A stretch of DNA of 64,000 nt from Microvirga sp. Lineage in GTDB: Bacteria; Pseudomonadota; Alphaproteobacteria; Rhizobiales; Beijerinckiaceae. Position 1 is the first letter of the stretch; each line of letters starts with the position of its first letter. The notes under the pieces were generated by a model that was given only the letters and a program-made list of their open reading frames with translations, was not told where the DNA came from and ran no database searches. Location of the stretch: positions 1-64,000 of the forward strand of contig NZ_JACXAB010000009.1 of assembly GCF_014699075.1 (NCBI RefSeq), written 5' to 3'. A program made the translations under genes and the position numbers. Below are positions 1 through 64,000 of the stretch, piece after piece.

Positions 1-2
1 AT

Positions 3-62
3 GGGATCGAGGCTGAGGAATGCCGCAACTACTTCACCGCCGCAGGATATGGATTCATCTGA
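3..62 (+). pseudogene. possible C-terminal tail of an IS630-type transposase
   Basis: The first frame open from the left edge gives a 19-residue tail (GIEAEECRNYFTAAGYGFI) and then TGA. The pattern EC-x-NYF-x-x-AGY resembles the extreme C-terminus of IS630-family transposases as I recall them. Only this tail is in the window, so it may belong to a complete insertion sequence to the left. The match is short and the call is tentative. Confidence 0.4.
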
Positions 63-696
63 ACCGCCGTTGCTCTAATTGGTCAGCTTTGGCAGTCCCT
101 CGCAGAATTTCCACAAAGTACGCGTTCCCACCGACGACGAACTGTACGACTTTGTGGACGGGCTGAGGATTCTCCGGAGTTTCAGGGCTTGGGACGAACG
201 TAGAGGCACCCCAGTCAGTATCCTGCTCTATCTCTCTGGGATCTCTGGGAGGACCTAAGAGGAGTGCGCCGATGACTAGGCCAATTCCACCTATTTGTGC
301 ACCGGCGACGGTACCACCGGCGATGAATCCTGGGATGCCCGTAGCTTCACCAAGTATGGTGAAAAACGCCAATCCTGCGAACGCTCCAGCAAATTCATCC
401 TCATAATCACCAGGACCTGACTGTGCAGTTCCCCCTGATGTGCTTCCACCAGATGTACCGCTCGGTGGCGAACTGGTTGAAGCAGGCGCGGTGGTAGAAC
501 CTGAACCCCAGGAGCCCGAACTGCCTCCTCCAGTGGTACTAGCCGTTCCGTCGCCTCCAACAGTTGTACTTGTACTTGTTTGACTCTGTGTTCCTGGAGA
601 GACGACATAGCCGCCATTGCCTACAGGACACAAAGAAATTGCTTTGCCGTGAGATTCCCACCAGTCAAGCCATGCTGATAACGAGTCCTGCGCCAT
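55..696 (-). CDS. hypothetical Gly/Ser/Thr-rich protein with hydrophobic C-terminal half
   Basis: A 213-residue protein of unknown function. Residues about 35-95 are low complexity, built of Gly, Ser and Thr like a flexible linker. Residues about 100-150 form one or two hydrophobic, glycine-rich segments (AGAFAGLAFF, GGIGLVIGALLLG) that could span a membrane, and the last 60 residues are polar. There is no clear signal peptide. It sits beside a possible transposase tail and a roughly 200-bp AT-rich gap, and its codon use is less GC-rich than the housekeeping genes beside it, which suggests acquired DNA. The reading frame is convincing but no family is recognised. Confidence 0.6.
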   Translation of the reverse strand: MAQDSLSAWLDWWESHGKAISLCPVGNGGYVVSPGTQSQTSTSTTVGGDGTASTTGGGSSGSWGSGSTTAPASTSSPPSGTSGGSTSGGTAQSGPGDYEDEFAGAFAGLAFFTILGEATGIPGFIAGGTVAGAQIGGIGLVIGALLLGPPRDPREIEQDTDWGASTFVPSPETPENPQPVHKVVQFVVGGNAYFVEILRGTAKADQLEQRRFR

Positions 697-893
697 CGTA
701 TTGCCCCTTAAATAAAACGTTTCTTAGTAACACTTTCTTTTGAGGGAAAAACTATCCATGCAGGTAGGAATATTAAGATTAAAACCCTTTAAAATATTGA
801 TTTATAGCGATAAGTTTTAATCTACCCATAAGATATGCAACCCCTGGTGCTTTGTCTCAGAAACGGCTCGCTGGCTGGAACTCAGTGCTTCGC

Positions 894-3800
894 TTACGCG
901 ACCATTCCCCCAGCTGTCGCGACACGCCCCCGCATCTCTCCCAGATGCTCCAGCAAAACCTTCGCACTCGGCAACCCGGCGACAGTGGCGAGGCGTTTGA
1001 GGATGACCGGCGGTACCCTTTCGGCATCGAATGTGCCTTCAATGGTCAGGCGCTGCCATTGGAAGATGTCGTTGAAGAGGCGGTGGGCTTCGGTGAGTGT
1101 CCTAGCGTCATCTGCAGGGAGCAGACCGAGCGACTGCGCCTCGGCGAAGGTGGCCTCGGTCGAAAGGCCGGCCAGCGACGGATGCTTGTGCGCATGGGCT
1201 AGCACCAGACCCTGCGCGATGAAGTCGAGATCCGTCAGGCCGCCGCGGGCGAGCTTCATGTCCCAAGGATCGCTGTCGCCCTTTTCCTGCGCGATCAGCT
1301 CGCGCATGGTGCGCACCTCCTTGAAGACGTGTTTCGGATCGCGCTTGGTGGTGAGGATGTCCTTCACGGCTTGCGAGACTTCAGCGCCGAAAGTCTCGTC
1401 ACCCGCGAGCACGCGGGCGCGGGTGAGGGCCATGTGCTCCCACAAATCAGCTTCAGTCTTCTGGTAGCTGACGAAGCCCTTGAACTGCGAGGCGACAGGG
1501 CCCTTTCCGCCCTGGGGGCGCAGGCGCAGATCCACTTCGTAGAGCAGTCCACGTCGTGTCGGCACCGTGAGCGCCGAGACGAGCCGCTGCGTGAGGCGGG
1601 TGTAATAGACGACCGCATCGAGGCTGCGCGGGCCGGTGCTCTCGCGCTGGTTCTCGTCGAAATCGTAGATCACCACGAGGTCGAGATCGGAGCCTGCCGT
1701 CAGCTCTCGGCTGCCGAGGCGCCCGAGGCCGAGGATCCCAATCCTTGAGCCCGGCACGCTACCATGCTCAGCCTCGAAGGCGCGGCGCACCTCGTCGAAG
1801 GAAGCACGGATGACGGCGCGCGCAATGGCCGCGTAGGCCTCGCCCGTCTGTGTGGGAGAGATGACGCCGGAGAGCAGGCGCGCGCTTGTGACGAAGCGCA
1901 TCTGCCGCGCGGCATCGCGCGCACGATCGAGAAAATCCTCGAAGTCGCGCGGCGGCCCGATGAGCTGACGCACCTGGGCTTCGATGGTCTCGTCGTCGGT
2001 GGTGGGCGTGCCGAAGGCGGGGTCGATGAGCGCATCGAGCACGTGGGGCGATTGGGCCACCGTATCGGCCAAGCGCGGCGCGGTGCCGAGCAGATCGGCG
2101 AAGAGGAGCCGCAGGCGGTCGTGGGATTGCAGGATGGTGAGGAGTTCGACGGCAGCCGGCATGCGGCCGAAAGCGCGGTCGAGGGCAGCCAGCGCTCCAT
2201 CGGGATCGGCCGTGCCGCCGAGCGCCGCAAGCAGCGCCGGCGTGAGTTCGGTCAGCACCTCGCGGGCGCGGGCGCTCTGGATCGCGGGACGGCGGCCGAA
2301 ATGCCAGCCACGCACGGTCTCAGCCACACGCTCGGGCTCGTGGAAGCCCATGCGCTGGAGGGTAGCCAACGTATCAGGATCGTCGTCCGAACCGGTGAAG
2401 ACGAGGCTGCCCACATCGGAGGCGAGCTCCGGCCCTTCCTCGAACAGAAGCGCATAATGCCCCTGCACGATCTTCGCTTGCTCCGTGAGGGCTTTCGAGA
2501 AGGCTTTCAGGTTGGGATAGCCGCAGAACTTGGCGAAGCGCTTGAGCTGCTCCTCGTCGGACGGCAGACGCTGCGTCTGCTCGTCGGCCACCATCTGCAG
2601 CCGGTGCTCGATGGTGCGCAGGAAGCGGTAGGCGTCCGAGAGTTCGTGGCGCGCATGGGCGGTGATCCAGCCCTCGTCATGAAGCGCTTTGAGCATGTCG
2701 AGGGTACGGCGCCCGCGCAAACCGGGACGCCGACCGCCGAACACAAGCTGCTGCGTCTGCACGAAGAACTCGATCTCGCGGATACCGCCGCGCCCGAGTT
2801 TGATGTCGTGGCCGGCCACCGCGATCTGGTCATGACCACGCACCGCGTGGATCTGCCGCTTCATGGCGTGCACGTCGGCGATGGACGCGAAGTCGAAATA
2901 CTTGCGCCAGATGAAGGGGCGCAGCTCCTTCAGGAAGTCTTCGCCAAGCGTCAGGTCCCCTGCGATGGGCCGCGCCTTGATGAAAGCCGCGCGCTCCCAG
3001 TTCTGCCCCACCGTTTCGTAATAGACATAAGCCGAGGACAGCGACACAGCCGTCGGCGTCGAGCCCGGATCGGGGCGCAGGCGATAATCGACCCGATGCA
3101 CATAGCCGTCGGCCGTGCGCTCCTGCAGCAGCTTGGCGAGTTGCTGGGCGATGCGGGTGTAGACAGTCGCCGCCTCGGATGGATCGCGCAGAACTTGCGT
3201 TTCCGGATCGAAGAAGATCACGAGGTCGATGTCGCTCGAGTAGTTGAGCTCCCCTGCCCCGTGCTTGCCCAGCGCCAGCACGGTGAAGCCGGAGCCCTCG
3301 CCCGGGTTGTCCGGATTCACGAGATTGACCCGCCCGAGATCCGCCATCTCGGTGAGCACGAGATTGACGCCACCGGCAACAGACGCGTCGGCAAAATCCG
3401 AGAGCGCCTGCGTCACCTCTTCCGTACTCCAGAGGCCACCGATATCGGCCATGGCGACGAGGAGCGCGTGAGCGTTACGGTTCTGCCGAAAGGCCTGCAC
3501 GGCACCGTCGCGGGTGATCGCGCCGGAGCGCAATTCACGAAAAAGGCCCGACTGATTGTCGATGATGGCGCGATGCGCCTCCTCCGGAGAGGAGAAGGCG
3601 AGCCTCGCCATGCGCGCGGGATCGTTGACGGTCAGCTGCCAGAGGAAAGGAGAATGATCAGCGAGCCCAAGCAGGAGTTCGCAGAAAAGTCCTTCGCTCA
3701 GATGCTCCAACAGGCCGGCGGCCTCAGGCTCGCCGCGCGCCCGATCGATGAAATCCTTCAACTGCGCCTTGGCGCGCTTCTGATCGGCCACAAGGGGAGC

Positions 3801-3902
3801 TTGGGACAAACGGCTGAGGAGGGTGTCTTTCACATCCGGCACGGCGCGCTCTTCGGGTTTTCCAAGATGACCCGAGTGTTCATGCCGGGCATCCGGAGGC
3901 AA
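894..3902 (-). CDS. glnE: bifunctional glutamine synthetase adenylyltransferase/deadenylase
   Basis: GlnE attaches AMP to glutamine synthetase and removes it in response to PII status, setting nitrogen assimilation in the cytoplasm. The 1002-residue product has the expected two halves, each with a nucleotidyltransferase core. The N-terminal (deadenylylating) core shows YSSDIDLVIFFD near residue 221 and the C-terminal (adenylylating) core shows AGSDLDLVVIYDFD near residue 734. Length fits the family (about 950-1000). It lies 34 bp downstream of a sensor kinase on the same strand, so cotranscription is likely. The start is the first ATG of the frame; a GTG about 20 codons later is possible. Confidence 0.96.
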   Translation of the reverse strand: MPPDARHEHSGHLGKPEERAVPDVKDTLLSRLSQAPLVADQKRAKAQLKDFIDRARGEPEAAGLLEHLSEGLFCELLLGLADHSPFLWQLTVNDPARMARLAFSSPEEAHRAIIDNQSGLFRELRSGAITRDGAVQAFRQNRNAHALLVAMADIGGLWSTEEVTQALSDFADASVAGGVNLVLTEMADLGRVNLVNPDNPGEGSGFTVLALGKHGAGELNYSSDIDLVIFFDPETQVLRDPSEAATVYTRIAQQLAKLLQERTADGYVHRVDYRLRPDPGSTPTAVSLSSAYVYYETVGQNWERAAFIKARPIAGDLTLGEDFLKELRPFIWRKYFDFASIADVHAMKRQIHAVRGHDQIAVAGHDIKLGRGGIREIEFFVQTQQLVFGGRRPGLRGRRTLDMLKALHDEGWITAHARHELSDAYRFLRTIEHRLQMVADEQTQRLPSDEEQLKRFAKFCGYPNLKAFSKALTEQAKIVQGHYALLFEEGPELASDVGSLVFTGSDDDPDTLATLQRMGFHEPERVAETVRGWHFGRRPAIQSARAREVLTELTPALLAALGGTADPDGALAALDRAFGRMPAAVELLTILQSHDRLRLLFADLLGTAPRLADTVAQSPHVLDALIDPAFGTPTTDDETIEAQVRQLIGPPRDFEDFLDRARDAARQMRFVTSARLLSGVISPTQTGEAYAAIARAVIRASFDEVRRAFEAEHGSVPGSRIGILGLGRLGSRELTAGSDLDLVVIYDFDENQRESTGPRSLDAVVYYTRLTQRLVSALTVPTRRGLLYEVDLRLRPQGGKGPVASQFKGFVSYQKTEADLWEHMALTRARVLAGDETFGAEVSQAVKDILTTKRDPKHVFKEVRTMRELIAQEKGDSDPWDMKLARGGLTDLDFIAQGLVLAHAHKHPSLAGLSTEATFAEAQSLGLLPADDARTLTEAHRLFNDIFQWQRLTIEGTFDAERVPPVILKRLATVAGLPSAKVLLEHLGEMRGRVATAGGMVA

Positions 3903-3936
3903 CCGAAAAGTGCCCCGGGGCTCTTATCCTTCAGGC

Positions 3937-5370
3937 TTAAGCGGCCGTCTGGAGGCTTGGCTGCGGCAGTTCCACGGCCTTGAGCGGTAGGGCCAGCACG
4001 ACCCTCAGGCCCGGCTCATTGTCTTCGAGCCTGAGCGCGCCGCCATGGAGACGCGCCACCGCCGCGGCAAGGCTCAAGCCTAGCCCGAAGCCGGGACGGG
4101 ACCGGGCCGTTTCCAGGCGAACGAAGCGCTCCAGCACCCGGCCCCGCTCCGCCTCCGGAATGCCCGGACCCCGGTCGGCCACCGCGATCCGCACCTCGCC
4201 ATCGCGACGATGGGCCGACACGCTGATCGTCTTGCTGGGAGCGTCGGACGAGGCGCCGTATTTGAGTGCATTGTCGAGGAGGTTCGACATGGCCTGCCCG
4301 AGAAGCTCGCGGCTGCCGTGAACGGGCAGATCGTCATCGACCGACACCTCAAGGTCCACACCGGCCTCCTCGGCCAAGGCGTCGTAGAGCTCGGCCACGC
4401 CGCGCACCGCCTCGGCCGCGTCGAAGTCCGCAAGACCTTCGCGGGCGCTGCCGGCTTCAAGCCGCGCGATCATGAGCAGCGCGTTGAAGATGCGGATGAG
4501 GTTGTCGCTCTCGTCGATGGTGGCTTCCAGGGCCGTCTTCAGCTCGTCGGGGGTCCTGGCCGTGCGCAGGGCCTCGTCGGCCTTGTTGCGCAGGCGCGTC
4601 AGTGGTGTCTTTAGGTCGTGGGCGATGTTGTCCGAAACCTCCTGCATGCCGCGCATCAGCTCGCCGATCCGATCGAGCATGGCATTGAGGTTCTCCGCAA
4701 GCCGGTCGAGTTCGTCGCCGGTTCCCGCCACCTTCAGCCGGCCGCCGAGATCACCCGCCATGATGTGGCGCGTGATGTCCGTCATGTCGTCGACACGCTT
4801 GAGCACCCTCCTGGTGATGAACCATCCGCCCAGGCAGCCGAGGACGCCGATGAACAGGAGCGAATAGCCGAAGGCGCGTTGGATGATGTCGCGCAGGCGC
4901 CGGCGTTCCTCGATGTCGCGCCCCACGAGAAGCCTGAACCCACCGGGCAGAAGATACACGCGAACGATGGCCACATCGGGCCGCGTCTCCGTTTCGTCGG
5001 TGCGGTTGTAGAGCGTTTCGAACTGGCCTGTCCGGCCAAGCACATCGGGAGGCAGAGCGCCCACATTGCCGGCGACGCGTTCGCCCGTCTCGGTTGTGAC
5101 GAGATAGATCAAGGCGCCCGGTGCCCGCGAGCGGCGCTCGACACTCGTGACGAGGCGGCGCAGCCCTCCGAACCTGTACAGGTTGGACAAGCTGTCGATC
5201 TCGCCCTCGATAGTGGAGACGAACTGCTCCGTGAGCAGCCGCTGGGCGTTCCAGGCCACATAGCCGAGGCCCACGAAAGCGAAGATCGTGAAGATGAGCA
5301 GATAGGCGAAAGACAGCTTGAAGGCTGTCGTGCGGACGAGCTTGCCGATGGCGCTCATGAAGACGCTCAT
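3937..5370 (-). CDS. sensor histidine kinase (HAMP, HisKA, HATPase)
   Basis: Membrane kinase that should phosphorylate the response regulator encoded 10 bp upstream. From the chosen start (MSVFMSAIGK) there is an N-terminal membrane segment, a periplasmic domain of about 120 residues, a second membrane segment ending near GGWFITRR, a HAMP linker, the dimerisation box with phospho-acceptor His (NIAHDLKTPLTRLRNKADEA, near residue 250), and ATP-binding boxes NLLDNALKYG, DRGPGIP and GFGLGLSLAAAVARLHGG. The frame runs 19 codons further upstream but would overlap the regulator gene, so the ATG just after that gene is preferred. The signal sensed is unknown; placement beside degP suggests envelope stress, which is inference. 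Confidence 0.92.
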   Translation of the reverse strand: MSVFMSAIGKLVRTTAFKLSFAYLLIFTIFAFVGLGYVAWNAQRLLTEQFVSTIEGEIDSLSNLYRFGGLRRLVTSVERRSRAPGALIYLVTTETGERVAGNVGALPPDVLGRTGQFETLYNRTDETETRPDVAIVRVYLLPGGFRLLVGRDIEERRRLRDIIQRAFGYSLLFIGVLGCLGGWFITRRVLKRVDDMTDITRHIMAGDLGGRLKVAGTGDELDRLAENLNAMLDRIGELMRGMQEVSDNIAHDLKTPLTRLRNKADEALRTARTPDELKTALEATIDESDNLIRIFNALLMIARLEAGSAREGLADFDAAEAVRGVAELYDALAEEAGVDLEVSVDDDLPVHGSRELLGQAMSNLLDNALKYGASSDAPSKTISVSAHRRDGEVRIAVADRGPGIPEAERGRVLERFVRLETARSRPGFGLGLSLAAAVARLHGGALRLEDNEPGLRVVLALPLKAVELPQPSLQTAA

Positions 5371-5380
5371 GACCGCATCC

Positions 5381-6079
5381 TCACTCGTCCCCCTCCTCGG
5401 TACCGACACGGACCATATAGCCCGCACCGCGGATGGTGTGGATGAGCGGCTTGTCGAAACCCTTGTCGATCTTGGCGCGCAGGCGCGACACGTGAACGTC
5501 GATCACGTTGGTCTGGGGATCGAAGTGATAGTCCCATACATGTTCCAGCAGCATGGTGCGGGTGACCACCTGGTTGGCATTCTTCATCAGGTATTCGAGC
5601 AGCCGGAACTCGCGCGGCTGCAGCACAATCTCCTGGCCTGACCGCGTCACGCGATGGGACAGGCGGTCGAGTTCGAGATCGGCGATGCGGTAGACCGTCG
5701 GCTCCGCATGGGGCGCCGAGGCGCGGCGGCGCGAGAGAACCTCGACGCGGGCGAGAAGTTCGGAGAAGGCGTAAGGTTTCGGCAGGTAATCGTCGCCGCC
5801 CGCGCGCAGGCCCTTCACCCGGTCGTCCACTTGGCCCAGCGCCGAGAGGATGAGAACGGGCGTCTCCACCTTCTGCTCGCGGAGCGAGCGGATCAGGGAG
5901 AGGCCGTCGAGCTTGGGCAGCATGCGGTCGACCACGAGCACCTCGTAATCGCCGGCTTCCGCCATGGCGTAGCCGTCGAGGCCATCCGCGGCATGGTCCG
6001 CCACGTGGCCTGCTTCCCGGAACGCCTTGACCAGATAGGAGGCTGCCTCCCGGTCGTCCTCGATAATTAGAATCCGCAT
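5381..6079 (-). CDS. OmpR/PhoB-family response regulator
   Basis: DNA-binding regulator of 232 residues. It begins MRILIIEDD, giving the acidic pocket of the receiver; the phospho-acceptor Asp lies in VVDRMLPKLDG near residue 51 and the conserved Lys in DDYLPKPYAFSELLAR. The winged-helix output domain occupies about residues 130-225 (LQPREFRLLEYLMKNANQVV, VDVHVSRLRAKIDKG). The frame is open about 100 bp further upstream, but MRILIIEDD is the family start and the upstream part overlaps an intrinsic terminator. The gene precedes its kinase with 10 bp between them. DegP is encoded upstream and glnE downstream. Confidence 0.94.
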   Translation of the reverse strand: MRILIIEDDREAASYLVKAFREAGHVADHAADGLDGYAMAEAGDYEVLVVDRMLPKLDGLSLIRSLREQKVETPVLILSALGQVDDRVKGLRAGGDDYLPKPYAFSELLARVEVLSRRRASAPHAEPTVYRIADLELDRLSHRVTRSGQEIVLQPREFRLLEYLMKNANQVVTRTMLLEHVWDYHFDPQTNVIDVHVSRLRAKIDKGFDKPLIHTIRGAGYMVRVGTEEGDE

Positions 6080-6099
6080 CGGCCTGCACGCCACACAAG

Positions 6100-6153
6100 A
6101 AAAAGCCCGTCGGCGGACCGGCCCTGGAGGGGAAAGACCGGTCCGCCGCGGGC
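6100..6153 (-). terminator. intrinsic terminator between degP and the response regulator
   Basis: Read on the minus strand: a near-perfect GC-rich hairpin, with arms GGCGGACCGG and CCGGTCCGCC extended by a GCCCG/CGGGC pair across a small internal loop, followed directly by TTTTTC. It lies in the 141-bp gap after degP and before the regulator start, so the two-component pair probably has its own promoter or depends on read-through. Confidence 0.8.
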
Positions 6154-6220
6154 AGAAGACACCAGGTGTCGGGGGCAATCAACTCAGAAAGCCTGGTGCC
6201 TATGCTTTATCCGAGGGCTA

Positions 6221-7432
6221 TCAGACGCCCTTCGGCTGGCTCGCGACCTCGAGGGTCACGTTCCGCTCCTTGCCGTCACGCCAGAGCGTGAGCGACAGGC
6301 TCTTGCCCGGGGCGACATTGGCCACCTTGCGGGAGAGGTCCTTGGCTTCGTTGATCGGCTGCCCGTCGACGGCGACGATCGTATCGCCCGTCTTGACGCC
6401 GGCCTTGGCGGCAGGACCATCCTTCATGGCCTCGGCCACGAGGGCGCCCTTGGGCTCCTTCAGGCCAATGGCTTCGGCGATCTCCTTGGTTACCGGCTGC
6501 ATCTGCACGCCGATGAAGCCGCGGGTCACGGAGCCGTTCTCCTTGAGTGATGCGACCACGGTCTCGACCGTGCTCGCCGGGATGGCAAACGCAATACCCA
6601 CATTGCCGCCCGACGGCGAGAAGATCGCCGTGTTCACGCCCACCACCTCGCCTGCGAGGTTGAAGGTCGGGCCGCCCGAGTTGCCCCGGTTCACCGAAGC
6701 GTCGATCTGGATGAAGTCGTCGTAGGGGCCTGCGCCGATGTCGCGGTGCTGGGCCGACACGATACCGGCCGTCACCGTGCCGCCGAGACCGAACGGGTTG
6801 CCGATGGCCACCACCCAGTCGCCGATGCGGGCCTTCTGGCCTGCCAGGCGGACATAGGGGAAGTCGCTGCCCTCGACCTTCAGCAGGGCAAGATCGGTCT
6901 TCGGGTCGGTGCCGACCACCTTGGCGTCCAGGGTCTTGCCGTCGTCCATGGTGATCTCGACTTCGGAACCCTTGTCGACCACGTGGTTGTTGGTCACGAT
7001 GTAGCCGTCAGCGGAGACGAAGAAGCCCGAACCCATGGACTGGCCAAACCGGCGGGGCTGCTCGCGGCGCTGGCCGCGATCGCCACGGTCACCGCGCTCG
7101 CCCTCGCGGAACTGGCGGAAGAAGCGCTCCATCGGATGGCCCGGAGGCAGGTCCGGCGCCGAGAAGCGCGGGCCGTCCTCGTCGTCACGGTCGGCCACGT
7201 TCTGCACCTTGACCTTCACGGAAACCACGGCGGGCTTCACGCGCTCGATCACGTCGGCAAAGGACGGGACATTCTGAACCGGCTGAGCCATGGAGCGCAG
7301 CTCGGCATGGGCGGCATTGGGGGCAACAAGACCGCTCTCGACGGCGCCGCCTGCGATCAACGCAGCCACGGCCGCTGCGCCGAGCCATGTCGCGGTGCGC
7401 TTGCGGGCGGGAGTGGAAACCTTGTCCAACAT
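6221..7432 (-). CDS. degP: DegP/HtrA-family periplasmic serine protease
   Basis: Periplasmic quality-control protease. After an N-terminal signal/anchor segment (TATWLGAAAVAALIAGG) it has a trypsin-fold domain with His in VTNNHVV near residue 149, Asp in TDLALLKV near 179 and Ser in NRGNSGGP near 248, then one PDZ domain (about 290-395; GFIGVQMQPV, AGVKTGDTIVAVDG). Many Do-like proteases have two PDZ domains and about 480-500 residues; this 403-residue protein has one. An acidic/Arg-rich insert (FRQFREGERGDRGDRG) lies before the catalytic core. The chosen ATG has a good AGGAGAGA ribosome site; an in-frame ATG 13 codons upstream has none. It follows the ccm genes and precedes a two-component pair. 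Confidence 0.93.
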   Translation of the reverse strand: MLDKVSTPARKRTATWLGAAAVAALIAGGAVESGLVAPNAAHAELRSMAQPVQNVPSFADVIERVKPAVVSVKVKVQNVADRDDEDGPRFSAPDLPPGHPMERFFRQFREGERGDRGDRGQRREQPRRFGQSMGSGFFVSADGYIVTNNHVVDKGSEVEITMDDGKTLDAKVVGTDPKTDLALLKVEGSDFPYVRLAGQKARIGDWVVAIGNPFGLGGTVTAGIVSAQHRDIGAGPYDDFIQIDASVNRGNSGGPTFNLAGEVVGVNTAIFSPSGGNVGIAFAIPASTVETVVASLKENGSVTRGFIGVQMQPVTKEIAEAIGLKEPKGALVAEAMKDGPAAKAGVKTGDTIVAVDGQPINEAKDLSRKVANVAPGKSLSLTLWRDGKERNVTLEVASQPKGV

Positions 7433-7561
7433 CTCTTGTCTCTCCTGGATGAACCCTTGTCGGTTCGTCATGGGAGCAAGATGGGGTGTAGCGCCTTACG
7501 GTACCCTCACCCCAAGATGAAATGTTGGTAAGGTTCGTCGACAGGCGGACCGAGCCGTCTC

Positions 7562-7957
7562 TTACTTGCTCCTGCGGGACGAGCGCCTGAGCTGCTTGAG
7601 GCCGGATTTCCTCGATTTAAAGGTTCTGGGCGAGGCTGTTTTCAATTTTCTTCGGTCGACACGTTCGGCAGTCTTTGCCGCCTCGCTCCAGACCGCGCTG
7701 GTAGCGGGTGCCCTCCTTGGCGGGAGCGGGGTGTCCTTGCGAGCGACGAAAGCACGGCTCATGCACTGACTCACATGAGCAGCACGCCGCTCCACAATCC
7801 GCCGGAAGCTGTCGACACCGATCTTCCCCTTCGGGGCAATTGCAAGCCTGGCCTCCTGACGGCAGGCCTCGCGCTTGGCGACGAGATTTTCGTCTGCTCG
7901 TGTAGCGAAAGGGAGAACGAGAAGGACAAAACTCAATCCAAAGGCCGCTGCTTTCAC
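7562..7957 (-). CDS. small secreted basic protein, unknown function
   Basis: 131 residues starting at GTG behind AGGGACGG. An N-terminal signal peptide (MKAAAFGLSFVLLVLPFATRA) is followed by a mature part with two cysteines (REACRQEARLA and HVSQCMSRAF) and a strongly basic, Ser/Lys/Arg-rich C-terminus (SGLKQLRRSSRRSK). It is probably exported to the periplasm. It stands alone between ccmH and degP. I recognise no family; the Cys spacing resembles small PsiF-like exported proteins, but that is only an impression. Confidence 0.65.
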   Translation of the reverse strand: MKAAAFGLSFVLLVLPFATRADENLVAKREACRQEARLAIAPKGKIGVDSFRRIVERRAAHVSQCMSRAFVARKDTPLPPRRAPATSAVWSEAAKTAERVDRRKLKTASPRTFKSRKSGLKQLRRSSRRSK

Positions 7958-8171
7958 GACCGTCCCTTTCGCAGGAAATATCAGGAGATTGAGAGCCCGA
8001 TATCACCAGCTCGGCGGTTTGGCCCAGTGACAAATTTGTATGTTTACTTAAAAAAGCGAAGCCACTTCCAACTGAGGAATAATGCCCCAATTTGAGCGGA
8101 CTAATATCCCACAAACAAGGAAAATTTCACGCCCCAGCGTGATCTGAACGAGGCCAGGCGTGCTTGATGGC

Positions 8172-8633
8172 TCAAGCGCTCTGATCGCGCTTGAGCAGAT
8201 TCTCCAGCGCCGTCCGCTCCTCGTCATCGAGGCTTGCGCTGGCAGGTTGTGGGCGACGCCTCAAGGCAGCATAGGCGCCGATGCCGCCGAGGATCAGGAT
8301 CAGAGCCGGCGTCAGCCACAGCAGCAGGGTGTGAGAGCCGAAGGTGGGTTTCAGCAGCACGAACTCGCCGTAGCGCTGGACGAGGAAGTTCTCCACCTGA
8401 TCGTCCGTGTCGCCGGCCACGAGGCGCTCGCGCACGAGGAGGCGCAGGTCCTTGGCGAGTTGCGCGTCGGAATCGTCGATGGACTGGTTCTGGCAGACGA
8501 GGCAGCGCAGGCCTGCCGAGATCTCGCGGGCACGCCTTTCCAGGGCCGGATCCTTCAGCACCTCGCCCGGCTGCACGGCAAAGGCGGAGGCGCTGAAGAG
8601 AAGGGCCGCGATGAGAGCGAGGACGACGCGCAT
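8172..8633 (-). CDS. ccmH: cytochrome c maturation protein CcmH (CycL)
   Basis: Membrane-anchored thiol-oxidoreductase subunit of the cytochrome c haem-lyase complex; it reduces the CXXCH cysteines of apocytochrome c in the periplasm. The 153-residue protein has a signal peptide (MRVVLALIAALLFSASAFA), the diagnostic redox motif LRCLVCQNQSIDDS near residue 43-56, and a C-terminal membrane helix (LLWLTPALILILGGIGAYAAL). It is the last gene of ccmI-ccmE-ccmF-ccmH, with 3 bp between ccmF and its ATG. Confidence 0.96.
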   Translation of the reverse strand: MRVVLALIAALLFSASAFAVQPGEVLKDPALERRAREISAGLRCLVCQNQSIDDSDAQLAKDLRLLVRERLVAGDTDDQVENFLVQRYGEFVLLKPTFGSHTLLLWLTPALILILGGIGAYAALRRRPQPASASLDDEERTALENLLKRDQSA

Positions 8634-8636
8634 GGC

Positions 8637-10619
8637 CTACTCCGCAGGAACCGCATGAGGCGGCATGGTCTTGGCGGGAACCGGAGCGCCGATGCGCAAG
8701 CGCCGATCAGTCAAGGATATCCCGCCGCCGATCGCCATCACAAGGGAGCCGATCCAGATCAGCAGGACGAGCGGCTTGTGGTAGAGCCTGACGCCGACGG
8801 ATCCGTCCGGCTGCGCGTCGCCGATGCTGGCATAAACCTGACCGAGGCCAACGGTCAGGATTCCGGCCTCGGTGGTCGGCATGCCGCGCGTGAGGTAGAG
8901 GCGCTTCATGGTCTCGACGGTGCCAACCTCCCGGCCGGAACCGAACACGGTCAGGAGGGCCGCTTCCTCGCGGTAATTGGCCTCGACACGCGGAATGACG
9001 CGTTCGAGCCTCACCTCGTAATCGCCGCCCTTCAGGCGCTCGCCAGGCTTCAAGCTGCCGATGGCCTCGACGCCCCAAGCGGTTGCGGCAATGCCGATCA
9101 CCGTGAGGCCGACGCCCGCATGGGCAATGGACGTGCCCCACGCGGAGCGCGGCAGGCCTCGCGCTTTTCGCCAGGCAACGGCCAGAGGCGTGCCCTTCGA
9201 CCAGGAGCGGGTGACGATCTCGTTGATCGAGCCGAGCACCAGATAAAGCCCAAGCCCGACACCAAGAGGCGCCGCCACCGGGCCGCCATAGGTGAAGGCG
9301 AACATCACGATGGTGGCGAGGAGCGAGATGCCGAAAACCGCATAAAGCCGCTGGGCCGTGCCGAGGAAGTTGCCGCGCTTCCAGGCGAGCGTCTGCCCGA
9401 GGGGCAAGAGCAGCAGGAGCGGCACGATCAGCGGCAGGAAGGTGAAGTTGAAGAACGGCGCACCGACAGAGATCTTCTCGCCCGTGAGCACCTCAAGCGC
9501 CAGCGGGTAGAGCGTGCCGATGAACACGGTAGCGCAGGCGGTGGCGAGGAACAGGTTGTTGACCACGAGCGCGCCCTCGCGGGAAACCGGCGCGAACAGG
9601 CCGCCCTGCTTGAGCATCGGCGCGCGCCAGGCGAAGAGCGCGAGCGAGCCGCCGATGAACAGGATGAGAATGCCGAGAATGAAGGTGCCGCGCTCCGGGT
9701 CCACCGCGAAGGAATGGACGGAGGTGAGCACGCCGGAGCGCACCAGGAAGGTGCCGAGCAGAGAGAGCGAGAAGGTCAGGATCGCGAGCAGGATCGTCCA
9801 CACCTTCAGGGCATCGCGCTTTTCCATCACCACGGTGGAATGCATGAGCGCCGTGCCGGCAAGCCACGGCATGAGCGAGGCGTTCTCCACCGGATCCCAG
9901 AACCACCAGCCGCCCCAGCCGAGTTCGTAGTAGGCCCAGTAGGACCCCATGGCGATGCCGAGCGTCAGGAACGCCCAGGCGCCGAGCGTCCAGGGCCGTA
10001 CGATCCTGGCCCAGACCGCATCGATGCGCCCGTCGATGAGCGCCGCGCAGGCGAAGGCGAAGGAGATCGAGAAGCCCACATAACCGATGTAGAGAAGCGG
10101 CGGGTGGATCGCGAGACCGGGATCCTGAAGCAGCGGGTTGAGATCCTGTCCCTCAACCGCTGCCGGGACGACGCGCGTGAAGGGGTTGGACGTGGTGAGA
10201 ATGAAGAGCAGGAACGCGATGGTGACGGCGGCCTGCACGGCCAGCGTATTCGCCTGCAGCCGCATGGGGACGCTGTTGCGCGACAGTGCCACGACGGCGC
10301 CGAACAGGGCGAGGATCAGCACCCAGAGCAGCATGGAGCCCTCATGGTTCCCCCACACGCCCGAGATCTTGTAGATCAGGGGCTTTGCCGAGTGCGAGTT
10401 CTGGACGACGTTCAGTACAGAGAAGTCGGAATTCAGGTACGCGAAGGTCAGGGCGAGAAACGAGAACGCGATGCAGGCGAAGACCGCCAGCGCGCTTGTC
10501 GGCGCCACGGCCATCAGCACGGGATCGTTGGCGCGCGCACCCCAGAGCGGCACGAGGAACTGGATCAGCGACAGGCCCAGGGCAAGCGCGAGTGCGAAAT
10601 GTCCGGCCTCGACCAACAC
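8637..10619 (-). CDS. ccmF: haem lyase subunit CcmF (CycK)
   Basis: Large polytopic inner-membrane protein that attaches haem from CcmE to apocytochrome c. The 660-residue length is typical. It has many membrane segments and the WWD-type haem-handling region (GWGGWWFWDPVENASLMPWL, near residues 230-250), with conserved His-containing stretches such as GVWGNHEGSMLLWV. It begins at GTG (MLVEAGHFALALALG) 16 bp after ccmE and is followed 3 bp later by ccmH. Confidence 0.96.
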   Translation of the reverse strand: MLVEAGHFALALALGLSLIQFLVPLWGARANDPVLMAVAPTSALAVFACIAFSFLALTFAYLNSDFSVLNVVQNSHSAKPLIYKISGVWGNHEGSMLLWVLILALFGAVVALSRNSVPMRLQANTLAVQAAVTIAFLLFILTTSNPFTRVVPAAVEGQDLNPLLQDPGLAIHPPLLYIGYVGFSISFAFACAALIDGRIDAVWARIVRPWTLGAWAFLTLGIAMGSYWAYYELGWGGWWFWDPVENASLMPWLAGTALMHSTVVMEKRDALKVWTILLAILTFSLSLLGTFLVRSGVLTSVHSFAVDPERGTFILGILILFIGGSLALFAWRAPMLKQGGLFAPVSREGALVVNNLFLATACATVFIGTLYPLALEVLTGEKISVGAPFFNFTFLPLIVPLLLLLPLGQTLAWKRGNFLGTAQRLYAVFGISLLATIVMFAFTYGGPVAAPLGVGLGLYLVLGSINEIVTRSWSKGTPLAVAWRKARGLPRSAWGTSIAHAGVGLTVIGIAATAWGVEAIGSLKPGERLKGGDYEVRLERVIPRVEANYREEAALLTVFGSGREVGTVETMKRLYLTRGMPTTEAGILTVGLGQVYASIGDAQPDGSVGVRLYHKPLVLLIWIGSLVMAIGGGISLTDRRLRIGAPVPAKTMPPHAVPAE

Positions 10620-10634
10620 GAGGGTTCTCCCTTA

Positions 10635-11093
10635 CTACTGCGTTTTGGGCGCGGCGTTGGCCTCGCCCTGCCAGTGGCCCTGTTTCTTCAGCGCATCGGC
10701 CACCTCACGTGGCATATAGTTCTCGTCGTGCTTGGCGAGAACCGAGTCGGCGCGGAAAGCGCTTGGGCTCTCCAGAATGCCCTCGGCCACGATCCCCTGC
10801 CCTTCGCGGAACAGGTCGGGCAGCAGCCCCTTGTAGTTCACCTTGATCACGGCCTCGGCATCCATGACCTCGAAGGTGATCTGCTGGTCGGCGCCTCGGT
10901 GCACGGAGCCCTCTTTCACCAGACCGCCGAGGCGGATGCGCGTACCGGGCTGCACGCTCTTCGCCTGGATGTCCGCCGGCGAGTTGAAGAACACGATCGT
11001 GTCGTTCATGGCATAGAGCACAAGCCCGAGTGCGACCGCGAGGACGCATCCGGCAACTCCGATGAGGGTCAGGCGGCGCTGTTTTCTCGTCAT
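10635..11093 (-). CDS. ccmE: haem chaperone CcmE (CycJ)
   Basis: Periplasmic, membrane-tethered chaperone that carries haem covalently before handing it to CcmF. 152 residues: an N-terminal anchor ([21 protein letters not shown]), an OB-fold core ([30 protein letters not shown]) and the haem-binding motif AKHDENYMP near residue 125, where the His bonds to haem. The ATG overlaps the ccmI stop by two bases. The frame is open for about 100 codons upstream, but this start is the one matching the family. Confidence 0.96.
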
Positions 11094-12190
11094 GGCTGAG
11101 CGTCGGTGAGTTTCAGTTCCTGGGCCATCGAGTCGATGGTCTTCAAGGCCTCGGCATCCTGCGCCAGGGCCTCCCGGGCGCGCTTGGCCGCATCGGTGGC
11201 CTTCTCGCGCTGGCCCAGCACGGCATAGGAGCGCATCAGCCGTGCCCATTCCTCGGCCGTGCCGCCCTGGGTTTCGAGACGGCTCGCCAGTCCCGTCACC
11301 ATGCCGGCGACGGCCTCGGGGCCGATCTGCGCAGCCGCAGCTGCCTCGGGTTGAGGCGAGCCGAGCGCTGCCAGTTCCTGCTTCACCGGATCGACCCACG
11401 GCGCATCGGCCGGCGAGGAAGCGAGCAGGTTCTCGAGGATGGCCTTGGCCTTGTCGGCCTGTCCGTCCTGCACGGCCGCGCGGGCGAGATAGAACTGGGC
11501 CTTGGGCGCGCTCGGGTCGAGCTTGACCGCCTGCTCGAAGGCGGCTTGCGCCTCCGCAGAGATCAACCCGTCCTTGGCCAGCACAAGAGCCTCGCCGTAA
11601 TTGGCGAGGCGAACGGCATCGGGCGCCTGATAGCGGATGGCCGATTCATAAGCCTTCACCGCATCCTCGATGCGGCCCATGCGCAGATAGACCGGAGCGA
11701 TCACCTCCCAGCCGCGCCCGTCCTGCGGGTTCTTGGCGAGATGCGCCTCGATGTCGGCTACGGCGCCGAGCAGGTTCGTGCCGCCGGCCTGCTGCGGCTG
11801 CATCCGCGCGCCCGGCGGCTCGCTCAGCAATTGGGGCGAGCCATAGATTTCGTAAGTGGCGAGCGCCAGAAGCGGGATGATCGACAGGGCCAGCGTCGAT
11901 GCGGCGCGGCGGCGGCGCAGAGCGGGCTCACCCACGGCAGCAAAAGCGTCTTCGGCCTGCAGACCCGTGGCCCGCAAAAGCCGGCGTCCGGCCTCGGCCT
12001 TGGCGGCTTCCGCCTCGCTCGGGAGAAGCACGCCACGGGCCAGATCCCGCTCGATCTCGGCAATCTGCTCGCGGTAGAACTGCGTATCCGGATTGGCCTG
12101 GCGCGCGACGGCATAATGGCGCGACAGCGGCCACAACACCGCCATCACGGCTGCCGCCGTCATTGCCAGGAGAATGATCCAGATCACCAT
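11090..12190 (-). CDS. ccmI: cytochrome c biogenesis protein CcmI (CycH), TPR protein
   Basis: Chaperone that holds apocytochrome c and delivers it to the CcmF/CcmH lyase. 366 residues with two N-terminal membrane helices ([20 protein letters not shown] and [18 protein letters not shown]) separated by a cytoplasmic coiled region, then a periplasmic TPR array (about residues 160-340; [40 protein letters not shown]). First gene of the ccm run; its stop overlaps ccmE. Only 65 bp separate it from the two-component kinase upstream, so one long transcript is plausible. Confidence 0.93.
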
Positions 12191-12255
12191 AAAGTCCTAT
12201 TTACTCCGTGTCCTCCTCAAGCACGACGGTGGCACGGTGTCACGCGCAAATCTCC

Positions 12256-13653
12256 TTAAGGGGAACTCCTGTCCCCTGGGAGTTCCAGGATGGCGCGCAG
12301 GCCGCCCATGGGCGACGCATCGAGTTGGAGCGAGCCCCGGTAGAGGGCCGCCAGATCGCTGACGATGGACAGGCCGAGGCCCGAACCCGGCTTCGTCTCG
12401 TCTAGCCGCCGGCCGCGCTTGAGCATCTCGGTTCGGGCGGCCTCGGGCAGTCCCGGCCCATCATCGTCGATGAGCAGGCGAAAGCGCGGCCGGTCGTCGT
12501 CACGGACGATCTCGGTGGATACCACGACCTTGCGCACAGCCCATTTGGCCGCGTTGTCGATGAGGTTGCCGGCCATCTCCTCCAGATCCTGCTTCTCGCC
12601 CCGGAAGCGCAGATCCGGCGGGATTGCGAGTTCCACCTCCAGATCCTTGTCGCGGTAGATCTTCGCGAAGGTGCGCGCCAAGCCGGCGATCACCGGCTCG
12701 GCCTCGGTCAGGGTTCCGAGCGTGCCCGCAAGCGCCGCCGCGCGGGCGCGGTCGAGATAGTAATTGACCTGATCGCGCATGAGCGCCGCCTGCTCGCGGA
12801 TTCTGGCCGCCACATCCTCGGGGGCGTTCTCCGCCTCGTTCATGATGATGCTGAGCGGGGTCTTGAGGGCATGAGCGAGGTTGCCCACCTGGGTGCGGGC
12901 CCGCTCCAGGATCTCGCGGTTGGTGTCGAGGAGCAGGTTCAATTCGCTGGCGAGCGGAGAGATGTCGCGCGGGTACTCGCCCGCGATGCGCTCGGCCTCC
13001 CCCTGCCGGATGGCGCCGAGCGCGCTGCGCAGATTCGACAGGGGCCGGAGGCCGAAGCGGATCTGCAGCAGGGTGGTGAAGCCAAGGCCCATGCCGAGAA
13101 GCGCGAAGGTCACCGTCAGGGCGAAGATGAAGTCGCGCACGGCGATGTCGATCTCGTCGGCGGGCCCGGCGACGCGGATGATGTAACGTCCGTCCTCGCC
13201 GAGGTCGATGTCGCGTTCGATGACCCGCAGGTTGCGATCGTCCGGCGCCCGTCCGTAGCCGCGGCGGATCTGCCCGAACCGGTCGTCGCCGCTGGCCAGG
13301 TTCGGCAACTGCCCGCCGAAGAGCGATTTCGACGAGCGGATCTCGGCCGCCGCCGCGCTGGGCCGCGCCACCTGCCAGTACCAGCCCGACAGGGGCAGCT
13401 CGAATCGGGGATCGCCGATGGGGCCGAGATCCCGGTCGGGATCGCCCGGCCCGACGAGGTTGGAGGCCAGGGTGTTGGCATAGACGAGAAGCCGCTGGTC
13501 GAAGGCCCGCTCCGTGTTGTCCCGGTAGAGGGTCGACAGGATCAGCCCCGCGATCAGCAGGATCACGAAGCTCCAGAACACCGAGGAGACCGCCAGACGA
13601 ACCGCGATGGGCCGGCCGGCGAACCGTTTCACGAGCGGTGACAGGCCGGTCAC
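12256..13653 (-). CDS. sensor histidine kinase, FeuQ-like
   Basis: 465 residues, starting at GTG that overlaps the regulator stop. Two membrane segments (SVFWSFVILLIAGLILSTLY near residues 24-43; DFIFALTVTFALLGMGLGFT near 170-190) flank a periplasmic sensor domain. Then come a HAMP-like linker, an H-box NLAHALKTPLSIIMNEAENA (near residue 261) and ATP-binding boxes LIDNAAKWA, DDDGPGLP and SGLGLSIVSDLAALYRG. The position next to the ccm cluster matches FeuPQ of Rhizobium as I recall it, hence FeuQ-like. The closest functional relatives are PhoQ-type envelope or cation sensors; the ligand is not evident here. Confidence 0.88.
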   Translation of the reverse strand: MTGLSPLVKRFAGRPIAVRLAVSSVFWSFVILLIAGLILSTLYRDNTERAFDQRLLVYANTLASNLVGPGDPDRDLGPIGDPRFELPLSGWYWQVARPSAAAAEIRSSKSLFGGQLPNLASGDDRFGQIRRGYGRAPDDRNLRVIERDIDLGEDGRYIIRVAGPADEIDIAVRDFIFALTVTFALLGMGLGFTTLLQIRFGLRPLSNLRSALGAIRQGEAERIAGEYPRDISPLASELNLLLDTNREILERARTQVGNLAHALKTPLSIIMNEAENAPEDVAARIREQAALMRDQVNYYLDRARAAALAGTLGTLTEAEPVIAGLARTFAKIYRDKDLEVELAIPPDLRFRGEKQDLEEMAGNLIDNAAKWAVRKVVVSTEIVRDDDRPRFRLLIDDDGPGLPEAARTEMLKRGRRLDETKPGSGLGLSIVSDLAALYRGSLQLDASPMGGLRAILELPGDRSSP

Positions 13654-14342
13654 GTCTTGGTCTGGGCCTGGGTCGTCTGGGCCTGGGTGGCGTCGAGGAG
13701 ATAGCCCAGCCCGCGGACGGTCTGGATGATGTCGACGCCGAGCTTCTTGCGAAGCCTGCCGATGAAGACCTCGATGGTGTTGGAATCCCGGTCGAAATCC
13801 TGGTCGTAGAGATGCTCGGTCAGCTCGCCCCGCGAGACGATGCGCCCCATGTGGTGCATGAGGTAGGACAGCAGCCGGTATTCGTGCGAGGTCAGCTTCA
13901 CGGGGTTGCCGTCCACGGCCACGCGGCCGGAGCGGGTGTCGAGCTTCACGGGGCCGCAGGAGATTTCGCTGGTGGCATGGCCGGCGGAGCGCCGCAGCAG
14001 GGCGCGCACGCGAGCAAGCAACTCCTCCATGTGGAAGGGCTTCGTTACGTAATCGTCGGCGCCCGCATCGAAGCCCTGCACCTTGTCGCTCCAGCGGTCG
14101 CGGGCGGTCAGGATGATCACCGGGGTCTTGCGCCCCTCGCGGCGCCAGGCGGTCAGCACGGACACGCCGTCCACCTTCGGCAGGCCGAGATCGAGGATGA
14201 TGGCGTCATAGGGCTCGGTGTCCCCGAGGAACTGCCCCTCCTCGCCGTCCATGGCGGTGTCCACCGCATAGCCTGCCTGTTCAAGGGCGGTCACGATCTG
14301 CTTATTGAGGGTTTTGTCGTCCTCGACAACGAGTAGGCGCAC
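13650..14342 (-). CDS. OmpR-family response regulator, FeuP-like
   Basis: 230-residue regulator. The receiver begins VRLLVVEDDKTLNKQ, with the phospho-acceptor in IILDLGLPKVDGVS (near residue 50) and the Lys in DDYVTKPFHMEELLARVRA. The C-terminal winged helix (LTSHEYRLLSYLMHHMGRIV, TIEVFIGRLRKKLG) binds DNA. I chose the GTG of VRLLVVEDD; ten in-frame codons upstream overlap a repeat element. The stop overlaps the kinase start. It has PhoP-like features, and FeuP in rhizobia has been linked to osmoadaptation and export of cyclic glucans; that role is inference here. Confidence 0.9.
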   Translation of the reverse strand: MRLLVVEDDKTLNKQIVTALEQAGYAVDTAMDGEEGQFLGDTEPYDAIILDLGLPKVDGVSVLTAWRREGRKTPVIILTARDRWSDKVQGFDAGADDYVTKPFHMEELLARVRALLRRSAGHATSEISCGPVKLDTRSGRVAVDGNPVKLTSHEYRLLSYLMHHMGRIVSRGELTEHLYDQDFDRDSNTIEVFIGRLRKKLGVDIIQTVRGLGYLLDATQAQTTQAQTKT

Positions 14343-14360
14343 GGTTTTGGCTTCCCATAG

Positions 14361-14468
14361 CATCGGACCCAAAAGTGGAAGGCACTTTTGGGATCAATCC
14401 AATGCTTGATCCCTTAAGTGACGCATCGTTAGGCGCGGAAAACCGGTCCCCACTTTTCCGCACGATGC
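14361..14468. repeat. palindromic repeat, family F (AGCATCGGAC type)
   Basis: About 108 bp built of a hairpin around AAAAGTGGAAGGCACTTTT, a middle part (TTAAGTGACGCATCG) and a second half ending in CCACTTTTCCGCACGATGCG. A second full copy lies at 42241-42339 and partial copies near 24456-24540 and 30297-30352. It sits directly upstream of the FeuP-like regulator and probably contains or displaces part of its promoter. Similar elements are common in Hyphomicrobiales genomes as I recall. Confidence 0.75.
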
Positions 14469-14469
14469 G

Positions 14470-14784
14470 TTATTTCACCGATCTTACGCGCCCGGAAGAG
14501 CCGTCGATCATCACTTGCACGATGCGACCGTCCTTTTGCAAGGCCATGATCACATAGACAAGGGCATCGCTGTTGCGGCAGAGGCTCGCCCGAACCACGT
14601 CGGCGCCCGGCACCTGGCGGCGCGCCGTCATCACGGCGGAGGCCGGCGTGACGACGCCCTTCGAGGCTACGGCTTCCTGCATCTCGCGGGGTGGAAGGCA
14701 GTTTCCGAGGGCTGCCGATACGCTTTGCGCATAGGCCGCCCCCATCGCCCCCCACAACGCTATGACCAGACAAACCAGACGCAT
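14470..14784 (-). CDS. small periplasmic PepSY-like protein
   Basis: 104 residues from MRLVCLVIALWG: a signal peptide (ALWGAMGAAYA) and a mature domain with two cysteines (GNCLPPREM, ASLCRNSDAL) ending in a PepSY-like strand-turn-strand (VYVIMALQKDGRIVQVMIDGSSGRVRSVK). PepSY proteins next to two-component genes are often periplasmic modulators of the kinase; here it is the first gene before the FeuPQ-like pair, with a repeat between. Eight codons further upstream are also open. Function is inferred from context only. Confidence 0.7.
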   Translation of the reverse strand: MRLVCLVIALWGAMGAAYAQSVSAALGNCLPPREMQEAVASKGVVTPASAVMTARRQVPGADVVRASLCRNSDALVYVIMALQKDGRIVQVMIDGSSGRVRSVK

Positions 14785-14831
14785 GAGGTGACCATGCCTT
14801 TGCCGCACTGAACGAATTCTGAATGTAACTA

Positions 14832-14860
14832 GGGCCGGTTCGGGAAGGATAAACCGGCCC
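14832..14860. repeat. intergenic inverted repeat
   Basis: A 9-bp perfect stem (GGGCCGGTT / AACCGGCCC) around an 11-bp loop, between the holin-like gene and the PepSY-like gene. No T-run follows closely on either strand, so terminator function is uncertain. Confidence 0.45.
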
Positions 14861-14878
14861 CAAGGCCTTAAAAATCCT

Positions 14879-15088
14879 TCAGTTCAGGATCTGTTTGGTG
14901 GCGACGATCCGGAAGGGGGTCGAGGCCATGAAGCTGCCGGCGGCGATGAGCTGGACGAGCGCCTCCTCGACCTCGCCGGTGGCGAGAGCCGAGCCGTCGA
15001 AACCGAACAGCCCGAGGATGAGGGCCGACAGGCCAATCAGGTTAGACCAGACCGTACGGCTGGCCAGAATGGTTTTGGTATCGAACAT
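14879..15088 (-). CDS. holin-like small membrane protein of the GTA/prophage lysis module
   Basis: 69 residues from MFDTKTILASRTVWSN, with two hydrophobic stretches (LIGLSALILGLFGF and ALVQLIAAGSFMASTPF) joined by an acidic turn. Size and topology fit small holin-type membrane proteins that accompany phage endolysins, and the ATG is one base after the stop of the muramidase gene. It would let the muramidase reach the cell wall. Holin assignment is inferred from size, topology and neighbour. Confidence 0.65.
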   Translation of the reverse strand: MFDTKTILASRTVWSNLIGLSALILGLFGFDGSALATGEVEEALVQLIAAGSFMASTPFRIVATKQILN

Positions 15089-15089
15089 G

Positions 15090-15635
15090 TCAAACGCTCC
15101 TGGAGTGAAGGGGTGGAGAAGAAGCAAGCCGCAGAGCCCCCTGCTCGACGGCGAGAACCCGCCTGCGCCAGCCGCGCCCGAAGACGGGCCAGGCGGCAAG
15201 GCGCCCGAGAAAACCGAGGCGGGCCCGGGTCAGGCGGCGGATCGTTTCCGCGGGATCGGCCCCCCCCAAGGCCGCCTTCAGGGTCACGGGACCGATGATC
15301 CCATCCGCCGGAACCCTGAGGATGCTCTGGAGCATGCGTGCGGCCCTCTCAGGGCCGGAATTCACGGCAAGATCGAAGACGGCGAGATCGATCCCGGACG
15401 GCAGTTCATCGGCGCGCAGCACATCCCAGTAGAGCCTTCGATAGACCGCAACGGCTTCCGTCCGGGTCAGCTCCCGCACGTCATCGATTGAGACAGGACG
15501 CCCCCTTGCTCGGGACAGGGTTTCGCGGGTGATGCCGAACTTCGTCGCCCCGCCCGGATCCCTGGGGTGGTCCACGAACCCGCCCTCGTGCTGCAGCACC
15601 AGTTCGACCGCCCGATGAAAGCGCGATGCGCTCAT
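15090..15635 (-). CDS. GH108-family N-acetylmuramidase (GTA/phage endolysin)
   Basis: 181 residues. The N-terminal catalytic region LVLQHEGGFVDHPRDPGG-ATKFGIT carries the conserved Glu of GH108/secretion-activator muramidases, followed by EAVAVYRRLYWDVLRADEL and a C-terminal peptidoglycan-binding-like part (LRVPADGIIGPVTLKAAL). It would cleave the glycan backbone of peptidoglycan to release particles. I start at MSASRF, which follows an AGG ribosome site; a GTG four codons upstream overlaps the DUF2793 stop. It joins the lysis genes to the GTA tail genes. Confidence 0.85.
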   Translation of the reverse strand: MSASRFHRAVELVLQHEGGFVDHPRDPGGATKFGITRETLSRARGRPVSIDDVRELTRTEAVAVYRRLYWDVLRADELPSGIDLAVFDLAVNSGPERAARMLQSILRVPADGIIGPVTLKAALGGADPAETIRRLTRARLGFLGRLAAWPVFGRGWRRRVLAVEQGALRLASSPPLHSRSV

Positions 15636-15643
15636 GGGCGACC

Positions 15644-17182
15644 TCACAGTTCCGCCTCAAGCGCGATGAAGGCGTCGGGCCCAAGATGGAGGTTGCCGAC
15701 GCCGCCTGCTGCCGCAGTGAACGTGGAACCGGCCCGAAACCGCAGAACGGGGCACGAGGCGCTTGGGGGCGTTGCGGTCGTCACCGTCAACGCACCGGTA
15801 AGAGCGGCCCAGACCGCGCTGCTGTTGCTGAAGAAGCCAGCTTGATTGCCCACAGGCGGTGCATTCACCCAGGCGAACCCGCTGGTGACGAGCGTGGGAT
15901 CGGCCCGCATGGGCACCGGCAGGGTGCACACCGCATCGATGATGTTCATGCCGACGCGCTGCGCAACATAGCCGAGAATGCCGGGCGCCCCACCGGTTGT
16001 GGCGAGACGCTGGTAAGTGCGGCGGCAGCGATACTCCTCGATATCGAGAGGCGGCGCCCGCCAGGGCGTTGCCTGAGCGCCCACTTCCAGCTTCACATGC
16101 TTGAACGAGCAGGCGGCACTCGGTTGAAGGCGCAGCGTGATGTTGCCGCTCTCTCCGCCGTCGAGGGTCACGCTCGCGGCCTGACGCCCGGAGCCGGCCG
16201 GGATCGTGGCGGTCTTGGAGCCGATGACGACCGGCAGCGGCGCGGAGGGGTTCTCAACCGAGACGGTCAGCGTTGCGCCCGCAAGATTGGCCGCGCCGAA
16301 CTCGGCCGCCGCCTGCGCGGCATCGATCACATGCTCGATGGCGCCCGCCAGCGTGATGGTGCCATCGGTCGCGCGCATGACGCTGCAGCCGCCCGGCCCA
16401 CCCTTCCAGCGATCAAAGCCGAAAACGCCCTCTCCCAAAGCTCCGCCGGCGAACCGGCGCTGGTTCACCACGAGCGCGGCATTGATCAGCAGATTGGCGC
16501 GCGGCGCGTCGGACAGGCCGCACGGAAACGACGCGATGTCGGTCCGGCGGTCGATTACGAGCGCATCGCGCCACAGTCTTCCATCGAGGGAGACGCGTAT
16601 TGAAAAATCGTCGCTGCCGATGAGGCCTGTTTCCGCGCGTCCGCTGAAGCCGCGCTGGCAGAGCTGCGAGAGAACGTTCGCCTCTGTGCTCTTGTTGAGC
16701 ACGAAACGCAGGTCTCCGGTTCCTCCCTCGTCCGTTGCCAGTGCCGCAAACAGCGCCGCGTTGAGTTTCGCCGAGAGCCGGTTCAACCCATCGGCGGAGG
16801 TGCCGAGGCCGAGCCGCTGCAGGTTGTGGATCTCGTCGGGAATTGAGCCGAAGATCCTCCATTCGTTCCTGTTGAAGACGACAACCAGGTCCTCGTTCTC
16901 CACATAGGCCCGCCACCCGGGTTGCGGCGGGAAGAAGCGCCAGAGCCCAAGATCGAATAGGGCAACGTGATCCTCGTGGCCGGCGAAGGCGCCGGTGGCA
17001 TTCGCCCCGATGAGGTAACGATCGCCCTCCTCGGGCGTGGCCGTAGGCGCGGTGCGGTTGCGCTCCTTCACTGCCAGCTGCACGAGGGCATCGAGGGCGG
17101 CGAGCGCCTCGTTATGGGTGACATGCTTTTGCGCCTGCGCGGCAGCGATGAGCGGCAGGGCGAGATGAGGCGTCGATGACAT
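15644..17182 (-). CDS. DUF2793 domain protein, GTA-associated
   Basis: 512 residues from MSSTPHLALPLIAAAQAQKH. The N-terminal 110 residues are the DUF2793 signature (THNEALAALDALVQLAVKER, EGDRYLIGANATGAFAGHED, NEDLVVVFNRNEWR), found next to RcGTA-like and related phage tail genes. The rest looks like a beta-rich structural or receptor-binding module (SAACSFKHVKLEVGAQATPW). Likely a tail-tip or fibre component acting outside the cell. It is separated from gp15 by a 340-bp block of palindromic repeats. The reading frame is intact. Confidence 0.8.
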   Translation of the reverse strand: MSSTPHLALPLIAAAQAQKHVTHNEALAALDALVQLAVKERNRTAPTATPEEGDRYLIGANATGAFAGHEDHVALFDLGLWRFFPPQPGWRAYVENEDLVVVFNRNEWRIFGSIPDEIHNLQRLGLGTSADGLNRLSAKLNAALFAALATDEGGTGDLRFVLNKSTEANVLSQLCQRGFSGRAETGLIGSDDFSIRVSLDGRLWRDALVIDRRTDIASFPCGLSDAPRANLLINAALVVNQRRFAGGALGEGVFGFDRWKGGPGGCSVMRATDGTITLAGAIEHVIDAAQAAAEFGAANLAGATLTVSVENPSAPLPVVIGSKTATIPAGSGRQAASVTLDGGESGNITLRLQPSAACSFKHVKLEVGAQATPWRAPPLDIEEYRCRRTYQRLATTGGAPGILGYVAQRVGMNIIDAVCTLPVPMRADPTLVTSGFAWVNAPPVGNQAGFFSNSSAVWAALTGALTVTTATPPSASCPVLRFRAGSTFTAAAGGVGNLHLGPDAFIALEAEL

Positions 17183-17228
17183 GAAAGAATGTGCTCTGGT
17201 TAAAGAGTGAAAGCGGTCGTGCGTCTCA

Positions 17229-17516
17229 CACGTCATCACCGGCCCTGTGCCGGTGATCTCGATTTGAAGAGCGCGGCACGATCCTCATCGGGATGGCCGG
17301 CACAGGCCCGGCCATGACGAAGCGGATGTCATCCCCGGCGCACGAAGTGTGGGAAGGGGAGCCACCCGCACACGCAGTGCCATGGATACCCTTCCCCTCC
17401 GCTGCGCGTCCTCCCGGGAATGACACCCTCCCACGTCATCCCCGGACTCGTTCCGGGGATCCACGTCTTAGAGCTTCGAAAACGTGGATGGCTGGGACAA
17501 GCCCGGCCATGACGTA
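17229..17516. repeat. three adjacent palindromic repeats (families D, A, E)
   Basis: The gap between gp15 and the DUF2793 gene is filled by repeats. 17229-17321 is family D (CATCACCGGCCCTGTGCCGG to CCGGCCATGACG). 17327-17425 is a diverged family A unit ending CGGGAATGACAC. 17431-17516 is family E (CGTCATCCCCGGACTCG to AAGCCCGGCCATGACG, with ACGTGGAT hairpin arms). Each is an imperfect palindrome of about 90-100 bp. No gene is visible here. Confidence 0.8.
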
Positions 17517-17523
17517 GTGGGTA

Positions 17524-19272
17524 TCAGCGCACAGAGATCGTGACACGCCGCTCGAAGCCGCGGCCTGCGATGGCGCTCATCTGTGCGACGGCGAGTGCAA
17601 GTGAGGACTGAGCAGCGCCGAAATCGGCGATCTCCTGCACTTGTGTATAGAGGATGGATGGCTGCGTGCTCGTGATCCTCCTTGCCACCTGACCACCCTT
17701 GAGGATGTCGATCTCATAGGCCTCCGCGTCCTCGGAGAGCGGCACGTCCACGGCCTCCCAGCCGTCGCCGTTGCGGCGCGTGCGGCGGATCCAGGCGCCA
17801 TATTCCGTCCAGTCGGCCGCATAGACGATTTTCGTCGAGGCACGCAGGATCGCGCGCACATCCTGCGCAAGCTCCCGCAGCCGCGCGACCGCCGGATAGA
17901 CGCCCGAGGCGGAGTGCACGCGGGTGAGGCCGACGAGTTCGCTACCCAAAATGAAGCCGTGCACGCCACCCGCCTGTTCGGCCAGCGCTGCATAATGCAG
18001 GACCATGCGGTTGAAGCCGTCACTGCGCGTGAACCATCGGTTCACCTGCGTGGCAGCGGCGCTCGTTCCATCGGGGGATCCCGCCTCTCCCGGCGCAGGA
18101 TGGCAGGTGATGCGTCCGCGCCAGGGATAGGCCGGCTGCCCGGTGCCGCCATACGGGTCAGGCAGATCATTGCCGGCAGGCACGTCCATCATCACGAAGG
18201 GATAGAGCACCACCTCAAGGCCGCGCTCCTTCAGGTTGCGGATCAGCCGGATCACGCTCTCGTCCGAGGGCGTGCCGCCATAGGCCGGTGCGCCCTTCAC
18301 GAGCGAGACCGCCTTCGCATCCTCCCGCGTCAGCCCGGCTACCGACCAAGTTGCGCCGTCGGTGGTCTTGGTCTTCACATCCACACGCGGCTCGATGAGG
18401 CAGGAGCCGGCGCGCAGGTCGTCGCCGAACCAGCCCACCACGAGGGACACGCGCTTGAGGTTCGGGCACAAGGCTTCAAGAGCATCCAGCGATGCCGCGA
18501 CATCGCTTGAACGCTGCAGCTGGTGGCGGTTCTCCGGCCGCGTCTTGCCGAGATCGAGCACCTGCATCACGGGCTGCGCGTCATAGCCGAACTCGCTTGC
18601 GCCAGGGATGAGGCACACGGCGCGCACCATGCGGTTGAGCCCGTCGACAGGGCGCACGACCTCGAAGGAGAATTGCGGCACGCGGTTGCCAAAATCGGCG
18701 AGCGGCAGGCGCTCGAACACCACATAAGCCAGTCCGCGATAGGCGGGCGCATGATCCGCGCCCTCCTTGGCGACGATGAGCGGATCGGCACTTTGCGTGT
18801 CGCTTCCCTTGTGCACCCGCATGGTGAGCGTGCTCAGATCGAGCTCGCGCCCGTCGGCCCAGACCCGGCGGATGAACCCGATGCGCCCCTCGCACAGCCC
18901 GACCGCAAGATTGGCGAAATAGGAATAGCTGGTGGTGACGGTCTTCGGGCCGCTCATGCCCTTGCCGCCCTGGCTGCCGCGGTCGGTAGCGGTGTTCACC
19001 ACCTCCTCCAGACGCGTCGCCCAGATGAGTTGGCCGCCGATGCGCGCTCGGCCATAGACCCGCGGGATCGGCGCGCCCTCCGTGGAGGTGAGTCCGTCGA
19101 TGTCCTTGAGGCGCGGGCCTTCCACATGTTTGGTGTCACTGCCGGAAAAGAGCGCGTTGTCGATGGCGCCCCCCGCCAGGGCGCCAAGCGCACGCCCCGC
19201 CATGGCGCCGATCGGTCCGCCGACCATGCCGCCCACGACGGAGCCGACGGTTTGAAGAACGATGGTGGCCAT
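17524..19272 (-). pseudogene. GTA gp15-like tail host-specificity protein with large internal deletion
   Basis: The start MATIVLQTVGSVVGGMVGGP and the following 490 residues match the N-terminal part and TIM-barrel-like domain of GTA gp15 (ILGSELVGLTRV, LAQDVRAILRASTKIVYAAD). After WTEYG (about residue 490) the sequence jumps straight into the family's C-terminal end (IRRTRRNGDGWEAVDVPLSE, ADFGAAQSSLALAVAQMSA). The product is 582 residues against roughly 1300 in RcGTA-like clusters, so about 700 residues appear missing at a junction near base 17790. The frame stays open. In intact GTAs this protein forms the tail tip. The product is probably non-functional. Confidence 0.8.
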
Positions 19273-19700
19273 GAGGGTGCATCCGGAAAACGAAAGGCAT
19301 GGGACAGGTGACGCCGCCACCAGGGACGGAACGCGACTTCCGCAACCGCCGCCCCGTCATGGGCGTGGATCATGGTGTCGGGCGATGTCGCGACGGCGCA
19401 GTGCTTAGCCGGCAGGTTGTCGCGCCAGCGGAAGAGCAGCACGTCGCCGGCCGTAGCCTGCGTGCAATCGATCTCGATGAGATGCTTTCGCGCGGCCGCG
19501 ACAAGCGTATCGGCCCCGGCCTCCGCCCAATCGGGCGAGTACGGCGGCGGCAGCTCGGGCTCCGCCCCCATGACACCGCGCCAAACGCCGCGCAGCAGCC
19601 CGAGGCAGTCGCAGCCGACGCCTTTCAGCGAGGCCTGATGACGATAGGGTGTGCCGATCCAGGAGCGGGCTTCGGCGATGATGAGATGTGGTGAGGGCAT
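18996..19700 (-). CDS. GTA gp14-like NlpC/P60 peptidase, reads 91 codons into gp15
   Basis: The first 142 residues form an NlpC/P60 cysteine peptidase of the GTA gp14 type: catalytic Cys in GVGCDCLGLLRGVWRG, His in AKHCAVATSPDTMIHAHDG, and the usual end HLSHAFRFPD. Such tail peptidases cut peptidoglycan during DNA entry. The family normally stops at the gp15 start. Here the codon overlapping the gp15 ATG is TCA (19272-19274), where TGA would give a normal TGATG overlap, so the frame runs 91 more codons in a shadow frame of gp15 and adds an Arg/Ser-rich tail. Probably a lost stop codon. An ATG two codons upstream (19706) is an equally possible start. Confidence 0.75.
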   Translation of the reverse strand: MPSPHLIIAEARSWIGTPYRHQASLKGVGCDCLGLLRGVWRGVMGAEPELPPPYSPDWAEAGADTLVAAARKHLIEIDCTQATAGDVLLFRWRDNLPAKHCAVATSPDTMIHAHDGAAVAEVAFRPWWRRHLSHAFRFPDAPSWPPSFFKPSAPSWAAWSADRSAPWRGVRLAPWRGAPSTTRSFPAVTPNMWKARASRTSTDSPPRRARRSRGSMAERASAANSSGRRVWRRW

Positions 19701-19724
19701 GACCATAAAACGTGCGGCAGCACC

Positions 19725-19888
19725 CTCCCCTTGAGGGGGAGGGTCGGCTCGAAGAGCCGGGGTGGGGTGAATGGCGCGGGTGGTTTAATTGGCTGCTTGT
19801 TTGATCCGAGTCTGCTCGGGCAAGGTCGCGCTGCCACGCCACCCCGCCGCCCTGAAGGGCGTCGACCCTCCCCCTCAATGGGAGGATG
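19725..19888. repeat. palindromic repeat, family C
   Basis: About 160 bp between gp14 and gp13. The left arm runs from CACCCTCCCCTTGAGGGGG through GGCTCGAAGAGCCGGGGTG, and the right arm has CACCCCGCCGCCCTGAAGGG and CCCTCCCCCTCAATGGGAGG. It resembles the element at 22150-22339 in layout (short C/G-run hairpins at both ends around a GGGGTG/CACCCC core). Confidence 0.7.
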
Positions 19889-19897
19889 AATACGGCA

Positions 19898-20788
19898 TCA
19901 CCGGAAGAAGCTCCCGCCATCCAATCCCGGCTCGCCCTGCTGCGGCATGCGGATGATGAAGTCGTTGCCGAGCATGTGCGGAAAGCCGCGGAAGTTTGCA
20001 GCGTTGTCGAACTTCCTCCGGCACATGCCATGGGTCTTGTCGCAGCCCGCCGTGACGCGGAACGTGTCACCGATGTTGATGGGCTGAGGCGCGCGCTGCC
20101 ACAGGTCGAACTCGTCCGTGCCGTTGATCGCCCGGTGCACCTTGATCTCGACGGACACACCTGCGTTGTCGCCGACGATCCAGGTGAGCCTGCCCGCATT
20201 GCACCATCCGTCTGCAAAGCCGATGCCGGAGGCGGCGATGCTCAGCGCACCATCCGTGCGCGTGACCGTTCCGGTGTCGGAATAGATGGACGCGGTGAGG
20301 TTCACGCCGCATTGCGCATTGCCGAGATCAGCCGAGCAGGTGGCGCGGAAGAGCCGCCCGCGCTCCTCGTCGAAGCGGTGCGTGAGCCCCCGCACCTCGG
20401 CCACGAAGCTGCCGTCGGCCCGGCGGATCTCACCGATGGAGCCGATGTCCAGGAGCACGCGCTCCTCCACATTGCTCCAGTTGACGAGCCAGGTCTCCAC
20501 GCTCGCATCGTCATAGAGGCCGGACGCGATGTCATCCTCGGTGAGCCCTGCGGAGATGAGCGCGCCCGCCACCTCGCCGCCGCCGACCGCGAAACCAAGT
20601 TCGGCGGTGGCTTCCGCTGCCTCCAACCCCGAGCGCGCCGCATAGGGGGTGCCGCTGAAGCTGATGTCGCGATCATGATCGGTAAACCCGAAGGCAACGC
20701 CGTCGCGCCGGATGAGCCGCCAGCAATGGCACAGCGTCGTCGTTCCCTCGGCCAGATGGGCAGAGAGGTTTTCAGGAATGGTGCGCAT
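19898..20788 (-). CDS. GTA gp13-like tail hub protein (DUF2163)
   Basis: 296 residues from MRTIPENLSAHLAEGTTTLC. It has the DUF2163/BR0599-type features of GTA gp13: CWRLIRRDGVAFGFTDHDRD near the start and the cysteine-rich C-terminal signature TAGCDKTHGMCRRKFDNAAN followed by FRGFPHMLGNDF. These proteins form a hub in the baseplate; structural work on RcGTA, as I recall, found an iron-sulphur site in one hub protein, which fits the Cys cluster. The frame is intact. Family C and family E/B repeats flank it. Confidence 0.88.
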   Translation of the reverse strand: MRTIPENLSAHLAEGTTTLCHCWRLIRRDGVAFGFTDHDRDISFSGTPYAARSGLEAAEATAELGFAVGGGEVAGALISAGLTEDDIASGLYDDASVETWLVNWSNVEERVLLDIGSIGEIRRADGSFVAEVRGLTHRFDEERGRLFRATCSADLGNAQCGVNLTASIYSDTGTVTRTDGALSIAASGIGFADGWCNAGRLTWIVGDNAGVSVEIKVHRAINGTDEFDLWQRAPQPINIGDTFRVTAGCDKTHGMCRRKFDNAANFRGFPHMLGNDFIIRMPQQGEPGLDGGSFFR

Positions 20789-20833
20789 GGATGGCCTTGA
20801 AATGTGTTGAGATGTCCGTCGCCTCACCCTCTT

Positions 20834-21050
20834 CGTCATGGCCGGGCTCGTCCCGTCCATCCACGTCTTCAGATTGTTTCGTCCACCTCCAGCCTCATCC
20901 TGAGGAGGTCACGCAGTGGCCGTCTCGAAGGAGGCTCCAGAGAGCACTGGAGGATCCTTCGAGACGCAGCCTGCGTCTGCTCCTCAGGATGAGGCTGAAG
21001 AGGCGGATAAGAAGGCGTAGATCCCCAGAACAAGTCCAGGGATGACATAG
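20834..21050. repeat. family E repeat with a family B repeat nested inside
   Basis: The left half of an E unit (CGTCATGGCCGGGCTCGTCC, CATCCACGTCTTC) at 20834-20876 and its right half (AGATCCCCAGAACAAGTCCA, GGGATGACA) near 21018-21050 are separated by a complete family B unit at about 20893-20998 (CCTCATCCTGAGGAGG to CCTCAGGATGAGG). B therefore seems to have inserted into E. No gene is visible in this 197-bp gap. Confidence 0.75.
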
Positions 21051-21057
21051 GTGAACG

Positions 21058-21696
21058 TCAGGGCACGATCTCGATCAGCGGGATCTGCGGGATGCCGCCG
21101 GCGTCGAAGGTGGAGAGGTCGATGTCGAGCTCGTCCGTGTCGAAGCGAACCGGCACGTCGAAGGCGAAGCCCGCCGTGACGATGGCACTGGCGGGCGGCG
21201 CGGCCACGAAGGTCACGATGCCTGTTGCAGGGTCGCAGTTGAACTGCGCGCCTACCGCCTGCTCCACTCCGTTGAGCGCCACCCGCACCGTGCCGCCGAC
21301 CGGCTTGGCGATGCTACGGCTGTAGGGCGCGAAGGCGGAGCCATAGGCCTTCACCAGCTGGAAATTCCGTTCCGCCCCGGTGCCGGTGCCGATGCGCTGG
21401 TCCAGCGGCGTCGGCTCCTTGGAGGGCGGGCCGGAGCGCCAGTCGGTGCGGTCGCGGAAGCGAAAGCCGTAGAGCCTGCCGCGCCGCTCCTCGAAGAAGG
21501 CGATCACCGTGTGCAGCGCATCGACGGTCCTGATCCCGAGCCCCGCATCGTAGCGGTGGCGCGAGCCGGCCCAGCGGCTGTTGCGGTGCTCGCGGCCGGA
21601 GGCGAGCGTGACGATATCGGTCCGCCGCACGGGCCCGCCCCGGCTGCCGAGGCTGACGTCGAGGGGAAAGCGGACCTCGTGGAAGTCTGAGGCCAT
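21058..21696 (-). CDS. GTA gp12-like distal tail protein (DUF2460)
   Basis: 212 residues from MASDFHEVRFPLDVSLGSRG, the typical DUF2460/gp12 opening. Further family features are RTDIVTLASGREHRNSRWAG, ALHTVIAFFEERRGRLYGFR, FRDRTDWRS and the C-terminal FDVPVRFDTDELDIDLS. It forms the distal tail ring between tube and baseplate in RcGTA-like particles. The frame is intact. Its start region is divergent to a plus-strand YdcH-like gene 81 bp away. Confidence 0.9.
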   Translation of the reverse strand: MASDFHEVRFPLDVSLGSRGGPVRRTDIVTLASGREHRNSRWAGSRHRYDAGLGIRTVDALHTVIAFFEERRGRLYGFRFRDRTDWRSGPPSKEPTPLDQRIGTGTGAERNFQLVKAYGSAFAPYSRSIAKPVGGTVRVALNGVEQAVGAQFNCDPATGIVTFVAAPPASAIVTAGFAFDVPVRFDTDELDIDLSTFDAGGIPQIPLIEIVP

Positions 21697-21777
21697 AGGG
21701 ACATCCTGAAGGTTGAAACGAAAGAACCGGGGTGGCGTTGACGAGGCGCAAGCCATTCAACACGGAGGCGGCCCGCG

Positions 21778-22023
21778 ATGAGCAATGCTCCCAACGACCT
21801 GGCGCAGGATTTCCCGGACAAGGTCGACCGGATCCACCAGCTGAAGACGAGCAACGGCCGCTTCGCGCGGCTCTACGATGAATACGACGAGCTGAACCGC
21901 ACCATCCACCGCGTCGAGACCCGGGTGGAGCCGACCACCGACGAAGCGGAGGAAGAGCTCAAGCGCCGCCGCCTGCAGATCAAGGACGAGATCATGGCGA
22001 TGCTGGAGGTCAAAGAGGCTTGA
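21778..22023 (+). CDS. YdcH family (DUF465) small coiled-coil protein
   Basis: 81 residues, almost entirely charged alpha helix (LKTSNGRFARLYDEYDELNR, TTDEAEEELKRRRLQIKDEI), which is the DUF465/YdcH pattern. The function of this family is unknown; it is a small soluble cytoplasmic protein. It is on the plus strand inside a minus-strand GTA cluster, between gp12 and the tape-measure gene, so it is not part of the virion operon and was probably inserted or left behind by rearrangement. Confidence 0.85.
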   Translation: MSNAPNDLAQDFPDKVDRIHQLKTSNGRFARLYDEYDELNRTIHRVETRVEPTTDEAEEELKRRRLQIKDEIMAMLEVKEA

Positions 22024-22046
22024 TCGAAGTTTTCAGCCACAATGCA

Positions 22047-22355
22047 CAGCCCTCATCCTGAGGAGCAGCCGTAAGGCTGCGTCTCGAAGGATCGTCCAGT
22101 GGTCTCGGGATCCTCCTTCGAGACGGATTGCGCACGCAATTCTCCTCAGAGGCTGACTCATCAAACCCTTTTGGCATTGGGCATGGGCACCCCCTCCCCC
22201 TTGTGGGGAGGGGGTGCCGCGGCAGCGGCCGGGGTGGGGGTGCTGGCGCCAGACCTTCATTGGCTATCGCTCACACCCTACCTCCAACTCCTCCCCACAA
22301 GGGGGGAGGAGGGCTTGTCGGCACTTTATGAGCCAGCCACTCAGGATGAGGCTGT
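22047..22355. repeat. family B palindromic repeat split by a MITE-like element
   Basis: The left part (22047-22149; CCTCATCCTGAGGAGCAGCC, CGTCTCGAAGGATCG, CCTTCGAGACGGA, TTCTCCTCAG) and the right end (22340-22355; CTCAGGATGAGG) together make one family B unit. The 190 bp between them are the separate element at 22150-22339, and the B sequence CTCAG is present on both sides. Confidence 0.8.
22150..22339. mobile_element. 190-bp MITE-like element with TIRs and 5-bp target duplication
   Basis: The left end reads AGGCTGACTCATCAAA. The right end, read in reverse complement, gives TGGCTGGCTCATAAAG, so the element has terminal inverted repeats of about 14-15 bp with few mismatches. CTCAG occurs immediately outside both ends (22145-22149 and 22340-22344) and occurs once in intact family B repeats, so it is a target-site duplication. 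The interior has no coding capacity and holds two C/G-run hairpins (CCCCCTTGTGGGGAGGGGG and CTCCCCACAAGGGGGGAGG) similar to family C. A transposase encoded elsewhere would have moved it. Confidence 0.75.
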
Positions 22356-22375
22356 GCTTGCGGAAAGCACCCGCT

Positions 22376-23059
22376 TCACATCCCGCGCTGGCCCCGCGCA
22401 ACCGCCCGAGCCAGCGCAGCCGACACCTGCGCCTCGGAGCGGCGGAAGCTGTCCGCATCCGGGGTCGTGACATTCACGGTCACCGAGACCGGCCGGCCTC
22501 CCGCGCCGCCCCGCACGCCGAGGCGCCCGTCCGGCCCGCGGGCCAGCGGCATCACGGCCTCCGCCCCTTGCTCGCCCATCAGGCCGAGCCCGCGTCCGAG
22601 CGGAAAATAGGTTGGCGCGCCGACAACCCCGCCCTTGGCGAAGGGCATCAGCATGCCGCGGGAGCGCACGCCACCCTTGGCCAGCGCAGGGCCGCCGGCG
22701 CCGAATAGGGAGCCTAGGATTGAGCTCAACCCCTTAGCCAATCCGCCAAGAAGCCCGCCGCCATCCATCGGCAGCGAGCCATGAAGAGCGCCCGTCATCA
22801 TGCCCTTCACGCTCTGGCTTAAGGCGAGCTGCAGCGGCGCCAGTGCCAGCCGAAGCCCCGTTTCCACAAGTGATTGGCGCACGGATTTCAGAACGTCATA
22901 AAATTTTTTGCCTTCCGAGACATTCTTGGCGAATGCATTGGACAGAGAGTCACCGAACTTTTCGGAGAGGCCGATGAGAGTGTTGAGCTAGCGAGCGCGA
23001 TCTTTCTCCGTCTCATCATTCGGGCTTACCTTAGGTGGGCCGATTGGTTCTGTTGACAT
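22376..23059 (-). pseudogene. GTA gp11-like tape-measure protein gene with in-frame TAG
   Basis: Reading from ATG at 23057-23059 gives MSTEPIGPPKVSPNDETEKD and then RAR, a TAG at 22988-22990 (codon 24), and 203 further codons in the same frame (LNTLIGLSEKFGDSLSNAFA, SVRQSLVETGLRLALAPLQL, ending ALARAVARGQRGM). The total of about 227 codons fits the short gp11 tape-measure/tail protein of RcGTA-like clusters (about 220). Glycine-rich hydrophobic parts and GEQGAEAVMPLARGPDGRLG are typical. A GTG at 22882 could start a 168-residue fragment. Upstream, three foreign plus-strand genes separate it from gp10.1. Confidence 0.75.
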
Positions 23060-23372
23060 CTTACGTTATTTCCTGATTGCTCTGGCTGTTGCAGCACTTA
23101 TTGGATGTGTCGAAAAGAGAGACAGACCTCAGCTTCTCTTCAAGATCGGATCGCTGAAGCAAACTGAGTGGGTACAGGTCGATAAAACTTGCGAGTACGA
23201 AGCTGCGAAAGCAGTCGCACCAATCAAGATCGGCATCATTGCGACTGAGCAATATCGAAAGCTGTATATTCTCCGTGCAGAGGCGAAAGGTGCTATCTTC
23301 CTTGGGAGCACCGACACCATGAGAATCCCGGACCACAGAGTCATTGCGGTCCAGCCTTACTACTGGAACTAG
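23058..23372 (+). pseudogene. small lipoprotein, tandem family member 1, no usable start codon
   Basis: The frame is open from 22992 to a TAG at 23370-23372 but contains no ATG, GTG or TTG before the signal sequence. Where ATG is expected the codon is ATC (23058), giving LRYFLIALAVAALIGC with a lipobox (ALIG-C). The mature part (KTCEYEAAKAVA, YRKLYILRAEAKGAIFLGST) resembles the next two genes. The expected start overlaps the gp11 start on the other strand, so the insertion point or a point mutation may have removed it. Function unknown; it would be an envelope lipoprotein. Confidence 0.5.
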
Positions 23373-23462
23373 ATTATGAGAGCGTTGAGCTGGCGTTCTC
23401 TATCTTTATCGATCTCTGATTTCGGAGATTTGTCTTTGGAAGCTTGGTTATCATCAGCCAAG

Positions 23463-23741
23463 ATGTATCCCCTTATATCTTTTGTATTTCTGCTTGCCCT
23501 CCTTACCGGCTGCAACACAACGGCAAGGCCAGATTTTGTTTTCAAGCGACAAGGCTTGTCTCAACAACAGTATTCGCAAGCCGAAGCAGAGTGCGAATTG
23601 GAGGCTGAAAAGACTGCGATCCAGGCCAAAAACAGCGTCACGGCCGGAGAAAACTGGCGGAAAATCTTTGTGCTCTGCATGGAAGCGAAGGGCGCCCATT
23701 ACCTTGGGACAACTGACCAAATCAATCGGCTGGGATCATGA
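23463..23741 (+). CDS. small lipoprotein, tandem family member 2
   Basis: 92 residues from MYPLISFVFLLALLTGC, a lipoprotein signal peptide with lipobox LLTG-C. The mature domain has EAECELEAEKTAIQAKNS and KIFVLCMEAKGAHYLGTTD, sharing the conserved Cys, the E/A/K-rich helix and the motif EAKGA-x-x-LG with its two neighbours. The frame can be extended 29 codons upstream but the signal peptide fixes the start. It overlaps the next gene by zero to two bases. It is AT-richer than the GTA genes around it. No known family recognised; of the three it is the only intact copy. Confidence 0.65.
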   Translation: MYPLISFVFLLALLTGCNTTARPDFVFKRQGLSQQQYSQAEAECELEAEKTAIQAKNSVTAGENWRKIFVLCMEAKGAHYLGTTDQINRLGS

Positions 23742-24203
23742 GTGTCTAATGACCTCACGCTCATCTTTTTCATTGAAGCTCACCTGATCCTTGCTGCGCT
23801 CCCGCTATGCGCACAGGGCGCCTGTGTCAGCGCCCCACCAACGAGGTCGATCTACAAGACACCCGGCATCAGCTCCGCTCAAGTGAACCGGATGTACGAT
23901 GAATGCCTCTAAGAAGCGAAAAAGGCGACGGCATCGGCAAGCCTCAAGACTCCAACTGAGTACAGGCGGTTCCGGCTCTTCAACATGTGTGCGAAGCTGA
24001 AAGGTGCGACATTCGTCGGTAAGGTCACAATGCCAGATGCAGAGTGGGAGCGCATTTCGATGCGATGCAAAGCAGAGGCCCGAACAGCCGTTGCCAAGCA
24101 ACCCGCCTCACGTAGGCGAGACGAATTGCAGGAGGATCTCGAGATTGATTGCGCCAAGCGGAATGGTGCGGTGTTTCGCCAAGACTACTATCCTTTAACC
24201 TGA
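23742..24203 (+). pseudogene. small lipoprotein, tandem family member 3, broken by TAA
   Basis: GTG start directly after the stop of member 2. The product begins with a hydrophobic leader ending in Cys (LILAALPLCAQGAC), reaches RMYDECL and then TAA at 23910-23912. It continues in the same frame for 96 codons (EAKKATASASLKTPTEYRRF, MCAKLKGATFVGKVTMPD) and adds a second half (MRCKAEARTAVA, IDCAKRNGAVFRQ) that looks like a repeat of the same domain. Comparison with member 2 (ECELEAEK) shows the stop replaces one residue. Probable pseudogene. Confidence 0.55.
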
Positions 24204-24225
24204 GTTTTCTCACGACGATTGAGGC

Positions 24226-24525
24226 TTACCCGTCTGGAAAGGCTTCCATCAACCGTCTGAGATCGCCGCTCAGCGCAGGCTCGATCATTCGCCCGCCGCT
24301 CAATCCGTTCCAAGCCGCCAGCAATTCTCGCGGCGTTGCGCGCCTGAAGATTTCCGGGCTCCACCGCAGGATGCTCAAGCCCAGCATCAGCGCGTCATCC
24401 CAGGGAAAGGCGTGAGGCTCGCGCTCAAGTCCTGCAGCAGGAGCATCAGTCCCGAAAGTGCAAGACGCTTTTGGGGCTGACCCAACGTCCCCCCTGCTCG
24501 AACAGCGCACCGTGCGAAACCGCAC
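24226..24525 (-). CDS. GTA gp10.1-like tail assembly chaperone
   Basis: The conserved core is HAFPWDDALMLGLSILRWSP with FRRATPRELLAAWNGLSGG, the short signature of the tail assembly chaperone encoded before the GTA tape-measure gene (normally about 65-80 residues). The start is unclear. The only in-frame start codons (GTG at 24525 or 24510) lie in sequence resembling half of a family F repeat (about 24456-24540), which seems to have landed between gp10 and this gene and may have replaced its original start. The C-terminus (PALSGDLRRLMEAFPDG) is intact. Confidence 0.65.
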   Translation of the reverse strand: MRFRTVRCSSRGDVGSAPKASCTFGTDAPAAGLEREPHAFPWDDALMLGLSILRWSPEIFRRATPRELLAAWNGLSGGRMIEPALSGDLRRLMEAFPDG

Positions 24526-24531
24526 GATGCA

Positions 24532-24861
24532 CTACCGAGGGTTTGGCGATGCCTCTCCTCCGCCGAAGGTCATGACGAGGAGGTCGGCCAGCGCCGCTGC
24601 CACGGGCTCGATGCCCTCGTGCAGTGGCAGGCTCGCCACCTCCGCATCGCTTAACGTTTGACCGCCGCGCAGGGCAACGCCGAGCAACGTGAGGAGATCG
24701 CGGCTCGACAGGCACCCGGTGCCGAAGCGTTCCGTAAGCGCATTGAGATCCTGCACGCCGAAGGCATCCTCCAGCTCCGCGAGCGCGCCGAGCGTGAGGC
24801 AAAGAGTGTAGCGCGTGCTGCCGAGCTGCAGCGCCACCTCGCCCCGTCGTCTGTTGGGCAT
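24532..24861 (-). CDS. GTA gp10-like tail protein (gene transfer agent family)
   Basis: 109 residues from MPNRRRGEVALQLGSTRYTL. The sequence LCLTLGALAELEDAFGVQDL and DLLTLLGVALRGGQTLSDAEV is the gp10/gene-transfer-agent family pattern, an assembly chaperone for the tail in phage terms. The ATG is preceded by GAAAGAAG; an ATG six codons earlier is also possible. The frame is intact. It is flanked upstream by a family E repeat and downstream by remnants of family F. Confidence 0.85.
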   Translation of the reverse strand: MPNRRRGEVALQLGSTRYTLCLTLGALAELEDAFGVQDLNALTERFGTGCLSSRDLLTLLGVALRGGQTLSDAEVASLPLHEGIEPVAAALADLLVMTFGGGEASPNPR

Positions 24862-24889
24862 GTGTTTCTTCTTTCTCATTGGGAAATCC

Positions 24890-24985
24890 TCCGCCGTCAT
24901 GGCCGGACTTGTTCCGGCCATCCACGTCTTAGGAACCGCAACGGTGCAAAGACGTGGATCCCCGGAACAAGCCCGGGGATGACGA
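24890..24985. repeat. palindromic repeat, family E
   Basis: Left arm CGTCATGGCCGGACTTGTTC with CATCCACGTCTT; right arm AAGACGTGGATCCCCGGAAC with CGGGGATGACG. It is a complete copy of the unit that also occurs at 17431-17516 and, interrupted, at 20834-21050 and 58457-58591. It fills most of the gp9-gp10 gap. Confidence 0.8.
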
Positions 24986-25024
24986 AGAGGGTGTGTTTTC
25001 AGGATGATCGCGACGATGCTGCGT

Positions 25025-25435
25025 TCACAACGCCACGAAAGCCAATGCGCCCGCAGACTCGAACGCCATCTCGAAGGTCACCTCACCCGCATGGTCGCCG
25101 CGATATTCCAGGCTCGTGATCTGGAACGGGCCCTCGATGCGACCGAAATCCGGGATGACGATTTGATAAGTGAGAATGTCGCCGTCGAAGAAGACCTGGC
25201 GCATGCGCGCGTCGGACACCTCGTCCTTGAACACGCCCGAGCCGGAGATGCTGGCGCGGCGCACACCGACGCCGGCGAGCAACTCGCGCCAGCGTCCGGC
25301 GGATTCAGCATGCGTCACGTCGACGGTCTCGGCATTGAAGGCGATCTGGCGCGTACGCAGGCCCGCCACGGTGACGAAGGCGTTGCTGCCGTCGCTGATC
25401 TTGATGAGCAGATCCTTGCCCTTCTGAGCAGGCAT
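25025..25435 (-). CDS. GTA gp9-like major tail tube protein (TP901-1 type)
   Basis: 136 residues from MPAQKGKDLLIKISDGSNAF, the characteristic opening of the TP901-1-type major tail protein of RcGTA-like clusters. Further features are VAGLRTRQIAFNAETVDVTH, AGVGVRRASISGSGVFKDE and the C-terminal ITSLEYRGDHAGEVTFEMAF. It polymerises into the tail tube. The frame is intact. An in-frame extension upstream lies inside repeat DNA and is ignored. Confidence 0.92.
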   Translation of the reverse strand: MPAQKGKDLLIKISDGSNAFVTVAGLRTRQIAFNAETVDVTHAESAGRWRELLAGVGVRRASISGSGVFKDEVSDARMRQVFFDGDILTYQIVIPDFGRIEGPFQITSLEYRGDHAGEVTFEMAFESAGALAFVAL

Positions 25436-25488
25436 GGGATGTCCTATGTTTGGCTGATGAAATTGTTCACAGGGGTGCCCGAGGTGCC

Positions 25489-25593
25489 GTGTCATTCCCG
25501 GCCGGAGCGCAGCGGAGGGGAAGGGAATCCACTCTCACGCGCCATGTTATGGATCCCCTTCCCTCGCCTGCGGCTCGCCGGGGATGACACCGG
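25489..25593. repeat. palindromic repeat, family A
   Basis: Left arm GTCATTCCCGGCCGGAGCG then GGGGAAGGGAATCCA; right arm ATGGATCCCCTTCCCTCGCC then CGCCGGGGATGACACC. Other complete copies lie at 28915-29021, 31840-31942, 32284-32384 (inverted) and 34366-34470. It fills the gap between gp8 and gp9. Confidence 0.85.
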
Positions 25594-25609
25594 GCTGCAT
25601 ATGGGCTCC

Positions 25610-26020
25610 TCACACCACCTCGGTCACCGCGCGCAGGCGCAGGGTGACGCGGGCGAGGCCGGAATCCTTGTCGCGGGCGGAGGTGAGTTCGGTGACGCGC
25701 AGGTTGACGAGGCGGTGGCCCTCAACGGTGAGCGGCGCATCGTCGAGGATCGCGAAGAAGCGGTCTGCGACCATGAGCGCCGTGCGTGCTCCCCCCTTCT
25801 CCGACCAGACCACGAGATCGATGCTCTGCGCATGACCGCGATCGAGATCGGTGGACCAATCCTCGGCCTTCACGTCGCCGAAGAGCGCATAGACCGGCTC
25901 GGCCCCGCGCGGCGGCTCGTCGTAGAGGCGCAAGGATCCGCCCATGAGCGCGCGCAGCTCCGCGTCGCCTGAGGCCGCATCGATGATCGCGCGGCGCAAG
26001 GAGAGAACCGGGCTCGTCAT
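25610..26020 (-). CDS. GTA gp8-like tail terminator protein (DUF3168)
   Basis: 136 residues from MTSPVLSLRRAIIDAASGDA. DUF3168 features are LYDEPPRGAEPVYALFGDV, DWSTDLDRGHAQSIDLVVWS and a C-terminal beta region (LVNLRVTELTSARDKDSGLA). It caps the tail tube and joins it to the head in HK97-like and GTA particles. The ATG overlaps the stop of gp7, as expected for an operon. The frame is intact. Confidence 0.9.
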   Translation of the reverse strand: MTSPVLSLRRAIIDAASGDAELRALMGGSLRLYDEPPRGAEPVYALFGDVKAEDWSTDLDRGHAQSIDLVVWSEKGGARTALMVADRFFAILDDAPLTVEGHRLVNLRVTELTSARDKDSGLARVTLRLRAVTEVV

Positions 26021-26352
26021 GCCCTCACCTCTTCGACGAGGCAGACGAGGTCGCGCTTCGATCCGTCCGGATCGGAGGCCGCGCGAATGGCGAAACGGCG
26101 CAGGCCCGAGGTGAGCCGCATGGCGCCCGTCACGCCCTCGCGGTAGCGCAGGGTGATGCGATGCGTCAGGCTCTGCTCGGGCCGGTCGGCCCACACACGC
26201 TCATGGCCTGAGAGCATCTCGATGGCACCCCAGATTTGAGGCCCCGGTGCATAGGAGCGAATAACGCCACCGAAGCCGTCGGGCCGCTCCAGCGGCAGCT
26301 CAAGCACGAACCGGCGCGAGCGCGCGCCGATGGGAATTGATTTGGTTTTCAT
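26017..26352 (-). CDS. GTA gp7-like head closure protein
   Basis: 111 residues from MKTKSIPIGARSRRFVLELP. The beta-rich head-closure fold is suggested by RPDGFGGVIRSYAPGPQIWG, SHRITLRYREGVT-like strands (LTHRITLRYREGVTGAMRL) and the ending SKRDLVCLVEEVRA. It closes the portal and connects to the tail terminator gp8, whose gene it overlaps by four bases. Upstream is a family G repeat, which interrupts the usual tight spacing to gp6. Confidence 0.87.
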   Translation of the reverse strand: MKTKSIPIGARSRRFVLELPLERPDGFGGVIRSYAPGPQIWGAIEMLSGHERVWADRPEQSLTHRITLRYREGVTGAMRLTSGLRRFAIRAASDPDGSKRDLVCLVEEVRA

Positions 26353-26401
26353 GGAATGGTCTTTGAAAGGAAGAGTGCAAGCGCTTGATGCAGTTCTCAC
26401 T

Positions 26402-26540
26402 GTCATTCCGGGGCTGCGTAGCGGAGCCCGGAATCCATAAATACTAGGTCTCAGGAAAGAGCGAGCGGCGGTGCGCCTCGGTCTGCACCGTTAGCGGTTA
26501 TGGATTCCGGGCTCGCCTTCGGCACCCCGGAATGACGGTG
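26402..26540. repeat. palindromic repeat, family G
   Basis: Left arm GTCATTCCGGGGCTGCG then GAGCCCGGAATCCATAA; right arm TTATGGATTCCGGGCTCG then CACCCCGGAATGAC, with about 55 bp between. It is distinct in sequence from family A but has the same design: outer CATTCC/GGAATG and inner ATGGATTCC/GGAATCCAT arms. It lies between gp6 and gp7. Confidence 0.8.
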
Positions 26541-26550
26541 AGAGCGATAT

Positions 26551-27117
26551 TCACAACCGCGCCCTCTGAAACGGCGCCACAAGCGCAAGAGCCTCGGGCG
26601 GCAGGATCTGCTCGCCTATGACGTCGCCGCGGTTCTCGAACCAGTGCGCCACGAGGATGCGGATGGCGAGCTTCAGGGTTGCAGGCACTGCCTCGAGCGT
26701 GGCCCCATAGCCGGCCCGCAGCGCGATGGAGATGCCGTAGCGGGGTCTGCCCGGTTCCGGCGCATCCTTGACGATGATGCGCGGCGGTTCGCTCAACCCA
26801 TCTGCCTCGAACGAATCGTCCGGCAGTTCCGCCGTGGCCCCCGAAGCATCCGTGATCCGGATCGCATCCACCGCAATCAGCGGCGAGAGCGGCAGCAGGA
26901 TCACGCGATCGCGGGGCCAGCGGTCGAGCACCACGCGCCAGCTTTGCTCGATGAGGATCCGCCGGGATGCCGCCTCGATCATGAGCCTGGCTGCCTTGAT
27001 GAGGCCTGAAATCAGGTCATCCTGCGCGGCATCGTCCTCATCGACGCGCAGGTAGGCCTTCATCTCGGCGAGCGTAATGGGCTCGACGGCGGGGCCGCTG
27101 ACGAATATGGGAATCAT
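26551..27117 (-). CDS. GTA gp6-like head-tail connector
   Basis: 188 residues from MIPIFVSGPAVEPITLAEMK, with the connector signature LAEMKAYLRVDEDDAAQDDL, IKAARLMIEAASRRILIEQS and a C-terminal helix LKLAIRILVAHWFENRGDVI. It binds below the portal as the adaptor ring. The frame is intact. In typical GTA clusters gp5 is directly upstream; here about 1.9 kb with two plus-strand protease genes and repeats intervene. Confidence 0.9.
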   Translation of the reverse strand: MIPIFVSGPAVEPITLAEMKAYLRVDEDDAAQDDLISGLIKAARLMIEAASRRILIEQSWRVVLDRWPRDRVILLPLSPLIAVDAIRITDASGATAELPDDSFEADGLSEPPRIIVKDAPEPGRPRYGISIALRAGYGATLEAVPATLKLAIRILVAHWFENRGDVIGEQILPPEALALVAPFQRARL

Positions 27118-27142
27118 CGGAAACAAGGATCCTTGTGCTGTC

Positions 27143-27889
27143 ATGAAACGTCTGATCACGTTCTGTTTTGCGCTGGCGCTGCCTGCTGCGGGCGCCCACG
27201 CCATCGTCGGCGGCCAGCCCGATGAGGGACCGCTGTCGCGCCAGAGCGTGATGGTGCTGAGTTCGAACGGCGGCGTGTGCAGCGCCGTGGTGCTGGCCCC
27301 CGACGTGGTGCTCACCGCCGCCCATTGCGTCACGGGCGCGGCCGAGCACCGGGTGCATTTTCGCGACGAGGCCGGCGAGCCCGTGCTGATCGTGCCGGCC
27401 GCGAAGGCCGTGCATCCCGGCTACAACGCCAAGGCCATCGAGACGCGCCAGCGCTCTATCGATCTCGCGCTCGTTCGTATTCCCGAGACGCTGCCCACGC
27501 GCTTCGAGCAGGCGACGCTCGGCGCTTCGAGGGTCCCCGAGAACACGTTCGTCACCGTGGGCGGCTATGGGCTTGCCCGCGAGGGCGACGCCAAGAGCAC
27601 CGGCACCTTCCGCACCGCGTCGCTGACAGCCGTCGAACCCTATGGATCAAGCAGGATTCTGCTCTGGGCCGAAGGGTCCGGTTCAGCCAGCGCCTGCCAG
27701 GGCGATTCCGGCGGGCCGATGGCGTCCGGAGCGACGGTTGCTGCCATCACGAGTTGGGCTGCGCCGGCCAAGGGCCGCAGCTGCGGAGGCCTCACGCAGG
27801 GTATCCTCGTCGGCCCGCAGCGGGAGTGGATCGACCGGACTTTGAAGGGCTGGAACCGTGCTGCGTTGTGGAGCGGCAACGGGTTTTAG
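27143..27889 (+). CDS. secreted trypsin-like serine protease (tandem copy 1)
   Basis: 248 residues with a signal peptide (MKRLITFCFALALPAAGAHA) followed at once by IVGGQPDEG, the mature N-terminus pattern of chymotrypsin-fold enzymes. The triad is present: His in LTAAHCVTG, Asp in RSIDLALVRIP and Ser in CQGDSGGPMAS. Cysteines near these motifs could form disulphides. Exported or periplasmic. It is on the opposite strand to the GTA genes and 25 bp from the gp6 start, so the two are divergent. Copy 2 lies 79 bp downstream; the pair arose by duplication. Substrate unknown. Confidence 0.88.
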   Translation: MKRLITFCFALALPAAGAHAIVGGQPDEGPLSRQSVMVLSSNGGVCSAVVLAPDVVLTAAHCVTGAAEHRVHFRDEAGEPVLIVPAAKAVHPGYNAKAIETRQRSIDLALVRIPETLPTRFEQATLGASRVPENTFVTVGGYGLAREGDAKSTGTFRTASLTAVEPYGSSRILLWAEGSGSASACQGDSGGPMASGATVAAITSWAAPAKGRSCGGLTQGILVGPQREWIDRTLKGWNRAALWSGNGF

Positions 27890-27968
27890 AAATTTACGAT
27901 GTAACGGAACTATCCTCGTCGCAGAGGTCTTGCCTTACAAAGTCCCTCCTTTACGGCATCATCAATCC

Positions 27969-28757
27969 ATGCGCGCATTGCCGATTCTTGCCCTCGCTGC
28001 CTTTACCCTCATCGCAAGCCCGGCCTGGGCCATCCTGGAGGGTGCGACCTCGCGCGACCCCAACGGGTTGCGCCGCTCCGTGGTCTCCATTGAAAACTCG
28101 CTGGGCGAGCTCTGCTCGGGCGTGGTCGTCGGGCCCGATCTCGTGCTGACGGCGGCCCATTGCGTGATCGATCGCGCCGCCTATCGCGTCACTGCCCTCA
28201 CGCGCGCGTTCCGGCCACAGCGCTTCAACGTCGCCGCGCTCGCCATTCACCCGACCTTCGTGCCCGGCACCACGCCGCGCACGCAGCCCGGCATCGATCT
28301 CGCCGTAGTCAAACTCGACCGGCCCCTCGGCCCCGATTTCCTCCCCCTCGATCCGACCCAGGCGGGCCGCATCGATGTGGGCGACGGCGTGACCATCGCA
28401 GGCTACGGCGTGCTCTCGGAGCGCGCCCGCGGCACGGCCAGGACGCTGCGCCAGACCAACCTCGTGTCGCTCGGTCCCATCGAGGTCGCAAACCGCGTGC
28501 TCATCGTCGCCGACCGCAACCGGCTCGCGGAGACTGCAGGCGCCGGCGCCTGCCGGGGCGATTCCGGCGGGCCGATCCTGGCTGCAACCCAGAGAGGCTA
28601 CCAGCTCTACGGCATCACGAGCTGGTCGAGCGGCGCCCTGCGCTCGCCCCGGCCGACCGCCTGCGGCGGTCTCACGGCCGTGACGCCGGTGGTGGAGCAC
28701 CTGCGCTGGATCACGGGCAGCATGCAGAGCCTCAACGCCGCCTGGGCGGGGAACTAA
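27969..28757 (+). CDS. secreted trypsin-like serine protease (tandem copy 2)
   Basis: 262 residues: a signal peptide (MRALPILALAAFTLIASPAWA), then ILEGATSRDPNG, catalytic His in LTAAHCVID, Asp in PGIDLAVVKLD and Ser in ACRGDSGGPILA. It shares layout and motifs with copy 1 but is clearly diverged, so the duplication is not recent. The start follows a short gap after copy 1, and the two may be cotranscribed. Downstream lies a block of D, E, B and A repeats and then the interrupted capsid gene. It might act on envelope proteins; no direct link to particle assembly is visible. Confidence 0.88.
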   Translation: MRALPILALAAFTLIASPAWAILEGATSRDPNGLRRSVVSIENSLGELCSGVVVGPDLVLTAAHCVIDRAAYRVTALTRAFRPQRFNVAALAIHPTFVPGTTPRTQPGIDLAVVKLDRPLGPDFLPLDPTQAGRIDVGDGVTIAGYGVLSERARGTARTLRQTNLVSLGPIEVANRVLIVADRNRLAETAGAGACRGDSGGPILAATQRGYQLYGITSWSSGALRSPRPTACGGLTAVTPVVEHLRWITGSMQSLNAAWAGN

Positions 28758-28767
28758 ATAAATCCTC

Positions 28768-29021
28768 CACGTCATCACCGGCCTTGTGCCGGTGATCCCG
28801 GTCCTGTTGTTCCTCTGACCTCATCCTGAGGAGCAGCCGTCAGGCTGCGTCTCGAAGGAGGTCAGTGTTTCCTAAGACGTGGATGGCCGGGACAAGCCCG
28901 GCCATGACGATGTAGGTGTCATTCCCGGCCGGAGCGACAGCGGCGGGGAAGGGAATCCATAGTGCTGAGCGTGCGGGTGGATCCCCTTCCCTCGCCTAAA
29001 GGCTCGCCGGGGATGACACCG
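28768..29021. repeat. composite block of D/E, partial B and A repeats
   Basis: 28768-28810 is the left half of a D-type unit (CATCACCGGCCTTGTGCCGG). 28816-28865 is a truncated B unit (CCTCATCCTGAGGAGCAGCC, CGTCTCGAAGGAGG). 28871-28912 is the right half of an E unit (AAGACGTGGATGGCCGGGAC, CCGGCCATGACG). 28915-29021 is a complete family A unit. The B fragment sits where intact D/E units have their loop, as in 20834-21050. No gene is visible. Confidence 0.75.
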
Positions 29022-29025
29022 GATC

Positions 29026-30261
29026 TTACGCCGCGAACTTCAGCAGCTTGATCGCCGCGTAGTCCTGCACGCCGCCGCCCACGCGCTTGGTGGTGTAGAA
29101 CAGCACATAGGGCTTGGCGGAATACGGATCGCGCAGCACGCGCATGCCGGCGCGGTCCACCACGAGATAACCGCGCTTGAAGTCGCCGAACGCGATGGCG
29201 CAGGCGTTCAGCGCGATGTCCGGCATGTCCTCTGCCTCCACCACGGGGAAGCCCATGAGCGTCGCGGCCTGGCCGATGCTCGCGGGCGGTGCCCAGAGGT
29301 ACTGACCGTTGTCGTCCTTGAAGCGGCGGATCGCGCTCTGCGTCTTGCGGTTCATCACGAAGGCGGCGTTCTGGCGATAGCCGGATTTCAGCGTGTAGAT
29401 CAGATCCACCAGCACGTCGGACGGATTTTCCGCCGGGAAGGTCGCCCCGCCCGTGTTCACCGTGCCGAGGCGGCCCTATTCCCAGATTTCGTTCTCGACC
29501 GTGTCGGTGGTGAGAAAGCCCTTGGGCTTGTTCAGGCCGTCGCCGTTGACGAAGGCGGCGCTTTCCTGCTCGGCGAAGGCGGATTCCACCTCCTCGGCGA
29601 TCCAGCTCTCGATATCGACCACCGCATCGTCGAGCAGGGTCTGGGTCGCGGCCGGCATGGCGTAGAGCTCCATGGCCGGAAAGCTCATCTCGGAGAGCGT
29701 GGGGCTCGCCGTCTGCGGACGCGCGGCCGTCTCGCCGACCCAGCCGGTGGCCGGGCCCGTGGTGGAGAAGGCGCGCTTGTACTGGCCACCGGAGATCACC
29801 CGCACCGACGAGATGGCGCGGATCGGCGACACATTGGCGAGGCGGCGCAGCACCTCGCGCTCAACCGTGTCGGGCACGAGATAGCCGCCGTCGGGGCCGG
29901 AGCCCGCCGAGAGCGCCTTCTCCTCCAGCCGCTTGAGGCCCGTGGCCTCGCCGCTGCGGACATACGCATGGAACGCACTCTTGTGCTTGGCCTGAACCGG
30001 ATCGCGTGGAGCGTCCGTGCCGCCGAGCGGCGGGCGGGAGCGGTCGAGGGCGAGACGGTCGAGGCGGCGCTTGGCGTCGTCGAGGGCAGTGTCGATGCGG
30101 GCGAGCTTCTCGTCCGTCACCACATCGCCGGTGAGCCTGGTCTCGATCTCGGACAGGCGCGTGTCGTTGGCATCCTTGAACGCCTCGAAGGCGCGGGCAA
30201 AATCCTCGAAGGCCGAGGCGACATCGTCGGACACGGCTTTGGTTTCAACAACGGGAATCAT
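29026..30261 (-). pseudogene. GTA gp5-like HK97 major capsid gene with in-frame TAG
   Basis: From MIPVVETKAVSDDVASAFED the sequence is an HK97-fold capsid protein: an N-terminal helical scaffold region (ANDTRLSEIETRLTG, about residues 1-75), then SGPDGGYLVPDTVEREVLRR, RVISGGQYKRAFSTTGPATG and AEQESAAFVNGDGLNKPKGF. At codon 262 the frame meets TAG (29476-29478) inside VENEIWE-stop-GRLGTV and continues in the same frame for 150 codons to the normal C-terminus (GDFKRGYLVVDRAGMRVLRD, AIKLLKFAA). Relatives have Trp here (WEWG as I recall), so TGG to TAG is likely. Without suppression only a truncated, non-assembling protein is made. Confidence 0.85.
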
Positions 30262-30296
30262 CACAATCCATAGGTTTGAAAGGAACAGCTTAGGAA

Positions 30297-30352
30297 ATGA
30301 GCATCGGATGGATCCGAAAAGCGGAATCCCCTTTTTGGCCCGATGCTCCAAA
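30297..30352. repeat. partial family F repeat
   Basis: A half unit of the element at 14361-14468: GAGCATCGGATGGATCCG, AAAAGCGG and GGCCCGATGCTC form a hairpin about 36 bp upstream of the capsid start. Confidence 0.65.
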
Positions 30353-30353
30353 G

Positions 30354-30378
30354 AAAAAGGCCCGCCGGAGGGCGGGCC
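30354..30378 (-). terminator. intrinsic terminator upstream of the capsid gene
   Basis: On the minus strand a perfect 8-bp stem (GGCCCGCC / GGCGGGCC) with a 4-base loop is followed by TTTTTC. It lies between gp4 and gp5, so it would stop transcription coming from the gp1 side. It may have arrived with the glycine-zipper gene located just upstream on the same strand. Confidence 0.75.
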
Positions 30379-30412
30379 CGTTGTTTCCCCTGTGAGGCCG
30401 GCTCATCAAGCT

Positions 30413-30520
30413 CCGACCTCATCCTGAGGAGGATTGCATCAGCAATCCGTCTCGAAGGAGGTTCCAGTGCGCGCTGGAACCTCCTTCGACACGCCGCTTT
30501 CGCGGCTCCTCAGGATGAGG
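30413..30520. repeat. palindromic repeat, family B
   Basis: Left arm CCTCATCCTGAGGAGG, inner CGTCTCGAAGGAGGTTCC; right arm GGAACCTCCTTCGACACG and CCTCAGGATGAGG. A complete copy of the unit at 33708-33818. A TIR-like sequence (GGCTCATCAA) lies just before it. Confidence 0.8.
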
Positions 30521-30569
30521 GCTCAGGAGTCGAACACAGTGATAAGCCAGTCTACGTGAGGGAAAGGGT

Positions 30570-30794
30570 TCAGCGGCGGCGGGTCGTGCGGCGAACCGGG
30601 CGCGTGTTGGCCTGGACCGTATCGGACACGGCCGGACCGGCCGCCGCACCGACGCCGGCGCCAACCACGGCGCCCACAGGACCGGCCACCGCACCGACAC
30701 CGGCGCCGACAGCCGCACCGCCCACCCGCTCTTCCGTGGTCGTGCAGGCCGCCGCCGCAAGGCCGATCAACGCAACGAAAGCTAGCTTCTTCAT
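30570..30794 (-). CDS. small glycine-zipper lipoprotein
   Basis: 74 residues from MKKLAFVALIGLAAAACTTT, a lipoprotein signal with Cys after AAAA. A glycine/alanine zipper (GGAAVGAGVGAVAGPVGAVV, GAGVGAAAGPAVSD) follows, and then a basic tail (RPVRRTTRRR). Glycine-zipper proteins of this size associate with the envelope in many Hyphomicrobiales; a related protein is encoded at 44372. It is on the same strand as the GTA genes but is not a virion gene. A weak EcfG-like site (TGAAC, 16 bp, CGTT) lies near 30882-30905. Confidence 0.7.
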   Translation of the reverse strand: MKKLAFVALIGLAAAACTTTEERVGGAAVGAGVGAVAGPVGAVVGAGVGAAAGPAVSDTVQANTRPVRRTTRRR

Positions 30795-30902
30795 CAGAAC
30801 CTCCCGAGACAAGCGAAGAACAGACACCTCTCGCGTGAGGAAAGGGCCCGCAGCCTCCGCGCTCTTGCGGGCTTTCAGCTAACGCGCTCCAACGGACAAG
30901 GT

Positions 30903-31438
30903 TCAGGAAAACAGTCTGGCGGCGGTGCTACGAATATGGGTAGCGAGCTTCGGGGCCGTTTGCTTGACGGCTTCGACCCGCGCGCCGGGCAGCATCGGAA
31001 AGGTCACAACCGAGATCTCCCACAGGTCGAGCCGCTCCAGGCGACGCAAACCGGTCGGCCTCTCGGCCCTGGCCCGCTCGACGCGAAAGCCGATGGAGAG
31101 CCCGTCCACGGCTCCGTCGCGCATGAGGGCAAGGATGTCCCGTGCCCGTTCGACCGCAAGGTTGAGCTTGCTGCGCACGCGCAATCCGCGCAGATCCTCC
31201 GCGATGGAGAGCCAGCGCCCGATGGGCTGCGCCGGGTCGTGCTGCCAGAGCAGGCGCACCTGCGCGGCGCTGCGTTTCTTAAGGAGTCGCGGAAGGCGCC
31301 GGGCATCACCACGTCCTTGCCGAGATCGGCGTCGCCGAACAGGCTGGAATAGCCCTCGAACACGCCATCCGTGTCGACGCCGCTCAGGGGCTCGGGCAGG
31401 AACTTGCGCTCGCGGACAGTCGTTGCGGCCGCCATCAT
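30903..31438 (-). pseudogene. GTA gp4-like HK97 prohead protease with frameshift
   Basis: The first frame begins MMAAATTVRERKFLPEPLSG and reaches DLGKDVVMPGAFRDSL. The second frame continues KKRSAAQVRLLWQHDPAQPI, GRWLSIAEDLRGLRVRSKLN, AVDGLSIGFRVE and DLWEISVVTFPMLPGARVE, which are the HK97 prohead protease hallmarks including His and Ser of the active site. The two frames join at about 31281-31284, where one missing base explains the shift (TCCTTAAG where TCCCTTAAG would restore it). The total of 536 bp is one short of 179 codons. The enzyme that would mature the capsid is therefore probably lost. Confidence 0.82.
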
Positions 31439-31584
31439 CGCGCGGCCCCGCGGGCGGTTTTCGGCGGCTTCACATCAAGCTTTTCGAGCTGGCGCACGAA
31501 GTCGCGGAACACGAGCGTGGCGCGGGTCTGGCTCTCCCGCGCCGCCTTTGGCTTGCGCGGAGTGCGGGATGAAAGGCGGGTCAC
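31435..31584 (-). CDS. small basic protein between GTA gp3 and gp4
   Basis: A 49-residue frame from GTG (VTRLSSRTPRKPKAARESQ) through ATLVFRDFVRQLEKLDVKPP to its TGA, which overlaps the gp4 start. Its start overlaps the stop of the next gene upstream. The four-base overlaps on both sides and the open frame indicate a real operon member. Rich in Arg and Lys; no family recognised. It could be a short scaffold or accessory protein of the head. Confidence 0.55.
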   Translation of the reverse strand: MTRLSSRTPRKPKAARESQTRATLVFRDFVRQLEKLDVKPPKTARGAAR

Positions 31585-31781
31585 GAGGGATCTCCCGAGT
31601 GGCGGCGGTTGAACATGGACAGCTCGCGCACGAACGCATCGAACCGGCGGTTGGCCGCGAACAGGTCGCGCAGGGTCATGGCAAGCAAGGCGGACGCCCC
31701 GCTGGCCCAGACGAACAGGGCTAGATGGGCAAGATCCCCGCGCCGAATGACGGCCTCGGTGATCTGGTCAAGTGAGTTCAT
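31581..31781 (-). CDS. small membrane protein between GTA gp3 and gp4
   Basis: 66 residues from MNSLDQITEAVIRRGDLAHL with one membrane helix (LALFVWASGASALLAMTL) and a basic C-terminus (AANRRFDAFVRELSMFNRRH). A short hypothetical membrane protein at this place is a recurrent feature of RcGTA-like clusters in Rhizobiales as I recall. Its stop overlaps the GTG of the next small gene. Function unknown. Confidence 0.6.
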   Translation of the reverse strand: MNSLDQITEAVIRRGDLAHLALFVWASGASALLAMTLRDLFAANRRFDAFVRELSMFNRRHSGDPS

Positions 31782-31839
31782 GATTTGTTCTCGTGAAAAG
31801 CTCCGTTGGGCGTGGTTTGGGCAATACGCGTAGTCCTTG

Positions 31840-31942
31840 TTGTCATTCCCGGCCGGAGCGTAGCGGAGGGAAAGGGGATCCACTCACACGCGCAGCGCTA
31901 TGGATCCCCTTCCCTCGCCTTCGGCTCGCCGGGGATGACACG
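31840..31942. repeat. palindromic repeat, family A (left flank of the GIY-YIG gene)
   Basis: Complete unit from TGTCATTCCCGGCCGGAGCG to CGCCGGGGATGACACGG, with inner arms GGGGATCCACTC and TATGGATCCCC. The copy on the other side of the GIY-YIG gene (32284-32384) is inverted relative to this one. Confidence 0.85.
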
Positions 31943-31987
31943 GGGTTCTAGGCATGTGCTATGAAGTTGCACCTCAAGGCGTCTCTC

Positions 31988-32278
31988 ATGGGCAAGCACT
32001 ACGCTGTCTACATTCTAGCCAGCGGGAAGAACGGCACGCTGTATATCGGCGTTACAAGCAGCCTCCTGCAGCGCATAGTTCAGCATAAATCCCTCGCCGT
32101 TCCAGGGTTCACAAAGCGCTATCGCATCACAAGACTTGTGTACGTCGAGGTCTTTGCAAACGTGAATGAAGCAATTGCTCGCGAGAAGCAGCTCAAGGGC
32201 TGGAACAGAGCATGGAAGATCAAGCTTATCGAGCAATCGAATCCAAACTGGGATGATCTGGATCCGACTGCCTGCTGA
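31988..32278 (+). CDS. GIY-YIG nuclease superfamily protein
   Basis: 96 residues from MGKHYAVYILASGKNGTLYI. The two short signatures are present as YAVYIL and LYIGVT, about 10 residues apart, followed by the helix with the catalytic-type Arg (SSLLQRIVQHKS) and the conserved Glu near EAIAREKQLKGWNRAWKIKL. This is the single-domain YhbQ/UPF0213-like type that often travels with mobile or repeated DNA. The gene is on the plus strand between gp3 and the small GTA genes and is bracketed by two oppositely oriented family A repeats. Likely a cytoplasmic DNA nuclease; target unknown. Confidence 0.9.
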   Translation: MGKHYAVYILASGKNGTLYIGVTSSLLQRIVQHKSLAVPGFTKRYRITRLVYVEVFANVNEAIAREKQLKGWNRAWKIKLIEQSNPNWDDLDPTAC

Positions 32279-32283
32279 CAACG

Positions 32284-32384
32284 CTGTCATCCCCGGCGGC
32301 CGCAGGCCGGGAAGGGAATCCACTGGCACCCTCAGCGCCATGGATTCCCTTCCCCTCCGCTGCGCTCCGGCCGGGAATGACACC
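32284..32384. repeat. palindromic repeat, family A, inverted copy
   Basis: Starts CTGTCATCCCCGGCGGCCG and ends GCTCCGGCCGGGAATGACACC, the reverse-complement order of the copy at 31840-31942. It starts 6 bp after the stop of the GIY-YIG gene. Confidence 0.82.
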
Positions 32385-32416
32385 ATCCTGTCAGGGGGTC
32401 CGCATACTGAGAGGCT

Positions 32417-33589
32417 CTACGCCCGCCTCCCCTTGCCACCCTCAACACGCCCATACCCCACCGCCTCGCGCTTCTCGTCATCGCTGAGGAACGCCGCCGC
32501 CGACACGCGCCGCCAGAGGCTTTCGCGTTCATCCGCCAGCGCTTCGATGGCATCGAGATCAGGCTCGAGGGCAAGCGTCTCGCGATAAGCGGGTGTGAGC
32601 CAGTGCGCCAGCGCCTCGGCCGTGCGTTTCACCAGCGGGATCACCGTCTGGCGGTAGAAGGCACGGTTGGCCTCCGCGTAGTTCGCATGCGTGCTGTCGC
32701 CGGGCAGGCCGAGCAGCAGGGGTGGCACCCCGAAGGCGAGCGCGATCTCCCGCGCGGCGGCGGCTTTCGCTTCCACGAAGTCCATGTCCTTCGGCGAGAG
32801 CGACAGCGGCTTCCAGTCGAGGCCGCCTTCCAGCAGCAGCGGACGGCCCGCATTGCCGGCGCCCTGATAATTGGTTTCCAGCTCTCCTTTCAGCCTGTCG
32901 AACTGCGCATCGGTGAGCGTCGCACCGCCGACCACCAGTGCGCCGGAGGGCCGCGCCGCATTGTCGAGAAGCGCCTTGTTCCAGGCACCTGCCGCGTTGT
33001 GGATGTCGAGCGCGGTGGCGGCTGCTTCCATCGGCGACAATCCGTAATGATCGTCCGCCGGATGGAACAGCGTCAGATGCAGGATCGGCGCCAGGATCTC
33101 GTCGCGGATCGGGAAGCGCACGGATTGTGTGCCGACCGCATATTCATAAGCCGCCGGCCAACCATCGGCATCGGGCACCACGCGCATGCGGTCGGGGCGC
33201 AGCGCGTCTATCTCGTGCGGCGCGCCGTCGAGGCTCACCGCCTCCACATAGGCGTTGCCCGATACCATCAGGTGTCCGTAAAGACTCTCGAGAAAGCGCT
33301 GCCCGCCCTCCCGCGCATTCGGCCACGCGAGCAGCGACAGCAACGGATGCGACGGCAATTCCCTGCCCTGGCTCATGAGCACCAGCGGCAGGGACGCCGC
33401 CGCCTCGCTCATCAGGCGCACCGCGCGGTGCACGACGGCGTTCTTCTGGAAGCCCTCGCGGGAGAGCGCCGCATAATCGCGCGGCGTCCACACGGGCCGT
33501 CCGGCGACATAGAGCGCAATGGCGCCCTGCGCCCGCGAGGCCTTGGCCTCCAGCGGAACTTGGAGCCAGCGGGTCAATCGATTCAGCAT
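32417..33589 (-). CDS. GTA gp3-like HK97-family portal protein
   Basis: 390 residues from MLNRLTRWLQVPLEAKASRA. Portal features are GFQKNAVVHRAVRLMSEAAA, LYGHLMVSGNAYVEAVSLDG, HYGLSPMEAAATALDIHNAA and ALAFGVPPLLLGLPGDSTHA, NYAEANRAFYRQTVIPLVKR. It forms the dodecameric ring through which DNA is packaged. The frame is intact and of normal length. Repeats lie on both sides and interrupt the usual gp2-gp3 spacing. Confidence 0.93.
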   Translation of the reverse strand: MLNRLTRWLQVPLEAKASRAQGAIALYVAGRPVWTPRDYAALSREGFQKNAVVHRAVRLMSEAAASLPLVLMSQGRELPSHPLLSLLAWPNAREGGQRFLESLYGHLMVSGNAYVEAVSLDGAPHEIDALRPDRMRVVPDADGWPAAYEYAVGTQSVRFPIRDEILAPILHLTLFHPADDHYGLSPMEAAATALDIHNAAGAWNKALLDNAARPSGALVVGGATLTDAQFDRLKGELETNYQGAGNAGRPLLLEGGLDWKPLSLSPKDMDFVEAKAAAAREIALAFGVPPLLLGLPGDSTHANYAEANRAFYRQTVIPLVKRTAEALAHWLTPAYRETLALEPDLDAIEALADERESLWRRVSAAAFLSDDEKREAVGYGRVEGGKGRRA

Positions 33590-33707
33590 GAAGTGGTCCT
33601 GCCTTGGTGAAGCGTGAGGGATGAAGGGTGTCGCGGTGCGAGAGCGATGCGATCCCGCGCCATCCCAAAACGTGTTCGGGGGAACCACGTCTTCGCCGTC
33701 CACCTCT

Positions 33708-33818
33708 CCATCCTCATCATGAGGAGCAGCCGTCAGGCTGCGTCTCGAAGGATCGTCCAGTGCTCTCTGGAACCTCCTTCGAGACGGCGCTTGCGCGCCT
33801 CCTCAGGATGAGGATGGA
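33708..33818. repeat. palindromic repeat, family B
   Basis: Left arm CCTCATCATGAGGAGCAGCC then CGTCTCGAAGGATCG; right arm GGAACCTCCTTCGAGACGG then CCTCCTCAGGATGAGG. Complete copy, upstream of the portal gene. Confidence 0.8.
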
Positions 33819-34364
33819 GGGAGATAAAAGGTTCATAGACGCGGGTTGGCGGCACAAGGCCAGGGACGACGCGAGGTGCCCACCGCGGCTTCAGCATGCC
33901 GCTAACTTCCGCAGCCTATGACCGTAAAGCAGGCACATCCGCAGCGTTCGTCATTGGCGCGTCACATACCCCAGAGTAATTTTGAGATGTTGCAGGGGCA
34001 CCCGGCGACATTCACGCGCCAGCCGGGCTGGTTTCCCCGGACCGGCTGGCGCGACCATCGGTTTCTCGAGCTCTGTCGTCGACGCCGGCGGCATGAGGCA
34101 GATGGCGGGGCGGATCGGCACGGATGGACTGCCATCCGCCCCGGCCCTGCAGCCATGATCCCCGCAACGACCTCCTATCCTTCCGAGACCATGCTGGCGC
34201 GAAAGGTTCACCCCATCAGGAGCCTTGAGGATTTTTTTCAACCGCTTAGCTTATGCCGGGTGGCTTCACTTGTTGCCCCTACGGGAGCCACGGCGCCCCG
34301 GCTGGAGATGTGCGTGAACACCACCCTTCGGCTGGGGCGTTCTTTTTGATCGCGTCACATCCGC
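33819..34364. other. 546-bp stretch without a convincing gene
   Basis: Between a family B and a family A repeat. Frames open on both strands (33918-34349 plus, 33951-34241 minus) give Arg/Pro-rich sequences with no recognisable motif and no good ribosome site. In related GTA clusters gp2 and gp3 lie close together, so this may be remnant or inserted DNA. I see no RNA gene or terminator of good quality. Confidence 0.5.
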
Positions 34365-34365
34365 T

Positions 34366-34470
34366 TTGTCATTCCCGGCCGGAGCGCAGCGGAGGGGAAG
34401 GGAATCCATTAGGTCGCGCGTGTGACTGGATCCCCTTCCCTCGCCTTCGGCTCGCCGGGGATGACACGGC
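34366..34470. repeat. palindromic repeat, family A
   Basis: Complete unit from GTCATTCCCGGCCGGAGCGC to CGCCGGGGATGACACGG, with inner arms GGGAATCCATT and CTGGATCCCC, about 20 bp downstream of the gp2 stop. Confidence 0.85.
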
Positions 34471-34488
34471 GCATTGCAAGGCAATTGA

Positions 34489-35862
34489 TCACAATACCCG
34501 CACCCTGGGCTCGCGGCGCTCGCGCAGCATCAGCTCGGTGAGGGCCCAGACCAGCGCATCCATGCGGTCGGGCGAGCGGCCGGAGGTGAGGCCGCCGGGG
34601 CCGAAATCGCAGAGCTCATCCTCCAGCTCCGGCAGCGCGCCCACATGGCGCACGCGGTTCTGCGCATAGAGCACGGAGACCGGCTCGGCGCGAAGATATT
34701 TGCCCCGCGTGGCGCGCACGCTCACCACCGGCACGGACGGGTCGACCTCGCGGATCACGTTGCCCACCATCTCGCCGCCCTGGTTCGTCTCGACCACGAG
34801 CGCATCGGCCTGCAGCCGTCGATACAGCGCCACGGCCTTCGCGGCCCATTCGGGCGGCTTCAAGCTAGATGCCGTCGCATCCTCCAGCACATAAGCCATG
34901 CCGCCTTCGTCCACCCCGGCCGCGACGATCCCGCAGGCGTTCGCCCGCTTCGACGATGAGGCCGGCGGATCGACCGCCACGACGATGCGCATGAGAGAGG
35001 GCGCCGCGTCGATGCGGTTGCGCTCGATCACCTCGCGCGTCCACAACGCATCGGGGCGATCCTCGATGATGTCGCCGTCGAGTTCCTGTCGTCCGAGCCG
35101 CGTGCCCACATAGCGGCGCACCACGGTGTCGAGAAAGGCAGGCGCGAGGTTGTCTGCATTCTCGGCGGTGCGCATGCGCGACACCGCCACCGAAGGGTCG
35201 CTAAGAAACCGTTTCAGGATCGGAATCGGCCGCGGCGTGGTCGTCACCATCTGGCGCGGATGCGCGCCGAGGCGCAGGCCGAACTGCAGCATGTCCCAGG
35301 TCTCTTCCACGTGCCGCCACTTGGCGAGCTCGTCCGCCCAGGCGGCTTCGAATTGCGGGCCGCGCAAGGAGTCCGGATCTTCCGCTGAGAACACCTGCGC
35401 GACCGCGCCGTTCGCCCATTCGAGCTTGCGCAGCGACGGCGACCAGGTGGGGCGTTCATGGCGCGCATGGGCGGCCAAGATACCGGCCGGCCCCTCCACC
35501 ATCACGTTGCGGGCATCAGCAAATGTTTCGCCCACGAGCGCGATGCGCCGCGAAGCGCCTGCCCCGAACTCGGGATCGCCCAGCGCGATGCCGCGCACCC
35601 ATTCGGCGCCGGTGCGGGTCTTGCCCGCGCCGCGTCCGCCGAGGATGAGCCAGGTCGTCCAGGGGTCGTGGTGCCGGGCCAGACCCGGCAGGCGCTGCTC
35701 GGGCCGGCAGCGCATCGGCCAGAAGCGGAGAACAGTCTCGAAATCGCGCTCAGACCAGGAGGCCGCCGCGTCCGCGAGACTCCTCCTCCGCGATAACCCG
35801 GTCAAGGTGGCGAGCAAGCTCCTCGCGGAGTTCGTGCAGGCTGCGCCGGGGTCTGTTGTCAT
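34489..35862 (-). CDS. GTA gp2-like large terminase
   Basis: DNA-packaging motor, 457 residues from MTTDPGAACTNSARSLLATL. The ATPase Walker A is ILGGRGAGKTRTGAEW (near residue 70-85) and the Walker B region is FEAAWADELAKWRHVEETWD. The nuclease part shows IVVAVDPPAS, ADALVVETNQGGEMVGNVIR and the final GRSPDRMDALVWALTEL. All hallmark motifs are intact. The start is uncertain: this ATG overlaps gp1 by about 110 bp and shorter starts would need rare codons. As the frame is open upstream, the N-terminal 30 residues are provisional. Confidence 0.93.
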   Translation of the reverse strand: MTTDPGAACTNSARSLLATLTGLSRRRSLADAAASWSERDFETVLRFWPMRCRPEQRLPGLARHHDPWTTWLILGGRGAGKTRTGAEWVRGIALGDPEFGAGASRRIALVGETFADARNVMVEGPAGILAAHARHERPTWSPSLRKLEWANGAVAQVFSAEDPDSLRGPQFEAAWADELAKWRHVEETWDMLQFGLRLGAHPRQMVTTTPRPIPILKRFLSDPSVAVSRMRTAENADNLAPAFLDTVVRRYVGTRLGRQELDGDIIEDRPDALWTREVIERNRIDAAPSLMRIVVAVDPPASSSKRANACGIVAAGVDEGGMAYVLEDATASSLKPPEWAAKAVALYRRLQADALVVETNQGGEMVGNVIREVDPSVPVVSVRATRGKYLRAEPVSVLYAQNRVRHVGALPELEDELCDFGPGGLTSGRSPDRMDALVWALTELMLRERREPRVRVL

Positions 35863-36301
35863 GGGGCTCGGTGTCATCGAGCGGTGAACTTTCCTGTTCC
35901 AGAAGCGCCCGCGCGGCTGCCAGCGTCTTCGCATAAGACGCGAGCCTGCGGGCGGTCTTGTCGTGATCCTTGGCGCGGCCCGTGCGCTGCTCGTCCATGA
36001 GCGCGTCGATCTGCACCCGCGTGGCCTGGGCGAGGGGGCGCGCCGCATCGTTGACCGAAGCGGCGGCGGCCTTCGCCAACCCGGCCACGCCGCCTTCGTT
36101 CTTTGCGGCCTTGCTCAAGGCGTTCTCGTTGGGAGCCGCCTGACGCGCCGGCCAGCCCCAGCGCTGGCGCATCCGAACGAAGGTACCGGCACTCACGCCG
36201 AGAAAGGCCTGGATGTCGGTCAGGAGCTTGTCCGGCTGGCAGGCGTAGATCTCCCAGCCCTGCTGCCTCTGCTCGTCCGTAACTTCGATTCTTTGGGGCA
36301 T
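35750..36301 (-). CDS. GTA gp1-like small terminase
   Basis: 183 residues from MPQRIEVTDEQRQQGWEIYA. The N-terminal helix-turn-helix (KLLTDIQAFLGVSAGTFVRM-RQRWGWPAR) binds DNA, and the C-terminal half is helical (RRSLHELREELARHLDRVIA). It recruits DNA to the large terminase. First gene of the GTA cluster. The 12 bp before this ATG follow an intrinsic terminator and contain no good ribosome site; the frame is open to an ATG at 36388, which would add 29 low-quality residues and span the hairpin. The start and expression signal are therefore odd. Confidence 0.85.
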   Translation of the reverse strand: MPQRIEVTDEQRQQGWEIYACQPDKLLTDIQAFLGVSAGTFVRMRQRWGWPARQAAPNENALSKAAKNEGGVAGLAKAAAASVNDAARPLAQATRVQIDALMDEQRTGRAKDHDKTARRLASYAKTLAAARALLEQESSPLDDTEPHDNRPRRSLHELREELARHLDRVIAEEESRGRGGLLV

Positions 36302-36312
36302 GGGACACGCCA

Positions 36313-36348
36313 ACAAAAAACCGCCCGAGCGGAGGCGCCGGGGCGGTG
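36313..36348 (-). terminator. intrinsic terminator immediately upstream of GTA gp1
   Basis: Minus strand: a stem ACCGCCC / GGGCGGT around a 14-base loop, then TTTTTTG, ending 12 bp before the gp1 ATG. It lies between the probable promoter region and the gene and would stop transcription of the whole cluster unless bypassed. It could also end a transcript from farther upstream. Confidence 0.7.
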
Positions 36349-36403
36349 GAGGTTTTGCTGATGCAGTGAATGCGGCGGGGCGCTTCATTCACACTTCGTC
36401 AGT

Positions 36404-36418
36404 GTTCACGTTTTGTAC
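36404..36418 (-). promoter_or_regulatory. LexA (SOS) box-like site upstream of the GTA cluster
   Basis: Minus strand GTAC-AAAACGT-GAAC, one mismatch from the alphaproteobacterial LexA site GAAC-N7-GAAC and with the A-rich spacer common in such sites. It is about 100 bp upstream of gp1. A perfect site of the same type is at 59574-59588. Short motifs like this arise by chance about twice in a window this size, so the call rests on position. Confidence 0.4.
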
Positions 36419-36855
36419 TCTAAGAGCGTGACGCTGTCAAGGCACTTGTGAGGTACCCACAGGCTCGTTCCTGCACGGTATTTATAAGCTCGTCCACAGA
36501 TGTTCCGAAAAACCCAGGAATGAATGGACAATATCTCAGTTCCATGAGGTCAGACATAGAACAATAAGGCAATAAATAAGGAAAGTTTTCTCCGGCATCC
36601 AGAGCCAGGCTTATAGAGCAGCGTTCTAAGAATGAGATTCGGAAAGACGCCCTGCCCGGACCAAGCCTGGGAGTGACAAGATCGGAGTGAACATTGATGC
36701 GCTCATTCGGCAGAGCGACGCGGAACTGCAACGGATTTACGTAGCGCCAGCACGACTGTTGGCATATATACCCATTGAACGCGAACGCTCACGACGGACC
36801 AGCCTCTTAGGCCTTAAGATTGCTGGGCGAGCGCTACGCTTCAAAGGGGGAAGCC
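36419..36855. other. intergenic region between the GTA cluster and the RTX-like gene
   Basis: 437 bp of lower GC content. A minus-strand frame at 36420-36731 (103 codons) shows no family features and is not called. The promoter of the RTX-like gene must lie near 36700-36850. The ATG at 36856 follows AAAGGGGGAAGCC, a good ribosome site. No RNA gene is recognised. Confidence 0.5.
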
Positions 36856-39243
36856 ATGACAGCATCGATCGTTCGTGTCGGAGACCAGCAGCGCGTCACC
36901 GCAGACACGCCCTATTATGAACAATCCTCGAGCGTGATCGTGCTGAAGGATGGCGGCTGGCTCGTCACCTGGACCTCCTTCGACCAAGGCATCCCCAGCA
37001 TCCACCAGCAGCGTTACGATAAATTTGGCGTTGCGGTCGAGGCGCCAACCCGGCTCGATATCGGGACCCCGGACCCCAATTATCAAAGTGTGGCAGCTTT
37101 GGCGGATGGCGGATGGGTCGTCACATGGGCTTCGAATGCCACCTGGGACGTTCATCAGCAGCGCTACGACCTCAACGGGACGGCGGTCGGGCCCGAGACT
37201 GTGGTCAACACCTACAGGACCTATATTCAGACCACTCCGAGCGTGACGGCCCTCCCCGAGCCGGATGGCGGCTGGGTCGTCACGTGGGTCTCAGACGGTC
37301 AGGACAGCAGCTACGGGGGCATCTACCAGCAGCGTTACGACAAGAACGGCGGCGTGGTCGGGCCGGAGACCCAGGTCAACACCACTACGAACGATTCCCA
37401 AAGCAATCCGAACGTGACGACGCTGGCCGATGGCGGATGGGTGATCGCCTGGTATTCGGATGACACTACGGACATCGACCAGCAGCGTTATGACAAGAAT
37501 GGAGCTACGGTCGGGCCGGAGACTACGGTCAATACTGGTCGGCAAGGCACTCAACGGCATCCGAGCGTGACGGCATTGGCCGATGGGGGTTGGGTCGTCA
37601 CATGGGATGCGGTGGGTAGAAGAGGCATCTACCAGCAGCGTTACGACGAGACCGGAGCGGCGATCGGGCCGGAAACCTGGATCAGCCCTCCGAGCTTCGA
37701 CGAGGCGAGAACCCCGATCGTGACGGCTCTGAAGGATGGGGGGTGGCTCGTCACCTGGACTTTCGTGGAGGGAGCTTATATCTACGCTGAAATCCATCAG
37801 CAGCGCTATGGGGCGGACGGCCATCCTGTCGGAGGGGCGCAGCAGGTCAACATCGATGGGCCCGACCTTCAGACAGGCCAGAAGGTGACGACGCTGCCGG
37901 ACGGCAGCTGGCTCGTCACCTGGACCTCCAGTTCTCGGGAGGATAACAGCAGCGAAATCTATCAGCGGCGGTTCACGTCGGTCGCCGCGTTCGGCGAAGG
38001 ACGGGAAATGGGCACAGGCACCGCCGGTGACGATCTCTTCCAGGTGCGGGCCGGCGGCCTCACCGCCGGCGACAGCATCGACGGCGGCGAGGGCGATGGC
38101 AACGACACGCTCGCCATAATTGAGGCCGGCATCCTCGATCTCACCGCGCCCGATGTGTTCACCAGCATCGAGACCGTCCAGGGCTCCGGCGGCAACGAGA
38201 TCATCGTCGCCGACGGGAATCGTCTGTCGGGCATCGCGCAAGTCCTCGGCGGCAATAGAACGGACGCCCTGCACCTGAAGGCCGGCAGCTACGATCTCTC
38301 CGATATGGTCTTCTCCGGCCTGGAGGCGATCACGCTGCTGGGCACCGGCTCGCTCACCTTCGACGACAAGGCCACCGCCCTTCTCGCCCGCAGCTAGAGC
38401 CAGAACGACACCGTCACACTCACCGGCGCCTCCTTCACCGTGGCCGAACGCACGCAGCTCTACAGCCAGGGCATTCGCGAGGTGACCGATGCGAGCGGCT
38501 TGCATGTTCTTCAGCAGGCACAAGCCTCCTTAAGCAAGCAGGCCGTTACGGAAAAGGCCGGCAACGGCACCGTCATCGGCACCCTCTCGGCCACCGATCC
38601 CAATCCTGGCGACGGGCTGCACTTCGAATTATTGGACAGCGTCGGCGGCCGCTTTGCCCTCTCGGGCAATCAGCTCGTCGTCGCCAACGGCGCCGGGCTC
38701 GATTACGAGAGCGGCGCCTCGCATCGCATCGTCGTGCGCATCATCGACGAGGGCGGCATCAACACCGACGCGGCGTTCACGATCACGCTCGACAATATCC
38801 CCGTCGAGACGATCAAAGGCACCACCCGGGCCGACAGGCTCACGGGTGGGACAGGCATGGATGTGCTCTGGGGCGGATTGGGCAAGGACACGCTCACCGG
38901 TGATAAGGGGCAGGACATCTTCGTGTTCGACACCAAGCCGAACAAGAAGAGCAACCTTGATAAGATCGCCGACTTCAACGTGAAGGACGACACGATCTGG
39001 CTCGACAACAAGGTGTTCACCAAGCTCGGCAAAGCCGGCACAGAGGCAAAGCCTGCGCCGCTGAAGAAGGACTTCTTCGTGACGGGCGCCTAGGCCAAGG
39101 ACAAGAACGACTACGTGATCTACGACAAGGCCAAGGGCGTGCTGCTCTACGATGTCGACGGATCAGGTCAAGGCAAGGCCGCGGAGATCGCGACCCTGTC
39201 GAAGAAGCTTGCGGTGACCTACAAGGACTTCTTCGTCATCTGA
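36856..39243 (+). pseudogene. RTX/cadherin-like repeat surface protein with two in-frame TAG codons
   Basis: From MTASIVRVGDQQRVTADTPY the frame has seven repeats of about 50 residues, each with DGGWVVTW followed by IYQQRYD-x-NGA-x-VGPET (residues about 30-370). Then come a Ca-binding-like region (GTAGDDLFQVRAGGLTAGDS), a cadherin-like domain (GTVIGTLSATDPNPGD, LDYESGASHRIVVRIIDEGG) and RTX nonamer-type motifs (GTGMDVLWGGLGKDTLTGDK) with the usual C-terminal FFVI. TAG occurs at 38395-38397 and 39091-39093, and the frame continues after each to TGA at 39241. Likely a secreted adhesin-type protein; as written it is a pseudogene or needs read-through. Confidence 0.75.
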
Positions 39244-39248
39244 CGCTC

Positions 39249-40280
39249 TCACAGGGCGATGTCGACCGCGATTATCTCGTGGTCCGACACCGCCCTGCCC
39301 TCCTCGTCCACCGCCGGAATCACCTGCGGGTTGCGGGCCTCGCAACCGCGCACCACGATCCAATCGAGCTTGCCGAAGGGAGGCGTGTGCTTGTTCGTCG
39401 CGCCGGGCGTCTGGGTCGGCAACGCGAGGTTGGAGTGCCGCCACGCGAAGCCGGCCTCGTGTAGATCGGCAAAGAGCGGCTCATAGCGCTCAGGCGCCTC
39501 CAGCAGGAGATGACGTTCATCCTCGCCGCGTGGCAGGACCTTTGTGTTGAAGTCGCCGCCGATCACGCAGGCCTCATCGAGAGCGATCTCATCGAGGGCC
39601 AGCAGCAGGGCCCGGATCTGCGCCTGCCGGTCGGCCGGGTCGGTCTTGCTCTCCAGATGGGTGCTCACGATCCAAAGCGGCCGAGGCGCCTGCGCGATCC
39701 GTGCCGCGAGCGCCATCCGCCCGCCGATGCGCCTCTGGAGGCCGTTGATGCCGGGAAACCAAAGGCCGTTCTCCTCGAGCGGGATCAGGCACGGTTGCTC
39801 CAGGGCAAGGCCCGACACGATGGCATTGCCATGCAGGCTGCGCGTATTGTTTTGACCGGTGCATCGTTCGAACTCGTCCGCGCTGCCGAGGTCGAGCTCC
39901 ATGAACTCGACCCCGTAGAGATAGCCCTGCCCGGTTCCGGCAGTCAGCTCGCGGATGGTGTGCGCATTGCCGGACCGCGCCATGCCAACATCGACTTCGC
40001 TGAGAAGCGTCACCTGCGCTCTGGCCTGCCCCATTAGATGCCGGGCCGCCCGCCTGTCCCCGAGGCGCTGCGCATTGAACGCCGCGACCCTGAGGAAGCC
40101 GGGCCACGGCAGCGGGCTGGCGGGTGGCACCCCCTCGACGGCGTGAAGGGCGGGAATGCGTTCGAGCAGGCTCTTGTGAGTGGCTTGCTCCTGTTGCGCG
40201 GAGGCCTGCCGGGCCTCCTCCAGCACGGCCCTGTTGGGGGTCTCGAGATCAGGCACGATCCGGTCGATCAGGGGGCGCAT
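39249..40280 (-). CDS. endonuclease/exonuclease/phosphatase family protein
   Basis: 343 residues. The EEP-fold motifs are in order: VAAFNAQR near residue 66, LLSEVDVGMARSGN, RSLHGNAIVS, WIVSTHLESKTDPADR, IGGDFNT (near 244), GKLDWIVVRG and AVSDHEIIAVDI at the end. These supply the metal ligands and catalytic His/Asp. Substrate could be nucleic acid or a phosphoester; there is no signal peptide, so it should be cytoplasmic. It converges with the RTX-like gene with only 5 bp between the stops. Confidence 0.88.
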   Translation of the reverse strand: MRPLIDRIVPDLETPNRAVLEEARQASAQQEQATHKSLLERIPALHAVEGVPPASPLPWPGFLRVAAFNAQRLGDRRAARHLMGQARAQVTLLSEVDVGMARSGNAHTIRELTAGTGQGYLYGVEFMELDLGSADEFERCTGQNNTRSLHGNAIVSGLALEQPCLIPLEENGLWFPGINGLQRRIGGRMALAARIAQAPRPLWIVSTHLESKTDPADRQAQIRALLLALDEIALDEACVIGGDFNTKVLPRGEDERHLLLEAPERYEPLFADLHEAGFAWRHSNLALPTQTPGATNKHTPPFGKLDWIVVRGCEARNPQVIPAVDEEGRAVSDHEIIAVDIAL

Positions 40281-40377
40281 GGACTGACCTTTAAAAAACC
40301 GTCATGGAACGTATCCATGGTAGGGCATCGCCTCTTGCCGAAAACCGACGGCCAAGGAATCTTTTAGCTTGGCTTTA

Positions 40378-40402
40378 GGAACTTTTGGTTTAGTTGGTCG
40401 TT
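40378..40402 (+). promoter_or_regulatory. EcfG-type general-stress promoter candidate
   Basis: GGAAC at 40378-40382, a 16-bp spacer and CGTT at 40399-40402. This matches the alphaproteobacterial EcfG consensus GGAAC-N16/17-CGTT and lies about 37 bp upstream of the ATG of a small membrane protein. About one such match per window is expected by chance, so position is the main support. Confidence 0.5.
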
Positions 40403-40438
40403 GTGTTGCCGCAATAAGCTTAGCCGGGGAGAAGGCCC

Positions 40439-40633
40439 ATGATGTTTTGGGCTGTCGTTGTCGCGCTCATTTCGGGCGCGTTTGCCTATGCAGGCGATCT
40501 GTCTTCCACCCTTGTCAGCTTCGCCGAGATTGTGGGCGTCATCGCCCTATTCACCGTGATCTGCGCCGCCGAGGCCTTCAGCATTCCCAAGAGCGCCTCG
40601 TTCGACAAGAACTCCGTTCAGACCGAGTCCTGA
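40439..40633 (+). CDS. small membrane protein, possible general-stress gene
   Basis: 64 residues with two hydrophobic segments (MFWAVVVALISGAFAYAG and FAEIVGVIALFTVICAAEAF) and a short polar tail (KSASFDKNSVQTES). The start follows GGGGAGAAGG. No family recognised. An EcfG-like promoter lies just upstream and an HWE kinase gene follows 110 bp downstream on the same strand, so a link to the PhyR/EcfG stress response is possible. Function unknown. Confidence 0.65.
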   Translation: MMFWAVVVALISGAFAYAGDLSSTLVSFAEIVGVIALFTVICAAEAFSIPKSASFDKNSVQTES

Positions 40634-40743
40634 TCGACCTGACCGGCTCCGGCGTGCGGATTCGCACCATGGGCTCCAAAACTTGACCGCATAGGCCGGG
40701 GGCACATTGCTCCCGATGTGAAACCGTGATTATGTTTCATATC

Positions 40744-42240
40744 ATGACCCTGTCCAACCCGGCCCTGGCTGCATCCATCGATCTGGAGCAGCTCACAAGC
40801 GATCTTGTGGCTTCGATCTCCGCCTCTCCTCGGGGAGCGTTGAACGATGCCTTGCAGCAGGCTCTTGCCCGCACGGTCGAGGCCAAGGTCAATGCCCAGC
40901 TCGCCGTGGTCCTGGAGGGCATCGGGGATGCCTTCTACTCCCTCGATGCACATTGGCGGTTCGGCTACATCAACCGGGCGGCCGAAACCTATTTCGGCCT
41001 TCCCCGCCAGGCGATGCTCCACAAGGTCATCTGGAGCATGTTTCCCGAATCCGAGGGCACGGACCTGCGCTGCCGCTACGAGGAGGTCTTCCTCACCGGC
41101 CAGCCCCTGTCCTTCGAGGCGGAGGCGGTCGGACGGCCCGGGCGCCACCTGGAATTCCACGTGTTTCCGTATAACGGCGGCATCGGCGTCAGCTTCCGCG
41201 ATTGGACGGAGCGGCGGCGGGCCGAGGAGGAGCTGCGCGCCAGCGAGGCGCGCCTGAGCGCGCTGGCCAACAATGCGCCCGCCTGCATGTTCTATCAGAC
41301 GAGCCATGCCCCAGCCTACCACGCGCGCAAGGTGCTCTACGTCTCGAAGACCTGCGAGACCCTCACGGGGATTCCCGCAGAGGAAGCGCAGGCCAATCCG
41401 GATCTGCTCTACAGCCTCGTGCTGCCGCAGCACCGGGAGCGCATGCTCGCGCGGCGGCTGGAGAGCCTGCGCACCCTCACCGAGTGTGAGGAAGAGGTCG
41501 AGATGCGGCACGCGAAGACCGGCGAGACGCGCTGGCACCGCATCATCACCACGCCCAGACGGCTCGACAACGGCGGCATCGTCTGGGACGGCATCCAGAT
41601 CGACATCACCGACCACAAGCGCTCGGAGGAGCACCTGCGGCTCCTGCTCAACGAGCTGAACCACCGGGTGAAGAACACCCTGGCGACCGTCCAGTCCCTG
41701 GCGTCCCAGAGCTTTCGGGTGCGAGGCGCGGGCGGCGCGCGGGAGCTGCCCGCCCTCTACGCCACCTTCGAGGCCCGTCTCCACGCTCTCGCCCGGGGCC
41801 ACGACATCCTCACCCGGGAGAACTGGGAAGGCGCTGGCCTCGTCGAAATCGTCGCCCAGGCCTTCGCGCCCTATCGGGACCTGTCGGAGGAGGGAAGCCG
41901 GATCCGGCTCGAAGGGCCGGACCTTCGCGTCAGCCCCTCCATGGCCCTGAGCCTCTCGATGGCCATGCACGAGTTGTGCACCAATGCGGCCAAGTACGGC
42001 GCCCTGGGGGCTCCGGAGGGCTGGGTCCGGGTGTCCTGGTCAACTGTCGAGATCGCATCCGGGCCGCGCCTCGCCATGCGCTGGGAGGAGCATGGCGGAC
42101 CGCCGGTCTCCCCGCCTTCGCGCAAGGGGTTCGGCTCGCGCCTGATCCAGGACGGCCTCGCGCGCGAGCTCAACGGCGAGGTGCGCCTGGTCTACCAGCC
42201 CGAAGGGGTGGTCTGCACGATCGACGTGCCGCTTTCCTAG
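40744..42240 (+). CDS. HWE-family sensor histidine kinase with PAS domains
   Basis: 498 residues, cytoplasmic. Two PAS domains are visible: about residues 50-165 (GIGDAFYSLDAHWRFGYINR, FPYNGGIGVSFRDWTERRRA) and 170-295 (LYVSKTCETLTGIPAEEAQA, WDGIQIDITDHKRSEEHLRL). The kinase core follows, with phospho-acceptor His in LLNELNHRVKNTLATVQSLA and the HWE-type region HALARGHDILTRENWEGAGL. The ATPase part shows AMHELCTNAAKYGALGAPEG and GFGSRLIQDGLARELNGEV. HWE kinases often feed PhyR or chemotaxis-like regulators. Start uncertain: GTG 40726 and ATG 40732 are alternatives. Confidence 0.9.
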   Translation: MTLSNPALAASIDLEQLTSDLVASISASPRGALNDALQQALARTVEAKVNAQLAVVLEGIGDAFYSLDAHWRFGYINRAAETYFGLPRQAMLHKVIWSMFPESEGTDLRCRYEEVFLTGQPLSFEAEAVGRPGRHLEFHVFPYNGGIGVSFRDWTERRRAEEELRASEARLSALANNAPACMFYQTSHAPAYHARKVLYVSKTCETLTGIPAEEAQANPDLLYSLVLPQHRERMLARRLESLRTLTECEEEVEMRHAKTGETRWHRIITTPRRLDNGGIVWDGIQIDITDHKRSEEHLRLLLNELNHRVKNTLATVQSLASQSFRVRGAGGARELPALYATFEARLHALARGHDILTRENWEGAGLVEIVAQAFAPYRDLSEEGSRIRLEGPDLRVSPSMALSLSMAMHELCTNAAKYGALGAPEGWVRVSWSTVEIASGPRLAMRWEEHGGPPVSPPSRKGFGSRLIQDGLARELNGEVRLVYQPEGVVCTIDVPLS

Positions 42241-42339
42241 AGCATCGGACCAAAAAGTGGATTGCACTTTTGGGATCCATCCGATGCTCAGTCCTTTTAG
42301 TTACGCATCGTGTGGTCCGGACTACACGATGCTCTAGGC
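42241..42339. repeat. palindromic repeat, family F
   Basis: Directly after the HWE kinase stop. AGCATCGGACCAAAAAGTGG, a hairpin with GCACTTTTGGGATCCATCCG, then TTAGTTACGCATCGTG and a second hairpin GTGGTCCGGACTACACGATG. It is a full copy of the element at 14361-14468. It may act as a terminator or mRNA 3' end for the kinase. Confidence 0.75.
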
Positions 42340-42429
42340 AGACTCGATGGGTTTTCAAGAACCGCATTGGTCATTAGTCGATACCGGCTCCAGGGTTCTT
42401 GCGGAGGGAACCCGATTTAGTGTCAATAG

Positions 42430-43563
<1,134 letters not shown>

Positions 43564-43587
43564 TCTTTAAGTCCAGCGACTATGAAG

Positions 43588-43616
43588 AAAGGGCGATCGC
43601 ACGATCGCCCTTTTTA
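43588..43616 (+). terminator. intrinsic terminator after the TRAP binding protein
   Basis: A perfect 12-bp stem AAAGGGCGATCG / CGATCGCCCTTT with a 2-base loop followed by TTA, 25 bp after the stop codon. The A-run before the stem also makes it usable on the minus strand. Confidence 0.9.
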
Positions 43617-43702
43617 TTGCCGGAAGCATCACCACCTGATGCGGCTCACCGGTCGTCTTGCCCCATGCGGCCAACTCCTGACCCTCTCACCCCCAAGAGA
43701 CG

Positions 43703-44284
43703 ATGCGCTGGACCTCCCGCATCAGCTTCCTGCTTCTTGTCGCGTGGGCCATCTTCATGGTCTCGCCCTTCGTTGCGCTCTACGACTTGTCCAAGGCCGT
43801 CGAGGTCAAGGACGTTGCGCGCATTACCGAGCGCGTGAACTTCAACGCCCTGCGCGTCTCCCTCGCACGCCAGATCCTCGACGAATATCTGAAGACCCAG
43901 GAAGTCAGCGAACGCGACCGGCAGTTGGCCGCCCAAGCCGGAGCAGCCGCCCTCAATCCATTTCTGGAGCAACTCCTCACGCCTCAGGCCGTGATCGACC
44001 TGCTTGAGGACGGGCAGCTGCAGCAGATCCAGCAAGCGGGTACGGGCGCCCCGGCAATCCGCTTCGATCCCGGCTCCCTGCAGCAGGCCTGGCGGATCTT
44101 CATCCTGTCTGAATCGCAGGGCTTTCGGGCCATCACGATCCCGCTCACCCCGGACGAGCCCCGAGACCGGCAGCTCAGGGTCACCTTGCGCCTGAGCGGC
44201 ACCACCTGGCGTCTGACAGGGATCGACCTGCCCTCCTCGCTTCAGAAAGAGTTGCGCAAACGGGCCGCTGTTGCGTCGAAGTAG
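43703..44284 (+). CDS. DUF2939 domain protein
   Basis: 193 residues. An N-terminal membrane helix (ISFLLLVAWAIFMVSPFVAL) is followed by the DUF2939 pattern: LYDLSKAVEVKDVARITERV, NFNALRVSLARQILDEYLKT, ALNPFLEQLLTPQAVIDLLE and a C-terminal beta region TWRLTGIDLPSSLQKELRKR. It is anchored in the inner membrane with its domain in the periplasm. Function unknown. It is separated from the upstream gene by a terminator. Confidence 0.85.
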   Translation: MRWTSRISFLLLVAWAIFMVSPFVALYDLSKAVEVKDVARITERVNFNALRVSLARQILDEYLKTQEVSERDRQLAAQAGAAALNPFLEQLLTPQAVIDLLEDGQLQQIQQAGTGAPAIRFDPGSLQQAWRIFILSESQGFRAITIPLTPDEPRDRQLRVTLRLSGTTWRLTGIDLPSSLQKELRKRAAVASK

Positions 44285-44311
44285 ACGCGTCAGACCATCC
44301 TGCCCTCAGAA

Positions 44312-44337
44312 GGAACATCGAGAGCAAGCTCAGCGTT
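44312..44337 (+). promoter_or_regulatory. EcfG-type general-stress promoter candidate
   Basis: GGAAC at 44312-44316, a 17-bp spacer and CGTT at 44334-44337, followed 34 bp later by the ATG of the glycine-zipper gene. It matches the EcfG consensus at both boxes and in spacing. Confidence 0.6.
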
Positions 44338-44371
44338 CTTCATCAGAAGTATTCTGATGTAGGGTTGAGTT

Positions 44372-44686
44372 ATGCGTAAACTTGCTATCGGACTTTCCGC
44401 ATCTGCTCTCTTTATCATGCCTCATCTCGCCCTCGCCCAGGAAGGCACGGCGGCAGGCGTCGCGACCGGCGCCGTTACCGGTGCGATCGTGGGCGGCCCC
44501 GTAGGCGCGGTGATCGGTGCAGGCGTCGGCGGCATCGCGGGCGGCGTTGCCGAGCAGAATGCCAGGGCTCAACCAACGCCGGACGTGATTGTCGTTCCGG
44601 ACCCCGCCACCACCGGCTCCATTCGCCAGCGAACCTGCAGCGTAGACATCCGGGGCAATCAGTCCTGCACGGACGTTATTCGTTAG
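44372..44686 (+). CDS. secreted glycine-zipper protein, possible general-stress gene
   Basis: 104 residues. A signal peptide (MRKLAIGLSASALFIMPHLALA) precedes a glycine zipper (GTAAGVATGAVTGAIVGGPV, GAVIGAGVGGIAGGVAEQNA) and a C-terminal part with two cysteines (RQRTCSVDIRGNQSCTDVIR). It probably inserts in or coats the envelope. The upstream EcfG-like promoter suggests induction in the general stress response, where small glycine-zipper proteins are common. A long perfect terminator follows the stop. Confidence 0.8.
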   Translation: MRKLAIGLSASALFIMPHLALAQEGTAAGVATGAVTGAIVGGPVGAVIGAGVGGIAGGVAEQNARAQPTPDVIVVPDPATTGSIRQRTCSVDIRGNQSCTDVIR

Positions 44687-44705
44687 CCAGGATCAACAGT
44701 AAAAG

Positions 44706-44746
44706 CATGCAAAACCCGCCTGACAGGTTCAGGCGGGTTTTGCATG
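44706..44746. terminator. intrinsic terminator, bidirectional
   Basis: An 18-bp perfect stem (CATGCAAAACCCGCCTGA and its complement) around the loop CAGGT; the TTTT and AAAA runs lie inside the stem, so it can act in both directions. It ends the glycine-zipper gene. Confidence 0.88.
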
Positions 44747-45076
44747 GGCATCGATTGGAACGCGTTGCACAGAATACCTAACCCGAGATAGATGGCCTTA
44801 TTCCGTTCAATGAACGAAAAGCCAGCCCACTGTCGCAAGCGGAAATACCGCACCGAGAATAAAACAGATGACATTCGATGTCATTTAACTTCCTTCCATG
44901 TCAGAACAACCATGAGTTTCTCATAACGTTCCACAATGTTGGGAATACATTTCGCTCTATACGGTCAAGTTATGACTGATTAGCCCGTAATTGCTAGATG
45001 AATACGCTCAGGCAACAACTCGGAACCGAGCTTCGCCGTTTCCATTGTCAATGCGCAAGTGGAGAGGGCGTTAACG

Positions 45077-46159
45077 ATGGATGACCAGGACCGTTCCCGA
45101 CTGGGGATCATGAGAGATGCGGAATTCATCCGTAAGTTCCTCATCGGGCTCGGCCTCGGGCTGTTCGCTCTCCTCCTGTGGAAGCTGTCGGACGTTCTGT
45201 TGCTGGCCTTCGGGGCGATCCTCGTCGCCCTCCTCCTGCATGCCGCCGCCGAAGCCCTGGAGCGCTACCTGCGGGTGCCCAGCCTGTGGAGCCTCACGGT
45301 TGCGACCCTTGTCATCTTCGTAGCGCTTCTCGCCATGATGGCCTTGTTCGGAACGCAGGTTCGGGCGCAGTTCTCCAACGTGGTGGAGCGACTGCCCTTC
45401 GCGGTCGACAACTTCGCCAAGAATCTCGGCCTCGGCGCCGTCAGCGATGATCTTTCCGAGATGATGAACAACGCGCCGAACGGGAGCATGGCAGCGCGCA
45501 TTGCCGGTGTCGGCGGCGCCATTCTCGACGGCTTGGCGGACTTCATCCTCGTGGTGATTGCCGGCATCTATATCGCGGCGGCTCCGCGCCTCTACCGGCA
45601 AGGCTTCGTCAAGCTGTTCCCGATCCGCCATCATGAGCGGGTCGAGGATTCACTGCATGCGTCCGGGCAGGCCCTGCGCCTGTGGCTGACGTCTCAGCTG
45701 ATCGCCATGGCATGCGTGGCTGTTCTCTCAACCATCGCCTATTGGATCATCGGCCTGCCCTCGGCCCTGGCTCTCGGGCTCATCGCAGGCCTTGCGGATT
45801 TCATCCCCTTCCTCGGCCCTATTCTCGGCGCGCTTCCAGCGGTGCTGATCGCCTTCAGCGTCAGCGGAGAGGCCGCGCTGTGGACCGTTCTCGCCATGCT
45901 GGCCATCCAGCAGATCGAGGGCAACGTGATCTTCCCCCTGGTGGCCAGAAGCATGATCAGCATACCGCCGGCCCTGGCGCTCTTCGCGATCCTGATCGGC
46001 AGCGTTCTGTTCGGGACCCTCGGCCTGATCTTCGGCTTCCCCCTCGCAGTGGTCACCTACGTTCTGGTGAAGAAGCTCTACGTCCGGGAGACCCTCGGCG
46101 AGCACACGGATATTCCGGGCGAGGATGCAAGCAACAAGGCGCAGGAAGCCGGTTCGTAA
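45077..46159 (+). CDS. AI-2E family transporter / putative permease
   Basis: 360 residues from MDDQDRSRLGIMRDAEFIRK. Family features are an N-terminal helix pair (LGLGLFALLLWKLSDVLLLA, GAILVALLLHAAAEALERYL), a central hydrophilic region (VRAQFSNVVERLPFAVDNFA) and a C-terminal helix bundle with ALGLIAGLADFIPFLGPILG and IQQIEGNVIFPLVARSM, the PxxGP-containing signature. Members export small molecules or act in ion/proton transport; despite the name, AI-2 transport is shown for few. An in-frame GTG six codons upstream is less likely. Substrate unknown. Confidence 0.9.
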   Translation: MDDQDRSRLGIMRDAEFIRKFLIGLGLGLFALLLWKLSDVLLLAFGAILVALLLHAAAEALERYLRVPSLWSLTVATLVIFVALLAMMALFGTQVRAQFSNVVERLPFAVDNFAKNLGLGAVSDDLSEMMNNAPNGSMAARIAGVGGAILDGLADFILVVIAGIYIAAAPRLYRQGFVKLFPIRHHERVEDSLHASGQALRLWLTSQLIAMACVAVLSTIAYWIIGLPSALALGLIAGLADFIPFLGPILGALPAVLIAFSVSGEAALWTVLAMLAIQQIEGNVIFPLVARSMISIPPALALFAILIGSVLFGTLGLIFGFPLAVVTYVLVKKLYVRETLGEHTDIPGEDASNKAQEAGS

Positions 46160-46334
46160 CGGGGCAATCCGCGTCTGATCGTCGGCAAGTGCCGGGCTGT
46201 GCGGCGGACGCGTCCTGGAACCCTCGATCCAATTGCACATTAGACCGCTGTGCTTTCACGGCCGTCCGATCATGTGCTGCGCTGACAATCTTCAGAGCGG
46301 CTGAGAGGCTGCGCCCTGGTTCGGAGGAGACCTC

Positions 46335-47513
46335 ATGTCCGATATCGTCGTCAAAACGCCCCTGCAATATCTCGACAAGGCGACATCCGCCCTGCGGGAG
46401 CTTGGGATCATCCCACCCCAGGCCATGGACGCGCCCATCAACGGACTGTTGGAGAAGATCTCGGACCTGGATCAAGACAGGATCGTGGTCATCGCCCGCA
46501 CCCTGGGCCAGACCAGCGTGTTCAACGAGGTGGTGCGCGAGCAGACGCAGGCCATGGAGATCGGTGAGCGCTACCGTGAGATCACGGAATCCTTCAACTC
46601 CATCCGTGACGATACCAAGAAGATGGTCGACCAGCTGGACGACCAGAAGATCGATTTCTTCGAGCGCATCAACAACGTCTGGATGAAGGTGTCCCGGGGC
46701 GATGTCGCCGACCGCTTCGACAGGATCAAGGAGGTCTATCTCGATGTGACCCGGTCGACCAAGGACCAGATCGAGCGCGAGCAGATCATTCTCGATGCCT
46801 ATCGCGATTTTCGCGGCGCTCTCAAGCATGCCGAGGTGATGGCCCTCGAGGTCCTGCGGACCGCCGAGCAGAAGCTCGAAGCCGCCAAGGCGGATCTGCA
46901 GAAGGCCTCCGATACGGTTGTCAACTTCAAGGGCACGGAAGTGGCGGAGCGCGCCCGCCTCGAGCTCACCCGCGACGAGCAGCTCCGGCGCACCCAGGAC
47001 GAGGAGAAGCGCTATCAGATCGCCAAGGACCTCTCGGACAACCTGACGATCGGCTATAACACCTCCGAAGTGATCATGGCGCGCCTGATGCAGATGACGA
47101 ACGCCAAGGAGCGCGTCTATGCCCAGGCGGTCTCGTTCTTCTCCACCAACGACTCGGTCTTCACGGCGCTCAAGGCCTCGTTCACCGGCATGTTCGGCCT
47201 GAACGAGTCGACACAGACCCTGAACGAGATGAAGGAGGGCGTCTCCCGCAGCCTGGAGGTGCTGGCCGAGATCGGCGACCAGGTGGGCGAGGCCGCCGTG
47301 AAGGCGGGCTATGGCCCGACCATTCGCGCCGACGCGGTGAAGAAGCTCGTGGATTCGGTGATCACGTTCCAGGAACGCTCGCAGGAGATCATCGGCGAGA
47401 TGCGCCGGCTCTCGACGCAGAACTCGGCCGAGATCCGCGACGCGGTCGAGGACGGCAAGCGGCGCATTGCGCGCCTCGTAGCGGAAGGACAGGCGCTGCC
47501 GGCCAATGGCTGA
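46335..47513 (+). CDS. coiled-coil protein, first gene of an unknown three-gene operon
   Basis: 392 residues, predominantly helical, with no membrane segment. Start MSDIVVKTPLQYLDKATSAL. Charged helical stretches run through most of the protein (FERINNVWMKVSRGDVADRF, AEQKLEAAKADLQKASDTVV, ARLELTRDEQLRRTQDEEKR), with a more conserved-looking C-terminal part (LMQMTNAKERVYAQAVSFFS, ALKASFTGMFGLNESTQTLN, MKEGVSRSLEVLAEIGDQVG). The overall pattern is like the TelA/KlaA type of helical envelope-stress protein, but I cannot confirm homology. It overlaps the next gene by 8 bp, so the three products are probably made together. Confidence 0.75.
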   Translation: MSDIVVKTPLQYLDKATSALRELGIIPPQAMDAPINGLLEKISDLDQDRIVVIARTLGQTSVFNEVVREQTQAMEIGERYREITESFNSIRDDTKKMVDQLDDQKIDFFERINNVWMKVSRGDVADRFDRIKEVYLDVTRSTKDQIEREQIILDAYRDFRGALKHAEVMALEVLRTAEQKLEAAKADLQKASDTVVNFKGTEVAERARLELTRDEQLRRTQDEEKRYQIAKDLSDNLTIGYNTSEVIMARLMQMTNAKERVYAQAVSFFSTNDSVFTALKASFTGMFGLNESTQTLNEMKEGVSRSLEVLAEIGDQVGEAAVKAGYGPTIRADAVKKLVDSVITFQERSQEIIGEMRRLSTQNSAEIRDAVEDGKRRIARLVAEGQALPANG

Positions 47514-48489
47514 GATGGTTGCCACACCGCCCGCGAGCCCGCCCGCCGGCACGCCCCGGAACCTCGACGAGGTGATGCTCGCCATGGACGTGGTGGACAC
47601 GCTCCGCCACCAGGAGAATCTCGTCAGCCGCGAGCTCAGCGAGGGCGATCGCGACGCCCAGCTGCTGCAGCGCCTGCGCGAGATTTACCGGGGTCAGGGG
47701 ATCGAAGTCCCTGACCGGATCCTTCAGGAGGGCGTGCAGGCCCTGAAGGAACAGCGGTTCGTCTATACGCCGCCCGGCCCCAGCTTCTCCCGCACCGTGG
47801 CGCGGGCCTGGGTCAACCGGGGGCGGGTCGGGCGGCGCCTGCTGGCCCTGCTGGCCCTGCTGGCCTTCGGCTGGGGCGCCTACCAGTTCGGCGTGGTCGA
47901 GCCTGCTCGTCAGCGGGTGGCGCAGGAGCAGGCTCAGGCCGAGCGGAACCGGATCGAACTGGCCGAGAGGCTGCCGGTTGCCCTGACGCAGGGCCACGAG
48001 GACGTGCTGCGGGAAACCCAGGTGCCGGCTGCGAAGGAAAGGGCCGCCCGGCTGCTCGCGGATGGGCAAGCCGCCGTCGCCCGCGGTGATGCCGACGGGG
48101 CGCGGCAGGCCCTCAATGACCTGGAGGTCCTGCGCGCGGAGCTGCGGCGCGAATACGTGCTGCGCATCGTCTCCCGCCCCGGCGAGCCCTCGGGCGTCTG
48201 GCGGGTGCCGGAACGCAATCCGTCCGGCCGGAACTATTATCTGATCGTTGAGCCGGTCACCCCCGATGGACGAATCTTGAGCCTGCCCGTCACGAGCGAA
48301 GAGGATGGCCGAACCGTCACCGCCTCCAAATGGGGCGTGCGCGTGAGCGAGGCCACGGCCATGCAGGTGCAGCGGGACAAGAGCGACGACGGCATAGTGC
48401 AGCGCAACCGCCTCGGCGAGAAGCGCCGGGGCCAGCTCGACGTGGACTATCAGATGCCGGTCCTCAACGGCGCGATCACACAATGGTAG
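47506..48489 (+). CDS. DUF6384 family membrane protein, second operon gene
   Basis: 327 residues. Residues 1-90 are cytoplasmic and contain NLDEVMLAMDVVDTLRHQEN and REIYRGQGIEVPDRILQEGV, the DUF6384 opening. One membrane helix (RRLLALLALLAFGWGAYQFG, about 107-127) follows. After that a coiled region (RVAQEQAQAERNRIELAERL) leads to a beta-rich C-terminal domain (YVLRIVSRPGEPSGVWRVPE, RNYYLIVEPVTPDGRILSLP). The topology suggests a membrane anchor carrying an external domain. It is translationally coupled to the first gene by overlap and followed 4 bp later by the third. Function unknown. Confidence 0.78.
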   Translation: MAEMVATPPASPPAGTPRNLDEVMLAMDVVDTLRHQENLVSRELSEGDRDAQLLQRLREIYRGQGIEVPDRILQEGVQALKEQRFVYTPPGPSFSRTVARAWVNRGRVGRRLLALLALLAFGWGAYQFGVVEPARQRVAQEQAQAERNRIELAERLPVALTQGHEDVLRETQVPAAKERAARLLADGQAAVARGDADGARQALNDLEVLRAELRREYVLRIVSRPGEPSGVWRVPERNPSGRNYYLIVEPVTPDGRILSLPVTSEEDGRTVTASKWGVRVSEATAMQVQRDKSDDGIVQRNRLGEKRRGQLDVDYQMPVLNGAITQW

Positions 48490-48493
48490 AGCG

Positions 48494-49885
48494 ATGATTT
48501 CGGGACGTCAGGCAATCGCGCAGATCGAGCAGACCATCGACAAGGCTCGCCAGCAGGAGGCGAAGTGCGAGCTTGCCTATACGCGCGCCACCGAGGAGGT
48601 CGGCCGCCTCCGGATCCAGCGCACGGAAGCGTTTCGCGAACTGGCACGGATGAAGCTCGACGCAATCCGGCAGGACCAAGTCGTCGGACAATTGGATGCC
48701 GCCGAGCGGCAGGCGCTGAGCGTGCTCAACAGCCGCCAGGAAGCTCTACGCCAGCTCACCGAGCGGCGGCGCCAGGCCGAGGAGCAGGTGAGACAGGCGG
48801 AAGGACAGCGGCAGGCCGCCGTGGATGCCCTGGAGCAGGCCCTTGCCCAAGTCGAAGCCCTGCGGCGGGACGTGGAGGCCAAGGTCAGCACCGACCCCGA
48901 ATGGATCGCATCCCGTGCCAGGGTGGCCGAGATCACCGGGCAGGCCCAGCAGGCTGAGAAGAAGGCTGTACAGGCCGAAACCGACCGGGACGAGAAGCGC
49001 CGCCCTTACGAGGCCGATCCGCTGTTCATGTACCTGTGGAAGCGCAAATTCGGCACGGCCGCCTACCGGGCTGGTCCCTTCACCCGCTACATGGACCGGC
49101 TCGTGGCGCGCGTGGTTGGCTACGACAAAGCGCGGGCCAACTATGCCCTCCTCAACGAAATCCCGGAAAGGCTGCGGGAGCACGCCCGCCGTATCATCGA
49201 TGACCTCAGGACCGTCCGGAGCCGGCTGACCGCTCTCGAGCGCCAAGCGCTTGTCGCTGCCGGCATTCCGCCCCTGGAGGAAAAGGCCGCGCAGAACAAG
49301 GAAGCCGTCGAAGAGGCCGACAGGAGGCTTGCGGAGGCCCGTTCAGCTCTCGTCGAACTGGACCGCACTCACGATGCCTCGGTTCTGGAGGGCGACGCGC
49401 CCTACCGGGAGGCTGTCGCGCTGCTGGCCGCCGCCGACGAGCGCGAGGACCTCAACCAGCTCTATGAGGAGGCCCTGCGCACCCCCACGCCCCAGGACGA
49501 GGAACTCGTGCGCCGCATCCAGGCCACCGACGTGATGATCAACCGGGCGCTGCGCCAGGCGGTGGACGCTCACCGCCAGCTCAAGGAAACGGCCCAGCGG
49601 CGGGCCATGATCGAGCAGGAATGGGAGGAATTGCGCAGCCAGGGCTACGACACCCCCTACGGCACCTTCGGCAACGAGGCCGCCCTCGGCAACGTGCTCG
49701 GTGGGGTTCTCACCGGAGCCATCGGCGGAGCGATCCTGGGGCAGGTGCTGCGCGGCGGCTTCCACCATGGCCCGAGCCCGTGGGATTCCGGCTTCGGCGG
49801 CGGCATCCCCTTCCCTCAGCCGGGCGGCTTCGGAACGGGAGGATCTTTCGGCGGAGGCGGCTTCAGGACCGGCGGGTCCTTCTGA
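48494..49885 (+). CDS. coiled-coil protein with glycine-rich C-terminus, third operon gene
   Basis: 463 residues. Residues 1-160 are a long continuous coiled coil rich in Gln/Glu/Arg (ERRRQAEEQVRQAEGQRQAA, ALEQALAQVEALRRDVEAKV). A globular part follows (PYEADPLFMYLWKRKFGTAA, FTRYMDRLVARVVGYDKARA) and then further helices. From residue about 385 there is a glycine zipper (GNVLGGVLTGAIGGAILGQV) and a low-complexity Gly/Phe/Pro tail. The zipper could insert into a membrane. No known domain is recognised. Tight spacing to the DUF6384 gene indicates joint function. Confidence 0.75.
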   Translation: MISGRQAIAQIEQTIDKARQQEAKCELAYTRATEEVGRLRIQRTEAFRELARMKLDAIRQDQVVGQLDAAERQALSVLNSRQEALRQLTERRRQAEEQVRQAEGQRQAAVDALEQALAQVEALRRDVEAKVSTDPEWIASRARVAEITGQAQQAEKKAVQAETDRDEKRRPYEADPLFMYLWKRKFGTAAYRAGPFTRYMDRLVARVVGYDKARANYALLNEIPERLREHARRIIDDLRTVRSRLTALERQALVAAGIPPLEEKAAQNKEAVEEADRRLAEARSALVELDRTHDASVLEGDAPYREAVALLAAADEREDLNQLYEEALRTPTPQDEELVRRIQATDVMINRALRQAVDAHRQLKETAQRRAMIEQEWEELRSQGYDTPYGTFGNEAALGNVLGGVLTGAIGGAILGQVLRGGFHHGPSPWDSGFGGGIPFPQPGGFGTGGSFGGGGFRTGGSF

Positions 49886-49900
49886 CGAAGCAACCCGCCC

Positions 49901-50395
49901 TTAATCCTCGGGATGCTCCATCGGCCAATCGGTGATGCGCTCCAGGAGTTCGGCAATGGTGAAGTTTTCCTCGGGGCCCGCCACCCGGTCGCGGACGGAG
50001 ATGCCTGCTGCATGCACGGTCTCCGGGTCGCCGGAGACGAGCGGGTGCCACCAGTAGAGGTCCTGCCCCTCAGCCAGAAGGCGATAGGCGCAGGTCTGGG
50101 GCAGCCAGGACAGGCTGCGCACGGCCTGCGGCGTCAGGCGCACGCAATCGGCCACCTTGGCCTGACGGTTCGGGTAGTCCCGGCAGCGGCAGGTCTGATC
50201 GTCCAGGAGGGTGCAGCCCACATTGGTGTACATCACCTCCGCCGTGTCCTCGTCCTCCAGCTTGACGAGGCAGCAGCGGCCGCAGCCGTCGCACAGGCTC
50301 TCCCATTCCTCGAGGCTCATGGCCTCAAGAGGCTTCAGGCGCCAGAAGGGTTGCTCCTCCGGCTGGGAGCGGACGATGGGTGCGGCATTTGGCAT
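49901..50395 (-). CDS. YcgN family cysteine cluster protein (UPF0260)
   Basis: 164 residues from [20 protein letters not shown]. The family signature is a cysteine cluster: [44 protein letters not shown] and [20 protein letters not shown]. The cysteines probably bind a metal or iron-sulphur centre. Cytoplasmic; biochemical role unknown. It converges with the coiled-coil operon with 15 bp between the stops. The frame extends 18 codons upstream, but MPNAAP fits the family. Confidence 0.9.
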
Positions 50396-50571
50396 GTGGG
50401 CGCTTTGACGTCTCTTTGAGGCGGTTTGAAGGAAAGTGCTAAACCGCACGTCCGGCAGCCTTTTAGCCCCTAAGAGGTAAATCTCCGTGAACCTACAAAC
50501 AAGGTTCGGAGTTATATATATCAGCCTCGCCGCGCTTCAGCGTTGCCGCTAGGATACCCAACGACCATAAT

Positions 50572-52824
50572 ATGAGCGTGGTCAGCCCGCCTGACCCGCC
50601 CCGAAGGACCGCCGTGAGCCAGCAGCCTCCCCTCCCTTTCTCGACACGGATCAAACGTGCCGCGCTCGCGTTCGATGCCTGGCTCAACTCTGCCCTGTTC
50701 CAGGGCCGCAGCGGCCTAGGGGACGCATGGGAGTGGTATTCGGAAAAGATGAAGTGCCTGCGGTTCCGCGGCGCTCCCCGTGTTCTCCTCGACCTGACGA
50801 GCGAGGCGACCACCCTCGGTGCGGGCGGCGCCGTGGTCATGCTGGCCCTCGCTCTTCCGGCCTTCCGGGAAACCGAGAGCGACTGGCTCAAAACCCAGGA
50901 CCTCGCCGTCACATTCCTCGACCGTTACGGCCAGGAGGTCGGACGCCGCGGCCTGAACCTCGACGATTCCTACAAGCTTGAGGATTTCCCGGACCACCTG
51001 GTCAAGGCCGCGTTGGCGACCGAGGACCGGCGCTTCTACGATCACTGGGGCATCGATCCCATCGGCACCTTCCGCGCCCTCGTGGTCAACGCACAGGGCG
51101 GCGGCGTGGTCCAGGGCGGCTCCTCCATCACCCAGCAGCTGGCGAAGAACCTCTTCCTGACGAACGAGCGCTCCCTCGAGCGCAAGATCAAGGAAGCGTT
51201 TCTGGCGCTCTGGCTCGAATTCCACCTCACCAAGGACGAGATCCTCAAGCTTTATCTCGACCGTGCCTACATGGGCGGCGGCGCTCATGGTGCCGTGGCG
51301 GCAGCGGAGTATTATTTCAGCAAACCGGCCAAGGACCTGACCCTGGCGGAATCCGCCATGCTGGCCGGCCTGTTCAAGGCGCCGACCAAGTATGCTCCGC
51401 ACATTAACCTGCCGGCCGCCCGCGCCCGGGCGAACGAGGTGCTGCGCAACATGGTCGAGGCCGGCTTCCTCACCGAGGGCCAGATCCAGATCGCTCGGCG
51501 CAATCCGGCCGTTCCTGTGAACCGGGAACGCGAGACGACGCCGGACTTCTATCTCGATTGGGCCTTCGAGCAGGTGAAGCTCCAGGCCGCACAGAAGAAG
51601 TTCGGCAACGAGCGCGTGCTGATCGTCAAGACGCCCCTCGACACGACCCTTCAGCGCCACGCGGAGCAGACCCTCGAGAACATGCTGCGTCAGCACGGAC
51701 GCCAGTACAAGGTGGGCCAAGGGGGCCTTGTGGTCATGGATGTCGACGGCGCAGTACGCGCCATCGTGGGCGGGCGCGATTACGGCCAGAGTCAGTTCAA
51801 CCGCGCCACCGGCGGCCTTCGCCAGCCGGGCTCGTCATTCAAACCGTTCGTCTATGCGGCGGCTCTCACCACCAATCCCAAGCTGCGGCCCAACTCGGTC
51901 GTTCAGGATCAGCCGATCTGCCTCGGCAACTGGTGCCCACAGAACTACAACCGTTCCTTCTCCGGCGCCATGCCCCTGACCTCGGCTCTGGCGCGCTCCA
52001 TCAACTCAATCCCTGTGCGCATGTCGCTGGAGATCGGCAAGGGCAACGCCAAGGCAGGCCGCGCCGTGATTGTCGATACCGCCAAGCGCATGGGTCTGAC
52101 GCATCCGCTCACGGATTCCAGCTCCCTGCCCATCGGCGCCGCCGAAGTCACCGTCATCGACATGGCGGCCGCCTATGCGGTCTTTGCAAATGGCGGCAAG
52201 CGCGCGGATCCTTATGCCGCCTGGGAGGTGCGCAACTCCTCGGGCGAGGTCATCTTCAGTCGTGACCGGGACATCCAGCCCAAGCAGGTGCTCGACACCC
52301 GCGTGGTGCAGGATATGAACTTCATGCTGAACAAAGTGGTCGAGGAAGGCACCGGCAAGCGCGCCATGCTGGAAGGAATCCCGGTCGCGGGCAAGACCGG
52401 CACCACGAACGGCTACAAGGACGCGTGGTTCGTGGGCTATACGGGCAACCTCGTGGCCAGCGTCTGGTACGGCAACGACGACTCCACCCCCATGAACGAT
52501 ATGACCGGCGGCACGCTCCCTGCCATGACCTGGCACGAGGTGATGAACGTGGCTCACCAGAACCTGGAGATCCGCCCGATCCCCGGTGCAAGCCCGGCCA
52601 ATGCCAACCGCGTCGCCTCCGCGAATCGTCCGGCAGCGGATCAGGCCCAATCGCCCTCGCAGGCCTTCCTCGCCGGCACCCTGTCGCGCAAGTCTTTTGA
52701 GGTCCTCGGCGGGATCGGCACCCTGTTCCAGTCGGTCGACCGCTCCGTCACGACGGGCAAGGCTCCGGAAGCGCCGCGCAGCTCTGCGGCGGTGAATACC
52801 CCCCGCCAAGTTGCCATGCCCTGA
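50572..52824 (+). CDS. penicillin-binding protein 1A family, bifunctional
   Basis: 750-residue peptidoglycan synthase with glycosyltransferase and transpeptidase domains. A basic cytoplasmic N-terminus leads to a membrane helix (GAGGAVVMLALALPAF, about 83-98). The GT51 domain follows (ALATEDRRFYDHWGIDPIG near 147-165 with catalytic Glu; VQGGSSITQQLAKNLFLTNE). In the transpeptidase domain the nucleophile Ser is in RQPGSSFKPF (near 420), SxN is SINSI and KTG is AGKTGTTNGYKDAWFVGYTG (near 605). The C-terminal 100 residues are Pro/Ala-rich. Long-standing housekeeping gene; the next gene is only 2 bp away. Confidence 0.95.
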   Translation: MSVVSPPDPPRRTAVSQQPPLPFSTRIKRAALAFDAWLNSALFQGRSGLGDAWEWYSEKMKCLRFRGAPRVLLDLTSEATTLGAGGAVVMLALALPAFRETESDWLKTQDLAVTFLDRYGQEVGRRGLNLDDSYKLEDFPDHLVKAALATEDRRFYDHWGIDPIGTFRALVVNAQGGGVVQGGSSITQQLAKNLFLTNERSLERKIKEAFLALWLEFHLTKDEILKLYLDRAYMGGGAHGAVAAAEYYFSKPAKDLTLAESAMLAGLFKAPTKYAPHINLPAARARANEVLRNMVEAGFLTEGQIQIARRNPAVPVNRERETTPDFYLDWAFEQVKLQAAQKKFGNERVLIVKTPLDTTLQRHAEQTLENMLRQHGRQYKVGQGGLVVMDVDGAVRAIVGGRDYGQSQFNRATGGLRQPGSSFKPFVYAAALTTNPKLRPNSVVQDQPICLGNWCPQNYNRSFSGAMPLTSALARSINSIPVRMSLEIGKGNAKAGRAVIVDTAKRMGLTHPLTDSSSLPIGAAEVTVIDMAAAYAVFANGGKRADPYAAWEVRNSSGEVIFSRDRDIQPKQVLDTRVVQDMNFMLNKVVEEGTGKRAMLEGIPVAGKTGTTNGYKDAWFVGYTGNLVASVWYGNDDSTPMNDMTGGTLPAMTWHEVMNVAHQNLEIRPIPGASPANANRVASANRPAADQAQSPSQAFLAGTLSRKSFEVLGGIGTLFQSVDRSVTTGKAPEAPRSSAAVNTPRQVAMP

Positions 52825-52826
52825 CC

Positions 52827-53495
52827 ATGCAGAGTGAGGCTCTCTTGACGAACGCCCCTGCGGCCGCTTCGATGCGCGCGCCATCGAGGCCATCCCTGTC
52901 CGTGTCCATCCGCCGAGTTCCCACAGCCATTCTGGTCGTCTACACGCTTCTACTGGCGTTGGGCCTCGGCCTGGGCTCGGCCTACTGGGCCATCAATGGC
53001 AGCCCGCCCTTCGGCAGCCTCCGGCTCGGTCCATGGCAGGCGTGGCCCAAGCTCGGCGCCCCTGAGGCCGATCCCTACATGCGCGCCATCATCGCCCGCA
53101 GGGGCGACGTTCCCCTCGCCACGGGCGAAGGGATGGGGTTCACCGCCAGCCTGGACAATGACGGCAGACCTCTCGATTCGGCCTGCTCCTACACCATCGG
53201 CCCGGTGGCGCCCATTGCCCGTGTCTGGACCTTCACCCTGTATGACCAGGCCGGGCGTCTGCCCAGCACTGAGCTCAGGCGCGGGAGCTTCACGTCCGCC
53301 GAGGTGCTGCGCGACGGGCAGGACCGTTTCTCCATCGCCCTGTCGCGGAACGTGCAACCGGGCAACTGGCTCCAGCTTCCCGCGGGAGGCCCCTTCACGG
53401 TCGCGCTGCGGCTCTACGACCCTCCAGGCGCAGCGGGTGCTAATCTCGAGGAGAGCGACATGCCCGTCATCCAGCGGCTGGAGTGCGGCGCATGA
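52827..53495 (+). CDS. DUF1214 domain protein, membrane-anchored
   Basis: 222 residues. A membrane helix (AILVVYTLLLALGLGLGSAY, about 35-55) is followed by a periplasmic DUF1214 domain: AIIARRGDVPLATGEGMGFT, LDSACSYTIGPVAPIARVWT, LYDQAGRLPSTELRRGSFTS and the C-terminal RNVQPGNWLQLPAGGPFTVA, LRLYDPPG. It starts 2 bp after the PBP1A stop and overlaps the DUF1254-like gene downstream. DUF1214 and DUF1254 are usually encoded together or fused; their function is unknown. Confidence 0.87.
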   Translation: MQSEALLTNAPAAASMRAPSRPSLSVSIRRVPTAILVVYTLLLALGLGLGSAYWAINGSPPFGSLRLGPWQAWPKLGAPEADPYMRAIIARRGDVPLATGEGMGFTASLDNDGRPLDSACSYTIGPVAPIARVWTFTLYDQAGRLPSTELRRGSFTSAEVLRDGQDRFSIALSRNVQPGNWLQLPAGGPFTVALRLYDPPGAAGANLEESDMPVIQRLECGA

Positions 53496-54055
53496 GAGGG
53501 TTCGGCCGTTTCGTCATTGCCACCTTGTGCGGCCTCGTGCTCGCCGTCGGGATCCATATCGCGGCTATCCTGGGGAGCCCTTACCTCGCCGATCAGGATG
53601 CCTTCTCCAAGGTGCAGTCGACCCTGACCGCCGACAAGGCCCAGATCATCAGCGCTCCCGGCGGCGAGAACACATGGCTGCCCAATCCCGATCCCGCTGC
53701 GGCAGTCGCCACCTGCGCGTTCGACCTGCGCAACGGGCCGATGCGGGTCGCCACACGCACAGGCCCGCTCCCGCTGTCCTTCTCCTTCCACAAGGAGACA
53801 GGCGGCGTGTTCTTTGCGGTGACGGATCGTGCCGCCGTGCGCGGCGAACTCGACATCGTGGCCATGACCGGACGCCAGCTCGATGAGGCCCGGGCCGCCG
53901 AGGACGAGAACGCCCCCTCCCGCGACGTGCGGATCGTTGCGCCCGAGTTGCAGGGCTTCGTGATCGTGCGCGTCCTCGCGCCTGTTCCCAGCCTGAGGCC
54001 ACAGGCGGAAGAGCTGGCAAAGGCAGTTTCCTGCACGGCCGAGCAGGACGCCTGA
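53492..54055 (+). CDS. DUF1254-like membrane-anchored protein
   Basis: 187 residues from MRGFGRFVIATLCGLVLAVG, with a signal anchor and a periplasmic domain (AQIISAPGGENTWLPNPDPA, CAFDLRNGPMRVATRTGPLP, FSFHKETGGVFFAVTDRAAV). It is shorter than stand-alone DUF1254 proteins and matches the reduced form paired with DUF1214. The ATG overlaps the stop of the DUF1214 gene. The two should act as one unit at the inner-membrane surface; role unknown. Confidence 0.78.
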   Translation: MRGFGRFVIATLCGLVLAVGIHIAAILGSPYLADQDAFSKVQSTLTADKAQIISAPGGENTWLPNPDPAAAVATCAFDLRNGPMRVATRTGPLPLSFSFHKETGGVFFAVTDRAAVRGELDIVAMTGRQLDEARAAEDENAPSRDVRIVAPELQGFVIVRVLAPVPSLRPQAEELAKAVSCTAEQDA

Positions 54056-54060
54056 ATGGC

Positions 54061-54570
54061 ATGACCTGGCGGCCGATGACCCCGCAGGATCTGACTCAGG
54101 TTCAGGCTCTGGCGGATGCGATCCATGTCAGCCACCCGGAGGACCCTGAGGTCCTGGCGGAGCGGCTACGCCTCTACCCGCAGGGCTGCTTCCTGCTGGT
54201 CGAGGATGGATCCGCCATCGGCTATGCGCTGACCCATCCCTGGCGTTTCGCGGAGCCGCCGCCTCTGAACCGGCTTCTCGGCGCAATTCCACCCTCAGCC
54301 ACAACCTATTACATCCACGATGTTGCGCTGCTGCCTATAGCTCGAGGCAAGGGCTATGCGGCACAGATGACGGACCGCTTGTTGGACCATGCGCGCGAGG
54401 CAGGCTTCAGCAGCCTGTCACTGGTCGCCGTCAACAAGTCTCAAGGCTTCTGGGAGAAGGCCGGCTTTCGCGTGATCGCTGTTCCGGGCCTGGGGGCAAA
54501 GCTCGCGAGCTATGGACCGGATGCAGCACTGATGGTGCGCGACTTAGGCCAACCTTTGAACGACGCCTAA
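54061..54570 (+). CDS. GNAT family N-acetyltransferase
   Basis: 169 residues. The GNAT fold is visible as MTPQDLTQVQALADAIHVSH (first strand and helix), CFLLVEDGSAIGYALTHPW, the acetyl-CoA loop IHDVALLPIARGKGYAAQMT (R-G-K-G-Y-A, near residue 97) and SLVAVNKSQGFWEKAGFRVI. Probably acetylates a small molecule or protein amine; substrate unknown. It follows the DUF1254 gene by 5 bp on the same strand and may be cotranscribed. Confidence 0.9.
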   Translation: MTWRPMTPQDLTQVQALADAIHVSHPEDPEVLAERLRLYPQGCFLLVEDGSAIGYALTHPWRFAEPPPLNRLLGAIPPSATTYYIHDVALLPIARGKGYAAQMTDRLLDHAREAGFSSLSLVAVNKSQGFWEKAGFRVIAVPGLGAKLASYGPDAALMVRDLGQPLNDA

Positions 54571-54603
54571 CGGCGCCACTTCGGCAATGAAAAATTCGAA
54601 CGA

Positions 54604-54807
54604 TCAGGAACGGCGACGGCCGCGGCCGTTGGAGACCAACGGATGGGAAGGTTCGGGATTGGGAGCCGGTCGCTCGTAACGAACGCCCGTGAAGAGAAGG
54701 ATCTCGCCCCTGGGTTCATTCGTCGACAGATGCGGACGCGGCGGCCGCTCCGAAATATCCGGGAATGCGATCACCACTCCTGGCGACCTCGTCCAGACGT
54801 CTTGCAT
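54604..54807 (-). CDS. small hypothetical protein
   Basis: 67 residues: MQDVWTRSPGVVIAFPDISE, then RPPRPHLSTNEPRGEILLFT and GVRYERPAPNPEPSHPLVSN, with a basic end GRGRRRS. No signal or membrane segment. The central RGEILLFTGVRYER looks like a conserved short motif I associate with small proteins of Rhizobiales, but function is unknown. It converges with the GNAT gene. It is followed upstream by a 250-bp gap before the DUF2336 gene with no clear feature. Confidence 0.6.
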   Translation of the reverse strand: MQDVWTRSPGVVIAFPDISERPPRPHLSTNEPRGEILLFTGVRYERPAPNPEPSHPLVSNGRGRRRS

Positions 54808-55059
54808 CTTGCCCTCCTCTTCTATGGTGCCACTGGCTGCCTCGACAACTGACTCACAAAAAGATGCCTATGGTTAACAGATGGTTTCCGCCGGGCTCCG
54901 CCATGTCGAAAAAGGCCCGGCCTGACATGAAAACAACAGTCACGGCCGCGCTTATGTTCCGGTTCTGATCGCCCATATTCCGTGCAGCGGGAGCCCGTTA
55001 AAGATGCGCTAAGATGCACACCCTAGCCTCCGCGCAGTTGCGTTGAAGCGAGTTCCCGT

Positions 55060-56082
55060 ATGGCGTCCTCTTCGAACCCGGACCTATGGTCGGGCCTGTC
55101 GGGCTTCGGATCCTCCGAGAGCGCGACGCCGGACATGCGCGCTGCTCTCCTGAAAGTGAACGCGGAGATGTTCGTCGCAGCGCCAGCCCGTGACAGGGAG
55201 AGCATCGAAACGTTTGAGACGCTCATGCTCGGCTCCCTGCCGCGCGCGGATGCAGCCACTCTCCTGGCGCTCGCCCGCATCCTCGCGCCATGTGCCGATG
55301 CGCCGGCATCCGTTCTCGACTATCTCGTTCAGCACGCGCCGGATGCACGCGCCCTCGTGCTCCAGCACGCCGCGCATTTGCCCGAGACGGTGAACCGCCG
55401 GCAGCTCGCAACGCCTGCAGGGCGCCTGCGCCTCGCTGCCCGGCTCGATCTCGACCCCGCAACAATCCGGAGGCTGCTGCTTCTCGGCGAGGAGCCCGTC
55501 GCGGAAGCCCTTGCAGCTAACCCCGCCGTTGCTCCCGACACGGGCTTGTTCAAGCTCCTGGTGCAGCGCGCACGCTTCCGGCCTGCTCTCGCCCGCGTCC
55601 TTCTCGGGCGCAGCGATCTTGCGCCAAGCGACGCAGCAAACCTCTATCTGGCGGCCGCCGCCACGCAACGCGCTGCAATCCGCGACCATGTCGCAGCCAC
55701 TCTGGCCCGGCGGCGCATGACGCTCTCCTGCGCGCTCACCGAAGAGGACATCGCAGAACTGCTGGCGGTCAGCCGCAGGGGCGATGTCGAGCGGCTGGAA
55801 GCCCTCCTCTCCACTATCCTCGGCTTTCCCACATCGACGGAGTGGCGGGTGCTCGAACTCGGCCGCCATCGTCTTCTCGCGCTCGCATTGAAGGCGCTCG
55901 GCCTGGGCAGGAGGGATGCAACGCGGATCTTCCTCTGCCTCCACCCTGCCCTGTCCTATCCGCTCTCGGCGATCAAGGAACTGGTGCGTGAAGTGCGGGA
56001 CGTTCCCGGCCCAGTTGCCCTTGCACTCGTCGAAGCGATCTTGAACGTGAAAGCACTGTCGGGAGAGAACGCGAAGGGCTAA
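55060..56082 (+). CDS. DUF2336 domain protein
   Basis: 340 residues of short helical repeats rich in Leu and Ala: LARILAPCADAPASVLDYLV, RLDLDPATIRRLLLLGEEPV, LLVQRARFRPALARVLLGRS and the C-terminal LKALGLGRRDATRIFLCLHP. The DUF2336 pattern (HEAT-like, about 330 residues) is common in alphaproteobacteria with unknown function, often beside regulators. Cytoplasmic. The stop converges on the DUF1491 gene with a 4-bp overlap. Confidence 0.88.
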   Translation: MASSSNPDLWSGLSGFGSSESATPDMRAALLKVNAEMFVAAPARDRESIETFETLMLGSLPRADAATLLALARILAPCADAPASVLDYLVQHAPDARALVLQHAAHLPETVNRRQLATPAGRLRLAARLDLDPATIRRLLLLGEEPVAEALAANPAVAPDTGLFKLLVQRARFRPALARVLLGRSDLAPSDAANLYLAAAATQRAAIRDHVAATLARRRMTLSCALTEEDIAELLAVSRRGDVERLEALLSTILGFPTSTEWRVLELGRHRLLALALKALGLGRRDATRIFLCLHPALSYPLSAIKELVREVRDVPGPVALALVEAILNVKALSGENAKG

Positions 56083-56420
56083 TCGCCTTCGGCCAGATCG
56101 AGGAGGTGGCGGCCCTGCCGGTCGTCGACCTCGACGAGCCAGAGATCGGGGTCGAAGCGCAGTTCGCGGGTCATGCGCTCCTCCACGTCGAGGGGCATCA
56201 CGTCTTGCAGGATGGGAGCGAAGAGACGCTCGCCGCTGTCGTCGAGGAAGAGTTGCGGCGCCGGGCCGTAGAGGCTTGCGGTGCCGTCGAGATGATCGAC
56301 CTTCACGAAGATCGCTCCGGCTTCAGCCGCCCCGCGCTTGCGCAGGGCCGCGTCGAGGCCTTCCACCGCGCAGCGGCGCAGATACGCAGAGACCCAGAAG
56401 TCGGAGCGAAGGCGCGCCAC
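56079..56420 (-). CDS. DUF1491 family protein
   Basis: 113 residues: MARLRSDFWVSAYLRRCAVE and GAEAGAIFVKVDHLDGTASL-like sequence (AAEAGAIFVKVDHLDGTASL), YGPAPQLFLDDSG, and MTRELRFDPDLWLVEVDDRQ near the end. This is the compact DUF1491 family of alphaproteobacteria, cytoplasmic and of unknown function. Its start codon overlaps the stop of the peptidoglycan-binding gene by one base, so the two are probably cotranscribed. Confidence 0.9.
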   Translation of the reverse strand: MARLRSDFWVSAYLRRCAVEGLDAALRKRGAAEAGAIFVKVDHLDGTASLYGPAPQLFLDDSGERLFAPILQDVMPLDVEERMTRELRFDPDLWLVEVDDRQGRHLLDLAEGD

Positions 56421-57259
56421 TACTGAACCGCGATGCCGGACGCGTTGGACAGTTCACGCAGGGTGCGCGCGTTGAACTCGCCCGTCACCGGCAGGCGCTT
56501 ATCCTGCTCGAAGCGCTCGATGGCCTGCCGCGTTCCGGTGCCCATCATGCCGTCCACCTTCACGCTGTAGCCGAGCCGTGCGAGGGCACGCTGACCCGCA
56601 AGGACCGTGTCGCCGGGATCGGATCGGCCCACATTGCCGGGCGGCACCGGCACGGGCCCGCCCATGCGGATCATGTCGGCGATCGGATCGCGCGCGGCGG
56701 TGCGCGCAGTCGGGGGTGCCGCTGCGGGCGCGGGCTGCTGAGCGCGGGCGGGAGGCGTGGCGGCCGGCGTGGGCTGGCCGCCGTTACGGATCATGTCCGT
56801 AATCGGGCTGCGAGCTCCAGGCTTTGCCGCCGCGCCGGCAGCACTTGCGTCAGGTGCTGCTGCGTGCGGCACGAATGCGTGCGGATTCGGCCCCGCTGGC
56901 GGTTGCTCGGCAGGTTCAGCCCCGGGGCGCGCGGGTGGCAGGAGCCGATCGGTTGCGGCCTCAGGCGATGGCTCCGGCGCAAGCACGATTTCCCGTGTGT
57001 TGAAGAGAGGCGCCGGGTGGCGGCTGCTCTGAAGTGCCAGGGCGTTCCAGGCGATCGCTCCTCCGCATCCGGTCAGGAACAAGGCGGCGAGGATCTGCCG
57101 CGGGTGACCAAATACGAAAGCTGTAGCCTGCTCGGCCATGCCGGGCCTGCGCGGTGGCTTTGCGGCGCGGCGCTGTGGCGGCCGGGCCGGTGCCTTGCGC
57201 CGCACCACGGCGGGCAGGTCCAGATCGTCATCGGGCTGATCGACAAAAGCTTCACGCAA
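56420..57259 (-). CDS. membrane-anchored peptidoglycan-binding domain protein
   Basis: 279 residues. A basic N-terminus (VVRRKAPARPPQRRAAKPPR) leads to one membrane helix (ILAALFLTGCGGAIAWNALA, about 55-75), then a 120-residue Pro/Ala-rich spacer with a duplicated motif (PITDMIRNGG and PIADMIRMGG), and a C-terminal PG-binding domain type 1 (AGQRALARLGYSVKVDGMMG, TGTRQAIERFEQDKRLPVTG). It probably tethers the inner membrane to the cell wall or senses it. It is encoded upstream of DUF1491 in one unit. Confidence 0.85.
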   Translation of the reverse strand: MREAFVDQPDDDLDLPAVVRRKAPARPPQRRAAKPPRRPGMAEQATAFVFGHPRQILAALFLTGCGGAIAWNALALQSSRHPAPLFNTREIVLAPEPSPEAATDRLLPPARPGAEPAEQPPAGPNPHAFVPHAAAPDASAAGAAAKPGARSPITDMIRNGGQPTPAATPPARAQQPAPAAAPPTARTAARDPIADMIRMGGPVPVPPGNVGRSDPGDTVLAGQRALARLGYSVKVDGMMGTGTRQAIERFEQDKRLPVTGEFNARTLRELSNASGIAVQ

Positions 57260-57627
57260 GGGATCGTTCCGTTCTCAAGGGATGAGGTCGTTTTGGACCA
57301 CACAGCCGAAAGGACAAGCCCATGGCGGAAGCCGCCCGCTGTCCTTCTGGCATAGGAGCCTGACAGAGGGGGCTTAAACGAAACCTAATTGCCGCAGCCC
57401 TTTAACCGGAGAGAACCCAGGCAGCCTCGATTCCGCTGCATGCGGGCCGCGGAGCAGCGAAGATCGTGCGAATTTTCTGTTGAAGTCACAACAACTTGGC
57501 GTTGGCGAAGAGCAGCAAGGTTTCATTCATCCTGTTTGCAGGTTTCCCATGACACACCTACGCGGAAAGCACCGGGTCCGGTATGGTGCTGCATCATTGT
57601 TCGCTTCAGGCCATCCAGTCACCACCC
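57260..57627. other. intergenic region, divergent promoters
   Basis: 368 bp between the divergent peptidoglycan-binding and DUF5330-like genes. Frames within it show no family features. I see no repeat, terminator or recognisable RNA. Confidence 0.5.
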
Positions 57628-57951
57628 ATGTTGTCCATTCTCCGTTTCATTGTGATCGTCGGCGCGATTTTCTACTACTCGCCGGTCCGCCAGCAAGGCG
57701 AAGGCACGGCTGCCCTCGAGGCGCTGTTCACGCCGAAGGCCAGCGCGCCGGCCGCCCCTCCTCCGTCGACAGCACCGGAAGGTCCGGGCCACCTGGAGAC
57801 AGTCTGGAAGGCCCTGCCCGACAGCGCCAAGCAGGCCGTGGTCGACAAGATCCTGACCTCGTCGGGCTTACCCGTCGCGGACGCCGCCAAGCCGGCCGAT
57901 ACCCTGAAGCCGGAGGACCGCGCGCTGGCCGCACCGAAGCCGCGTACCTAA
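57628..57951 (+). CDS. small membrane-anchored protein upstream of sufE (DUF5330-like)
   Basis: 107 residues from MLSILRFIVIVGAIFYYSPV: a signal anchor, a Pro/Ala-rich middle (ASAPAAPPPSTAPEGPG) and a helical part (LETVWKALPDSAKQAVVDKI). A small protein of this layout preceding sufE, often labelled DUF5330, is a recurrent arrangement in Rhizobiales as I recall. Its function is unknown. The 67-bp gap to sufE and same strand suggest cotranscription. Confidence 0.65.
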   Translation: MLSILRFIVIVGAIFYYSPVRQQGEGTAALEALFTPKASAPAAPPPSTAPEGPGHLETVWKALPDSAKQAVVDKILTSSGLPVADAAKPADTLKPEDRALAAPKPRT

Positions 57952-58018
57952 AATCACCGCACCCGTCGCCAAAGGGCAGCCCGATGTTTATATGAGCGGC
58001 AGACATCACAGGTTTTCC

Positions 58019-58447
58019 ATGCTGCCGACCATCGACGAAATCGTTTCCAACTTCGAGCTGCTCGACGACTGGGAAGAGCGCTATCGCTACCTCATCGAAC
58101 TCGGCCGGATGATGGAGCCGCTGCCGGACGACGCCCATAGCGACGTCAACAAGGTGCAGGGCTGCGCCAGCCAGGTGTGGCTCCAGACGGATGTGAAATC
58201 CTCCGGCAGCCAGCCGGTTCTGCACCTGCTCGGCGACAGCGATGCCCATATCGTGCGCGGACTCGTGGCGCTCCTGATCTCCCTCTACGACGGCAAGACC
58301 GCATCCGAGGCGCTCTCCACGGATGCGCTTGGCCTGTTCAAGGAGCTCGGCCTGTCCGAGCATCTGACGCCGCAACGGTCGAACGGCGTCAGATCCATGG
58401 TTGAGCGCATCCGCCGCGACGCGCAGATGGCGCTGGCTGCGTCGTAG
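58019..58447 (+). CDS. sufE: SufE family sulphur acceptor
   Basis: 142 residues from MLPTIDEIVSNFELLDDWEE. SufE takes persulphide sulphur from SufS cysteine desulphurase for iron-sulphur cluster assembly. Signature regions are RYRYLIELGRMMEPLPDDAH, NKVQGCASQVWLQTDV with the active Cys (near residue 51), RGLVALLISLYDGKTASEAL and LGLSEHLTPQRSNGVRSMVE. The ATG is chosen by family fit; nine further codons are open. The rest of the suf operon is not nearby, which is usual for this paralogue. Confidence 0.94.
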   Translation: MLPTIDEIVSNFELLDDWEERYRYLIELGRMMEPLPDDAHSDVNKVQGCASQVWLQTDVKSSGSQPVLHLLGDSDAHIVRGLVALLISLYDGKTASEALSTDALGLFKELGLSEHLTPQRSNGVRSMVERIRRDAQMALAAS

Positions 58448-58456
58448 TTACACCTT

Positions 58457-58591
58457 TCACGTCATCCCCGGACTTGAATCCGGGGATCCACGTCTTCGTT
58501 GCGTTTCATTCGACTGACCTCCTCCTGAGGAGGTGAGAGAGACACAAGCGATCGAAGACGTGGATGGCCGGAACAAGTCCGGCCATGACGA
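58457..58591. repeat. family E repeat containing a truncated family B fragment
   Basis: The E arms are CGTCATCCCCGGACTTGAAT with CCACGTCTTCG and CGAAGACGTGGATGGCCGG with CCGGCCATGACG. Between them lies a B-like fragment (GACCTCCTCCTGAGGAGG). It is the only copy of these families seen outside the GTA cluster in this window. Confidence 0.75.
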
Positions 58592-58610
58592 CAATAAGGG
58601 CTGCTTGCCC

Positions 58611-59579
58611 TCACATCCGTCCGCCCTCGATCACCACTGCCTGCCATGTGCGAATGCCGCGCGAGGCCGCCGGTCCGCGTGCTTCCGACTCGATGCCATA
58701 ATGCTCCGCGAGGCGCCCCAGCGCGAGGCGGATCACCACCTTGGCGGAACGCGCGGGCCATTGCCGCTCCCGCTCGATCTGCTCCAGCCCTTTGAGGAAT
58801 CCGCAGAGGTCGAGCAGCAGGTCGCTGAAGTCGCCCCCGATGGCGTCGAACGCGTGACGGAGCCGCTGGCGGGCCGCAACCATCCGGTCCGTGGCCTCGC
58901 CCGGAGAGGCAGGGCCGCCGGTCCTCGGCATCGCGTCCCAGCGCGCCGTCACGCCGGGCAGGAGACCGGCGAGCATGATGTCGGTGCGAAGCCGCTCTCC
59001 CGCCTGGAAGGCCGTCTCGTCGATCATCGGTTCGCCGTTGCGATCCCGGCGCCGGCGCAGCCAATCGAGGGGGCTCTCCTCCGTGTCGATCCGCACGCGC
59101 GTTGGGCCCGTGGCGGTCTCGACCGTCGCGGCCTCCGTCTCGCGATGCTGATGCAGGAAAGCGAGGTCCGCATCGGGCGACGAGATGCGTCGCCGATGGG
59201 CTTCACCAGCCGAGGTCAGTTGCAGGGTTCGGCGGCTAGGACCCGTTTGCTGCCAGCAGGCGAGATCCTCGCGCACGAGGGCGTCCGCGGCCGTCGCCGC
59301 GACGCGCCCTGCCCCGACCGAGACGCCGCCGCGGCGCCTGTGAATAAGCACGCTCGACGGGTCCGTCGGATCGATGAACGCCCAGGTCTCCGGCTGGCCC
59401 AGCGCTCCGAGCAGGCGCCTCGCCTCCTGGGTCAGGGAATCGCCCGCCGGTTGTCCAGCGACTGGCGCTGTCCTGTTCTTTGCATGTCCTTTCCGCCTCT
59501 TCGAGCCGGCCTTCTCCGGCGCTGAAAAGTCTGCTGCGGCAATACTTTGATGAACCGCATCGCCGTCTTCAATGTTCAT
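58611..59579 (-). CDS. DUF6456 domain protein with probable HTH
   Basis: 322 residues. The C-terminal 150 residues fit DUF6456 (DETAFQAGERLRTDIMLAGL, RQRLRHAFDAIGGDFSDLLL, LCGFLKGLEQIERERQWPAR, SAKVVIRLALGRLAEHYGI), a family linked to DNA-binding replication-like helices. The N-terminal region has a winged-helix-like part (GRVAATAADALVREDLACWQ, TLQLTSAGEAHRRRI). Possibly a regulator; function unknown. A perfect LexA-type box overlaps the start codon of this frame, so either repression is direct or the true start lies downstream. Confidence 0.8.
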   Translation of the reverse strand: MNIEDGDAVHQSIAAADFSAPEKAGSKRRKGHAKNRTAPVAGQPAGDSLTQEARRLLGALGQPETWAFIDPTDPSSVLIHRRRGGVSVGAGRVAATAADALVREDLACWQQTGPSRRTLQLTSAGEAHRRRISSPDADLAFLHQHRETEAATVETATGPTRVRIDTEESPLDWLRRRRDRNGEPMIDETAFQAGERLRTDIMLAGLLPGVTARWDAMPRTGGPASPGEATDRMVAARQRLRHAFDAIGGDFSDLLLDLCGFLKGLEQIERERQWPARSAKVVIRLALGRLAEHYGIESEARGPAASRGIRTWQAVVIEGGRM

Positions 59580-59588
59580 GTTTTGTTC
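59574..59588 (-). promoter_or_regulatory. LexA (SOS) box candidate at the DUF6456 gene start
   Basis: Minus strand GAAC-AAAACAT-GAAC, a perfect match to the alphaproteobacterial consensus GAAC-N7-GAAC with A-rich spacer. The ATG of the frame lies in the spacer. If LexA binds here it would block transcription starting close by. About two chance matches are expected per window, so it needs testing. Confidence 0.5.
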
Positions 59589-59765
59589 CCATAAATAAAG
59601 TAAGGACGGGGTACCCCTTCCTCCTTCGATAGTGGGGGCATATTCCTAGTTGTCAACGCGATTCAAAACTGTTGATAAGACTGAGGATAACTCGGACAGC
59701 GCCGGAGTCGCCCGCACAAAGGCCGCAATGATCCCCCGCATTTTCCAGCGAGGGATCACGCCCGT

Positions 59766-60200
59766 TTACGCTGCGGACAAGACCTTGAGCGACCCTGGCT
59801 CAGCCCCGTCCGCGAAGGGAAATCCCTCGTCGGCCCAGCCCGTCATTCCGCCGAGCATCAACTTCACCGGGCGTCCGAGCTGCGCCAGACGCAGCGCGGC
59901 CTTGTCGGCGCCGTTGCAATGAGGGCCCGCGCAATAGACCACGAACAGCGTCGAGTCGGGCCAGGCGGACATACGCTCCGGCGTGATCTCCCGATGCGGA
60001 AGGTTGAGGGCGCCCGGCACATGGCTGCGGGCATAGGCCTTGGGCCCGCGCACGTCGAGGAGAACGAAGTCGGCTTGGCCGCTCACGAACGCGTCATGCA
60101 CATCGGAGCAGTCGGTCTCCAGTGAAAGTCGGGCGGCGAAATGCGCCTGTGCGATGCCGGGTGCGGCAGCGGGAATGGCCGCAACGGAACTGGCTGGCAT
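59766..60200 (-). CDS. rhodanese-like domain protein
   Basis: 144 residues from MPASSVAAIPAAAPGIAQAH. One rhodanese domain: DFVLLDVRGPKAYARSHVPG, ALNLPHREITPERMSAWPDS and the active-site loop VVYCAGPHCNGADKAALRLA with catalytic Cys near residue 97, ending LMLGGMTGWADEGFPFADG. It would transfer sulphane sulphur to an acceptor or act as a thiol sensor. It is divergent to the FtrA-like regulator with 88 bp between them; this pair occurs together often, so the regulator may control it. Confidence 0.93.
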   Translation of the reverse strand: MPASSVAAIPAAAPGIAQAHFAARLSLETDCSDVHDAFVSGQADFVLLDVRGPKAYARSHVPGALNLPHREITPERMSAWPDSTLFVVYCAGPHCNGADKAALRLAQLGRPVKLMLGGMTGWADEGFPFADGAEPGSLKVLSAA

Positions 60201-60288
60201 GAGATCCTCCTTGTGGAAAAGCCATGGCCAGAGTTCCGCACAGGCGTCATGGTGAAAAGTGGCGCTCCCGCCAACAGACGTAAACATC

Positions 60289-61284
60289 ATGCCAAACCGC
60301 CTCGTCGTCGCCCTCGCCTATGATCGCCTGAGCACCTTCGAGTTCGGCATTGCGGTCGAGATCTTTGGATTGCCCCGTCCGGAGATGGGACCGGACTGGT
60401 ACCGCTTCGCCGTCTGCGCCATCGAGCCCGGTCCTTTGCGCGCCATCGGCGGCTTCCAGATCATGGCCGATGGCGGCCTTGAGCTTCTGGAGCAGGCGGA
60501 CACCATCGTGATTCCCGGCTGGCGTGGAGCCTCCGGCGAGCTGGTTCCGGCAGCGCTCGTGGAGGCTTTGAGGCGGGCGCACGCGCGCGGTGCACGGCTG
60601 ATGTCGATCTGCTCCGGCGTCTTTGCGCTGGCAGCCACCGGTCTCCTGTCGGGTCGTCGCGCGACGACCCACTGGCATTATGTGGAACAGCTCTCGGCGG
60701 CCTATCCCGAGATCAAGGTTGAGCCGGACGTTCTCTACGTGGATGAAGGCCGGCTGCTCACATCCGCCGGCAGCGCTGCCGGGATCGATCTATGCCTGCA
60801 TGTGGTGCGCAATGATTTCGGCCCCGAGATCGCCAACCGGCTCGCCCGCCGCCTCGTGGTGCCGCCGCATCGCGAAGGCGGCCAGGCGCAGTTTATCGAG
60901 CGCCCCGTTCCGCCGGCACGGGAAGGGGCAAGATTCGCTCCCCTGTTCGACCGCATGCGGCAGCGGCTCGGCGAAGAGCAGCCCATCGACAGGCTGGCCG
61001 CGGAGGCAGGCATGAGCCCGCGAACGTTCCTGCGCCGTTTCAAGGCCGCAACGGGCCTGCCGCCGGGCGAATGGTTGCTGGGGGAGCGTCTGATCCGCGC
61101 TCGCGAATTGCTGGAGACGACCGGAAACTCGATCGAGGATATTGCCGGCGCCACCGGCTTCGGCTCCGCGGCAACGCTGCGCCACCACTTCCGGTCGCGG
61201 CTCGGCGCCAGTCCGGCGGCGTATCGAAGGCGCTTCGCACAGGAGGCGAAGATCACCCACACTCTCGGCAGAGCTCCGGAATGA
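60289..61284 (+). CDS. ftrA: FtrA-like AraC-family transcriptional regulator
   Basis: 331 residues from MPNRLVVALAYDRLSTFEFG. The N-terminal part is a DJ-1/PfpI-like (GATase1) domain, with LEQADTIVIPGWRGASGE and the nucleophile-position Cys in MSICSGVFALAATGLLSGRR (near 107) and ATTHWHYVEQLSAAYPEIKV. The C-terminal 100 residues are the AraC double helix-turn-helix: LAAEAGMSPRTFLRRFKAAT and ELLETTGNSIEDIAGATGFG, then RHHFRSRLGASPAAYRRRF. It probably activates neighbouring genes. I start at MPNRL; ten more codons are open upstream. Confidence 0.92.
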   Translation: MPNRLVVALAYDRLSTFEFGIAVEIFGLPRPEMGPDWYRFAVCAIEPGPLRAIGGFQIMADGGLELLEQADTIVIPGWRGASGELVPAALVEALRRAHARGARLMSICSGVFALAATGLLSGRRATTHWHYVEQLSAAYPEIKVEPDVLYVDEGRLLTSAGSAAGIDLCLHVVRNDFGPEIANRLARRLVVPPHREGGQAQFIERPVPPAREGARFAPLFDRMRQRLGEEQPIDRLAAEAGMSPRTFLRRFKAATGLPPGEWLLGERLIRARELLETTGNSIEDIAGATGFGSAATLRHHFRSRLGASPAAYRRRFAQEAKITHTLGRAPE

Positions 61285-61307
61285 AAAAAGCCGCCCCAGG
61301 GGGCGGC
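61284..61307 (-). terminator. intrinsic terminator of mucR
   Basis: Minus strand GCCGCCC / GGGCGGC stem with a 4-base loop followed by TTTTTTC. The T-run touches the ftrA stop codon, so it ends the mucR transcript and can also shield ftrA. Confidence 0.82.
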
Positions 61308-61330
61308 TGATTTCAACGAATGATTGTCGC

Positions 61331-61765
61331 TCAGCTGGCGCTGCGCGAGGAGCGGCGCTTCCGGCGCTGCTGGCCGAGGCCCATTTCCTTGGCGAGCTCG
61401 GAGCGGGCCTTCGCGTAGTTGGGAGCCACCATCGGGTAATCGACGGGTAGGCCCCACTTCTCGCGGTATTGCTCGGGGGTCATATTGTACTGCGTGCGCA
61501 GATGGCGCTTCAGCGACTTGAACTTCTTTCCGTCCTCAAGGCAGACGATGTAATCCGGGGTCACGGACTTCTTCACCGGGATCGCCGGCTTGGGCGCCTC
61601 GACCGGGATCTCCACCGTGCCGCCCCCGACACGAAGAAGAGCCGTATGGACCTCATTGATCAGAGTCGGAAGATCGGATGTAGGAACAGAATTATTGCTG
61701 ACATAGGCAGAAACGATGTCGGCAGCCAGCTCAATGTAGTTCGAAGCAGCGATGTTGTCGCTCAT
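61331..61765 (-). CDS. mucR: MucR family transcriptional regulator (Ros-type)
   Basis: 144 residues from [20 protein letters not shown]. The C-terminal zinc-finger-like region reads [20 protein letters not shown], then [20 protein letters not shown] and [20 protein letters not shown], with a basic tail. MucR controls exopolysaccharide, motility and many accessory genes by binding AT-rich DNA, and it could silence foreign DNA. The ligand set here is Cys, Asp, His, and Gln-Tyr where Ros has His-His, so the fourth ligand looks changed. The upstream 420 bp are AT-rich, fitting autoregulation. Confidence 0.93.
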
Positions 61766-62187
61766 TTTGATTTTCTTCCTTTCCGGCTCTTTAGAACAGC
61801 TCAAAAAAGCTTTTCAACCTATCTTTGAGCATTCTCGTCTGAAGCAATGCTTGCTTGTTCCTAGAACCGCACCGTACTTGCACAGAAATCGTGCTTGCTC
61901 GTCCAAGTATGGCAAATTCAGCCTCAATGCAAGATGTTCAAAAGGAAAACTTTGGAAAACTTCGTATCATCTTGCACTGTGCAATAAACCCTGGAGCAAA
62001 AGTTAATGCCTCGGTCCATAGGTTAGGCTCGCGATCATGTGAATTTCATGCTTTGGAGCCGAAGAAGTAATTAAGAAGGGACTTCATTAGAACATTAGGG
62101 CGCCCACCACGCCCGATTTGGACCCTGCGTGGGAAATCAGAGTTATCTGTGCATAATCCCTGCCCGATATCCCCACCGGAAGATTTC
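61766..62187. other. AT-rich intergenic region upstream of mucR and the S9 peptidase
   Basis: 422 bp of low GC content between divergent genes. A plus-strand frame at 61855-62070 has no family features. It probably contains the mucR promoter and autoregulatory sites. No repeat of the GTA-region families is present. Confidence 0.5.
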
Positions 62188-64000
62188 ATGAAACCCGAGC
62201 GCCTCCCCTTCCATCCCTTGCCTGCTGCGCCGTCGATTTCCGCAAAACCGCATGTCTTCGAGATGCATGGGGCCGAGGTCCGGGACGATTATGCCTGGCT
62301 GAAGGCGGAGAACTGGAAGGAGGTTCTCAAGGATCCATCCGTCCTCGATCCGGAAATCCGGGCCTGCCTGGAACAGGAGAATGCCTACGCGGCAGCAGCC
62401 TTCGCCGGCACGGAAGAGTTCCAGGCCCGCCTCGTGGCCGAGATGCGCGGACGTATCAAGGAGGACGATTCCTCGGTCCCCGAGCCTGACGGTCCTTATG
62501 CCTATTTCACCCGCTACCGGGAGGGCGGACAGCACCCGCTGGTCTGCCGCCAGCCCCGCGACGGTGGGCCTGAGGCCATCATGCTGGACGGCGACAGGGA
62601 GGCCGAGGGCCATCCCTTCTTCGATCTAGGCGGAGCGGATCACTCACCCGATCACCGGCTCCTGGCCTGGGGGGCCGACATCAAGGGCTCGGAATACTTC
62701 ACGCTTCGCGTCCGTGACCTCGAGAGCGGCGGCGACCTGCCCGACGCGGTTCCCCAAACCTCCGGCGGCGCCGTGTGGCTCAACGATTCGTCGAGCTTCT
62801 ATTACGTCGAACTCGACGAGAACCACCGTCCGGTCCGGGTCAAACTTCATCGCCTCGGCACCGGCCCTGATCAGGATCAGGTCGTCTATGAGGAGAAGGA
62901 TCCCGGCTTCTTCGTGAAGCTCGGCACCACCCAGTCGGACGCATTCGTGCTCATCGAGGCGAGCGACCACGAAACCTCGGAGGTCTGGCTCCTCGACCGG
63001 GCCGATCCCTCGGCCGCACCGCGGGTCGTCGAGCCGCGCACGCCGCAGCTGAAATACGACGTGGAGCACCACGGGGACGATCTCATCATCCTGACCAATG
63101 CGGACGGGTCGGAGGACTTCAAGATCGTCAAGGCTCCCGTTGCAACACCGGGGCGCGAGCACTGGCGCGATATGGTGCCCTACCGCCCGGGGACGATGAT
63201 CCTCTCCCACGTGGCGCTCGCCCGTTATCTCGTGCGCCTTGAGCGGGAAGACGCGAATCCCCGCATCGTGCTGCGGGAGTTCGCAACAGGAGCTGAGGAA
63301 AGCGTCGCCTTCGACGAGGAGGCTTACTCGCTGGGCTTCTCGGCGGGCTACGAGTTCGACACAGACGTGATCCGCTATCACTACTCGTCGATGACGACGC
63401 CGAGCGAGGTGACCGACTACAACCTGCGCACCGGGGAGCGCACCTTACGCAAGCGCCAGGAGGTGCCGAGCGGGCATAACCCTGCCGATTATGTGACCCG
63501 CCGCTTGTTTGCGACTGCTCCCGACGGAGAGCAGGTGCCGGTCTCCATTGTTCATCGGCGCGAGGTCGCTCTCGACGGATCCGCACCCTGCCTGCTCTAT
63601 GGCTATGGCTCCTACGGCATGTCCATGCCGGCGGGCTTTCGCACCGGGATCCTGTCTCTCGTCGACCGGGGCTTCGTGTACGCCATCGCGCATATCCGCG
63701 GCGGGACGGAAAAGGGCTGGCGCTGGTACATGGACGGCAAGCGCGAGAAGAAGCCCAACACGTTCACCGATTTCATCGCCTGCGGCGAGGCCCTGGTCGA
63801 AGCGGGCTACACCTCCCGCGGCCGCGTCGTCGCCCATGGCGGCAGTGCCGGCGGCATGCTCATGGGTGCGGTGGCCAATCTGGCGCCGGACCTCTTTGCC
63901 GGGATCATCGCCGAGGTGCCCTTCGTCGACGTGCTCAACACCATGCTCGACAGCGAATTGCCCCTCACCCCGCCGGAATGGCCCGAGTGGGGCAACCCGG
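62188..64000 (+). CDS. ptrB: S9 family peptidase, oligopeptidase B (cut by window end)
   Basis: At least 604 residues; the C-terminus is beyond the window. Start MKPERLPFHPLPAAPSISAK. The N-terminal beta-propeller covers about residues 70-420 (DDSSVPEPDGPYAYFTRYRE, FFDLGGADHSPDHRLLAWGA, YYVELDENHRPVRVKLHRLG). The alpha/beta-hydrolase domain begins near 430 with SAPCLLYGYGSYGMSMPAGF, AIAHIRGGTEKGWRWYMDGK and the nucleophile Ser in HGGSAGGMLMGA (near residue 553). Oligopeptidase B cuts after Arg/Lys in short peptides in the cytoplasm. The catalytic Asp and His are not in the window. Confidence 0.93.
   Translation, partial: MKPERLPFHPLPAAPSISAKPHVFEMHGAEVRDDYAWLKAENWKEVLKDPSVLDPEIRACLEQENAYAAAAFAGTEEFQARLVAEMRGRIKEDDSSVPEPDGPYAYFTRYREGGQHPLVCRQPRDGGPEAIMLDGDREAEGHPFFDLGGADHSPDHRLLAWGADIKGSEYFTLRVRDLESGGDLPDAVPQTSGGAVWLNDSSSFYYVELDENHRPVRVKLHRLGTGPDQDQVVYEEKDPGFFVKLGTTQSDAFVLIEASDHETSEVWLLDRADPSAAPRVVEPRTPQLKYDVEHHGDDLIILTNADGSEDFKIVKAPVATPGREHWRDMVPYRPGTMILSHVALARYLVRLEREDANPRIVLREFATGAEESVAFDEEAYSLGFSAGYEFDTDVIRYHYSSMTTPSEVTDYNLRTGERTLRKRQEVPSGHNPADYVTRRLFATAPDGEQVPVSIVHRREVALDGSAPCLLYGYGSYGMSMPAGFRTGILSLVDRGFVYAIAHIRGGTEKGWRWYMDGKREKKPNTFTDFIACGEALVEAGYTSRGRVVAHGGSAGGMLMGAVANLAPDLFAGIIAEVPFVDVLNTMLDSELPLTPPEWPEWGNP

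Follow-up and report, generated by a model that had tools for sequence, protein, structure and literature searches.

An inherited RcGTA-type gene cluster in Microvirga that appears to have been broken very recently, and the older protease genes nested within it

The question raised by this locus is whether a GTA cluster with broken genes, opposite-strand genes and many palindromic repeats is a decaying structure into which other elements have fallen, or an inherited cluster that housed other genes long before it broke. The window, meaning the whole 64,000-nt stretch of DNA from the soil bacterium Microvirga that was analysed, carries RcGTA-type head-tail genes on the minus strand at 14879..36301. 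The explanation reached here, a recently broken inherited GTA with older host proteases and a DUF465 gene nested in it and with repeats that accumulate regardless of GTA integrity, is judged quite probable as a whole.

Pfam profiles showed that the RcGTA gene order is kept on the minus strand from the terminase through GH108. The families present are terminase, portal, HK97 capsid (in two halves), connector, head completion, tail completion, tail tube, TAC chaperone, DUF2460, baseplate hub, GTA_TIM, DUF2793 and GH108. In addition, gp1-gp15 were all placed by comparison with 42 Microvirga relatives. A sequence-only reading of this DNA had claimed all of gp1-gp15 plus lysis genes in canonical order on one strand, and the profiles and relatives bear it out. 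The conserved first gene, gp1 (35750..36388), stands in the small-terminase position and has homologous frames in relatives where the region is in view; it has no Pfam, PHROG or NCBIfam match. It is followed by the gp2 large terminase (34489..36048; PF03237, PF17289), the gp3 portal (32417..33703; PF04860, E=5.9e-85) and the small conserved gp3.5 ORF (31581..31883; 91% to L039). Next come the gp6 connector (26551..27120; PF05135), gp7 head completion (26017..26406; PF05521), gp8 tail completion (25610..26017; PF11367) and gp9 tail tube (25025..25435; PF06199) genes, then gp10 (24565..24861; 85% to L039) and the gp10.1 tail assembly chaperone (24226..24525; PF09550). The series continues with gp12 (21058..21756; PF09343) and the gp13 baseplate hub (19898..20860; PF09931, PF09356), and ends with a DUF2793 tail-fibre-like gene (15644..17239; PF10983 and a PHROG tail fibre match) and a GH108 muramidase for lysis (15090..15656; PF05838, PF09374). 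Besides gp7, gp8, gp10, gp12 and the last two, the genes that the sequence-only reading had called open (gp2, gp3, gp6, gp9 and gp13) are indeed open.

The cluster is distributed like a locus passed on vertically and in synteny within the host lineage, unlike a sporadic prophage. gp9 is found in 43/48 Microvirga genomes, the window's genome counted, and a GTA-type capsid in 116/199 genomes sampled from the family (119 before three were removed whose sole match was prophage-like, at <50% identity). The structural genes are not all intact, the exceptions being gp4, gp5, gp11, gp14 and gp15. Thus, judged from its sequence, the cluster is an RcGTA-type member by descent and not by function. It is also the only RcGTA-type cluster found in the genome of the window's strain. 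A search of that genome for a second GTA portal found none, the sole other match being 29% identical over one third of the query, and a back-up copy was rejected on this portal search. A tRNA or known-RNA insertion site was rejected as well, since the window has no tRNA and the 14-37 kb interval has no Rfam match at gathering score.

The lesions are of unlike kinds. gp4 (30903..31438), presumably the prohead protease from its position, is frameshifted near 31274-31283; tblastn recovers it as two pieces in different frames, and the fragment tested has no Pfam match. gp5, the HK97-type capsid gene (29026..30351), has an in-frame TAG at 29476-29478, with PF05065 matched in both halves. In the gp11 tape measure gene (22376..23026) an in-frame TAG interrupts the coding sequence at 22988-22990, close to the N-terminus. 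This is the weakest lesion: the N-terminus is variable, and G042 and G015 also have stops near it, at other places. gp14 (18996..19706) has lost its stop and runs to 234 aa from the aligned start, compared with 140-142 aa in 36/38 genomes; the second exception, G043, is frameshifted. Comparison of gp15 (17524..19320) with relatives showed an in-frame internal loss of ~700 residues, its one open frame aligning to two separate parts, 1-511 and 1213-1301, of a relative 1301 aa long (strong rows only, from a loose search without composition statistics whose matches are mostly chance). All four lesions named in the sequence-only reading, in gp4, gp5, gp11 and gp15, were confirmed against relatives, and its suspicion that gp14 lacks its stop proved right. 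Interruptions shared with relatives, which would speak against that reading, were looked for in the 42 Microvirga relatives and none was seen.

The lesions were read from a single isolate of the species, in a draft of 101 contigs. For each lesion singly an assembly error is conceivable, and the purifying selection in genes around and beyond the lesions is what an intact, functional locus would show if all of them were sequencing or assembly errors. Against error stands the variety of the five lesions within 15 kb: two stops, one frameshift, the loss of a stop and a clean in-frame loss of ~2.1 kb, in a cluster whose frames are open elsewhere. Moreover, of the 42 relatives, many of them draft assemblies too, eight have scored genes that are clearly broken, and none is broken in more than three scored genes; M. 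arsenatis (G006) is among those in which every scored gene looks unbroken. The scored set leaves out gp1, gp2, the DUF2793 gene and the muramidase, which the 20-kb loci of many relatives cut, and gp4, whose reference extends upstream of the likely start; gp2 shows a frame change in G009 and early stops in several relatives. Error as the source of all the lesions is therefore considered very unlikely.

The timing of the break was estimated from dN/dS. On the window's branch the pooled value in six comparisons is 0.111-0.137, compared with 0.099-0.130 on sister branches. Downstream of the gp5 TAG it is 0.094 in the window versus 0.117 in the clade. The window's value lies above the clade's in gp3.5, gp12 and gp14, in gp11 after the TAG (0.268 versus 0.152) and in gp4 before the frameshift (0.316 versus 0.206). 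Long-standing pseudogenes were rejected, as the pooled dN/dS has no clear rise, and the resemblance of the window's branch to its sisters indicates that decay is very recent. The sequence-only reading had left a choice between recent decay and continued selection on some genes; with none of the lesions seen in a relative, and with pooled dN/dS on the window's branch close to that of sister branches, it is recent decay that finds support. The strain thus appears, from these sequence comparisons, to have lost its GTA very recently through several mutations. The cluster would have been inherited vertically under purifying selection until then, and several independent lesions would have produced a recent GTA-null lineage. 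Because the lesions include the capsid, no GTA particle is to be expected.

The cluster also holds genes on the plus strand. Seven had been proposed; six are supported, namely two proteases, a DUF465 gene, a small lipoprotein-like pair and a GIY-YIG gene, and the seventh (33918-34349) is doubtful, as 5/22 matches are stop-free over 80% of the length or more. The DUF465 gene (21778..22023; PF04325) lies between gp11 and gp12. It is present, always free of stops, in 42/46 other Microvirga loci and has the same position in 39/43; it is missing in G010 and G004, where both neighbours are in view. The lipoprotein-like ORF121 (23376..23741), tandem in some relatives, and ORF72 (23985..24203), a small gene of the same family, belong to a group found in 38/47 Microvirga loci and 0/125 loci of other genera and families. 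The GIY-YIG nuclease gene (31961..32278; PF01541, E=1.8e-15) has C/E repeats on both flanks, an arrangement seen elsewhere among Microvirga loci only in G016 (M. lupini).

The proteases are adjacent S1 paralogues with apparent export signals, both matching PF00089. tryp1 (27143..27889) lies between gp5 and gp6, and tryp2 (27969..28757) adjoins gp5. Both have a match in 46/46 Microvirga loci; 40 of the tryp1 matches are stop-free over at least 80% of the length and five have a stop, and for tryp2 the numbers are 37 and eight. The catalytic triad H60, D106 and S188 is invariant in 15 tryp1 sequences (TAAHC, DLAL and GDSGG contexts), and a PDB trypsin matches with E=5.4e-22; these are features of an S1 (chymotrypsin-fold) protease. 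In the translations, inspection by eye picked out an apparent export signal and, after it, an IVGG-type mature N-terminus. Trypsin proper carries Asp189 in its S1 pocket. Read by eye, the residue six positions ahead of the catalytic Ser is Ser, Gly or Ala in 15/15 tryp1 rows, so tryp1 does not look like trypsin proper and cleavage after Arg/Lys is not predicted. PADLOC matches of the proteases to LmuA (8.2e-8 and 1e-4), RT-Protease_XI and Avs1b were read as generic trypsin similarity.

The proteases are old residents. Both lie reversed between gp5 and gp6 in 42/43 gp9-bearing Microvirga (in the remaining genome gp5 falls outside the viewed stretch), and a protease adjoins gp5 on the opposite strand in 100/116 GTA-capsid genomes of the 199-genome family sample. 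Synteny in the genus and the family rules out recent insertion of the opposite-strand genes: the proteases and DUF465 long predate the decay, because their positions are shared by other Microvirga and, for the protease, across the family. Order-wide, 40 loci from 38 other families have a protease between gp5 and gp6 in two cases and a direct gp5-gp6 junction in 37, with one cut. The 68/80 obtained for named loci is a biased rate, those loci having been chosen for having the protease. tryp1 was probably inserted between gp5 and gp6 once, in an ancestor within the order, and may later have duplicated to give tryp2 and become an independently useful host gene, probably for envelope or extracellular protein processing. 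An origin as phage cargo was rejected on the lack of any protease match in 50,697 phage records; 45 IMG/VR contigs do carry tryp1 relatives and leave some room for a viral source.

In the family sample, 45/199 genomes have a protease without a GTA capsid. Sixteen such loci were viewed; 13 have no other GTA gene and three (L101, L108 and L110) keep some. Both proteases are kept in 4/5 Microvirga lacking gp9, which fall at four places of the protease-DUF465 tree, and none of these four has a stop in either gene. Protease dN/dS is 0.18-0.25 in three of them (G026, G038 and G018, the G018 branch having dS near saturation), consistent with purifying selection in 3/4; in G025, where only the middle of the cluster is lost, it is raised to 0.33-0.49 and noisy. 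GTA-losing lineages would thus have deleted structural genes around a protease that persists, tryp1 staying in place because only deletions sparing it are tolerated, and DUF465 seems to behave likewise. A protease embedded in a GTA and outliving it was not found in the literature searched.

The strict position beside the capsid gene in those 100 genomes, the divergent orientation to gp6 and the presence of a protease in 101/116 GTA-bearing versus 45/83 GTA-less genomes would also suit proteases that serve GTA biology, whether in releasing particles, in processing on the recipient side or in self-protection, and that owe their retention to linkage with the GTA. A precedent lies in Caulobacter LypABC, two of which have trypsin-like domains and which are required for GTA-mediated lysis and release, according to the available part of PMC13236601. 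However, the proteases outlast the GTA where it is lost, in most cases under purifying selection, and are absent from 15 GTA-bearing genomes (genera g18 and g42) and 37/40 loci from other families, and the LypA architecture is larger and multidomain in that portion of the source. Such a role is unlikely. A distinctly unlikely variant is that the secreted protease, reversed at the capsid-connector junction and as old as the family, took part in GTA biology, for example in recipient-surface processing or in protecting non-producing kin, and was kept by lineages that make no particles and still receive DNA; a recipient-side gene would then be embedded in the producer side.

The repeats differ from the host genes in history. 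Palindromes of families A-E occupy many inter-gene junctions between 17219 and 34471, at ~17.2-17.5, 20.8-21.0, 22.05, 24.9, 25.5, 28.8-29.0, 30.4, 31.85, 32.3, 33.7 and 34.4 kb, and many of the places listed hold +/- inverted pairs ~60 bp apart. Counts for the 21.4-kb cluster and for the 42.6 kb that make up the rest of the window are 10 versus 1 (A), 8 versus 1 (B), 12 versus 0 (C), 9 versus 1 (D) and 11 versus 0 (E), so the concentration noticed in the sequence-only reading is real, with 8-12 copies inside and 0-1 outside. Enrichment in the gp3-gp14 span is 13-fold in 17 genomes chosen for carrying repeats, 19/36 rows having been left out, 14 of these without a family A copy in the span. 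This enrichment, and a GIY-YIG gene in only two Microvirga clusters, are what would be expected of a selectively neutral landing zone that received every opposite-strand gene and repeat after the onset of decay. For the proteases and DUF465 this is contradicted by their synteny in lesion-free clusters. Repeats are concentrated also in clusters without a broken scored gene (G014, G017, G032 and G047), so decay is not the cause of their concentration, and the genome has a second repeat-dense stretch (C90). The landing zone in its full form is extremely unlikely; the idea is partly right where the repeats and the GIY-YIG gene are concerned, both being concentrated in the cluster, and fails for the syntenic proteases (42/43) and DUF465 (39/43). 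In the preferred reading, the main opposite-strand genes would not have landed because of decay, and the palindromes would be a genome-wide population accumulating at cluster junctions regardless of GTA integrity.

The locus bears on the question whether selection keeps GTAs, and on what follows their loss. One genus offers, side by side, clusters without visible lesions, one freshly broken and others deleted, and dN/dS places the break at the tip of a single branch. As a selected gene inside a dying cluster, the nested protease serves as a built-in control, and it is one that surveys restricted to phage-derived GTA genes would probably miss.

REP/REPIN repeats are associated with a RAYT transposase. 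Like the Microvirga repeats they lie between genes as short palindromes paired in inverted orientation. However, the Microvirga genome has no match to the RAYT domain (Y1_Tnp, PF01797), with a control positive in 5/14 genomes including E. coli and Caulobacter, and RAYT was rejected as mobiliser; instead GIY-YIG genes sit between repeat copies, and their nucleases would be the likeliest mobilisers. The alphaproteobacterial type I GTA modelled on Rhodobacter capsulatus shares with the window's cluster the gp1-gp15 content and order, including the HK97 capsid, TAC, DUF2460, baseplate hub and GTA_TIM proteins. In contrast to that model, the window's cluster is split by opposite-strand host genes, has five broken genes, and carries the DUF2793 gene and the muramidase after gp15. 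Caulobacter LypA/LypC resemble the Microvirga case in tying a trypsin-fold protease to a GTA, but LypABC look like a CARD-NLR defence system with a multidomain LypA (PMC13236601, in the part available), whereas the Microvirga proteases are single-domain, apparently exported and inside the GTA cluster. GTA decay as such is already known: pseudogenised or lost GTAs and 'cheater' lineages are described in the accessible part of PMC10883770, where, as in Microvirga, recent pseudogenes occur beside relatives with intact and lost clusters. Compared with the lineages covered there, what Microvirga adds is an observed case of nested host genes outliving the GTA cluster that contained them.

The window, which contains the GTA cluster, is the 64-kb start of a 147-kb contig, one of 101 in a 6.62-Mb genome. 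The cluster is a complete RcGTA-type gene set that occupies 36388 to 15090 of the - strand, in the order gp1, terminase, portal, gp3.5, prohead protease, capsid and gp6 to gp15, followed by a tail-fibre-like gene of the DUF2793 type and a GH108 muramidase. The flanking genes that were tested are of ordinary chromosomal kinds and include those for a DegP-like protease, a CcmH/CycH-type protein, a two-component pair and DctP. Directly upstream of gp1, at 36811-39093 (+), are six imperfect repeats of ~51 residues followed by an ORF whose matches are cadherin- and RTX-like.

The sequence-only reading took the cluster to be decaying, and comparison with the frames of 42 relatives showed that the lesions in gp4, gp5, gp11, gp14 and gp15 are real in the present assembly. 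gp4 has a frame change, and gp5 and gp11 each carry an in-frame TAG. gp15 is a single open frame that joins residues 1-511 to 1213-1301 of the full 1301; because the internal part is missing, the GTA_TIM match spans just 76 of 299 positions. gp14 is 234 aa long, the stop being at 140-142 in 36 of 38 genomes. Intact versions of the genes that are broken in the window occur among relatives.

The timing of the decay was estimated from substitution ratios. Per-gene dN/dS was 0.07-0.28 between the window and its seven nearest relatives, and 0.05-0.28 within those relatives. The ratio was higher in the window for gp3.5 (0.117 vs 0.054), gp12 (0.142 vs 0.101), gp14 (0.172 vs 0.083), gp11 after the TAG (0.268 vs 0.152) and gp4 before the shift (0.316 vs 0.206); for most other genes, including gp5 on either side of the TAG, the window was near or under the relatives. 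With 13 GTA genes pooled, the window's own branch gave 0.111-0.137 in six comparisons, with a top bootstrap bound of 0.166, and the sister branches gave 0.099-0.130. In a model where loss of function for a fraction f of a branch raises the ratio by ~0.9f, the upper bound implies that GTA function would have been missing for roughly 7% of the window's branch or less, which places the decay at the tip of that branch.

The genes on the opposite strand had been regarded as insertions enabled by decay. This is contradicted by the relatives, whose clusters have the proteases and DUF465 in the same places. The S1 protease genes tryp1 (27143-27889 +) and tryp2 (27969-28757 +) are reversed between gp5 (capsid) and gp6 (connector) in 42 of the 43 Microvirga with the tail tube gene gp9, the exception (G008) having gp5 out of view. 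For the DUF465 gene (21778-22023 +), 39 of the 43 have it in reverse at the gp11-gp12 junction; of the other four, G010 and G004 lack it, and in G002 and G005, where gp12 is out of view, it was not found. Beyond Microvirga, clusters of 19 further genera in the family were viewed, 20 in all, and 18 have a reversed protease between gp5 and gp6. In a family sample of 199 genomes, 116 have a GTA-type capsid, and 100 of these have a protease on the other strand 9-3305 bp (median 229) downstream of it. Of the remaining 16, one has the protease on another contig and 15, all from genera g18 and g42, have none. The protease occurs without such a capsid in 45 of the 199, and 38 have neither. The two protease-less clusters among the 20 (L125, L126) are likewise from g18 and g42.

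Outside the family, 40 loci from 38 families showed the protease at gp5-gp6 in two (families f20 and f36), adjoining gp5 and gp6 (51-820 bp) in 37, and one cut locus. With an E cutoff of 1e-15, profile searching of a 111-genome sample of the order found protease relatives in 14, three of them belonging to this family. A reversed DUF465 is present in four of the 40 outside loci and may thus be older, or recurrent. Relatives of tryp1 are encoded in 45 IMG/VR contigs (L256-L300), some of which may be GTA clusters mistaken for viruses. A small lipoprotein-like family (23376-23741 and 23985-24203, +) is reversed between gp10.1 and gp11 in the window; 20 of 51 members have a lipobox pattern, and 38 of 47 Microvirga loci carry one to three copies, against none of 125 loci from elsewhere.

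The proteases have an S1 fold, with a catalytic triad invariant in 15 diverse tryp1 sequences. The closest solved structures are trypsins and other S1 proteases, and no NCBIfam match was obtained. In the translations, a putative export signal, read by eye, ends ahead of an IVGG-type mature end. Asp, also judged by eye, is absent from the trypsin specificity site in the 15 tryp1 sequences. The proteases most probably serve the host in envelope or extracellular proteolysis; participation in GTA biology is less likely. Searches of mainly open-access main texts, and passages of PMC9836097, PMC6821227, PMC10883770, PMC9662315, PMC7947584, PMC6209664, PMC11409702 and PMC13236601, turned up no report of a gene for a trypsin-like or serine protease within an RcGTA-type cluster.

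The palindromic repeats at the inter-gene junctions (patterns A-E) are concentrated in the cluster. Family A has 168 copies in the 6.62 Mb, with six in the gp3-gp14 span vs 0.36 expected. Across 17 Microvirga genomes the span has 124 vs 9.4 expected, a 7- to 27-fold enrichment per genome, the 16 relatives having been selected for repeats in their clusters and 19 of 36 rows left out, 14 of them with zero in the span and genome totals uncounted. The copies occur in pairs; with the pair as the unit, P does not exceed 0.016 in any genome. Since the enrichment also occurs without any listed broken gene (G014, G017, G032, G047), and part of another contig of the same genome is also dense (14 family A units in 32 kb, G000:C90:1-32000; L301, L302), the cluster is one repeat-rich site and not a decay-driven sink. 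The dense C90 stretch also carries a GIY-YIG gene.

A similarity search of the genome found three GIY-YIG genes, and each lies between palindromic repeats of a different family. The gene in the window (31961-32278 +) is flanked by C/E repeats, that at G000:C90:24110-24388 by family A, and that at G000:C13:211049-211321, which has an in-frame TAA, by a further family seen by eye. RAYT, the Y1_Tnp transposase of REP repeats, was not found in this genome. Together these suggest that the GIY-YIG nucleases are candidate mobilizers of REP-like repeats. Against this, patterns A-E are absent within 500 bp of the more distant GIY-YIG genes of L125, L143 and L276. None of the papers listed in literature searches on the pairing linked the two.

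gp9 was not found in five of 48 Microvirga genomes. Both proteases are kept in four of the five; the fifth, G034, is a 780-contig draft with 92% completeness. G026 and G038 both retain gp3.5, the proteases and DUF465, to which G026 adds the muramidase and G038 scraps of gp5, gp6 and gp10; in G018 the 20 kb viewed contains only the proteases and DUF465; and the middle of the cluster is gone from G025. The four losses look independent, because these genomes occupy four separate places in the topology of the protease-DUF465 tree. Their proteases and DUF465 have no stops in the aligned parts, and host-gene dN/dS is 0.18-0.25 in G026, G038 and G018 (dS close to saturation in G018) and 0.33-0.49 in G025. 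At 16 loci from other genera with a protease and no capsid, a GTA gene is absent in 13 and present in three (L101, L108, L110). Of 80 named loci picked for having the protease, 68 place it at the gp5-gp6 junction, and nine, Methylobacterium and Bosea species among them, show no GTA gene in the at most 10 kb available per side (L196 and L240 being short on one side). The proteases and DUF465 thus outlive the GTA.

Damage to the cluster was scored in gp3 and gp5-gp15, leaving out gp10.1, a gene being broken when one ORF covers <85% of the reference while all matches together reach 90% or more. By this rule a gene is broken in eight further members of the 43 gp9-bearing Microvirga (G029, G045, G033, G027, G043, G040, G002, G013), at sites that differ from those in the window. 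G020 gp5, G015 gp12 and G001 gp7 are marginal (86-89% coverage), and G015 has no gp13-gp15 match in the 20 kb of its locus that was covered. With breaks in eight relatives and gp9 missing from five genomes, cluster damage is therefore recurrent in the genus, and GTA pseudogenization and loss are already described for Alphaproteobacteria (PMC10883770).
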